NCBI GenBank assembly: GCA_029907165.1
Contig: JARYMK010000005.1
Coordinates: 1 to 43,307 of the forward strand
Source: Anaerolineae bacterium
Lineage (GTDB): Bacteria; Chloroflexota; Anaerolineae; DTLA01
Reading direction: 5' to 3'
Length of the DNA stretch: 43,307 bases
Shown here: positions 1 to 43,307 of the stretch, piece after piece
How the letters are laid out: each line of letters starts with the position of its first letter
Position numbering within the stretch: position 1 is the first letter of the stretch
The notes under the pieces: model-generated
Seen by the model: the letters and a program-made list of their open reading frames with translations, nothing else
Database searches by the model: none
What the model was told of the DNA's origin: nothing
Program-made: the position numbers and the translations under genes

Positions 1-294
1 ATGTGGTGCTACTACAACCTATTCATGCCGGTCGTACGCCAGACGTCCCGTCGGGTAAAGCGCACAACCACCGGCCTGCTCCAGATCGTGCGCACCCAAG
101 ACCGCGCCACCACGCCCCTTGACCGGTTGCTGACAGCCGCGCCACCCCTACCCCGCCCCACAGCTGAACAACTGGTGGCGCTCCGAGACAGCACCGACCC
201 GCTAGCCCTGAAGCGGCACATCCATCGCCACCTGGGTGAGTTAGCCCAGATGGCTGACCGAGACGAAAGGAGTGAGACCATTACCTTCCGGTAG
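1..294 (+). CDS. C-terminal part of an integrase/DDE-type transposase (5' end outside the window)
   Basis: Open from the window edge; WCYYNLFMPVVRQTSRRV resembles the C-terminal region of integrase-core transposases; followed by a tandem terminal repeat. Confidence 0.5.
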   Translation: MWCYYNLFMPVVRQTSRRVKRTTTGLLQIVRTQDRATTPLDRLLTAAPPLPRPTAEQLVALRDSTDPLALKRHIHRHLGELAQMADRDERSETITFR

Positions 295-340
295 CATTAT
301 CATTTGGCGGTCAATCTGCGCTCGGTAACATTATCATTTG
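289..340. repeat. Tandem copies of CGGTARCATTATCATTTG at a probable IS terminus (289-306 and 323-340)
   Basis: cggtagcattatcatttg and cggtaacattatcatttg differ at one base and start 34 bp apart, directly after the transposase stop. Confidence 0.6.
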
Positions 341-546
341 ACTTGACACGGAGCTCAGTTTATCTTGCAAATTTAAACTTACAGGTCATAGGTGCATCCT
401 GGAGCAGCACGGTCCTGCTGTTTTGTCCTCCATACGCACTCTTCGCATCCTTGGCCCTCTGCAGAGAGACCATAAACGGCGTCCCAGTAGTTTGACGTGC
501 CGACCTGCACGGGATAGAATGAGCGCCACCATCAGCGGAGGGCACA

Positions 547-3450
547 TTGGCAAGGCTGCGAGGCATCTCCCACATCTTGGCCGGCGTCGTGCTAGGGCTG
601 TTCGCGGGCCGCGTCTGGGCTGAAACCCAGACGGTCCCCATCGCCACACCGCGCTTGCTCGTCGTGGCGGGCCTGGCGTGCATCGCGGGTGCGGCGCTTG
701 GATGGGCACTGGCGCGGCTGCGCGTGCGCACGTGGCCGCTGCTCCTGCTGCTCGCCTATGCCGCCTGGCCCGTCGTCTCGCCCGGCATGGCAGCGTGGGT
801 GGCTGGATTCGCACTGGCCGCGCTCCTGCTGGCCAACCTGCCCCCGCGGCCCAAGTTGCCGATGGAATGGCCCGTCGCTGTCCTCGCCTTCGTTGTGTAC
901 GCGGCGACGCTGGCCCCAGGCATCCTTCCCGCCGACAGCGGCGAGTTCCAGTTCGTGGCCCATGTGCTCGGCATCGCCCACCCGCCGGGCTACCCGCTGT
1001 ACACCCTGCTGGGCAAACTGGCCACGCTCTTGCCCGTCAACTCCGTGGCGTGGCGGGTGAATCTCCTGTCGGCGGTGTTCGCCGCACTGACGCTGGCGCT
1101 GGTGGCGCGCACCGTGCGGCGGCTGACCGGCTCTGCGGTGGCCGGGCTATCTGCGGCGCTGGCCCTGGGCGGCATCACCACCTTCTGGGCACAGGCCACC
1201 ACGGCCAACATCCGCGCGCTGATGGCCCTGTTCACGGCCCTCATGCTCCTGCTGGCGCTGGAATACGGCGCGAAGCCATCCAAGAGGGGGCTCGTCGTGC
1301 TGGCAGTCGCGGCGGGCCTCGCCGTAGGGCACCACGGCTCGCTAGGGCTGCTGTTCATCCCCCTGGCGGCCTATCTGCTCGTCGCCGACCGGCAGTTGCT
1401 CAAGCGCCCCCGCTGGCTGCTGACGGCGGCTGGGGCGTTCGCGGCGTCGCTGCTGGTGCTCCTCTACTTGCCCATCCGAAGCCTCACGGGCGCGCCGTTT
1501 GATCCCACGCCCATTGACTCGGTGAGCCGTTTCATGGAGCACATCCTGGCGTCGGGATTCCGCGGCGACATGTTCTACTTCGCCCGCGCCGACCTGCTGC
1601 CCGGGCGCATCGGCGTGTGGCTGAACATCCTGCGCATGGAGTTCGGCGCACCGCTGGCCGTGGCGATGGCGCTGGCGGGCATCCTCTCCCTGGTCAAGCG
1701 CCCCAAAGTGGGGCTGCTCGTCGGGGGCGTGTTCCTGGTCAACGCCGCCACGGCCATCACCTACCGCGCGCCCCAGACGGTGGAGTATCTCATACCGTCC
1801 TACGTGGCGCTGGCGGTGTTCCTGGGCATCGGGCTGGCCGAGGCGATGGCGTGGGCATCGCGCCAGTCGGCGCTGCGGGCGCTCATCGCGGCGGCAGTGC
1901 TGATGCTGTGCGCCGCGCCTTGGGCCGCCAATGCGTCCAGTTTCCAGGTGCTGCACCGCGACAACTCCACCGAGCATACGGCGCGAACCCTGCTCGGCTT
2001 GGCGCCCGCCGGTGCAACTATCCTCGCCAACTGGCACTGGGCAACGCCGCTCTGGTATCTCCAGCACGCGGAAGGCGCGCGGCCTGACGTGCGCGTGGTG
2101 TACGTCTATCCCGAAGGCGCGACGCCGAATGAGGACGTCTGGATCCGGCGCATGGGCGAGGCGTTGGGGCAAGGCCCAGTCCTCATCACCAACTGGTTTG
2201 AGGCGTACAAGGCCACGCCCTACCGGTTCATCCGCACCGAGGGCGGCTGGCGGGTGCTGGATGCGCCCTTGCGCGACGTGCCGCCGGGCGTGGTCTCGGT
2301 GGATGCGGTCTTTGATGGCAAGATTCGCCTCCTCGCCTGCCGGATCAGCGAGAGCGAGACCGCGCCGGGCAAGGAACTGCGCCTGTGGGTGTACTGGCAA
2401 CCGGTCGCGCCGCTGGACCGCGACTACTCATTCTTCGTGCACCTGGTGGATGCCAGCGGGCAGGTACTGGGCCAGAGCGACCTGACGCGCGACGGGCGAT
2501 TGTACCAGGTGGGCGAGGTGGTGGCGGATGAGCACCGACTATCCATCCTGCCCACCGCCGTCCCCGGCGACTATCGCGTCATCGCGGGCACGTACATCAC
2601 CCTGCCCGACGGCTGGCGGCGGTTGCAGACGCCAGACGGCCGCGATGCTGTGCCCGTTGCCGACGTGCGGGTGCGCCCCGCCGCCGAGCGGCCCGTAACC
2701 CTGCACCCGATGGCGCAGCGGTTCGCGGGCGGGCTCACGCTGCTGGGCGCAGACTGGGACGCGGCGGGGTCGGGCGCGCTTTACCTGCACTGGCGCAACG
2801 ACGGTCTGCCCGCAGGCGACTACGCAATACAATTCCTACGTGCGGGCGAACTGGCCGCGCAGGGCATCGCCCACGTGCCGCCTGCCCCGGCCTACTTCAC
2901 GTCGGCCACGCTGGTACCCTATGGCGAGGGCTGGCTGTCCGTCCGCCTGCACGACGTTGCGGGCCGCGTGCTCCAGCCGCTGGGGCCTTGGGGCCGCGCC
3001 TGGGGCAACGAGGCCATGCTGCCCCACTTCTACGCCGGTGCGCGCTACGTCAACCTGGGCGGTGAGATGATCTTCGCGGGCACGGAGGGCCTGCCTACAG
3101 AGGCAAAGGCGGGCAGTTCTGTGCGCGTTGTGGCGAGATTCGTCGCCCTCAAGCCGCTGGTCAACGACTACGCCGTGTCGGTGGCCCTCTCCGCCGACGA
3201 CGGCTCGTGGGACGTGCAGCACGACACCACGCCCGCCCTGGGCGCCATCCCGACGCTCAAGTGGACGCGCGGCGTGGCCGTGGACGACCTGCACACGCTG
3301 GAGATTCCTGCGGGCGCGGCGGGCAAAGCCACGCTCTACCTCACCGTGTACGATGCCTTCACCCTGGACCCGCTGCCCATCCTGGACGCCGAACTGGCCC
3401 GCCTGGGCCAGGGCCAGCACCTGCGGCTGGGCGGGGTGGTGGTGCGATGA
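547..3450 (+). CDS. DUF2723-family membrane protein (putative glycosyltransferase) with C-terminal beta-sandwich modules; TTG start uncertain
   Basis: LPADSGEFQFVAHVLGIAHPPGYPLYTLLGKL motif, many hydrophobic segments, soluble C-terminal half. Confidence 0.8.
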   Translation: MARLRGISHILAGVVLGLFAGRVWAETQTVPIATPRLLVVAGLACIAGAALGWALARLRVRTWPLLLLLAYAAWPVVSPGMAAWVAGFALAALLLANLPPRPKLPMEWPVAVLAFVVYAATLAPGILPADSGEFQFVAHVLGIAHPPGYPLYTLLGKLATLLPVNSVAWRVNLLSAVFAALTLALVARTVRRLTGSAVAGLSAALALGGITTFWAQATTANIRALMALFTALMLLLALEYGAKPSKRGLVVLAVAAGLAVGHHGSLGLLFIPLAAYLLVADRQLLKRPRWLLTAAGAFAASLLVLLYLPIRSLTGAPFDPTPIDSVSRFMEHILASGFRGDMFYFARADLLPGRIGVWLNILRMEFGAPLAVAMALAGILSLVKRPKVGLLVGGVFLVNAATAITYRAPQTVEYLIPSYVALAVFLGIGLAEAMAWASRQSALRALIAAAVLMLCAAPWAANASSFQVLHRDNSTEHTARTLLGLAPAGATILANWHWATPLWYLQHAEGARPDVRVVYVYPEGATPNEDVWIRRMGEALGQGPVLITNWFEAYKATPYRFIRTEGGWRVLDAPLRDVPPGVVSVDAVFDGKIRLLACRISESETAPGKELRLWVYWQPVAPLDRDYSFFVHLVDASGQVLGQSDLTRDGRLYQVGEVVADEHRLSILPTAVPGDYRVIAGTYITLPDGWRRLQTPDGRDAVPVADVRVRPAAERPVTLHPMAQRFAGGLTLLGADWDAAGSGALYLHWRNDGLPAGDYAIQFLRAGELAAQGIAHVPPAPAYFTSATLVPYGEGWLSVRLHDVAGRVLQPLGPWGRAWGNEAMLPHFYAGARYVNLGGEMIFAGTEGLPTEAKAGSSVRVVARFVALKPLVNDYAVSVALSADDGSWDVQHDTTPALGAIPTLKWTRGVAVDDLHTLEIPAGAAGKATLYLTVYDAFTLDPLPILDAELARLGQGQHLRLGGVVVR

Positions 3451-3536
3451 TACCCCGCCCATCTTGCCCCTTCCCCCGCATTGTGATACACTTACCCACG
3501 ATACGGTGATCGGCCAATCCAAGTCGCAGGCGCACC

Positions 3537-4313
3537 ATGATACCCATCCGCAGGAATGGACTGCTCTACTACCAGTTTGAGACCCTCGCGGCGCAGCGTG
3601 GGGTGGACCACGCCGTGTTCACGCGGTTGGGCGGCTTCAGCAAGCCTCCCTTCGCGTCGCTGAACGTGGGCGCGACCGTGGGCGACGACCCCGCCGCCGT
3701 CCACGAGAATCGCTGCATCGTCTTCGGGGCGATGGGCCTCTCGCCCGACGAGGTGGTTACGTGCTACCAGGTGCATAGCGCCGCTGTTGCGCCCGTGGGC
3801 GTGCGGCACGGCGGCCAGGTCATCCCCGCCACCGATGGCCTCATGTCCGCCGAGCCGGTCGCCTTGTTCCTGCGCTTCGCCGACTGCGTCCCTATCATCC
3901 TGTACGACCCGGTGCGGCAGGTTGTGGCGCTGGTGCACGCGGGCTGGCGCGGGACTGCTGCGGGCATTGCCGGCGTGGGCGTGGCCCGCATGGCCGAACA
4001 GTACGGCTCGCGCCCGGGCGACATCCTCGCCTGCATTGGTCCCTCCATCGGCCCGTGCTGCTACCGCGTGGGCGAGGATTTCCACCAGACCATGACCGCG
4101 CAGTGGCCCGACGCAGCGGCCTACATCGCGCGGCGCAACGGCGCACTCCATGCGGACCTGTGGGAGATGAACCGGCAGCAACTGATGGACGCGGGCGTAG
4201 CCCATGTGGAAGTCGCGCGCATTTGCACCGCCTGCCACAACGACGAGTTCTTCTCCCATCGCGGCGATGGTGGCCGCACCGGGCGGTTCGCGGCGCTTGT
4301 GCGCCTGCGGTAG
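3537..4313 (+). CDS. pgeF: Laccase-domain / peptidoglycan editing factor PgeF (YfiH) family protein
   Basis: CYQVHSA, FADCVPI, HAGWRGTAAGI and IGPSIGPCCYRVG motifs. Confidence 0.9.
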   Translation: MIPIRRNGLLYYQFETLAAQRGVDHAVFTRLGGFSKPPFASLNVGATVGDDPAAVHENRCIVFGAMGLSPDEVVTCYQVHSAAVAPVGVRHGGQVIPATDGLMSAEPVALFLRFADCVPIILYDPVRQVVALVHAGWRGTAAGIAGVGVARMAEQYGSRPGDILACIGPSIGPCCYRVGEDFHQTMTAQWPDAAAYIARRNGALHADLWEMNRQQLMDAGVAHVEVARICTACHNDEFFSHRGDGGRTGRFAALVRLR

Positions 4314-4332
4314 GATCCGGGGAGGGCGGCAC

Positions 4333-5079
4333 ATGGCGACAGTGCCGAGCCTGGAATGCAACCTGCGTGCGGTCAACGAGCGCATTGCCGAGGCGGCCGC
4401 GCGGGCGGGACGTAGCCCCGATGCCATCACCCTGGTCGCCGTCACTAAGACTGTGCCTGCGGAAATCGTTGCCGCCGCCTGGGAACTGGGCGTGCGCCAC
4501 TTCGGCGAGAACCGTGTGGAAGAGGCCGAGGCCAAAATCCCCGCGGCCGATGCCCTCATCGCTGTGCCGGGCCAGTGCCCCACCTGGCACATGGTCGGCC
4601 ACATCCAGAGCCGCAAGGCCAGGGAGGTTGTGAGCCTGTTTGATTTCGTCCACTCGGTGGACAGCGTGAAACTCGTCGCCGAACTGGACAAGCGGGCGGC
4701 CGCCGTCGGTCGGACAGTCCCTTGCCTACTGGAAATCAACACGAGCGGCGAGGCGAGCAAATATGGCGTCGCGGGCGACATCGGCCCATCCGACCCGGCC
4801 CAGGCTGGAGCGGTCCTGGCCGTAGCCCAGGCGCTGGCGGGGGCAACGCATCTGCAGGCCCTCGGCCTGATGACGCTGGGGCCTCTGGCTGCGCCCGAAG
4901 CGCATGTGAGGCGCTGCTTCCAGACCCTGCGGCGCTGGCAGGAATTCCTGGCGGGGCGCGTGCCCCAGGCCCAGTGGCGGCACCTCTCCATGGGCATGTC
5001 CGACGACTTTGAGATCGCCGTGGAGGAGGGCGCGACCATCGTTCGCATCGGCAGGGCCATATTCCAGGGGAGTTCGTAG
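4333..5079 (+). CDS. YggS family pyridoxal-phosphate homeostasis protein
   Basis: VAVTKTVPAEIV, HFGENRVEEA, WHMVGHIQSRK and LSMGMSDDFEIAVEEGATIVRIG. Confidence 0.9.
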   Translation: MATVPSLECNLRAVNERIAEAAARAGRSPDAITLVAVTKTVPAEIVAAAWELGVRHFGENRVEEAEAKIPAADALIAVPGQCPTWHMVGHIQSRKAREVVSLFDFVHSVDSVKLVAELDKRAAAVGRTVPCLLEINTSGEASKYGVAGDIGPSDPAQAGAVLAVAQALAGATHLQALGLMTLGPLAAPEAHVRRCFQTLRRWQEFLAGRVPQAQWRHLSMGMSDDFEIAVEEGATIVRIGRAIFQGSS

Positions 5080-5098
5080 CCCAACGAGGGGGAGTCCT

Positions 5099-5359
5099 AT
5101 GATCATCGTGCACAACTTTATCCGCCTTCTGTTTGACCTGTTGAGCCTGGCCATCTTGCTCCGCGTCATCCTGTCCTGGTTCAGAGTCAACCCGTTCCAC
5201 CCCATTGTCGCGTTCCTGGACCAGATTACCGAGCCGATACTCGGCCCACTTCGCCGTGTCATCCCGCCCATCGGCATGATTGACGTTACGCCTATCGTCG
5301 CGCTGGTATTGCTCCAGGTAGTGGAGATGATTCTGCTCTCGCTTATTCCGCGTGCGTAG
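5099..5359 (+). CDS. YggT family membrane protein
   Basis: LLRVILSWFRVNPFHPIVAFLDQITEPILGPLRRVIPPIG. Confidence 0.85.
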   Translation: MIIVHNFIRLLFDLLSLAILLRVILSWFRVNPFHPIVAFLDQITEPILGPLRRVIPPIGMIDVTPIVALVLLQVVEMILLSLIPRA

Positions 5360-5368
5360 AGGTGAGTG

Positions 5369-5662
5369 ATGAACGTTCTGTTCATCACCGAACGGGAAGG
5401 GGCCATCTCGTTCCTGGTGCGGGTTACGCCGCGCGCCAAGCGGGACGAGATCGTCGGGGCCGTAGAGGGGGCGCTGAAGGTGAAACTGGCGGCCCCGCCG
5501 GTGGAAGGCGCGGCAAACGAGGCGCTGACCAAGTTCCTCGCCGATCGTCTGGGCGTGCACGCCGCACAGGTGGAGATTCTGTCCGGCCGCACGGCCAAGA
5601 TGAAAAGGGTTCGGGTTATAGGCATCTCCGCCAGCGAAGCGCACCGGCGACTGCAAGCCTGA
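5369..5662 (+). CDS. DUF167 (YggU) family protein
   Basis: VRVTPRAKRDEIVG, APPVEGAANEAL and LSGRTAKMKRVRV; conserved neighbourhood with yggS and yggT. Confidence 0.85.
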   Translation: MNVLFITEREGAISFLVRVTPRAKRDEIVGAVEGALKVKLAAPPVEGAANEALTKFLADRLGVHAAQVEILSGRTAKMKRVRVIGISASEAHRRLQA

Positions 5663-5763
5663 CGCTCCGCGCGGGAACCCATCGGGCGCGTGCGGCGTCT
5701 ACCAGACGGATACCTGCAAGCGATAGTCGGCTCGCAGGCAAGAAAGCGTCAGGAGGTAACAAC

Positions 5764-6486
5764 ATGACGGCCCGAACCGTATGGATGCTTGTCGCGGTGC
5801 TGCTGCTCGTCAGCGCGTGCGCCCCGGCGGGGGGCGGGCCTGCTGCGACGCCGTCCGCGCCATCGGGAGGCAGCACCCCGGCCACTCCGCCCGCGCAAGG
5901 AGGAACTATGCCAAGTCTTGAGATTCCCAGCCCGCTGCCGCGGAAGATGACGGAGCCGCTGGAACAGGCCGTGCACGACCTGGCGACGCGGCTCGGCATC
6001 TCCGCCGATGAGATTGAACTGTTGAGCATTACCACCGAGGAGATGCCTATCGGCGATCTCTGCCCCGGCGCGCCCGCCAAGGGCACCACCCAGCCCGGCG
6101 GCTTGGTGCTGGGCAAGGAGATCGTCCTGCGGGTTGGCGGCGAGACCTACACGTACCGCGTGGCCGGCAAGCGGGTGGCGCTGTGCCAGGGGCCTGGTTC
6201 CGTCGAGGTTACGGCCCCGCCTGCCGCGTCGCTGCCCGATGGCAGCGAGGCTGCGCTGGAGGCGGCGCTGTCGGACCTGGCGGCGCGCCTGAAGGTTGAC
6301 CCGAGCGCCATCCAGGTGGTAGGCGTGGAGAAGCGCATGTGGAGCGACGCCAGCCTGGGGTGCCCGCAGCCCGGCATGATGTACGCCCAGGTCATTACGC
6401 CGGGGTTCCTGATCCGGCTCAGCGTTGAGGGCAAGGCGTATACGTACCACACCAGTCTGACCCACGCGGTGCTGTGCGAGCCGTAG
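5764..6486 (+). CDS. Secreted lipoprotein with two tandem copies of an uncharacterised domain
   Basis: Lipobox LLLVSAC; two repeats of [L]E.A..DLA.RL..... to ...G..YTY....... LC..P. Confidence 0.75.
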   Translation: MTARTVWMLVAVLLLVSACAPAGGGPAATPSAPSGGSTPATPPAQGGTMPSLEIPSPLPRKMTEPLEQAVHDLATRLGISADEIELLSITTEEMPIGDLCPGAPAKGTTQPGGLVLGKEIVLRVGGETYTYRVAGKRVALCQGPGSVEVTAPPAASLPDGSEAALEAALSDLAARLKVDPSAIQVVGVEKRMWSDASLGCPQPGMMYAQVITPGFLIRLSVEGKAYTYHTSLTHAVLCEP

Positions 6487-6517
6487 CGCCAGCCCACCCG
6501 AAAGACGACACCAAAGA

Positions 6518-6549
6518 AGAGAGCCAGCCGTTTCTGCGGCTGGCTCTCT
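6518..6549. terminator. Bidirectional hairpin terminator between convergent genes
   Basis: agagccagccg-tttctg-cggctggctct with A-rich 5' and T-containing 3' flanks. Confidence 0.8.
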
Positions 6550-6582
6550 TGTGTTGCGGTGAAGTCGCGAGCGCCTAGCGCG

Positions 6583-9500
6583 TTATGGCTTCGGCATCTC
6601 GGACTCCAGCCAGTACGACACCTCCAGCATAGGCACATACTGCTGGTTCGGCACGTACGGCTGCTCGGACGAGCGGAACGTGTACTGAGTGGACACTTTT
6701 CCGACGCCCTTGAGCAACATGCCGAAGTTCGGCAGGCTGCCACTCACCCACTGCTGCACCAGGCTGGTAACGTCAAACTCAACCTTGGTGGTGGTTGTGG
6801 CGGGTTTGAGCAGCGCGCTCGCGACAGGAGTAGGCTCCACATCGCTTGCGGTGTCAGCGGCGCCGGGCGAGCCCCACATGTCCGTGCCGGTCGCGAACAG
6901 CCAGTTGGCCGCGTCCTCGGTCCAGTCGCGCTTCAGCGCGTGCACCTGCACCGTCATGTCGTGTTGACCGGAGTCGTAGCCCAGGTAGTACATCGTCAGT
7001 TTTGCCGACTCAAAGGTGGCGTCGGAGCCGATGCTGGACAGGTCAAACTTCAGCAACGGCGCTTTCACCGCACCCTGGCGAATTCTCAGTTCCGCGCGGG
7101 AACCGAAGATCGTCGTCGGCTCCCAACCGCTGATGTACGTGTCCTCGGCCACGCCGAACTTGGCGGTGTATTTGGGCGGCGTCGCGGCGAACACCGGCAA
7201 CTGGAAGATGCCGGGCGCGTGCGCCGGACCGATCATCACCAGGCCCCAGTAGGACATGCCAGGCGTGAAGACCTTGTTCCACGCGACGTCAAAGGTGAAC
7301 GAGCCGTCCGGGTGCTTGACCACGTTCTGCACGGCCAGGTCGTTGCCCTGCACCGCGTTGATCGTGATTTCCACCGGATCGCCTTCCGTGACGCCCCAGC
7401 CATGGACGGCCACCAGGTAGTTGCCGTCGGCCGGGAACTTGACCATCACGTACTCGTCGCCGGTTGGCGTCGTGGACGAGCCGATGACTTCGTGGTCAAA
7501 GTCAAACACGCCGTCGTTATTGGCATCGTACAGCACGAACAGGTCCACGTCGCTGGCCGCCGCGTGGGTTCTGGCTTCCAGCAGGCCGCCGTGGTTGATG
7601 GTAACCGGATACTGGTAGGTTGCTGTGGATGGATCATCCGGGTCGTCCTGGACCGCGGGCACCACGTACTTCTCCACGCCACCCAGGCCGTAGGCGGTCG
7701 CCGCGATGTCGTCAAACGACAGGTCTGACGTCAGCGTTACCGGCAGCGAGCCCGGGTTCGTCCGGCCGTCAATGATGAGCAGCGACGGGTTCAGGACCGC
7801 CGTGCCCACCTGGCCCGAGAAGGGCTCATTGATCGTTTCGCCGGAGAACAGCACGTTGTGGAGCATGAACAGGTGCAGGCCCGTGGAGATGGGCGCCGAC
7901 ACCCACTCCTCCGACGTGCCGGTGGCGGTGTCAAAGAGCCACATGCCCGCGCCGATGTTCTTGTTCGGGCTGCCGCCCTTGAAGCCCAGCGTGTACGGCC
8001 CGAAGATGTCCGGCGCCATGGCGGAGAAGACATCCTCTTCCGACCCGTAGATCAGCGTGTCAATGTCCGTCGGGAACGTGCCCCACTGGGTCTTGGCCAC
8101 CAGGTAGGTCCCCTGAGCAAACACCTGATCCGGGATGTCGGTGAAGAAGAACCGCCAGTCGCCGGACTCGGCGCGCCAGGACCAATCCTGGAAGCCGCTG
8201 ACCGTGCCGTTGTTGTACGGCAGCGGCTGGTCCACGCCACCGAACTGGAACTGAGCGCCATCCGCCGCGACCATCGCCGTTACCGGAATGGCCGACACGT
8301 GGCCGCTGTGGACGCCATCGCCGGGGTCGGACACCAGCACCACGCCCTCGTACGCGCCCAGCGGAGCATCCTCGGGCACGTCCAGGGTCGCGGTGAAGGT
8401 CGCCGAGCCGCCCGCCGGAACTACCAGTTCGCCTGCAGCCCTGCCGGTGTCAATGGTCATCCACGGCCAGTCCACACGCTTGAAGAAGGTGATCTCCAGG
8501 CTGACCACCGTCTCCTTGTTGACCTTCGCCTGCGTGCGGCGCTGGACGCCGACGAACAGCCCGTCGTGGAACCGCTGGCCCGGCTTGCCGACGGTGATGC
8601 CGAAGGACGGGCCGGTGTCGTAGCCATAGTTGAAGCGGTTGTACTCGCCGACCTGGTCCTCGCCTGCGTTCACGACCCCGTTGCCATTCTTGTCGGTCCA
8701 CAGGACACCGTCGCCGTTCAGGTCGGTCCAGTCATACGCCAGCACGCGGAACCGCTGGTCATACGCCAGAGGCCCGGTGAACACGTTGCTTGTGGTGAAG
8801 TGCTGCAGCGGGAACCAGGCCTTGACGACCATCAGGTCGGCGTCGTGGTACGGCCCACCCGGAGCCACCAGCGGCGTCGCGTCGTACAGGTAGTCGGCCA
8901 GTCGCTGGAAGTTGGGCGCGCTCTCTTCTGCCTGGTTGACGGCGAACTGCGTCGTTACAGTGCCCACTTTCTCCATGTGAGCGTCGGTAACGGTCGCGGT
9001 GATGTCCGTCGTGCCGTGGTTGTAGAGGGTGAAGGTTTTGCTCGTAGAGGTGCCAGGGTGCACGATGTTGGCGAAGCCTTCAATCTCCTCGCCGCGGTAG
9101 TCGCCCGCCTGCCAGAACGCAGGCGACACGCGCAGGCCATAGAGGCCGCCTGCCACGTCGGTCGCGCGGTCGGCGTTCACCACACCCGCGCCCTGCACGA
9201 ACGGGTCATGCTTGGCGTCCGTCGCGCCGGACATGAGCAGTTCGCGCGCCACCTCGTAGGTTGGGAACTCGCCGTGGGCCTGTTTGTAAGCGTCATAGAC
9301 CAGCGCCAGGTTGCCCGCCGCGATGGGGCACGAACGGCTTGTGCCGCCCCAGATCTCCCAGGCGATCCAACCATCGCCCACCTCGTTCAGGGCCAGGTCG
9401 CCAGCGCCCCATGCGCCGTTGGCCGCCACGGATACGCCCACGCTGCCGGTCGCGCCAGGCCCGCGGTTGGACCAGGACTGGACATCCCCGTACAGAATCT

Positions 9501-11196
9501 GGTCGGTGGACCTAATGATGTCAAAGTCCGTGCCAGACCCGTACTGGGTGGACGCGCCGATGCCCATGCCCGTAAAGGACGACGGCGGAGCGACGGTGCC
9601 GTAGCCCATGGCGCCGTTGCCGGTGGACGCCAGCCACGACATCTTGGGCGCGGCCGCCTTGCTCAGGTAGGCCTGGAACCGAGATTCAAAGTCCCAGCCG
9701 TCGTTGTCGGTGGCCGAACCGCCGTAGGACATGCTCACGATGTCGGCCTCGTCGCCCGTGCCCGAGATGCCATCGGGGCCAAGCGCCACGAAGTAGTAGT
9801 TGTCGGTGGCATAGCCGCCGCGGTAGAAGTTGCCCACGGCGATGAGTTTGGCGTTCTTGCCGCCGCCCTGCACCATGCCGCCAGCGCCTTCCGGCTTATA
9901 GTCGGGCGCGCCCCCGTCCACGACACCCTGGCCGACGACTGCCGAGGCGCACAGGACGCCGTGATCGCCGCCCGACAGCAGCGGGTCGTTCAGCATGAAT
10001 GCGACGACCTTGCCGGGTCCAGGAGGCGCGAACTCGTCCACATACGGAGCCCACAGCCAGTCAAACCCGGGCGGGTGATTCTGACCGTCGGAAATCCAGT
10101 ACACCATGCCGCCGGAGATGTCGGCATAGCCGTCGCTGCCCGGGGCATCCGCTGCGGAATCCCAGTTGTCCTTCCAGGCGATGGGATCGTCCTTGGTGAC
10201 GGGCTTCTCGTCCGAGAAGTCGTAGTTGTCGTCCAAGTCAACGTACACGGTGTCGTAGACGCCAGCCTCATGCTCGTCGGCCACGAGGACGGCCACCTTC
10301 TCGCCATACCACCACTTCTGGAGCGCCGTGTCCGGGTACCAGCCGATGTGGTACACGCCGCTCTTGCTGGTGCCAGGGGTTACGTAGGTGTAGCCTGTAC
10401 GTGACCAGGTGGGGTTCGCTTCGGTGATAGTGAAAGAGGTGTCCGCGTACCAAGTGCCGAAGTAGCGGAGGCCCAGCCCACCATACGCGCCGTAGTAGTT
10501 GGCGTAGTAGAGCATGGAGTACTCGTCAAAGGCGATGGGCCAGCCGTAGTACGGGGACTCGGGGTCGTTGTTCACGGCCCAGGTGCCCTGCAGGTCGGGG
10601 TGCGCGAAGTCTATGCCGGAGTCAATGACGGCGACCTTCACGCCCTCGCCGGTGAAGCCCTTGGCCCAGGCCGCTGCAGACTTGTGGCCCTCGGCCACGT
10701 CCCACCAGCCCGTCGGCTCCACGTCCCTGGACGCGGGCTGCCAGGCGCCGGGGTAGCCCGCTGCCTTCACCGCGGCGACCCGCTCGCGGATCTTCTCCGC
10801 GGCCTGCGCCTGCTTCGTCGCCAGGTCGGGGTCAACCGGCTGCGGTGGCGCATACGGCATGGGATCCAGCACCGCCATCACACCATCCACGGAGGCCAGT
10901 TTGAACAGGTTCTTGGCCTTGACCTTGCCCACCACAGAGGTGAGCCCCAGGATGGTGCGGACGGTGGCCTTCTCCATGTAGCCACTCACGTCGGTCCCCT
11001 CGGCCACGAAGACGTTGACGTCCACCAACGTCTCGCCGCCCGCCTTGGCGACCGGCCGCAGGGTCGGGGCGATCTTGGCCAGCGAGGCCGATGTCGCAGT
11101 CTCGGGGCCACTTGCCATGGCCATCGGGGCGGCCAGCGCCAGGATCATGCTCAGCGCCATGACTACACCGAGGGCCTTCCAATACTTGCCGTGCAT
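6583..11196 (-). CDS. S8 (subtilisin-like) serine peptidase, secreted, with C-terminal DNRLRE-like domain
   Basis: Signal peptide MHGKYWKALGVVMALSMILALAAPMAMA; Asp motif VAVIDSGIDFAHPDL; Ser motif GGTSRSCPIAAG; C-terminal EDTYISGWEPTTIFGSRAELRIRQ. Confidence 0.9.
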   Translation of the reverse strand: MHGKYWKALGVVMALSMILALAAPMAMASGPETATSASLAKIAPTLRPVAKAGGETLVDVNVFVAEGTDVSGYMEKATVRTILGLTSVVGKVKAKNLFKLASVDGVMAVLDPMPYAPPQPVDPDLATKQAQAAEKIRERVAAVKAAGYPGAWQPASRDVEPTGWWDVAEGHKSAAAWAKGFTGEGVKVAVIDSGIDFAHPDLQGTWAVNNDPESPYYGWPIAFDEYSMLYYANYYGAYGGLGLRYFGTWYADTSFTITEANPTWSRTGYTYVTPGTSKSGVYHIGWYPDTALQKWWYGEKVAVLVADEHEAGVYDTVYVDLDDNYDFSDEKPVTKDDPIAWKDNWDSAADAPGSDGYADISGGMVYWISDGQNHPPGFDWLWAPYVDEFAPPGPGKVVAFMLNDPLLSGGDHGVLCASAVVGQGVVDGGAPDYKPEGAGGMVQGGGKNAKLIAVGNFYRGGYATDNYYFVALGPDGISGTGDEADIVSMSYGGSATDNDGWDFESRFQAYLSKAAAPKMSWLASTGNGAMGYGTVAPPSSFTGMGIGASTQYGSGTDFDIIRSTDQILYGDVQSWSNRGPGATGSVGVSVAANGAWGAGDLALNEVGDGWIAWEIWGGTSRSCPIAAGNLALVYDAYKQAHGEFPTYEVARELLMSGATDAKHDPFVQGAGVVNADRATDVAGGLYGLRVSPAFWQAGDYRGEEIEGFANIVHPGTSTSKTFTLYNHGTTDITATVTDAHMEKVGTVTTQFAVNQAEESAPNFQRLADYLYDATPLVAPGGPYHDADLMVVKAWFPLQHFTTSNVFTGPLAYDQRFRVLAYDWTDLNGDGVLWTDKNGNGVVNAGEDQVGEYNRFNYGYDTGPSFGITVGKPGQRFHDGLFVGVQRRTQAKVNKETVVSLEITFFKRVDWPWMTIDTGRAAGELVVPAGGSATFTATLDVPEDAPLGAYEGVVLVSDPGDGVHSGHVSAIPVTAMVAADGAQFQFGGVDQPLPYNNGTVSGFQDWSWRAESGDWRFFFTDIPDQVFAQGTYLVAKTQWGTFPTDIDTLIYGSEEDVFSAMAPDIFGPYTLGFKGGSPNKNIGAGMWLFDTATGTSEEWVSAPISTGLHLFMLHNVLFSGETINEPFSGQVGTAVLNPSLLIIDGRTNPGSLPVTLTSDLSFDDIAATAYGLGGVEKYVVPAVQDDPDDPSTATYQYPVTINHGGLLEARTHAAASDVDLFVLYDANNDGVFDFDHEVIGSSTTPTGDEYVMVKFPADGNYLVAVHGWGVTEGDPVEITINAVQGNDLAVQNVVKHPDGSFTFDVAWNKVFTPGMSYWGLVMIGPAHAPGIFQLPVFAATPPKYTAKFGVAEDTYISGWEPTTIFGSRAELRIRQGAVKAPLLKFDLSSIGSDATFESAKLTMYYLGYDSGQHDMTVQVHALKRDWTEDAANWLFATGTDMWGSPGAADTASDVEPTPVASALLKPATTTTKVEFDVTSLVQQWVSGSLPNFGMLLKGVGKVSTQYTFRSSEQPYVPNQQYVPMLEVSYWLESEMPKP

Positions 11197-11562
11197 GTTC
11201 GTTCTCCTTTCTGTGTCTCGCTGCACTACCAAAGGACCGTTGACGCGATTGAAGAGCGGATACTGCTCATGGGTCGGCCTTTCCTAAGCGCGTACATCAC
11301 CCCCTTTCAGGTATCCTCTTGCACCCCGATCCGATGAAAAGGCCTCTGCGAAACGAGGTCAACGGCGACCGTCTTGCTCGGACGCACCTAATCCAGGGGC
11401 AAGCGCCCCCGCCACGAACATGCGATGAATCCTCGCCGGTTGTTGCGACACCCGGCACGCTGACCACGGAGACTTCATGGAGAAATAGATGCTGCCCGCC
11501 TTGGGCGCAAGCGCCCATTCTGGTGCAGGATACCCTGCGCACCATCCATCCGATGTTGGTAA

Positions 11563-11633
11563 CGGTCATTGCGAGGGCGCTGCGTGCAGCAGGCAACCCC
11601 CACGGTCCGAGATTGCTTCGCTCGCAATGACCG
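11563..11633. repeat. Dispersed palindromic intergenic repeat with cggtcattgcgag / ctcgcaatgaccg ends
   Basis: Perfect 13-bp terminal inverted repeats at 11563-11575 and 11621-11633. Confidence 0.75.
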
Positions 11634-11798
11634 AATAGAACCGCGTGCGTACGATCTGCAACAGAAGATGGAACTGCCCACCAATCCCACCGGTTTGCAA
11701 CTTCTATTTTACGGCACGATTGCGCAGATGTCAAGGGTTTTTGCGGTCTTTTTAAACTTCCGACCTCATGTCTGACAAACTTTCGGGCGAATGGAGAT

Positions 11799-11842
11799 AG
11801 TACCCCTTTCCTATTGAAGGCCGGGGCATATCCCCCTACAAT
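11799..11842 (+). promoter_or_regulatory. Probable promoter of the flp pilin gene, with upstream AGTACC-N4-TCCTATTG box
   Basis: TTGAAG (11814-11819), 17 bp, TACAAT (11837-11842); box shared with the tadE promoter. Confidence 0.65.
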
Positions 11843-11892
11843 GGAGGCAGATTATTGGAACTGCCAAATACCATAAGAAAGGAGGCCGAGAC

Positions 11893-12039
11893 ATGTTCTA
11901 TCTGAATCGCGAAAAAGGGCAGGGATTGGTTGAGTACGCATTGATCCTCGTGCTGGTAGCCGTCGTCGTCATCGCCGTGCTGTTGCTGCTTGGCCCCGCG
12001 ATCGGCAACGTCTTCAGCACCGTCATCAGCAACCTGTAG
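11893..12039 (+). CDS. flp: Flp/Fap-type (type IVb) pilin, 48 aa
   Basis: Read directly from sequence: MFYLNREKGQGLVEYALILVLVAVVVIAVLLLLGPAIGNVFSTVISNL*; G/QGLVEYALIL prepilin motif; RBS aggagg upstream. Confidence 0.93.
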   Translation: MFYLNREKGQGLVEYALILVLVAVVVIAVLLLLGPAIGNVFSTVISNL

Positions 12040-12074
12040 CACCCATCGTCCAGACAGACCAATCCGAGCACCCG

Positions 12075-12107
12075 GGAGCAGGCTTCGCACAGCGCGGAGC
12101 CTGCTCC
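12075..12107. terminator. Hairpin between flp and tadE genes (possible attenuator/terminator)
   Basis: Perfect 10-bp stem ggagcaggct / agcctgctcc; no long T tract. Confidence 0.5.
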
Positions 12108-12180
12108 TCTCAATCCAAGCAACCGAACCTGTCATCCGCACATTCATAGGCAGACCGTTTTCATCCCATCATTGCGCGAC

Positions 12181-12224
12181 AGTACCTAAATCCTATTGTG
12201 AAGTCCGGATTGGGGGAATAGAAT
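12181..12224 (+). promoter_or_regulatory. Probable promoter of the tadE-like gene, with the same AGTACC-N4-TCCTATTG box
   Basis: TTGTGA (12196-12201), 17 bp, TAGAAT (12219-12224). Confidence 0.6.
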
Positions 12225-12298
12225 ACAGGTAGCATGGCGTTTGGCGGCAATACAGCCAGCCACGGCTCTATGCTTCCAATCGTGCGAGGCTAAGGTAG

Positions 12299-12727
12299 GT
12301 GGTGAAGATGGGAAAGCGGCTGTCTCTCAAACCGCGGCGACGTGGCCAGAGCCTGGTGGAACTGGCTCTGATTATGCCCATCATCCTGATCATCATGGCG
12401 TCGGTCTTTGACATCGGGCGCGTGCTGGACGCGTCCATCGTCCTGACCAACGCGGCGCGCGTGGGCGCTCGGTTTGGCGCCAACCATCCCACCTGGTACG
12501 ACTCCATCCGCGCCCGCGTGGTGGACTTTGCCAATGATTCAGGCATGAACTTCACCGGCGTGCGACTCACAGGGGCCAACGTCGCCGTATCGTCCGGCAT
12601 CGCGCCGGGCACGCCCGTGGTCGTTACGATTACCTACGACGTCCCGCTCACCTTCGGCCGCGCCATCGGGTTGAACACCATCCGAATCGTGCGCAGGGCC
12701 GAGATGATGATCCTGGTGAATCCGTGA
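12299..12727 (+). CDS. TadE-like pilus assembly protein
   Basis: RRRGQSLVELALIMPIILIIMASVFDIGRVLDASIVLTNAARVGAR. Confidence 0.85.
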   Translation: MVKMGKRLSLKPRRRGQSLVELALIMPIILIIMASVFDIGRVLDASIVLTNAARVGARFGANHPTWYDSIRARVVDFANDSGMNFTGVRLTGANVAVSSGIAPGTPVVVTITYDVPLTFGRAIGLNTIRIVRRAEMMILVNP

Positions 12728-12739
12728 GGTGGCGAGAGT

Positions 12740-13195
12740 ATGCTGATGCGACAAACACCGAGCGAACTTTGGCGAAAGGGCCGACGAGGGCAGGCCGCCG
12801 TGGAGTTTTCCATGGTGATCATGATCCTCGTGTTGATCATCATTGGGACAATAGACTTCTCACGGCTGTTCTTCACGTGGGCTAGCATGGCCAACGCCGC
12901 CCGCGAAGGCGCGCGCTACGGCACCGTCTGGCCCAAACGCTGGACCGATGCGGACTACCCGCCGCCCAACAACATTGAGTTCCGCACCCGCGCCATGCTG
13001 GCGACCCTGGGTGCGGACAATGTGCAGGTGGAAATCCACTGCTACGACCAGTGGGGCGGCGCCCACGAGTACGAACGCTACCTGTGCGTAACCGGCAACC
13101 AGATTCAGGTCATCGTGCGCGCGCAGTTCCGCAGTTGGACGCGCATCATCCCGCCGTTGAACCTGGTCGCCAAAGCGCGAATGGTCATTGACTGA
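12740..13195 (+). CDS. TadE-like pilus assembly protein (second copy)
   Basis: RRGQAAVEFSMVIMILVLIIIGTIDFSRLFFTWASMANAAREGARYG. Confidence 0.85.
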   Translation: MLMRQTPSELWRKGRRGQAAVEFSMVIMILVLIIIGTIDFSRLFFTWASMANAAREGARYGTVWPKRWTDADYPPPNNIEFRTRAMLATLGADNVQVEIHCYDQWGGAHEYERYLCVTGNQIQVIVRAQFRSWTRIIPPLNLVAKARMVID

Positions 13196-13234
13196 GTCGG
13201 CCACTCCCCCCTAGACATCTTGGGAGGTGGAGAA

Positions 13235-14767
13235 GTGAAAGGAGCAACATTGCAGAGAGAAAGAGGTCAGTCGTTGGTGATCGTTGCGTTTGCCATGGTG
13301 GTGCTGCTGCTGTTCGCCATGTTCGCCGTGGACCTGAGTTACGCCTACGTCCAGCGGCGGCAGATGCAGAACGCAGCCGACGCCGCGGCGCTGGCCGGAG
13401 CCCGCGAACTCACCATCGCCCAGGGTTCCGCCCCGGAGGAGCGCATCTCCAGCGGCCAGTTGTACAGCATCATCCTGGACTGGGCCCAGCGCAACCAGGC
13501 GCAGACCGTCCAGGCGCTGTACATCCGGCCCGACCAGTCCACGTTCGCCATCAACGCGGGCGACGGCTCGCCGGTGCCCGATCCCGACAGGGCCTCGGGC
13601 ATCTACGTCCAGGCGTGCACCAATTTCCCCACGTTCTTCTCGCGCTTCATCGGCCTGGGCATGATGAACATGTGCGCCGAGGCCGAGGCGAGTTTCGGCG
13701 CGGCATGGTCGGCGCGAGGCCTGGCGCCCCTGGCCATCCTGTACTCGGATTTCCAAGTGGGCGATGAGTACAGCCTCTTCGCGGGCAACTACAAACACGC
13801 CACCGCGCGCTGGGGCTGGATGGGCTGGGATTGTACATTCCCATCCAAGTGCTCGCCCGATGCCAATTCCCTGAAGTACTGGATGGAGAACGGCTACCAG
13901 GGGTACGTCGCCCGCAACTCTAACTACATGGCCGACCCTGGTATGAAGGAGTCGGTCCTCCACCAGGCTGACGTGGGGCAGGTGCTGCTGCTCCCCGTCT
14001 TTGACAAGATTTACCAGTTCACCACCGACGAGGAGTGCAATAAGAACTCGCCGCGCTACAACCCGGACTACTGCGCCAACGCGTGCAAGGGCGACTACCC
14101 CAACGTCGTCTGCGCCTACACGGACAACACCACGCTGAAAGGCCAATACTACTACCACATCATCTCTTTTGCGGCCTTCAAGGTTACCAACAAGGGCCAG
14201 CACCAACTGGACGGCGAGTTCGTGTCCTACATCGTGGACGGCACCTGGACCAACCCCAGCCCGTGGGACAAGGGCGTCGTCGTCATGCGCCTCACCGAGC
14301 GCGACAAGCCACCCATTGGAGGCTCGCCGGTGCCTACGAACCCGCCCGAGCCGACGGCGACCCCGTGGCCAACGGACACGCCTGAACCGACAGCGACTCC
14401 TACGCCGGTGGGGCCGGCGCCGACAGACACGCCCGTGCCAACGGCTACGCCCACGCCTGCGGGCCCGACGCCTACGCCGACGCCCACGGCCACGCCGTGC
14501 CTGACGCCCAACGCGCCCACGTCGCTCACCGGCAGCCGCAGTGGGCAGAACGTGTACCTGTCCTGGAACGCCCCCAGCGGGCCGCCCGTTACCCAGTACA
14601 ACATCTACTGGGCCACAGCCCAGGACGGCACCTACGGATTCCTGACCAGCACCACCAGCACGTCGTACTCGTACAAGACCACATCGGGCCGCTGGTACTA
14701 CGTCAAGGCAGTCAATGGGTGCGGCACCGGGCCGGAGTCCAACAAGGTTTACGTGCCGCCCAAATGA
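13235..14767 (+). CDS. TadG-like pilus assembly protein with Pro/Thr-rich stalk and C-terminal FN3-like domain
   Basis: RGQSLVIVAFAMVVLLLFAMFAVDLSYAYVQRRQMQNAADAAALAGAREL; PTATPTP repeats; PNAPTSLTGSRSGQNVYLSWNAP C-terminus; GTG start with gggagg RBS. Confidence 0.85.
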   Translation: MKGATLQRERGQSLVIVAFAMVVLLLFAMFAVDLSYAYVQRRQMQNAADAAALAGARELTIAQGSAPEERISSGQLYSIILDWAQRNQAQTVQALYIRPDQSTFAINAGDGSPVPDPDRASGIYVQACTNFPTFFSRFIGLGMMNMCAEAEASFGAAWSARGLAPLAILYSDFQVGDEYSLFAGNYKHATARWGWMGWDCTFPSKCSPDANSLKYWMENGYQGYVARNSNYMADPGMKESVLHQADVGQVLLLPVFDKIYQFTTDEECNKNSPRYNPDYCANACKGDYPNVVCAYTDNTTLKGQYYYHIISFAAFKVTNKGQHQLDGEFVSYIVDGTWTNPSPWDKGVVVMRLTERDKPPIGGSPVPTNPPEPTATPWPTDTPEPTATPTPVGPAPTDTPVPTATPTPAGPTPTPTPTATPCLTPNAPTSLTGSRSGQNVYLSWNAPSGPPVTQYNIYWATAQDGTYGFLTSTTSTSYSYKTTSGRWYYVKAVNGCGTGPESNKVYVPPK

Positions 14768-14803
14768 CGTCGGCCCGTCTCCGGCCTGCGGAGAACCAAA
14801 GAC

Positions 14804-14835
14804 CACGCTGGCGGGCATATATGCCCGCCAGCGTG
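14804..14835. terminator. 32-bp perfect palindrome after the tadG gene (hairpin, possible terminator)
   Basis: cacgctggcgggcata / tatgcccgccagcgtg. Confidence 0.6.
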
Positions 14836-14845
14836 CGTCAGGTGG

Positions 14846-14874
14846 TTGCCATTTCTGAAAAACTGCAGTACAAT
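14846..14874 (+). promoter_or_regulatory. Probable promoter of the cpaB-tadC gene run
   Basis: TTGCCA, 17 bp, TACAAT. Confidence 0.65.
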
Positions 14875-14927
14875 ATACACAGTTGCCGTATCGGCGTCTC
14901 TGACAAGTCAACCGGAGGAGGGGTCTC

Positions 14928-15824
14928 ATGCGACGCAGATCTAGACTTCTACTCATTTTGGGAATCCTGCTGGCCGTCGTCGCAACGCTCGTTACGTACA
15001 CCATGCTCCAGAAGCCACAGCAGCCGGTGGAGCAGCCACCGGTAGTTACCCGGAAAGTGGCTGTTGCCACTCAAGACATCCCCTATGGTACGCTGGTGGA
15101 TCCGCTGACGGTGGAATTGCGCGACTGGCCTGTGGACACGGCCCCCGCGGACGCCATCGGCAATACGGCCGACCTGGCGGGCAAGTACGCCAGGACGGCT
15201 ATCTTCGCTGGCCAGGTCATCCGGGCCGATATGCTGGCGACGCGCAGCAACTTGGCCAGCGGAGAGGGCCCCGCTTCCATCCTCGTTCCGGCCGGCATGG
15301 TCGCGTACCCGTTCCCAATTGACGAGTTCAGCGGCGTATCCTACGCGCTCAAGACCGGCGACCGCGTGGATGTGCTCATCACGTTCAAATTCATATCTGT
15401 GGACCGGGAAACCCAGTCACCCCTGCCCCTGGAAAGGGGGTTGGAAGGGGAGATCAAGGGCATTCAGATTCCCCGCCTGGTCTCGCAGCTGACGCTTCAA
15501 AACATAGAAGTCCTGCGCGTGGGCTCGTGGTACGTTCCGCCAGTCCAGCCCACCACGCAGCAAGGCGGCCAGCAGCAACAGGCGCAGGCGACCCCGCCTC
15601 CGCCCGCCGTGGTTACGCTCCTCATGCCGCAACAGGACGCCCTCGTGCTCCAGTTCGCCAAGGAAGCCAAGGCCACGATTGAACTGGCCCTGCGCAACCC
15701 CAATGACCAGGAGATCGTAACCACCCAGTCGGTTACGCTGGATTACATGCTGGCGCGGTTCAACATCACGGTGCCCATCCTGAGGGACGAGTCGCTGGAG
15801 ACCCTCCGCCCCGCGACCAGGTAG
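14928..15824 (+). CDS. cpaB: Flp pilus assembly protein CpaB (SAF domain)
   Basis: VATQDIPYGTLVDPLTVELRDWP; FAGQVIRADMLATR; AYPFPIDEFSGVSYALKTGDRVDVLIT. Confidence 0.88.
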   Translation: MRRRSRLLLILGILLAVVATLVTYTMLQKPQQPVEQPPVVTRKVAVATQDIPYGTLVDPLTVELRDWPVDTAPADAIGNTADLAGKYARTAIFAGQVIRADMLATRSNLASGEGPASILVPAGMVAYPFPIDEFSGVSYALKTGDRVDVLITFKFISVDRETQSPLPLERGLEGEIKGIQIPRLVSQLTLQNIEVLRVGSWYVPPVQPTTQQGGQQQQAQATPPPPAVVTLLMPQQDALVLQFAKEAKATIELALRNPNDQEIVTTQSVTLDYMLARFNITVPILRDESLETLRPATR

Positions 15825-15862
15825 GCCGACGGGAACAAGAATCGCGCGAAGGAACGCTTGGA

Positions 15863-17152
15863 ATGACCGACGCAGGAAGCACCCAACGCAAAATCCGCGT
15901 GCTCATCGTGGATGACATACCGGAGACCCGCGAAAGCCTCCGCAAGTTGCTGTACTTTGAGAAAGACCTGGAGGTCGTGGGGACGGCGGTGAGCGGCGAG
16001 GATGCCGTTCGCCAGACCAAGGAAACGCGGCCCGACATCGTCCTGATGGACATCAACATGCCTGGGATGGACGGCATCACGGCCACCGAGGCCATCACGC
16101 AGAAGTTCCCTTATGCCCAGGTCATCATGATGTCGGTGCAGGCCGATGCCGACTACCTGCGTCGCTCCATGCTGGCGGGCGCGCGCGAGTTCCTCACCAA
16201 GCCCTTCACCGCCGACGACCTGGTCAGCAGCATTCGGCGGGTGTACGAACTGGGACTCAGCCGCCGCATCTCCCTGGAACAGGCGGGGGTCCCCGTGGAA
16301 GGCGTCGCGGGAGTCGCGGTGAAGCCCGCCAAGCCCAGGGGCAAACTCATCACCGTCTTCAGCCCCAAGGGCGGCACCGGGCGCAGCACCATCGCGGTGA
16401 ACCTGGCCATCGCCCTGCAGGGCCTGGGCGACCACAAGGTGGCGCTGGTGGATGCCAGCCTGCAATTCGGCGACGTGGCCGTTCTGCTGAACCTGCAGGC
16501 CACGCGCAGCATCGCCGACCTCATCCCGCAGATCAAGGACCTGGACAGCGACATGATCGCGGGCGTCCTCACGCCCCACTCGTCGGGCATCAAGGCGCTC
16601 CTGGCCCCCGCCCGCCCGGAACTGGCCGACCTCGTCGCGCCCGAACACCTGAAGGCCATCGTCCAGGAACTGCTGACCCTGTTTGACTTCGTCATCGTGG
16701 ACACCTGGGCGTCGCTCCACGACCTGATGCTGGGCATTCTGGACATCTCGGACCGCATCCTGCTCATCACGACGCCCGACATCCCGTCCATCAAGAACGC
16801 CAAACTGTTCTTTGAGGTTACCGACGCGCTGCAGTATCCCGAAGAGCGCGCCATGCTCATCGTCAACATGGCCGACCGCCGCGGAGCCATCAACGCCCGC
16901 GACATAGAAGCCAGCATCAAGCACCCGGTCGCCGCCAAGATTCCGCTGGACGAACGGAGCGCCATCCAGGCGGCCAACGAAGGCGTGCCCGTCGTCTTCG
17001 GCAATCGGAAAAGCCCGTTGGCCCAGGCCATCACCGACCTGGCCAACCTGCTCGTGGCCGAACTCACACCGAAACCCGCCGAGCAGGCCGAAGCGCCCGA
17101 GCCGACCGCAGCGCCAAAGGCGCGGCGCGGCCTGTTCGGACGTACAATCTGA
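15863..17152 (+). CDS. cpaE: CpaE/TadZ-like protein: receiver domain fused to MinD/ParA-type ATPase
   Basis: RVLIVDDIPETRESL...DIVLMDINMPGMDG receiver; VFSPKGGTGRSTIAVNLAIAL deviant Walker A. Confidence 0.88.
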   Translation: MTDAGSTQRKIRVLIVDDIPETRESLRKLLYFEKDLEVVGTAVSGEDAVRQTKETRPDIVLMDINMPGMDGITATEAITQKFPYAQVIMMSVQADADYLRRSMLAGAREFLTKPFTADDLVSSIRRVYELGLSRRISLEQAGVPVEGVAGVAVKPAKPRGKLITVFSPKGGTGRSTIAVNLAIALQGLGDHKVALVDASLQFGDVAVLLNLQATRSIADLIPQIKDLDSDMIAGVLTPHSSGIKALLAPARPELADLVAPEHLKAIVQELLTLFDFVIVDTWASLHDLMLGILDISDRILLITTPDIPSIKNAKLFFEVTDALQYPEERAMLIVNMADRRGAINARDIEASIKHPVAAKIPLDERSAIQAANEGVPVVFGNRKSPLAQAITDLANLLVAELTPKPAEQAEAPEPTAAPKARRGLFGRTI

Positions 17153-17187
17153 CGCACGCCAACCCTTGACAAAAGGCAGGTGCCACC

Positions 17188-18555
17188 ATGTCGCTTCTCA
17201 AACGAATTGAAGGAACCCAACCCGAGGAGAAGGTGTCGCGGCTGGAGGAACTCCGAGCCCGCCAGCCGGCGGCCGTGACCCAGACCGAGGAGACCTACCG
17301 CGACCTGAAATCGCGCATCCAGGAACGCCTCGTCGCCGAGATGGACGAGAAACTGGACATCAGCAGGCGCGAGGACGTCCGCCGCGCTATTGAGGAATTG
17401 TTCAACTCCATTCTGGCCCAGGAGAACATCATCCTCAGCCGCACCGAGCGGCACAGGATGTTTGAGCAGATCGTGGCCGACATCATCGGCTATGGCCCCA
17501 TTGAGCCATTCCTGGCCGACCCGTCCATCAACGAAATCATGGTCAACGGCCCCAATGCCGTGTACATTGAGCGCAGGGGCCGCATTGAGAAGACCGCCGT
17601 CCGATTCCAAGACGACGAACATCTGCTGCGCATCATTGACCGCATCGTCGCGCCGCTGGGCCGCCGCGTGGACGAGGCCTCACCCTACGTGGACGCCCGC
17701 CTCCCCGACGGCTCCCGCGTCAACGCCATCATCCCGCCCCTGGCCCTCAACGGCCCGGTGCTCACCATCCGAAAGTTCGCCAAGATTCCCATCACCGCCG
17801 AGAACCTGGTGGAATATGGCACGCTGACCCAGGAAGCCCTGGACTTCCTCAAGGCATGCGTTCTGGGTCGTCTCAACATTCTCATCTCCGGCGGCACCGG
17901 ATCCGGCAAGACCACGACGCTCAACGTCCTATCGGCCTACATCCCGAACGACGAGCGTATCATCACAATAGAGAACGCTGCTGAACTGCAACTGCGGCAG
18001 GAGCATGTGGTTACGCTGGAGTCGCGCCCACCCAACATTGAGGGCAAAGGCGAGGTTACCATCCGCGACCTGGTCATCAACTCGCTGCGTATGCGCCCCG
18101 ACCGCATTATCGTGGGCGAGGTGCGCGGCGCCGAGGCCCTTGACATGCTCCAGGCCATGAACACCGGCCACGACGGTTCAATGACCACCTTGCACGCCAA
18201 CAGCCCACGCGATGCCCTGTCGCGCCTAGAGACCATGGTGCTAATGGCGGGCATGGACCTGCCGCACCGCGCCATCCGCGAGCAGATCGCTTCGGCCATT
18301 GACCTCATCGTGCACCAGGAGCGCATGCGCGACGGCGTCCGCCGCGTCGTGAGCATCGTTGAGGTCGTCGGCATGGAGGGCGACACCATCGTCATGCAGG
18401 ACATCTTCCGCTTCCAGCAGGTGGGCGTGGAGGATGGCAAGGTCATCGGACGGCTCCGCCCGACGGGCATCCGCCCGAAGTTCATGGAGAAGTTGGAGGC
18501 TGCCAACATCCGCGTTGCATCAGACACCTTTGGCGCTATGAAAAAGAACTCTTGA
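17188..18555 (+). CDS. cpaF: CpaF/TadA family secretion ATPase
   Basis: [37 protein letters not shown] and [18 protein letters not shown]. Confidence 0.95.
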
Positions 18556-18603
18556 GGCCGACGGTGTCGTTCGTTGGTCTCCATACGTAGTGTGGAGTAG
18601 GCT

Positions 18604-19557
18604 ATGCCTGCATCCGTGATTGTGCCAGTCTTGATAGGTTTGGGAGTGCTGTTCATCTTCATTGGGCTGGCCGGCGCGCTTTCCGGGCGCGACCCCCGCG
18701 TGTCGTCGCGCCTGGACCAGTACGCGGGCCGCGACGAGGGTCTGGCGTCGCCTTCGGGCGGCCAGGGCGTGCAGATTACGTCCTCGCTGAACCAGATGAT
18801 CGGCCGCCAGAAGTTCGCCGCCAATATCGCGACTCAACTCGCCCGCGCCGACCTCAAACTCACCGTCGCCGAGTTCGTGTTGCTCAACATCGCCACGACG
18901 CTGCTGGGATTCCTGCTTCTCCTCGTCCTGAAGCGGGACCTGTTCCTGGCGGTGCTGGCGGGCACTGGCGGTTACTTCCTGCCGCGCATCTGGATCCGCC
19001 GACGGCAGAACAAGCGCGTCAAGGACTTCAACAACCAACTGGGCGACACCATAACGCTCCTCGCCAACTCGTTGCGCTCCGGCTACAGCCTTCTGCAATC
19101 CATGGAGACCGTTGCCAAGGAACTCTCGCCGCCCGTGTCCACCGAGTTTGAGCGCGTCGTGCGCGAAGTCGGCCTGGGCCTTTCCTATGAGCAGGCCATG
19201 AACAACATGCTGCGGCGTGTGCCCAGCGCCGACTTGGACCTGATGATCACTGCCATCAACGTGCAGCATGAAGTCGGCGGCAACCTGGCCGAAATCCTGG
19301 AGACCATCGGATTCACCATCCGCGAGCGCATCCGCATCCAGGGCGAGATCCGCGTCCTCACGGCGCAGCAGACGGGCACGGGCATCATCGTGGGCCTGTT
19401 GCCCTTCGCCGTGGGCCTCATCCTGTATCTCATCAATGCCGACTACATTCTGTCGCTGTTCCGTGAACCGTGCGGCTGGGCCATGGTCGCCATGATCTTC
19501 ATCCTTATCGGCTCGGGCTTTGCCATCATCCGACGTATCATCAAGATTGAGGTGTAG
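18604..19557 (+). CDS. tadB: TadB-like type II secretion system F family protein
   Basis: [22 protein letters not shown] and T2SSF domain pattern; position after cpaF. Confidence 0.88.
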
Positions 19558-19572
19558 TGGGAGGGAGAAGCG

Positions 19573-20502
19573 ATGCTTGCTCCTTTGGTCGTATCCCTAT
19601 TGGTGGGCTTGTCCATCCTGCTCATCTTCGTGGCGCTGGCGGGGTCCAGGCAGCCCACGCCTCTTGAGCAGCGCCTCGCCGAATACGGCGCACGCCCGCT
19701 GACGCTGGAAGAACTGGAACTGTCTCAACCTTTCTCCGAGCGCGTCGTCAAGCCGCTCGTCAGCGCCAGCGCGCGGTTCGTAACCCGATTCCTGCCGAGG
19801 CAGTACGTGGAGTCCACGCGCCTGAAACTGGAGGCCGCCGGCAACCCCAACAACTGGAGTGCCACCGACTTTCTCGGCATCCGAGGGCTGGCAGGCGTCC
19901 TGTTGGGCGCGCTAGCCTTCTTGTTCCTGAACGCGCTCAAGGCGCCGGTCTCGCAGCGGTTCTTGCTCACCATCGTCTTCGCGCTGCTGGGGTTTCAACT
20001 ACCTGTCATTTGGCTGGGGGGCAAAATCCGCTCGCGCAAGAACGAGATCATTCGCGCCCTGCCCGATGCACTGGACTTGCTCACCATCAGCGTGGAGGCA
20101 GGTCTGGGGTTTGATGCTGCAATGGCCAAGGTCAACGAGAAGTGGGACAACGAACTAAGCCGCGCGTTTGGCCGCGCCATCGCCGAGATGCGCATGGGCC
20201 AGAGCCGCCGCGAGGCCCTGCGCAACATGTCGGCCCGCATGGACGTGCCCGAGGTCAACAACTTCGTAGCCGCCGTCATCCAGGCCGACCAACTCGGCGT
20301 CAGCATCGCCAAGGTCCTGCGCATTCAGTCCGAGCAAATGCGCATCCGCAGACGCCAGCGCGCCGAGGAGAAAGCCCAGCAGGCCCCGCTCAAGATGACG
20401 TTCCCGCTCGTTCTTCTTATCTTCCCGAGCATCTACATCCTGCTGCTAGGACCGGCCATCCTGATCCTCATCCATTCCAACGTGTTCGGGACACTGTTTT
20501 GA
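19573..20502 (+). CDS. tadC: TadC-like type II secretion system F family protein
   Basis: LPDALDLLTISVEAGLGFDAAMAKV and IQADQLGVSIAKVLRIQSEQMRIRRRQRAEEKAQQAPLKMTFPL. Confidence 0.9.
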   Translation: MLAPLVVSLLVGLSILLIFVALAGSRQPTPLEQRLAEYGARPLTLEELELSQPFSERVVKPLVSASARFVTRFLPRQYVESTRLKLEAAGNPNNWSATDFLGIRGLAGVLLGALAFLFLNALKAPVSQRFLLTIVFALLGFQLPVIWLGGKIRSRKNEIIRALPDALDLLTISVEAGLGFDAAMAKVNEKWDNELSRAFGRAIAEMRMGQSRREALRNMSARMDVPEVNNFVAAVIQADQLGVSIAKVLRIQSEQMRIRRRQRAEEKAQQAPLKMTFPLVLLIFPSIYILLLGPAILILIHSNVFGTLF

Positions 20503-20852
20503 TCATCGTCAACCGCTCCAGGCAAACGACGCTCGCCCATCGCGCCACGGCCGCGCGGACGTTCTCTGAGCGCCTGCGCGGCCTGATGTTTCGCCCTGGC
20601 CTGGCCCCGGGCGAAGCACTGGTGCTCATCGGCGACAACAGCATCCACACCTTCTTCATGCGCTTCCCGATAGATGTCCTATATCTGGACCGCGAGGGGC
20701 GTGTTTTGCGCCTGGAAGAGGCCATGCCCCCCTGGCGCGTCGGCCCCGTCGTGGGCGGCTGCCGCGCCATCGTGGAACTGCCGCCGGGAACCATCCGCGC
20801 CACCCAGACTGCTGTGGGCGACCTTATCTCGCTTGCGGAATCCGAGGGCTAA
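20499..20852 (+). CDS. DUF192 family protein
   Basis: RLRGLMFRPGLAPGEALVLIGDNSIHTFFMRFPIDVLYLDREGRVL; TTG start overlaps the tadC stop. Confidence 0.85.
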   Translation: MIIVNRSRQTTLAHRATAARTFSERLRGLMFRPGLAPGEALVLIGDNSIHTFFMRFPIDVLYLDREGRVLRLEEAMPPWRVGPVVGGCRAIVELPPGTIRATQTAVGDLISLAESEG

Positions 20853-20856
20853 GGCC

Positions 20857-21552
20857 ATGAGTAACGCGACGCCTTTCGCCAGGATGCTGACCGCGCTGGT
20901 GGACTGGGTCTTCCCGCCCAAGTGTGGCGGGTGCGGGCGCGTGGGCCACCACCTGTGCCCGCAGTGCCTGGCCCAAATTGCGTACATCGGCGCCGACCCG
21001 CGCGCCGCCTCTCCCACGAACGCTTGGAGCGCTACGGCCCTTCGCGGCGTCCGTTCGGTGGCCTGGTTTGAGGAGCCGCTGCGCTCGGCCATTCACAACT
21101 TCAAGTACAACGGGCAGCGCGTGCTGGCCGGGCCGCTCGCAAGCCTGCTGGTTCACGACTGGGAGCGCTTGCGCCACCCCGTTGACGCGGTCATCGGCGT
21201 CCCCCTGCACCCGCAGCGGCAGAAGGAGCGCGGTTACAATCAGTCGCATCTCCTGGCGACAGAGTTCAGCCGCGCCACCGGCATACCCTCCGCCAACAAG
21301 GCCCTGCGCCGCGTCCGCCACACGCTGCCCCAGGTTACGCTGACGGCAGCAGAGCGGTGGCAGAACGTGCGGGGCGCGTTTCAGGGCGAACCTTCGGCCC
21401 TGGCAGGCAAGTCAGTGCTGCTCATAGACGACGTGTGCACCACCGGCGCGACCCTGGAAGCCTGCGCCCGGGCTGCGCTGGACGCCGGAGCGCGCGCCGT
21501 CTGGGCTATGACCCTCTGTCGCCCACGCCTGCCCGACGGGGATAGGGGGTAG
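20857..21552 (+). CDS. ComF family phosphoribosyltransferase-like protein
   Basis: Zn-finger CGGCGRVGHHLCPQC; HPQRQKERGYNQSHLLA; VLLIDDVCTTGATLEACARAL. Confidence 0.92.
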   Translation: MSNATPFARMLTALVDWVFPPKCGGCGRVGHHLCPQCLAQIAYIGADPRAASPTNAWSATALRGVRSVAWFEEPLRSAIHNFKYNGQRVLAGPLASLLVHDWERLRHPVDAVIGVPLHPQRQKERGYNQSHLLATEFSRATGIPSANKALRRVRHTLPQVTLTAAERWQNVRGAFQGEPSALAGKSVLLIDDVCTTGATLEACARAALDAGARAVWAMTLCRPRLPDGDRG

Positions 21553-21556
21553 TGAC

Positions 21557-22798
21557 ATGGTACAGATGACGTTGTTCGCCCGCCCGTTCACCGTCAGTGA
21601 ACTCACGCTCCACATCAAAGGGCTTTTTGACGAGGACGAGACCCTCGCCGACGTGTGGGTGGAAGGCGAGGTGTCCAACCTGTCCCGCCCGTCGTCGGGC
21701 CACATCTACTTCAGCCTCACGGACGCGGGCGCGCGCCTCGGGTGCGTGCTGTGGCGCTCCGCCGCTGCGCGAATTCGCACCCTGCCCCAGAATGGCGACC
21801 GCGTCCTGGCCCACGGCAGGGTGAGCGTGTATGAAGCCCAGGGGACCTACCAACTCTACGTGGACGAGATTCAGCCCGCGGGCCTGGGCGAATACTACAT
21901 CCAACTGGAGCGGCTGAAACAACGCCTGCGCGACGAAGGGCTGTTCGCCGAGGAGCGCAAGCGTCCCCTGCCCGACTTCCCGCGGCACATCGGCATCGTA
22001 ACCTCGCCCGACGGGGCCGCGCTGCGCGACATCCTGCACGTGCTGCGGCGGCGGTTCCCGTGCGTCGCCGCCACCCTGGCCCCCACCCAGGTGCAGGGCG
22101 CCGACGCCCCTGCGCAGATTGTCGCCGCGCTGGAAGCACTCAACCGCCACACCGACTGCGACGTGCTCATCGTGGCACGAGGCGGCGGCTCGATAGAAGA
22201 ACTGGCCGCCTTCAACGACGAGCAGGTCGCCAGGGCCATCGCCCGGTCCCGCATTCCGGTCGTTACCGGTATCGGCCACGAGACCGATTTCACCATCGCC
22301 GATTTCGTGGCCGACCGCCGCGCGCCCACGCCCACTGCCGCCGCCGAGTTCGTTACGCCCGACCGCGCCGAACTCCTCGCCGCGCTGGAGGACATGACCG
22401 AACGCCTGAGCCGCACCGCGTCGCGCCGCGTCCAGGACATGGCGGCCAACCTCGCCTACGTCCACAAGGCCCTGCGCCGCGCCTCGCCCGAAGCGCAGAT
22501 TCGGAGCCACCGTCAGCGCGTGGACGAACTGACCCACCGCATGACCCTGGCGGCGCGGCAGACGCTATCCCACAGCAAGGGCGCGCTCAAGGCCGCCGCC
22601 GACCGCCTGCACAGCGCCTCGCCCCAGGCGACGCTGGCCCGCGGCTACGCCATCGTTTCCCTGCGCCCGTCGGGCAGACTGGTAACCAGCACCCGCCACG
22701 TCCGCCCAGGCGACGCCATCCGCGTGCAGGTCAGCGACGGAGCCTTCCACGGGCGAGTTGCCGAAGACCGAGAAGATGAGGAGAGCAAACCATCATGA
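21557..22798 (+). CDS. xseA: Exodeoxyribonuclease VII large subunit
   Basis: VSNLSRPSSGHIYFSLTDAGARLGCVLWRS; VTSPDGAALRDI; ARGGGSIEELAAFND; GIGHETDFTIADFVADRRAPTPTAAAE. Confidence 0.97.
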   Translation: MVQMTLFARPFTVSELTLHIKGLFDEDETLADVWVEGEVSNLSRPSSGHIYFSLTDAGARLGCVLWRSAAARIRTLPQNGDRVLAHGRVSVYEAQGTYQLYVDEIQPAGLGEYYIQLERLKQRLRDEGLFAEERKRPLPDFPRHIGIVTSPDGAALRDILHVLRRRFPCVAATLAPTQVQGADAPAQIVAALEALNRHTDCDVLIVARGGGSIEELAAFNDEQVARAIARSRIPVVTGIGHETDFTIADFVADRRAPTPTAAAEFVTPDRAELLAALEDMTERLSRTASRRVQDMAANLAYVHKALRRASPEAQIRSHRQRVDELTHRMTLAARQTLSHSKGALKAAADRLHSASPQATLARGYAIVSLRPSGRLVTSTRHVRPGDAIRVQVSDGAFHGRVAEDREDEESKPS

Positions 22799-23043
22799 GT
22801 CAAAACGCAGACATTGCGGCTCTGTCCTTTGAGGAAGCCTTCCGCGAACTGGAGGCGCTGGTAGAGCAGATGGAAGCGGGCAATCTGCCGCTGGAGGAGA
22901 CCATCCGCCTGTTTGAGCGGGGCAGCCTGCTCGCCCGCCACTGCCAGGACCTGCTGGACAAAGCCGAACTGAAACTGAAACCGCTGACCGAATCGCCCGA
23001 CGGCGAAGCGACGTTTGCCCCCTTTGACGAGGGCAGCCGCTAG
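22795..23043 (+). CDS. xseB: Exodeoxyribonuclease VII small subunit
   Basis: LSFEEAFRELEALVEQMEAGNLPLEETIRLFERGSLLARHCQDLLDKAELKL; ATGA overlap with xseA. Confidence 0.95.
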   Translation: MSQNADIAALSFEEAFRELEALVEQMEAGNLPLEETIRLFERGSLLARHCQDLLDKAELKLKPLTESPDGEATFAPFDEGSR

Positions 23044-24338
23044 GGCACGGCGGGCGTCGCCGCAGGGGTCGGCGTCGGTTCGGGCGTGCCCACCACACGC
23101 ACCAGGTCATCGTAGGACCGCATCCGCGCCACCGTAAACAGGAATTCCCGCAGCGACACCGACGCCGCCCGCAACTTCTGCAACTGCGGCCCGATGGGGT
23201 CCACGGAGCCAGGCCCCGTGGCGTAGGACCCGTGGAACGCGAAGTACGCCTGGTTCAACTTGCGGATGTAGTAGCCGTGCTCCTGCAATTCCAGCCGCCG
23301 CTGCTCCATGTACGCCTCGGCCTCGTCCACGCGCCCCTGCGCCAGCAACTCATCCGTGCGAAGGCGCGTCTCCCGCATGAACGCGCCGAAACTGAACGCC
23401 GGGGGCTCCGATGGCTTCGGCGCTGGCGTCGGCGAGGGCTGCGGCTCCCGCACGTATTCGGGGTAGTACCGCCGCGCCAGGTATTGCCCGATCTCCTCGC
23501 CCACGATGTCGGCGGTGGTCTCGTTCATCGTCGTCATTTCGTGCGACGTGCCATAGGCCCAGCCCAGCGGGTAGAACGCGAGGAAGTCATGCACCCACTC
23601 GTGGGGCATCGTGTCCAGGACGAACCCCAGGCCGTAGATTTCGGGAATCATGGCGGGATACGTGGCCAGCCCGCCGATGTGGGTAACGAGGCCCGAATAG
23701 CCCATGTCCCGAACCGCGTCCTCAATCGCTTCCATCTCGGCCACGGTCAGGTCGGGGTCAAGCAGGTAGTCCACGCGGCGCTCAATCCGCTCGCGGGGTG
23801 AGATCACGAGGAGCAGGGGCAAATCCACGAACTCGCTGGTAACGGGCGGCCAGATGATATTCCACCCCAGGATGCGCGTGTACAACTCGTTCTCACGCAG
23901 CGCCCGCGTAACTTGCAGGGCCAGCACGTCCTCGGCGTCGTCCTCCAGGGCGTCGCGCTTGGCGTACAGCGTCTTCAACTCGGCCTGGATTTCCGACGCC
24001 CGCGCCGACATGTGGAGTTTCTGCGCGGCCAGGCGTTCGGCCTCGGCCCGCAGAGCGCCGATGCGCCCCGCCACGTCAAAGAACTCCCGCACCAGCGCCG
24101 TGTCGCCCTCGTCCCGGCGCGACCCACGGACGAGTTGCGCCGCCTTGTCCGTCAGCGCCTGCACCTCCCACGCGGCCACGCTGAACCGCTTTCCCGCGGT
24201 GAGCACCTCCAGCCGCTGCTCCAGCACCTTGGTGTGGGGGTACACGTCGGAGCGGATGCCGACGAGCAGGAGCAGCAGGAACAACGCGGTCGCCGCGTAG
24301 TGGGAGAACCTGGAGATGGCGCGCCTCACCCGCCGCAT
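23040..24338 (-). CDS. Membrane-anchored putative zinc metallopeptidase (HEXXH), family unassigned
   Basis: N-terminal TM; HEWVH motif, with NETTADIVGEEIG about 25 residues later. Confidence 0.6.
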   Translation of the reverse strand: MRRVRRAISRFSHYAATALFLLLLLVGIRSDVYPHTKVLEQRLEVLTAGKRFSVAAWEVQALTDKAAQLVRGSRRDEGDTALVREFFDVAGRIGALRAEAERLAAQKLHMSARASEIQAELKTLYAKRDALEDDAEDVLALQVTRALRENELYTRILGWNIIWPPVTSEFVDLPLLLVISPRERIERRVDYLLDPDLTVAEMEAIEDAVRDMGYSGLVTHIGGLATYPAMIPEIYGLGFVLDTMPHEWVHDFLAFYPLGWAYGTSHEMTTMNETTADIVGEEIGQYLARRYYPEYVREPQPSPTPAPKPSEPPAFSFGAFMRETRLRTDELLAQGRVDEAEAYMEQRRLELQEHGYYIRKLNQAYFAFHGSYATGPGSVDPIGPQLQKLRAASVSLREFLFTVARMRSYDDLVRVVGTPEPTPTPAATPAVP

Positions 24339-24339
24339 C

Positions 24340-25083
24340 TTACCGCCCACGGGCAATCCTCCGCGCCATCTGCACCCGTCGGAAGGCGTAGTAGGCCATG
24401 AGTGCGCTCAAGAGGAACCCATGGCCGCCATCCTTGTAGCCCTCCAGCGACACGAAGCGTCGGTAGAACTCGCGCAGCGGCTGGCCGATGAGTCCCCGCG
24501 CCCGCGGCACGGTGCCCGACTCCAGCAGGATGCGCGCCTCGTACTCGGTGTAGCGCCCCTGCTTCTGCACGAACTGGCGGACCGTGTCGTAGTTGTAGTG
24601 CGTTAGCGGGTTCTGCAGGAACCCCTCCGCGCCGTCCAGCAGGCCCACCTCGTGCACCTCGCGGGCGGGGTCGTACCGCGCAAACCCGCGCTTCAGCAGG
24701 CGCATCTGATAGTCGGGCGACCAACCCGTATGGCGGATGTGCTTGCCCCAGATGATATTGCGCCTGGGAACCCACCACCCCACTTCGGGCCGCTGCACCA
24801 CCTGGCGGATTTCCGCGCCCAGTTCGGGCGTGGCGCGCTCATCGGCGTCCACGAAGAAAATCCAATCGCCCTCCACCTGCTCCAGCGCGGCGTTGCGCTG
24901 CGAGGCGTAGCCCGTGAACGGGTGCTGGATGACGCGAGCGCCCGACGCGCGGGCGATGTCCACGGTGCCGTCGTCGCTGAACGAGTCAAACACCACGCGC
25001 TCGTCCGCCCAGTCCAGCGTGGCGAGGCAATCGGCGATGTGCCGCGCTTCGTTCTTCGTCAGTACCACCGCTGCGATTTTCAT
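24340..25083 (-). CDS. Glycosyltransferase family 2 protein (WaaE-like)
   Basis: AAVVLTKNEARHIADCLATLDWADE and GDWIFFVDADERATPEL. Confidence 0.92.
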   Translation of the reverse strand: MKIAAVVLTKNEARHIADCLATLDWADERVVFDSFSDDGTVDIARASGARVIQHPFTGYASQRNAALEQVEGDWIFFVDADERATPELGAEIRQVVQRPEVGWWVPRRNIIWGKHIRHTGWSPDYQMRLLKRGFARYDPAREVHEVGLLDGAEGFLQNPLTHYNYDTVRQFVQKQGRYTEYEARILLESGTVPRARGLIGQPLREFYRRFVSLEGYKDGGHGFLLSALMAYYAFRRVQMARRIARGR

Positions 25084-25113
25084 GTCATCCGTCCCGCCAA
25101 GAGGGGCAGTATC

Positions 25114-25234
25114 TCACCGCAGAGAGCGCAGAGACCGCAGAGGGCGCCGGGTCTCTTTGCGCCGCACACGCGAAAACCCTTTCGTGTCCTTCGGCCATTT
25201 CGTAGATTCCGCGATCCAATCCCCTCCGCGGTGA
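25114..25234. repeat. CACCGCAGAG-family palindromic intergenic repeat, copy A
   Basis: tcaccgcagag ... ctccgcggtga terminal inverted repeat (10/11) with internal (A/G)CGCAGAG repeats. Confidence 0.7.
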
Positions 25235-25235
25235 A

Positions 25236-26159
25236 TCACAACTCTGCCACCCGCGCGTAGGCCGACAACAGCGCCCGCGCCTCCCCCTCCGCGATGTCGC
25301 CCCGCGCCAGTTTTCGCCGAATGCGCGCGCCGTCCACCCGCGTCAGCAGCCGCACCCATCGCCGCACCCACGCGGCGTAACGCGGCCCGCGGTGCTTTTC
25401 GTACAGGCGGAAGCGGCTCCGCCACAGCGCCACGAACATCTCCTCGCGGAACTTGCGCGTGGTTCCCCCGCCGTGGTGCATCACCTCCGCCGTCGGCACG
25501 CACAGCACGTCCCAACCCACCTTCCGCATCCGCCAGCACCAGTCAATCTCCTCGCAGTACATGAAGAAGCCATCGTCCAGCGGCCCCACCTGGCGAACCG
25601 TCTCGCCCCGCGCCATCAACGCCGCGCCCAGCGGGTGATCCACCGCGAACGGCTCGGTGCCCGCGTACAGACGGCGCGGATAGCGTCCGTTGAGTCGCGA
25701 GTCCAGCAGGCGGGGGTGGAGCGGGAAGAAGTCCAGGAAAATCTGCGCGAAGCCTGGGAAGCGAAAGGCCGAGTGCTGGAACGAGCCGTCGGGGTACACC
25801 AGCCGCGCACCCACCGCCCCCACGCGCGGCCGCGCGTCCAGCACGCGCACCATCTCGCCCAGGGCGTCGCCCCGCACCTCGGCGTCGGAGTTGAGCAGCA
25901 GGATATGCCGCGCGTCGCTCTGGGCGATGGCCTGGTTGTTGGCGGCGGCGAACCCGCGGTTCTCGGCGTTGGCAATGAGGCGCGCCTGGGGGAACTCGGC
26001 CCGCACCATGTCGGCGCTGCCGTCCGACGAGGCGTTGTCCACCACCCACACCTCGCCGCGCAGTCCCGACCGCGCCAGGCCGTCAAACGCCGAGCGCAGG
26101 CATGCCCGCGTCAACTCGCGCGAGTTGTAACTGACGATGATGATGGAGAGGTCGTTCAT
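25236..26159 (-). CDS. Glycosyltransferase family 2 (rhamnosyltransferase-like)
   Basis: LSIIIVSYNSRELTRACLRS; WVVDNASSDGSADMV; NSDAEV; EEIDWCWRMRKVGWDV. Confidence 0.92.
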   Translation of the reverse strand: MNDLSIIIVSYNSRELTRACLRSAFDGLARSGLRGEVWVVDNASSDGSADMVRAEFPQARLIANAENRGFAAANNQAIAQSDARHILLLNSDAEVRGDALGEMVRVLDARPRVGAVGARLVYPDGSFQHSAFRFPGFAQIFLDFFPLHPRLLDSRLNGRYPRRLYAGTEPFAVDHPLGAALMARGETVRQVGPLDDGFFMYCEEIDWCWRMRKVGWDVLCVPTAEVMHHGGGTTRKFREEMFVALWRSRFRLYEKHRGPRYAAWVRRWVRLLTRVDGARIRRKLARGDIAEGEARALLSAYARVAEL

Positions 26160-26174
26160 GGCCTGTTCAGCCTT

Positions 26175-26240
26175 CAGCGGTCAGCATTCAGCGATCAGCC
26201 GCTGCCTTGTGTTGTGCTGACGGCTGAATGCTGACCGCTG
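26175..26240. repeat. Perfect 18-bp inverted repeat cagcggtcagcattcagc / gctgaatgctgaccgctg
   Basis: 26175-26192 versus 26223-26240, between two minus-strand genes. Confidence 0.8.
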
Positions 26241-26244
26241 TCCG

Positions 26245-27444
26245 CTAATACGCAATCTCAATCGCCTGCGGGTCCACGTGGTCCAGCAGAATCCGCACGT
26301 CCTCGTGAATCAAGCCGGCCCAGAAGTGCGGCGAGTTTCGGGGCGGCTTCTCGGTGATGCGGATGAAACCGGTTACCGTCGCGCGCTGGCCGGGCATCAG
26401 GTACTTGCCCTCGCCGATGACCGTCAGTTGGTCGTCTGGGGCCAGCGCCCAGCGATACGGATAGGGCCGCCCGCTGCTGTTGTTCTCAAAGTCAATGCCC
26501 ACGCGCCAGGCGCCGGGCGACTCGGTGTAGCCCAGCGTGTTGAAGTTCTGGCTGCTGGTGTACAGCGTCCCAGGCGCGGGCCCGGTCGTCCGCACCGGCA
26601 CCGACCCGATGTTCTCCACCGTCAGCGTGAAGGCGAGAACCTGCCCGATGGGCACCACGGTCGGGTAGAACTCCACCGCTGCCTGCACGATGTCCACTCG
26701 GGGCACGCCGCCGTCGGCGATCTCCAGCGTGCTGGTAACTACGGTGAAGTTGCCCACCTTGTCCCGCGCCTCGGCCCGCACCTCGTAGAGGCCGTCGGGC
26801 GGCGGCGTCGCGCCCTCGTCCACCCCAGCCGCATAGTCGTAGATGTGCGTGCCCACCTCGCCGGGCTTCACCACGCCCTCCTGCTCGGCCAGCGGGAACC
26901 GATTGCCGTCCTTGTCTACCAGGAACACGCGCACATCGGCGGGCTTGGTCAGGTAGTAGGACACCTTCACCCGGTCGTCGTACCCATCCTGGTTCGGCGT
27001 GAACCGCCGGGGGTACACGCTGAAGTTCAGCAATTCGGGCGGCGTCGTGTCGGCATCGCGCAGCGAAAGCGGGCGGCTCATGCGGTGCGTCTGGCCCTTG
27101 GCATCCACCGCCTCCACCACCAGTTCGTAGTCGCCGTCGGGGAGCATCCGACCGTCCACCACCCCGCCGAAATCCACACCGTACCGCCCCGCCGAGCGGC
27201 GCTGCGCCTTGCGGAAATAGTGCTTCTGGCCCTGGGCGTCCACCAGGTAGATGGACAAGTCGGCGCTGCCCGTCAGCCGGTACGAGATTCGCGTAACGTC
27301 GTCCACGCCGTCGGCATTGGGTGAGATGAGGCGGGGGCTGACGTCCACCTCGGACAGCAACGGACGCCCCCCGCACCCGCCCAGCAACAGCGCAGCCAGC
27401 GCGGCAAAACCTGCTATGACCAGGACATAGACCCGCTTCCTCAA
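26245..27444 (-). CDS. Lipoprotein with FlgD-type Ig-like domains
   Basis: Start reassigned to TTG 27444 (RBS aaggaggt): LRKRVYVLVIAGFAALAALLLGGCGG lipobox; ISPNADGVDDVTRISYRL and FTPNQDGYDDRVKVSYYL repeats. Confidence 0.8.
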   Translation of the reverse strand: MRKRVYVLVIAGFAALAALLLGGCGGRPLLSEVDVSPRLISPNADGVDDVTRISYRLTGSADLSIYLVDAQGQKHYFRKAQRRSAGRYGVDFGGVVDGRMLPDGDYELVVEAVDAKGQTHRMSRPLSLRDADTTPPELLNFSVYPRRFTPNQDGYDDRVKVSYYLTKPADVRVFLVDKDGNRFPLAEQEGVVKPGEVGTHIYDYAAGVDEGATPPPDGLYEVRAEARDKVGNFTVVTSTLEIADGGVPRVDIVQAAVEFYPTVVPIGQVLAFTLTVENIGSVPVRTTGPAPGTLYTSSQNFNTLGYTESPGAWRVGIDFENNSSGRPYPYRWALAPDDQLTVIGEGKYLMPGQRATVTGFIRITEKPPRNSPHFWAGLIHEDVRILLDHVDPQAIEIAY

Positions 27445-28748
27445 GAGACCTCCTTCATCTCGGCTGTTGCGGCCACTGCCGCTGCCTTGGCCCACTCCTT
27501 GCGCACCATGTACACACTCAACCCTGCCATCGCCAGCACGATCACGGCGATGGTAATCAGAACTTGCTGGATGCCCCAGATGTCGGCCAGCCCTCCCGTC
27601 GCTGGCATGGGCAGCGTGGAAGCCGCGTTCGCCAGCACGATCTGCGTGGAGATCACCCGCCCCCGCATGTAGGGCGCGGGCCGCTCTTGCAGAATCGTGC
27701 GCGCCGGAATCATGGTCAGCGCGAACCCGAAGCCCGCCAGGGCCACGGTCAGGGCCAGGCCGAACAGGTGCAGGCCCTTGAGCATCGTGAGCAGCGAGAA
27801 TCCCAGCAGCCCTGCCCCGAATAGCGTGAGCCCCAGCGCCGACCACGCCTGCCGCGACATGCGAAGCCCGTGGCGGCTGGAGATGAACATCAGGCCGCCC
27901 ACGAAGCCAAGCCCCGCCGGCAGTGCCGCATACGCCACATCGGCCACGTGCTTGCCCAGGATGCGGTTGGCGAAGCCTGGTGCCAGTGTGGACACCGCCA
28001 GCACCGCCGTCGCCGCCAGCACCATCTGGATCACCGCCAGCCAGACGAAGCGGTCGCTGGCGATGTACGCCCACCCCTGCTTCAAATCTGCCAGCGCGGA
28101 CACGAACCCGTTCTTGACCGTCGGCTTGGTCGGGTCAAACTCCGAACCGCCCCGCGGCAGGCCCACAATGGCCAGCCACGACAGCAGGTACAAGACTGTG
28201 CTCACGACGCCCACCAGCCACGCCCCGCCGAGTTTCAGCAGAATCGGCGCGATGAGGATTACGCCCGTGCCCTGGGAAACCACCGACGACAGGTTGAACA
28301 GCGAATTCGCGCCCATCAACTGCTCAGCCGTCACGTAGCGCGGGATCGCCGACGCCTCCGCAGAAATCACAAACTGCGCCAGCGCCGACAGCAGGAAATT
28401 GCAGATGTACACCACCCAAAGCAGCGAGGTGGTGTGGGGAGCGAAGTACATCGCCAGCGCAAACCCAATGCCGATGGGAACCCGCAGGATGCAGCCCCAC
28501 TTGATGACCGCGATGCGGTCGTGGCGGTCCACATACGGCCCGGCGATCAGCCCGAAGATGAACCCGGGCAGCGTGCTGGAGAAAATCATCAAGCCCACTT
28601 TGGTACTGGAATGGGTGATTTCCTCCACCAGCGCCATGGAGGCGAAGTACAGGGCGAAGTTTCCCACGAGCGCCGTGAACTGCGAGAGGCACAGTCCTCG
28701 GACACAGGAATTCGCCAGCAGGTGTCTCGGTGCAGCGTATTCTTTCAA
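27441..28748 (-). CDS. MFS transporter
   Basis: 12-TM-like hydrophobic profile; PGFIFGLIAGPYVDRHDR motif. Confidence 0.88.
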   Translation of the reverse strand: MKEYAAPRHLLANSCVRGLCLSQFTALVGNFALYFASMALVEEITHSSTKVGLMIFSSTLPGFIFGLIAGPYVDRHDRIAVIKWGCILRVPIGIGFALAMYFAPHTTSLLWVVYICNFLLSALAQFVISAEASAIPRYVTAEQLMGANSLFNLSSVVSQGTGVILIAPILLKLGGAWLVGVVSTVLYLLSWLAIVGLPRGGSEFDPTKPTVKNGFVSALADLKQGWAYIASDRFVWLAVIQMVLAATAVLAVSTLAPGFANRILGKHVADVAYAALPAGLGFVGGLMFISSRHGLRMSRQAWSALGLTLFGAGLLGFSLLTMLKGLHLFGLALTVALAGFGFALTMIPARTILQERPAPYMRGRVISTQIVLANAASTLPMPATGGLADIWGIQQVLITIAVIVLAMAGLSVYMVRKEWAKAAAVAATAEMKEVS

Positions 28749-28853
28749 TGCTTCCTCTCACAACATGGACTTTGGCGGATGGCAGCGCCGTCGTGTCGCT
28801 CCGCGCCGACGACGCGCCTGTGGCCCCCAGCGCCCCCTAGAGCGCCTATTTTA

Positions 28854-31709
28854 TCACCGGACGGCTATCTTTGCCAACAAGACCCTGTCGCCCGTCAGTT
28901 TCCCCTCGGCGCTGAAGACCGGCAGCCGCGGGAACGTCGGGTCGGCTGCGTCGTACAGGCCCACTTCAATCCAGTATTCCCCTGGCGGCGTGTCGGGCTT
29001 GACGTGCAGCGTATACTCGTCAGTGATATACTCGCCCGGTAGCCAGCCGGTTGTGGGCCGCGCGCCCCCTTGCGGAATGCTGTCCTGCTGCGCCCAGATT
29101 CGGTTCTCGGTGTCCATCAAGTGCACGAACACGGTGTACGACTTGGGCATCTCTTCCAGCGCCAGCCAGTGCAGCGTAACCTTCAGCGAATCGCCCGGCG
29201 AAACCGTCGTCGCCCCCATGTCCGCGCCGTACAGTTCCGCCGCCGAGCCAAACTGCGCCCCGACCCTCATCCCCACCTGCGGCGGCGTGAATACCCGCAC
29301 CGGCCCGCTCACCTGCACCTCGGCGATGGCCAGCGAGTCGCCGACCACCGCTCCACTCAGTCGGTCGCGCAGCGCCACCTTCACCACATACGCGCCCGGC
29401 GAGGCCGCCGCCGGAACGGGAAGCCTGGCCACCCACCGCACGAGACGCCCCGCGCCCCACGCCGACGTAGGGTACTGGGACGTGCCCAGGCGCTGGGCCT
29501 TCTCCGCGACGACAACCCCATTGCTGCCCACCAGCATGAGCACGCCGTCGTAGTCGGCCCGCACCGTGCCCGCTGCCTGCCAGTACCCGACCACCGACAC
29601 CGTCTCGCCGGGCGACGCCTGCTCTCGGTCAACCTGCCAGGCGGCCAGGCCCAGGTTGCCGTCCAGCATCACCGGGGTGCGCCCGTTGGGAAGGTCGGTC
29701 GCCTCTGCCGGTTGCAGCGTGCGAACGGGCACCGGCCCAATACGCCCCGATTGTCCCTGCGGCGCTCCCGCCGCGTCCAGCACATCCAGCCGCTCCTTGG
29801 TCTTCTCGTCATACACCACCACTTCCAGGTAGTAGTCCCCTGGCGGCGTCCCGGGCAGCGCCGGCACGAGATTGCTCCCAAACACAGGCTCTCCCGGTCG
29901 CCAGCGGCTTGTGGGAAAGTAGTACCCGGCGGGTCGGCGGTCCAATGAACCCCAGAACTCCCCATCGGCATCCAACAGGCGCAGCGATACCGAAAAGTCG
30001 CGGTCCAGGGGCTGCAGCGCCCGCCAGTACAGCAGCAGGTAGTCGGCCACGCCCATGGAGAAGCCCAGCAACTCCACGCGGTTCCCGAAGTTCAGGCGCT
30101 GCGGATGCTGAACCCGCGGCTCGCTGGAGAAGCGCGCGCCCGGCTTCAAGGCCCAGTGCACGTAGCGCACGCCCCAGAACTGCGGCCCCGACGGCAGGCG
30201 CGACCCTTCCTCGTTGAGCATCATGGTCAGAATGCCGTTGGGGTCGGCGATATGGTCCTGCCAGAACACCACCCATACGCCGTCCTTGCCCGCCAGGATG
30301 CGGTTCAGGTCATCGGCCACGCGGTACGTCAGCACGTTATCCACGTCCAGGATGAGGTCGTTGGGGAGTGGGTGCCAGTTGTCGGGGCCGAAGTAGTACT
30401 GGAACACGGGGAAGAAATGCCCCGCGCACAGGATGACCGTCTCGTTGGGGCCGATGTGCTCCTTTATGTATCGCGCCACGTTGCGAAAGTCGTCCCGCTG
30501 GAAGCGTGGGTCAAAGTAATCGTTGTAGTTCGCATAGGCGAACACGCCTAGCGCGAACAGCAGCACCGCGACCCCAACGCCCCGCGCCGCCGCCCGCGCC
30601 CAGCGTACACGAATGCGCTGCCCGCCCAGCAGGACAGCAAGCCCGCCGCCCAGGATAAGGAACAAACCAGGCGAGGCGAACAGAAGGTGTCGTGCCTCAA
30701 ACTTGGGCCGGTTCAGGAACAGCGCGATAAACAGTCCCACGGGCAAGGTCGTGTACAGCGCCGGGAACAGAAGCGCGAACCAGCGCGGCAGCGGCGCTTC
30801 CCCCAGCGGGCCGGAACGCCGCAGTGCCTTCACCAGGAGCGCCACCGCTGCCACAATAGAGATGGCGACGAACCCTGGCAGCAGCGCATCTGCCGTCTGG
30901 CTGAACACCGTCTCGCCCGTCCAGTAGGACAGGAACGCCCGCCGCACAACCCCGCCGATGCCCAGCGTCCCGCTCCAGTAGCCCCGGTACATGCCGAGGT
31001 TCCTCACCGCAAGCAGAATCCAGGGCACGTGCAGGAGCGCGAACGTCCCAGCGACCGCAAGCCCCTCTGCCAGCACCTTCGGACGCCGAATCCACGCCGA
31101 CCAGCCGGCCAGGAATGCCAACGCGAAGAAGGCGAGCAGCAACACGCCGGTCGTGTGCGAGAGGCTCGCGCCCGCAGCGGCGAATAGCAGCCCCACCCAG
31201 TGTAACCGGCGGTGTTTGTCGTCCGTCAGCACCTTGAGCAGGAACCACGCCGCGACAACGCCGAAGAACGTCAGCAGGGCGTAGGTGCGGGCCTCCTGAG
31301 AGTACCAGATGTACATGGGCGACGCTGCCACCAGCCCAGCGGCGAGACAACCCGCGAGGCGACCGAAGAGCATCCTGCCCACGGCGTACATGGCGGGGAT
31401 GGTCAGCGTGCCCACAAGCGCGGAGAGCGAACGCGCGGCGGTCTCGCTTGTGCCGAACACGCGCAGCCAAAAGTGCAGCAGATAGTAGTACAGCGGCGGA
31501 GCCACGTCGCGGGCGGTCCAGGCCGTGGCCTCGCGCAGGGACATGGTGGCCAGATGGACGCTGAACCCCTCGTCGTACCAGAGGCTATGCATTCCCAGAT
31601 GGAACGCTCGGAGGGCCGCGCCCGCCAGCGTCAGCAGCGCGACTGCAGCGGTCCATGTATTCACCCTGCCAAGCCGATTCCTGACGCTCATCCAAGCCTG
31701 CGCAAGCAT
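28854..31709 (-). CDS. GT39/ArnT-like membrane glycosyltransferase with tandem C-terminal beta-sandwich modules
   Basis: RAFHLGMHSLWYDEGFSV...DVAPPLYYYLLHFW; at least three C-terminal repeat modules. Confidence 0.82.
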   Translation of the reverse strand: MLAQAWMSVRNRLGRVNTWTAAVALLTLAGAALRAFHLGMHSLWYDEGFSVHLATMSLREATAWTARDVAPPLYYYLLHFWLRVFGTSETAARSLSALVGTLTIPAMYAVGRMLFGRLAGCLAAGLVAASPMYIWYSQEARTYALLTFFGVVAAWFLLKVLTDDKHRRLHWVGLLFAAAGASLSHTTGVLLLAFFALAFLAGWSAWIRRPKVLAEGLAVAGTFALLHVPWILLAVRNLGMYRGYWSGTLGIGGVVRRAFLSYWTGETVFSQTADALLPGFVAISIVAAVALLVKALRRSGPLGEAPLPRWFALLFPALYTTLPVGLFIALFLNRPKFEARHLLFASPGLFLILGGGLAVLLGGQRIRVRWARAAARGVGVAVLLFALGVFAYANYNDYFDPRFQRDDFRNVARYIKEHIGPNETVILCAGHFFPVFQYYFGPDNWHPLPNDLILDVDNVLTYRVADDLNRILAGKDGVWVVFWQDHIADPNGILTMMLNEEGSRLPSGPQFWGVRYVHWALKPGARFSSEPRVQHPQRLNFGNRVELLGFSMGVADYLLLYWRALQPLDRDFSVSLRLLDADGEFWGSLDRRPAGYYFPTSRWRPGEPVFGSNLVPALPGTPPGDYYLEVVVYDEKTKERLDVLDAAGAPQGQSGRIGPVPVRTLQPAEATDLPNGRTPVMLDGNLGLAAWQVDREQASPGETVSVVGYWQAAGTVRADYDGVLMLVGSNGVVVAEKAQRLGTSQYPTSAWGAGRLVRWVARLPVPAAASPGAYVVKVALRDRLSGAVVGDSLAIAEVQVSGPVRVFTPPQVGMRVGAQFGSAAELYGADMGATTVSPGDSLKVTLHWLALEEMPKSYTVFVHLMDTENRIWAQQDSIPQGGARPTTGWLPGEYITDEYTLHVKPDTPPGEYWIEVGLYDAADPTFPRLPVFSAEGKLTGDRVLLAKIAVR

Positions 31710-31841
31710 ACCGCGTATGATATCACAGGCGCACGGGCTGACAAAATCGCCCGTGTATCTTCGCTCAAAATGTCGCCGTGCATCAGCCGTCGGTGCTGGC
31801 CGATCGTGCATATCAGGCGAAACCCCAGTCGGCCGGTCGCG

Positions 31842-32615
31842 TCATCCACGCTGCCCGTTCGCGGGTTTGGCTTCGCTCGCGTCTGTGCCGTTCCCGCGAC
31901 GTGGCTCCAGCGCCGCGATGAACACCTCGCCGAACAGCGTTTCCTGGTACGCCTCCACCAGTTGCCGCTTGATCATCTCCAGGACGGCGAGGAACGTTAC
32001 GATGATCTCCATGCGGTTGCGCGCCTGGCGGATGAGATGGCGGAAGGACACCCGCCCGCGCCGCGCCAGCCGCTCCTGGATGTACGCAATCTTCTCGTCC
32101 ACCGTGATGAGGAGCGGCGCGACCACATCGTTGACCGGCGGCGCGGGCGGGGCCACGGCCAGCGCCTCGCGGACGGCCTGCACGAGGGCGTCCAGCGTAA
32201 CGCCCTCCAGGTCCAGCGTCTTGGGCAAATCCACAGGCGGCGCGACCCGCACGAACGCGCGGTTCCCCTGCTCCTCCAGCGCGCGCAGGAACTCGGCGGC
32301 CCGCTTGAACTGGCGGTACAGCAGCAACTGCCGCACCAGGTCGTCGCCCATGTCTTCCTCCTCTTCCTCTGTCGCGATCACCTGCGGCAACAACACCGTG
32401 GACTTGATGTAAATCAGCTTGGCCGCCACCACCAGGAAATCGGCGAGGTGGTCGGGATTGATGGTCTCGGTGTGGGCGATGTAGTCCAGGTACTGCTGCG
32501 TAACCTGGGCTAGCGACACCTTCGTGATGTCCAGTTGTTGCTCTTCAATCAGGTGGAGCAAGAGGTCCAGCGGCCCCTCAAACACAGGCAGTTGGACCTG
32601 GTAGCCGTCCGACAT
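31842..32615 (-). CDS. scpA: Segregation and condensation protein A
   Basis: YQVQLPVFEGPLDLLLHLIEEQQLDITKVSLAQVTQQYLDYI; ADFLVVAAKLIYIKSTVLLP. Confidence 0.95.
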   Translation of the reverse strand: MSDGYQVQLPVFEGPLDLLLHLIEEQQLDITKVSLAQVTQQYLDYIAHTETINPDHLADFLVVAAKLIYIKSTVLLPQVIATEEEEEDMGDDLVRQLLLYRQFKRAAEFLRALEEQGNRAFVRVAPPVDLPKTLDLEGVTLDALVQAVREALAVAPPAPPVNDVVAPLLITVDEKIAYIQERLARRGRVSFRHLIRQARNRMEIIVTFLAVLEMIKRQLVEAYQETLFGEVFIAALEPRRGNGTDASEAKPANGQRG

Positions 32616-32625
32616 GGGATGCTCC

Positions 32626-32655
32626 TTGCCAGAAGATGACGTCGTGTATTATACT
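32626..32655 (+). promoter_or_regulatory. Probable promoter of the DUF4870 gene
   Basis: TTGCCA, 18 bp, TATACT. Confidence 0.5.
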
Positions 32656-32749
32656 TGCAATGACCGTCCGCGCACAATGAACCGGCGGGCGCCGGCTCAT
32701 GTAGGTATCCGTGAGGTAGACTTCACCACGGTTCAAGAGGAAGGAGAGC

Positions 32750-33250
32750 ATGATGGAAGGCATTTCGCAAACCCCGGCAGCGGGAACGACCCCACCCGCA
32801 TCTTCGGGCGATGACCGCGCATGGGCCGCCATCGCCCACGCCAGCGCCCTCGTTACGGTGCTGTTCGGCGTTCTGACCGGCGGCGCGCTGTGCCTGGTCG
32901 GCCCGATTGTCCCGCTGGTCATCTGGCTGGTGTTCCGCGAGAAATCCAAGTTCGTCGCCCGTCATGCCTTGCAAGCCACCATATTCCAGGCACTGGTTGT
33001 GATTGCGACCATTGCCATCGGTATCCTGGGCCTGGTGCTGGTCGTGGCTGCGTGGGTCGGCGCGTCGGTGCTCATGGCCGCCGTGGTGGGCATCTGTCTC
33101 ATCCCCATCGCGCTGGCGTTGACGCTCCTGTGGGGCGTGGTAACGCTGGGGCTACCCGTCGCGGCGCTGGTGTACGCCTGCTACGGCGCGTATGAGGTGG
33201 CCGAGGGGCGCGACTTCCGCTACTGGCTGGTAGGCAACTGGGTGGACTGA
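32750..33250 (+). CDS. DUF4870 domain-containing membrane protein
   Basis: RAWAAIAHASALVTVLFGVLTGG...FVARHALQATIFQ. Confidence 0.82.
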   Translation: MMEGISQTPAAGTTPPASSGDDRAWAAIAHASALVTVLFGVLTGGALCLVGPIVPLVIWLVFREKSKFVARHALQATIFQALVVIATIAIGILGLVLVVAAWVGASVLMAAVVGICLIPIALALTLLWGVVTLGLPVAALVYACYGAYEVAEGRDFRYWLVGNWVD

Positions 33251-33276
33251 ACTCCGCGCGCCCTTCGTCTGCGCTG

Positions 33277-33307
33277 ACAAAGCCGTCGGCCTCACCGGCG
33301 GCTTTGT
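33277..33307. terminator. Hairpin terminator after the DUF4870 gene
   Basis: acaaagccg ... cggctttgt. Confidence 0.65.
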
Positions 33308-33346
33308 GTTTCCGCCCCACATGTTTATAATACCGATACATCGGTA
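33304..33346 (+). promoter_or_regulatory. Probable aspS promoter with palindrome overlapping the -10 box
   Basis: TTGTGT, 16 bp, TATAAT (33326-33331); taccgat-ac-atcggta palindrome at 33331-33346. Confidence 0.6.
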
Positions 33347-33352
33347 ATGTGC

Positions 33353-33427
33353 TCACCGCAAAGGCTGCGGAGAACGCAGATGCCATTCCCGTTTTCTTCT
33401 CTGCGGTCTCTGTGCGCTCTGCGGTGA
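33353..33427. repeat. CACCGCAGAG-family palindromic repeat, copy B (5' leader of aspS)
   Basis: tcaccgcaaaggctgcggagaacgcaga ... tctgcggtctctgtgcgctctgcggtga. Confidence 0.8.
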
Positions 33428-33442
33428 AAGAGGGAGAAGCGT

Positions 33443-35203
33443 ATGCTGCGCACTCACACTTGCGGCGAAATCCGCATCGGCGACGTGGGCAAGACCGTAA
33501 CGCTGGCAGGCTGGGTACACCGCTGGCGCGACCACGGCGGGCTGACATTCCTGGACCTGCGCGACCGCTACGGCATTACGCAGGTCGTGTTTGACCCGTC
33601 GGTGTCTGCCGAGGCCCACGAAATCGGCTCGCGCGCGCGGAGCGAGTACGTCCTGCAGGTTACCGGAACCGTCCAGAAGCGCGTCAGGCCTAATCCGAAC
33701 CTGGCCACTGGCGAGGTGGAAGTTCTGGCAACGCACGCGGTACTGCTCAACGAGGCCAAAACGCCGCCCTTCTACATCACCGAGGACCGCGAGGGCGACG
33801 AGGCCGCCCGCCTGCGCTACCGCTACCTGGACCTGCGCCGCGAGCGGATGAAACGCAACATCATCCTGCGCCACCGCGTCGTGAAATTCATGCGCGACTA
33901 CCTGGACGCGCGCGGCTTCGTGGAGATTGAGACGCCCATCCTCATCAAGAGCACGCCCGAGGGCGCGCGCGACTACGTCGTCCCCAGCCGCCTGTACCCG
34001 GGCAAGTTCTACGCCCTGCCCCAGTCGCCCCAGCAGTTGAAACAACTCCTGATGGTGGCGGGGTTTGACCGCTACTTCCAGATCGCCCGCTGCTTCCGCG
34101 ACGAAGACCAGCGCGCCGACCGCCAGCCCGAGTTCACGCAACTGGACCTGGAAATGAGTTTCGTGGAGCAGCAGGATATCCTAGACACCATAGAGGGGCT
34201 GTACACGGAGTTGGTGCGGACGGTTACGCCGCACTGGAAGATCATCTCGCCGTTCCCACGCCTGACCTACGACGAGGCCATGGCCCGCTACGGGACCGAC
34301 AAGCCCGACCTGCGCTTCGGCCTGCCGCTGACCGACCTGTCGGACCTAGCGGCAAAGTCCGGGTTTCGCGTGTTCCAGGAGACGCTGGCAGCGGGCGGTG
34401 CGGTCAAGGGCATCCGGGCACCGGGCTGCGCCGACCTCACGCGCAAGGAGATTGACGACTGGACCGAGCGCGCCAAGGCGCTGGGCGCGAAGGGCCTCGT
34501 GGCCATCGCCCACACCGCCGAGGGGTACAAGGGCGGCCCGGCCAAGTTCTTCTCGCCAGAGGAGTTGGACGCCTTCGCCGCGCGGCTGGACGCCCAGGTT
34601 GGCGATATGATGTTCATCGTGGCCGACGACGCGCACAAGGCCAACACGGTCCTCGGCGCGCTGCGCGTGGAACTGGGCCGCGCGCTCAGCCTGGCCGACC
34701 CCAACCTGCTGGCCTTCTGCTGGGTGGTGGACTTCCCGCTGGTGGAGTGGAACGAGGAGGAGGGGCGCTGGGACGCCGTGCACCATCCCTTCACCATGCC
34801 CAAGCAGGCGGACCTCCCCCTGCTGGACACCGACCCGGCCCGCGTTCGCGCCGACTGCTACGACCTCGTCTGCAACGGCTACGAACTGGCCAGCGGCAGT
34901 ATCCGCATCCACCGCCGCGACATCCAGGAGAAGGTGTTCGCGCTGCTGAACTACCCCAAGGAGGAGGCCCAGGCCCGCTTCGGCCACCTGCTGGAGGCTT
35001 TTGAGTATGGCGCGCCGCCGCACGGAGGCATCGCGCCGGGGGTGGATCGCCTGGTCATGATCTTGGCGGGCGAGCAGAGCATGTCGGAGGTCATCGCCTT
35101 CCCCAAGAACAGCCGCGCGATTGACCTGATGACGGGCGCGCCGTCGGAAATCACCGAGCAGCAGTTGCGGGAGTTGCACCTGCGGATTGTATACGACGAA
35201 TGA
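33443..35203 (+). CDS. aspS: Aspartate--tRNA ligase
   Basis: [84 protein letters not shown]. Confidence 0.98.
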
Positions 35204-35260
35204 GGACGGGAAGCACACGCCGCGCGTCGGCACACTACGGTTACACACACGGAGGCAATC

Positions 35261-35500
35261 ATGTGCCTGGGCATCCCTGGTAAGGTTACGAGCGTGCAGG
35301 ACAACCCCATGGGCCTCAAGATGGGGACGGTGGAGTTCGGGGGCGTGGCCCGCGAGGTGTGCCTGGCCTACACCCCCGAAGCCCGACCCGGCGACTGGGT
35401 CATCGTCCACGCAGGGTTTGCCATCAGCCTGCTGGACGAAGAAGAGGCGCAGTTGACCCTGCAAGCCCTTGCCGAACTGGCCGCCAGCGAGGAGGAGTAG
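35261..35500 (+). CDS. hypC: HypC/HybG/HupF family hydrogenase maturation chaperone
   Basis: MCLGIPGKV...VEFGGVAREVCLAYTPEARPGDWVIVHAGFAISLLDEEEA. Confidence 0.92.
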   Translation: MCLGIPGKVTSVQDNPMGLKMGTVEFGGVAREVCLAYTPEARPGDWVIVHAGFAISLLDEEEAQLTLQALAELAASEEE

Positions 35501-35535
35501 CCTCGCCCGCCAGCCGCTGGCTGCCGACCGCTCGC

Positions 35536-36564
35536 CTACGGCACGATCACCGTCCGCGTGTCGCCCTTGAAGTGCTCCAGGTTGTCCATCACCTGATTGA
35601 TGGCGTCCGCGTCCAGCGGGACGGTGCGCGTAACCACGTGGGACAGGTCCAGGATTCCCCGCCGCGCGAACTCTATCAGCGTCGGCAGTTCCGACATCAG
35701 GTGATCGTCCGAGCCGATGATCTCCGCCTCGCGCCCGATGAGGTCAAAGTACGAGTCCACCTGAATTGGCTTGCGCGTGATGCCCACCAGCACGGCCCGC
35801 CCGAAGATCGCCAGCGACTTCACCGCCTGCTCCATCGTCTGCGGCAGGCCGATGACCTCCAGGGCCACGTCCACGCCGCGCCCGCCGGTCAGCCGCCGAA
35901 TCTCGGCCACGGGATCGCCCTTGCTGGCATCCACGGGAATCGCGCCGAACCGCTCGGCGAGGCGCAACTTGTCGGCGTTGATGTCCACGGCGTACACGTC
36001 CAGCGCACCGAAGGCCCGCGCGATCTGGATGGCCGACATGCCCAGCCCACCCGCGCCGAACACCGCAACCGTCTCCCCTGGCTGGAGCCGCGACTTGCGC
36101 AGCGCGTGGAACGACGTGGCCGACGAGCACATGAGCACAGCCCCGTGCTCAAACGGGACGTCCTCGGGCAGGCGCACCACGCTCCTCGCGGGGACGGCGA
36201 TGTACTCGGCGTATCCGCCATCGCGGTGCTTGCCGATCATCTTGCCCTGCACGCAGAACTGCTCATTCCCGCGGCTGCAGAAGGCGCACTCGCCGCAGGT
36301 TACCATGTAGTGGATGCAGACGCGGTCGCCCGCTTTGAAATTGGAGACCCCAGCGCCGACCTGCTCCACAACGCCCGCGACCTCGTGCCCAGGCGTTACG
36401 GGCAGTTGGGTTACGGGCGATGTGCCGGCGCGGTAGTGCACGTCCGAATGGCAGATGCCCGCGGCCTTGACCCGCACGAGCACGTCCCTGTCGCCGATGG
36501 CGGGAATAGGGATTTCCTGCAACTGAAGGGGCTTGCCGGTTTCAACCAAACGCACTGCTTTCAT
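35536..36564 (-). CDS. Zinc-dependent alcohol dehydrogenase (MDR family)
   Basis: AAGICHSDVHYRAG, PVTPGHEVAGVVEQVG, GECAFCSRGNEQFC and FGAGGLGMSAIQIA; start set at ATG 36564 with upstream RBS. Confidence 0.93.
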   Translation of the reverse strand: MKAVRLVETGKPLQLQEIPIPAIGDRDVLVRVKAAGICHSDVHYRAGTSPVTQLPVTPGHEVAGVVEQVGAGVSNFKAGDRVCIHYMVTCGECAFCSRGNEQFCVQGKMIGKHRDGGYAEYIAVPARSVVRLPEDVPFEHGAVLMCSSATSFHALRKSRLQPGETVAVFGAGGLGMSAIQIARAFGALDVYAVDINADKLRLAERFGAIPVDASKGDPVAEIRRLTGGRGVDVALEVIGLPQTMEQAVKSLAIFGRAVLVGITRKPIQVDSYFDLIGREAEIIGSDDHLMSELPTLIEFARRGILDLSHVVTRTVPLDADAINQVMDNLEHFKGDTRTVIVP

Positions 36565-36668
36565 GACGTCGTCCTCCCTGAAATAGCAACTATGTGCAGT
36601 ATGGCACAAAGACGAGCGCGTGTCAAAGCGACGCGGCTGGGCTTGATTGCTGGGCGCTTCTCGCAGAA

Positions 36669-36696
36669 TTGCGCCTCGCCCGGCCTGTGCTATACT
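36669..36696 (+). promoter_or_regulatory. Probable promoter of the WYL regulator gene
   Basis: TTGCGC, 16 bp, TATACT. Confidence 0.5.
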
Positions 36697-36725
36697 TTGC
36701 AGCAGTACGCTGCCAGAGGCATCTA

Positions 36726-36795
36726 TCACCGCAGAGAACACAGAGGTCGCAGAGATTTCCAGATATCTCTGCGGTCTCCGCGCGCTCTGCGGTGA
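36726..36795. repeat. CACCGCAGAG-family palindromic repeat, copy C (5' leader of WYL gene)
   Basis: 31-bp arms, 25/31 matching, at 36726-36756 and 36765-36795. Confidence 0.85.
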
Positions 36796-36827
36796 ATGCG
36801 GTTTCGTATGCGGTCGCAAGGAGGCAC

Positions 36828-37826
36828 ATGGATCGCTCGCTCCGTCTGTTGTACATCCAGCGGTTGTTCTACCAGAACCCCAGGGGCTACAAGGCGTCGG
36901 AACTGGCGCGATTGTGCGGGGTGGACACCCGCACCATCAACCGCGACCTGCAAGACCTACAGGACGAGCCGTTTCGGCTGCCCCTGGTCGCGGAGCCGGA
37001 CTGGCGCTGGCGGCTGATGAAAGGCCACCGTTTCACGCTGCCGCCCATTCACTTCTCTCTGCAGGAGGCGGCGGCCCTGTACCTGGCGGCCCGAATGCTA
37101 GATACCGTCAGCGACGAGCCGAACCCGTTCGTCGTGCGGGCGCTGGTGGCGCTGGCCGACGCGCTCCCCGCCGAAGTGGGCCGCGTTATCCACGAGATGG
37201 TCGCCGACCGCCTGGTCGAGGAACGGTCTCCGTTCGCCCGCGCCTTTGAGGTCGTAACTTTGGGCTGGGCGACGGGGCGCAAGGTGCGGATGAGGTATCG
37301 GTCGCTGCGGAGCGAGGATACCTACGAGACGGTGCTGGAACCGTACCTGATCGTTCCCTCGTGGCCGGGCCACGCCATCTACGTCATCGGCTACGCTTCC
37401 CACGCGGGCGAGGTGCGCACCTTCAAGATGGAGCGAATCTCGGACGCCGAACTGCTGGAGGAGACCTTCACCGTGCAGCCGGGATTTGATGGGGCGTCGC
37501 TCCTCCGGAGCGCCTGGGGCATTATGTGGGGTGAGGACACCCGCGAGGTCGTCCTGCGCTTCACTCCGGCCGTGGCGCGGCGCGTGAAAGAGGGCCGCTG
37601 GCATGAGACCCAGCAGGTGGAAGACTGCGGCGACGGCGGGTGCATTGTGCGGTTCCGCGTGGCCCATCCGGGCGAGATGAAGTCATGGATACTGGGCTGG
37701 GGGCCGGACTGCGAGGTCCTAGTGCCGGAGTCGTTGCGGGCGTCGGTGGCCGAGGCGCTGTGGAGCGCGGCGGCGATGTACGGGGCACAGGAAACGTCGG
37801 CGACAGGGAATGCCCCGGCACCCTGA
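36828..37826 (+). CDS. WYL domain-containing transcriptional regulator
   Basis: DRSLRLLYIQRLFYQNPRGYKASELARLCGVDTRTINRDLQDL HTH; VRMRYRSLRSEDTYETVLEPYLIVPSWPGHAIYVIGYASH. Confidence 0.88.
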   Translation: MDRSLRLLYIQRLFYQNPRGYKASELARLCGVDTRTINRDLQDLQDEPFRLPLVAEPDWRWRLMKGHRFTLPPIHFSLQEAAALYLAARMLDTVSDEPNPFVVRALVALADALPAEVGRVIHEMVADRLVEERSPFARAFEVVTLGWATGRKVRMRYRSLRSEDTYETVLEPYLIVPSWPGHAIYVIGYASHAGEVRTFKMERISDAELLEETFTVQPGFDGASLLRSAWGIMWGEDTREVVLRFTPAVARRVKEGRWHETQQVEDCGDGGCIVRFRVAHPGEMKSWILGWGPDCEVLVPESLRASVAEALWSAAAMYGAQETSATGNAPAP

Positions 37827-37865
37827 TTGCGGAGAGTGAGGCGAGGTTGGGAAACGGAGGACAGC

Positions 37866-38522
37866 ATGGGTGAGAAGATTCGGGTGATTCTGGCGGACGA
37901 TCACGCCCTGGTGCGCCAGGGCATTCGCCAGTTCCTGGAGGAGGCCGACGACATCGCGGTAGTGGCCGAGGCAGGCGATGGTGCCGAGGCCGTCCAACTG
38001 GTGGAGCAGCACCGCCCGGACATCGCCATTCTGGACGTGCAGATGCCAAAGATGACCGGCATTGAGGCCACCCGCCAGATCAAGGAGAAGTTCCCCCATA
38101 CCCGGGTCCTCGTGCTCACGGCCTACGATGAGGACCCCTACGTCCTCGCGCTGCTCCAGGCCGGAGCGGATGGCTACATCCTAAAATCGGCTGACGCCGA
38201 TGCCCTGCTGGAGGCTGTGCGGAAGGTTCACCGCGGAGAGCACGCCCTCAGCCCTGAGGTAACCGAGAAAGTCCTGCGGCAGTTACAGAAGGGTGGCCCG
38301 GCTCAGGCGGCAGGGCAGGTGGAACCTCTGACAGCACGGGAGATTGAAGTGCTGCGGCTTGCCGCCCAGGGGCTGACGAACCGCGCCATCGGGCGCGCGC
38401 TGGGCATTAGCGACCGCACGGTGCAGGGCCACCTGGCGAATATCTACGGCAAACTGAACGTGGCCAGCCGCACCGAGGCCGTTACGGAAGCGCTGAAGCG
38501 CGGGTGGATCGTGTTGGAGTAG
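37866..38522 (+). CDS. NarL/LuxR-family response regulator
   Basis: IRVILADDHALVRQGIRQFLEE; DIAILDVQMPKMTG; LTAREIEVLRLAAQGLTNRAIGRALGISDRTVQGHLANIYGKL. Confidence 0.96.
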   Translation: MGEKIRVILADDHALVRQGIRQFLEEADDIAVVAEAGDGAEAVQLVEQHRPDIAILDVQMPKMTGIEATRQIKEKFPHTRVLVLTAYDEDPYVLALLQAGADGYILKSADADALLEAVRKVHRGEHALSPEVTEKVLRQLQKGGPAQAAGQVEPLTAREIEVLRLAAQGLTNRAIGRALGISDRTVQGHLANIYGKLNVASRTEAVTEALKRGWIVLE

Positions 38523-38524
38523 CC

Positions 38525-39952
38525 GTGAACGAGACGACGACCCCACCGCGGAGCAGATGGTACCGCCGCCTGGAAGTGCAGTTGTGGCTCTGGGCCATCC
38601 TGCCGCTGACGCTGGCGCTGGTTGCCTTCACCCTGACCGGCGTGTACAGCCATCAGCACGCCATGCACGAATTCGTGGCCGAGCGGGACACAGCCATGGC
38701 AAGCCTGTATGCCCGCCAGATTGAGGACGGCCTGGCGCACGGGGCCGTGTACCTTGACGGCACGGGCATATCCCTCATCGTCCGCGACGCGCGAATCGGC
38801 AAGCGCGGCATCATCTACGTGGTGGACAATGCGGGACGTGCGGTCTTTCACCCAGACCCCGCGCTGGCTGGCGAAGATCTCTCTTACAGTCCGGCGGTCA
38901 AGCGCGCCCTAGAAGCGCTGACGGGCAGCGTCGCGGGCCTCTTTCCCGACGGGACGGAGACCATTGCCTCGTTTGCGACCGTGGGCGAGACCCGCTGGCG
39001 TGTCATCGTTGAGGAGCCGGTGGATGATGTGATCGTGCCCATTCTGCGCTTTTCCAGCCTGGTGCCCATGTTGGTCGGCGCTGCTGTGCTCCTCTCGGTT
39101 GTCGTCCTGTACTTCTCGCTGCGCACCATCGTTCGCCCGCTCCAGCGGTTGGTGAGCGCGTCCACGAAAATCACAGGCGGCGAGTTCTCCGGCCTGCAGA
39201 TTGACGTGGGCGGCGTGGAGGAGATCCGCGACCTGCAGCGCGCGCTCCGCGACATGATAGAGCGCATCCGCCGGTATCAGGAGTCCATGCGCGACTACAT
39301 TGAGGGAATCACGCGCGGCCAGGAGACGGAGCGGGCGCGCCTGTCGCGGGAACTCCACGACCAGACGGTGCAGGACCTGATCGCCATGACTCAGCGGCTG
39401 CAATTGGCGTCGCGCGCCCTGGAGCGTGGCGACGTGCCCACGGCGCTGGACACACTCCGGGCCACACGCGCCCTGGCCCAGAACACGCTGAACGAACTTC
39501 GCAGGCTCATTCGCGCCTTGCGGCCCGTCTATCTGGAAGACCTGGGGTTTCTTCCCGCGCTGGAGATGCTAGCCCGCGAGATTCAGACGCCCCCCGTGGA
39601 ACTCCGAGTTTCCGGGCAACCCCGACGGCTCGGCCCCGATGTGGAACTCGCCGCCTTCCGCGTGGCCCAGGAAGCCCTGACGAATGCCGTGCAACATGCC
39701 CGCGCCAGCCAAATCACTCTGGCGGTATCCTTCGGCCAGCAAGAACTCATGCTGTCTGTGGACGATGATGGCATGGGCTTCGCGCTGCCGGACGGCCCCG
39801 ACTCGCTCACCCGTGAGGGCCACTTCGGCCTGGTGGGCATGCGCGAGCGGGTGCTGCTGCTGGGCGGGAGCCTGGACATCCGGTCAGAGCCGGGACGGGG
39901 AACTCGCATCACCGCCCGCATTCCGATAGAGAGCAAGGTTGGTAACAACTGA
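38525..39952 (+). CDS. NarX-type sensor histidine kinase with cache-like sensor and HAMP
   Basis: GQETERARLSRELHDQTVQDLIAM; AFRVAQEALTNAVQHARA; VDDDGMGF; HFGLVGMRERV. Confidence 0.95.
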   Translation: MNETTTPPRSRWYRRLEVQLWLWAILPLTLALVAFTLTGVYSHQHAMHEFVAERDTAMASLYARQIEDGLAHGAVYLDGTGISLIVRDARIGKRGIIYVVDNAGRAVFHPDPALAGEDLSYSPAVKRALEALTGSVAGLFPDGTETIASFATVGETRWRVIVEEPVDDVIVPILRFSSLVPMLVGAAVLLSVVVLYFSLRTIVRPLQRLVSASTKITGGEFSGLQIDVGGVEEIRDLQRALRDMIERIRRYQESMRDYIEGITRGQETERARLSRELHDQTVQDLIAMTQRLQLASRALERGDVPTALDTLRATRALAQNTLNELRRLIRALRPVYLEDLGFLPALEMLAREIQTPPVELRVSGQPRRLGPDVELAAFRVAQEALTNAVQHARASQITLAVSFGQQELMLSVDDDGMGFALPDGPDSLTREGHFGLVGMRERVLLLGGSLDIRSEPGRGTRITARIPIESKVGNN

Positions 39953-39979
39953 ACGCGCGCCGAGCGTCCCAGCGGCAAA

Positions 39980-40012
39980 AAGCATCCGGAGCCAGTGCGG
40001 CCCCGGATGCTT
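39980..40012. terminator. Hairpin between convergent kinase and PepSY-like genes
   Basis: aagcatccgg ... ccggatgctt preceded by A run. Confidence 0.7.
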
Positions 40013-40047
40013 GCGCTATGTTCGGCCCGTGCGGATGCGCTGCGCGC

Positions 40048-40881
40048 CTACGACTCTTCGCCGACCATCTGCACGAAGTCCCCGTGCCAGTTGTGGTACC
40101 AGACCTGCCCGGTCGCGCCGTGAACGCTCAACATACCGCTGACAGTCCCGTCTTTCAAGGTGTGGATGGTGTAGTAGCCGTAGAAGGGGTCCGCATGGGA
40201 TTCTACCGTCGTGCCCGGCCGGTACGTGTCCAGCCACCGCTGCGCGATGTTCAGGGCTTCCTCGGGCGTTACGGTCATCGTCGTGGTGGCGGCGCCTCCG
40301 GCAGAGCAGCAGGAGGGCACGCCGGCGGGATGCATCCCATACTTGGCGTTCCACATCATGTTCGGCCCGTATTCCGGCCCTACCACGCCCGAGTACTTGT
40401 CCACGAGCAATTCCATTGCGCCGATCCCCGTATCAGTCTCCTTGACGATGGCGTAGAAGTTCTGGGTGAACTCCATCACCTCGTCCACCGCCAAGTTGCT
40501 GGAGCCGAGCGTGGCGATGTACTTCTCCACCGCCTCTTTGGCCTGGGCGATGGTGATCGGCTCGCCGGCCGGGTTAGCGGGCGTAGCGAAGCCGCCCAGG
40601 CATGGCATGCCCGAGACACCGTAGGCATTGCCGTAGTAGCGGCCCATCATGCCCATCGGGCCCCATCTGACCGCTTGCTGGCCCTGGGGAGCGGGCGTTC
40701 CGACAGCCGCCCCGTTTCCGCCGAAGAAGCGGCCCATCATCCCCCATCGGCCCAGGAAGCCCTGCGGCCCTTGAGCCTGCGCAACGTTGCGGCTGCCGAT
40801 GTACCACATCGCGCCCATCAGAGCCACCACCAGCATGGCTGTGATTCCGATAGTCGCCAAAGCAATCCAACGAACTCTCAT
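40048..40881 (-). CDS. Membrane-anchored PepSY-like protein with Met/Gly/Arg-rich and CC-containing linkers
   Basis: N-terminal TM; RWGMMGRFF and RWGPMGMMGRYY repeats; ITIAQAKEAVEKYIA and VTPEEALNIAQRWLDTY PepSY-like halves. Confidence 0.6.
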   Translation of the reverse strand: MRVRWIALATIGITAMLVVALMGAMWYIGSRNVAQAQGPQGFLGRWGMMGRFFGGNGAAVGTPAPQGQQAVRWGPMGMMGRYYGNAYGVSGMPCLGGFATPANPAGEPITIAQAKEAVEKYIATLGSSNLAVDEVMEFTQNFYAIVKETDTGIGAMELLVDKYSGVVGPEYGPNMMWNAKYGMHPAGVPSCCSAGGAATTTMTVTPEEALNIAQRWLDTYRPGTTVESHADPFYGYYTIHTLKDGTVSGMLSVHGATGQVWYHNWHGDFVQMVGEES

Positions 40882-40917
40882 TTGCTTTCCTCCAAAATTG
40901 TGAATGTAACTACAGGC

Positions 40918-41679
40918 TCATTGTACCCGTTCCGTGGCGTTGGAACAGGGTTCTATGGCGGGTTGGGATATAGGCAAAACGGCGGGGGCGAGCGCGTGCT
41001 CTGGAGCGGGAACGGTGTCGCCGACGATTTGCCCGTCCAGGATGTGGACCACGCGCCGCGCGCAGGCCGCCGCCTGCGGATCGTGGGTTACCATGACCAC
41101 CGTTTGCCCGGCGCCGTTCAGGTCGCGCAGGAGTTCTAGGACCTGCATCCCTGTGGCGCGGTCCAGATTGCCGGTCGGCTCGTCGGCCAGCAGGATCGGC
41201 GCACGGTTCACCAGCGCCCTGGCAACCGCCACGCGCCCCTGTTCGCCGCCGGACAGTTGCGAGGGGAGACGATGCTCCTTGCCCTTCAGCCCCACCTGCG
41301 CCAGAATCTCATAGGCACGGGCGATCTTCTCGGTGCGCGGAGTTGGCGCGATCGCGAGCGCCAGCAGCACGTTCTCCAGCGCCGTAAGGTAGGGCAACAA
41401 CTGGAGTTGCTGGAACACGAACCCCACATACTCGTAGCGGAAGTCCGCCTGGCGTTCGGGCGAGAGGCTGTACACATCTATCCCATCCACGATCACGCGG
41501 CCTGCGGTGGGCGAGTTCATGCCGCCGATGATGGTCAGCAGGGTACTCTTGCCCGAACCGGATGGCCCCATCAGGGCGACAAACTCCCCCTCGGCGATGG
41601 TCAAGTTGACATTGCGAAGGGCGACGACCGGCGCGCCGCCCGAATTGTACACTTTGCTCACGTTGTGCAGTTCAATCAT
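40918..41679 (-). CDS. ABC transporter ATP-binding protein (LolD/MacB type)
   Basis: MGPSGSGKSTLL; LSGGEQGRVAVARALVNRAPILLADEPTGNLD. Confidence 0.95.
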   Translation of the reverse strand: MIELHNVSKVYNSGGAPVVALRNVNLTIAEGEFVALMGPSGSGKSTLLTIIGGMNSPTAGRVIVDGIDVYSLSPERQADFRYEYVGFVFQQLQLLPYLTALENVLLALAIAPTPRTEKIARAYEILAQVGLKGKEHRLPSQLSGGEQGRVAVARALVNRAPILLADEPTGNLDRATGMQVLELLRDLNGAGQTVVMVTHDPQAAACARRVVHILDGQIVGDTVPAPEHALAPAVLPISQPAIEPCSNATERVQ

Positions 41680-41714
41680 CGGGCATCTCTCCAACAGCGT
41701 ATTCTGTCATGCCG

Positions 41715-42824
41715 CTACGACGAACGCAGGGCGACGGTGGGGTCCACGCGCGCCGCCTGCGCCGCAGGGTACAGGCTCGCCAGCACGCCTACCACCAGCG
41801 CGCAGCCGACAGCAGCCGCTGCCAGCACGGGGTCCCACGGGACCCGCGCAGTTACGTTTGCCACGCGCGGGGCCAGCGTAACGGCGGCTCCCATACCCGC
41901 GAGGTAGCCCAGTGCCCCGCCCGCCGCGCTCACCAGCGCCGCCTCGGTCAGGATAATCCGCCCCACATGGCGCTGGCGGAATCCTAGTGCGCGGAACAGG
42001 CCGATCTCCTGCCGCCGCTCGGCCACCGCCCCCAGCATAGTGGTGAGCACGACCAGTGCCCCGATGGCAATCACCACGGCCGACACGGCCACCGCAAAGC
42101 GGCCCAACTGCCCGACCGTCTCCATGCGCAGGGTAACGGCCTGGCGCAGCGCCGTTACGCGGGCTTGGGGCAGCACGTGGCTAATCTGCTCTACCATCTC
42201 TTCCACCGGGCAGGCGGTGCACAGTGCTGCCACTTCCACCAGGCTCACCGCATCGGGCTTGTCCAGCGCCAGTTGCGCGGCAGACAGGTCCACGAATAGG
42301 ATGTCGTCATCCTGCGACCCGTTCTCGGCGAGGACGCCCACGACGCGGAACCTCCGTCCGTTCACCTCAACCTCATCGCCGGGCTGGATGGCCAGACTTT
42401 GAGCCAGTCTCGCTCCTGCCAGGGCGTCAGCGGCCTCCGAGGGCTCCATGCCCTGCTCCACGCGCCACCATCGCTTCAGCCGCAACTCGTCCGCGAATCG
42501 CACGCCGGCCAGCAGCACGGGACGGCCCATGAGCGGCACCGCGCCCAGCAACTTGGGCGCGACCACACTGATGTTGGCCGCGTTCTTGATGGTGCCGATA
42601 CGCTCCACGTCCGGCATGCTGAGCGTCGCCACATCGTACGCGGCGGAGCCCACGGTGATGCCTCCGTAGGACAGGGCCAGGTCATTGGCCTTCGGCACAA
42701 CGAGGATGTTGGCCCCGTACTCGTCCATCTTGACGGCGACGTCGGCCTGCATCGCCTCGGTGATCGCCATCAGCGCCACCGCGGTGGCGACGCCGATGGC
42801 GAGACCCACCACAAGCAAGACCAT
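41715..42824 (-). CDS. ABC transporter permease (FtsX/MacB type), 5' end truncated at the IS junction
   Basis: Frame extends upstream of ATG 42824 as HHWLKNLWRRKGR before an in-frame TAG at 42864-42866, next to IS sequence. Confidence 0.8.
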   Translation of the reverse strand: MVLLVVGLAIGVATAVALMAITEAMQADVAVKMDEYGANILVVPKANDLALSYGGITVGSAAYDVATLSMPDVERIGTIKNAANISVVAPKLLGAVPLMGRPVLLAGVRFADELRLKRWWRVEQGMEPSEAADALAGARLAQSLAIQPGDEVEVNGRRFRVVGVLAENGSQDDDILFVDLSAAQLALDKPDAVSLVEVAALCTACPVEEMVEQISHVLPQARVTALRQAVTLRMETVGQLGRFAVAVSAVVIAIGALVVLTTMLGAVAERRQEIGLFRALGFRQRHVGRIILTEAALVSAAGGALGYLAGMGAAVTLAPRVANVTARVPWDPVLAAAAVGCALVVGVLASLYPAAQAARVDPTVALRSS

Positions 42825-42875
42825 GCGACCTTTACGCCGCCAGAGGTTCTTTAACCAATGGTGCTAGTTTGACAG

Positions 42876-42938
42876 AGTCATGGGGCTTCTCCAAACTGTG
42901 GTTGAGAGACCATACAGAAAGGAGAATGCCCCATGACT
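42876..42938. promoter_or_regulatory. Hairpin sequestering the RBS and start codon of the IS transposase
   Basis: agtcatggggcttctcc (42876-42892) pairs with ggagaatgccccatgact (42921-42938), one bulge; ATG at 42933. Confidence 0.6.
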
Positions 42939-43307
42939 ACAGAAGATTTTATCATAACTTTGTTCTGCCGGGTAGATGACGTGATGTCGGATGTGCCGAA
43001 ACACAGCCAAGCGCACCTGTACCCAAGTGAAGTGGTGACCTTGGGGCTGCTGTTCGCTCTCAAGGGCGTGGGCAACAGAGCCTTCTACCGATGGATCAAG
43101 CGCGACTGGCTTCATTTGTTTCCCAGCCTTCCGGACAGAACACGGCTCTTTCGGCTCTTCAAGAAGTACTGGTATTGGACGAACCTGTTCTTGGCACAAC
43201 CGACAATCCTTGGCGTCGCTGATTCCTATGGCATTGAACTGCTGCACCCTGCGCGAGAGGGACGCAGCAAGAAGCAGATCGCCAAAAAAGGCAAGTCAAA
43301 CTACCGT
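42933..43307 (+). CDS. DDE transposase, N-terminal part (runs off window; absent from ORF track)
   Basis: Read directly: MTTEDFIITLFCRVDDVMSDVPKHSQAHLYPSEVVTLGLLFALKGVGNRAFYRWI...GVADSYGIELLHPAREGRSKKQIAKKGKSNYR. Confidence 0.85.
   Translation, partial: MTTEDFIITLFCRVDDVMSDVPKHSQAHLYPSEVVTLGLLFALKGVGNRAFYRWIKRDWLHLFPSLPDRTRLFRLFKKYWYWTNLFLAQPTILGVADSYGIELLHPAREGRSKKQIAKKGKSNYR

Follow-up and report, generated by a model that had tools for sequence, protein, structure and literature searches.

The window analysed here, a stretch of 43,307 bases, is one contig of a 3.21-Mb draft genome (G000; 303 contigs, 98% complete) from the Anaerolineae and carries, among its genes, a CpaB/RcpC-like Flp pilus gene, xseB and scpA (Table 1). 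By direct count, AGCT occurs exactly four times in the window. A sequence-only reading had reported this near-absence with all four coordinates correct and had put the expectation at about 100 or more; the expectation computed here was 124 +/- 9 with 100 dinucleotide shuffles and 105 under a maximal-order Markov model, for an observed/expected ratio (O/E) of 0.04 (z -16), far from 1. The most depleted tetranucleotide was TCGA (3 observed against 154 expected, O/E 0.02; about 157 expected by shuffle), and the most depleted pentamer was GTGAC/GTCAC (GTSAC; O/E 0.15; 9 against 107 by shuffle), so that the earlier reading was right about AGCT but understated the pattern, having missed the deeper TCGA deficit and that of GTSAC. 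It had also placed an IS remnant at the left edge, where the frame at 1-294 matches no recognised IS or transposase family. The palindromic hexamers GGCGCC, GGGCCC, AGCGCT and ACGCGT were also low in the window (O/E 0.16-0.32) and are possibly further targets of restriction-modification (R-M).

Table 1. Residual sites in the window and genes considered in the analysis
Feature	Location	Strand	Remarks
Residual AGCT site	window, 162..165	.	direct count
Residual AGCT site	window, 352..355	.	direct count
Residual AGCT site	window, 15487..15490	.	within CpaB/RcpC-like Flp pilus gene (14928-15824, +)
Residual AGCT site	window, 32416..32419	.	within scpA (31842-32615, -)
Residual TCGA site	window, 6203..6206	.	
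Residual TCGA site	window, 22190..22193	.	
Residual TCGA site	window, 37216..37219	.	
xseB	window, 22795..23043	+	PF02609; GAA/AAA used before CTG
N6/N4 methyltransferases + PADLOC Type II REases	L081 and L085		
N6/N4 methyltransferase + Tsp45I REase	L082		PF06300, E=4e-104
N6/N4 methyltransferase + BsaWI-like REase	L083		
m4C-type methyltransferase + 395-aa protein	L084, G000:C299:7103-9362		candidate AGCT cassette
N6/N4 methyltransferase + TdeIII-like REase	L086		
TaqI-type methyltransferase	L110:9092-10432 (G000:C166)	-	matches PDB 1g38, E=2e-59
HhH-GPD glycosylase	L224:2547-3374 (G401:C80)	-	short locus, also with a C5 methyltransferase
m4C methyltransferase + Cys4 protein	L270:432-2277 (G412:C5)		distant second module

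The deficits extend well beyond the window. Across 562 kb of G000 there were 71 AGCT sites where 1278 are expected and 56 TCGA sites where 1898 are, and the O/E of GTGAC was 0.16. Relatives were sampled mostly at 20 kb per genome. Deficits of AGCT, TCGA and GTSAC were present in both other sampled members of the genus; in most other sampled Anaerolineae the O/E of TCGA was about 1, and that of AGCT ranged from 0 to 1. The AGCT baseline of the class is already low, with a median by genome of 0.63 among non-carriers of the L084 cassette. A separate deficit, the near-absence of GGCC (O/E 0.00-0.01), was seen in the Anaerolineae G055, G120 and G018 (L162, L163, L169).

The R-M genes held responsible lie outside the window, on contigs C299, C166 and C292 of G000, a genome in which N6/N4 methyltransferases occur in several R-M pairs (L081-L086). 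The Tsp45I system fits the GTSAC deficit, and the TCGA deficit fits a TaqI-type system that is broken in this genome, where the methyltransferase has an in-frame TGA; in the congener G401 the open frame is intact throughout. M.AluI belongs to the C5 class, and no C5 methyltransferase (PF00145) was found in the genome at 98% completeness, which argues against the strict AluI-type system proposed earlier; among relatives, C5 methyltransferases were patchy, and they were rejected as the cause of the AGCT deficit. An HhH-GPD glycosylase gene that shares a short locus with a C5 methyltransferase in G401 recalls the association of mismatch glycosylases with m5C R-M systems. Also rejected was L081, the own gene of which contains zero AGCT and relatives of which, with REases 79% and 65% identical, have AGCT O/E values of 0.90 and 1.01. 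The methyltransferase cluster L256-L258, common to AGCT-poor genomes that are non-carriers of the cassette, was set aside as well, its neighbour in two of three cases being of EcoO109I type, not AGCT.

For AGCT, the candidate is the L084 cassette. Its methyltransferase is of the beta-class N6_N4 type (PF01555, E=1e-41) with the TSPPYW motif in 11 of 11 homologues. Homologues occur in G412, among other genomes, which is of another family and has AGCT as its main deficit. Of the 396 Anaerolineae genomes covered by a class-wide search, 11, from eight families, carry the full-length cassette, with the M and R genes adjacent in every carrier; no further nuclease was recognised next to it at the loci inspected. 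By family, the median AGCT O/E was 0.13 in carriers and 0.88 in non-carriers (P=1.4e-5; P=4.6e-5 without the own family), and by genome it was 0.17 in nine carriers, own genus excluded, and 0.63 in 80 non-carriers (P=2e-4). Among the top-ranked of 608 words compared between carriers and non-carriers, AGCT had by far the largest effect; ATGAA had a lower P but a tiny effect. Two carriers were only mildly depleted (G521, 0.59; G486, 0.47). The statistical association, together with the self-exemption described below, points to AGCT as the word of this cassette, and its second protein would be the restricting effector.

We consider it probable, at roughly 0.7, that AGCT, TCGA and GTSAC were removed by Type II restriction selection, AGCT through the C299 cassette, TCGA through the TaqI-type system and GTSAC through Tsp45I. 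Resident Type II systems would attack unprotected sites upon failure of methylation or loss of the system, and selection against the attacked sites would clear the three words from this Chloroflexota genome. The AGCT system would most likely be a vertically inherited two-gene cassette, in which the m4C-type methyltransferase (TSPPYW) protects AGCT and the co-inherited 395-aa protein, with its MutY/EndoIII-like Cys4 end, is the probable effector. Long-term restriction avoidance, as put forward in the sequence-only reading, is supported by a deficit that spans genome and genus, does not differ between codon phases and is visible in proteins, with two co-avoided words for which R-M genes can be identified.

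The AGCT cassette and the TaqI gene are each spared the depletion of their own word but not that of the other's. The two own-genus cassettes keep AGCT (5 observed against 7.9 expected in G000 and 6 against 7.7 in G401, four positions apparently being shared) and are purged of TCGA (2 against 8.2 and 0 against 7.3), while TCGA is near normal in most cassettes outside the genus. Together, the cassettes of strong avoiders hold 38 AGCT sites where the genomic rate gives 5.3 (P=3e-20). The TaqI gene mirrors this: its three copies keep TCGA (6 against 6.8, 4 against 5.8 and 2 against 6.5) and have no AGCT. When 546 1-kb windows were scanned without bias, the cassette ranked first for AGCT and the TaqI gene first for TCGA. 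Because the word of TaqI is known, its gene serves as a positive control for the AGCT reading of the cassette, and because TCGA was purged from the same cassette genes, recency alone is insufficient to explain their retention of AGCT. A possible interpretation is that a site becomes costly chiefly upon loss of the cassette, the sites of the cassette vanishing with it. Self-exemption offers a genome-only route for matching orphan R-M genes to words, with TaqI/TCGA as the control of known specificity.

The strongest competitor, although improbable in our judgement, is that another or lost AGCT system, such as L085 or an ancient lost enzyme, caused the deficit and that the C299 cassette is a bystander. 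L085 also keeps AGCT (3 against 5.8; TCGA 0 against 6.1) and is an alternative AGCT candidate in the own genome. AGCT-poor non-carriers exist (L003, 0.02; L022, 0.08; L002, 0.12), the congener G400 has an AGCT O/E of 0.05 with no cassette detected, and G537 is still AGCT-poor with only a remnant; R-M systems are documented to leave traces after their loss (PMC4687349), and the poverty of G537 and G400 is as such traces would produce. The sequence-only reading had held that a comparable deficit in relatives without any AGCT R-M system would speak against restriction, and in part this was found, some Anaerolineae being AGCT-poor without the cassette; these could be due to systems since lost or to different AGCT enzymes. 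Against a bystander stand the family-level association, the exemption of the cassette for AGCT but not for TCGA with the TaqI gene as its mirror control, and synteny, the cassette occupying a shared position in G401 and G000, where 3.7 kb are 87.7% identical, while L085 was found in G000 only. Lone methyltransferases 51-60% identical to the cassette enzyme occur on viral contigs (L340-L346) with near-normal AGCT (0.77-1.13), which would be expected if phages protect themselves in this way.

Codon choice tracks the avoidance, as had been noted earlier from xseB, the examples from which were located at 22843 and 22963 (the gene assignment is confirmed by PF02609). Before CTG, Glu is written GAA 334 times and GAG 8 times, whereas elsewhere GAG makes up 77%. 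Under synonymous codon shuffling, the coding sequences of the window contain 2 AGCT where 102 are expected, and 468 kb of own-genome coding sequence contain 34 where 1330 are expected (O/E 0.026), with a TCGA O/E of 0.018; both deficits were alike across all three codon phases. The earlier suggestion that a methylated C in AGCT deaminates to T, so that the loss is mutational and involves no restriction selection, is unlikely. It predicts C-to-T changes, and Ser AGT is about 4-fold enriched before T; however, the C-to-T excess is confined to Ser AGC to AGT, the sole one-step synonymous escape of that codon. The escapes of NAG-Leu (NAG-TTR : NAA-CTN, 342 : 965) are near the ratio of roughly 0.40 predicted by codon preference alone, and the escape codons overall require only removal of AGCT and ordinary codon preference. 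In addition, the genome lacks a C5 methyltransferase, TCGA is at least as depleted although the TaqI-type enzyme makes m6A, and the AGCT sites of the cassette persist though presumably equally methylated. A clade-specific codon or dinucleotide bias is very improbable, since the deficit, albeit set against mildly low AGCT throughout the Anaerolineae, outlasts the Markov and codon-shuffle controls in every phase and the palindromes TGCA, ACGT and GCGC are near normal in the codon-shuffle analysis.

Restriction selection would also reach the proteins. Glu/Lys/Gln-Leu dipeptides occur at 0.76 of expectation in the own genome, 0.80 in other AGCT-avoiding carriers and 0.95 in non-avoiders; Phe/Ile-Glu/Asp dipeptides, for which the TCGA frame is costly, occur at 0.78, 1.01 and 1.10, respectively, and control dipeptides are near 1. 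This suggests that restriction pressure is able to reshape protein sequence.

The 395-aa partner matched no Pfam, NCBIfam or PADLOC family above cut-off, and no relatives were found in plasmids, phages or viral contigs. A C-X7-C-X2-C-X5-C pattern preceded by a DDGLMYIGT-like stretch is invariant in 11 of 11 homologues. The Cys4 end matches the Fe-S terminus of MutY (hhalign probability 84-89%; PDB profile E=9e-4), and DSNAGRVLWR weakly matches DGNVKRVLAR around the catalytic Asp of MutY (hhalign E=0.04), the Asp being aligned by MAFFT. By sequence, the protein looks more akin to a DNA-repair enzyme than to a known DNA-cutting enzyme. It has no PF00730 (HhH-GPD) match, the AF2 model of the full protein was of low confidence (pLDDT 44.5), and modelling of the C-terminal part, with MutY rows added to its alignment, raised the pLDDT to 65.5, with no HhH-GPD found by Foldseek. 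The distant module in G412, with VDGHVGKVFCRTG and a canonical Cys4, suggests a wider family of m4C methyltransferase and Cys4 protein pairs. A role of the partner as a restriction glycosylase is speculative, the HhH-GPD fold being unsupported by structure prediction. The fuller proposal is doubtful: a MutY/EndoIII-related Fe-S glycosylase outside PabI/HALFPIPE would restrict unmethylated AGCT by base excision, and the exemption of R-M genes from their own word would reflect site selection mainly on cassette loss. If true, it may define a second class of restriction glycosylase.

The C299 cassette is an undescribed, uncharacterised candidate R-M cassette, and its value lies in tying an extreme sequence bias to specific genes. 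It would share the AGCT word with AluI/M.AluI, but C5 genes are absent from the genome and the candidate belongs to the m4C type. The TaqI (TCGA) and Tsp45I (GTSAC) systems agree with the present case in that their genes are recognised in the own genus and their cognate words are depleted; it departs from TaqI in the in-frame stop of the own-genome methyltransferase. The open-access literature searched yielded nothing relevant on AGCT/TCGA avoidance or on HhH-GPD or Fe-S restriction enzymes. In orthodox Type II systems, with separate R and M genes, a short palindromic site is strongly avoided (Rusinov et al. 2015, PMC4687349), and this avoidance is linked to long residence, with traces persisting after loss of the system. 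The same arrangement is seen here, but three words are avoided together, two of them to under 6%, dipeptides are measurably depleted and the cassette itself is exempt. The persistent archaeal m4C methyltransferases HG11, HG16 and HG19 modify AGCT (PMC10609329) and resemble the candidate in being of m4C type; they are orphans, whereas the methyltransferase described here has its second protein beside it in every carrier. The restriction glycosylases of the PabI family (HALFPIPE; PMC4357717, PMC10273834), to which the 395-aa protein has no match, provide a functional precedent and a possible analogy, combining a base-excising effector and a methyltransferase with strong avoidance of a 4-bp site (in Helicobacter, GTAC); their fold is a different one, and the 395-aa protein has an EndoIII/MutY-like Fe-S end.
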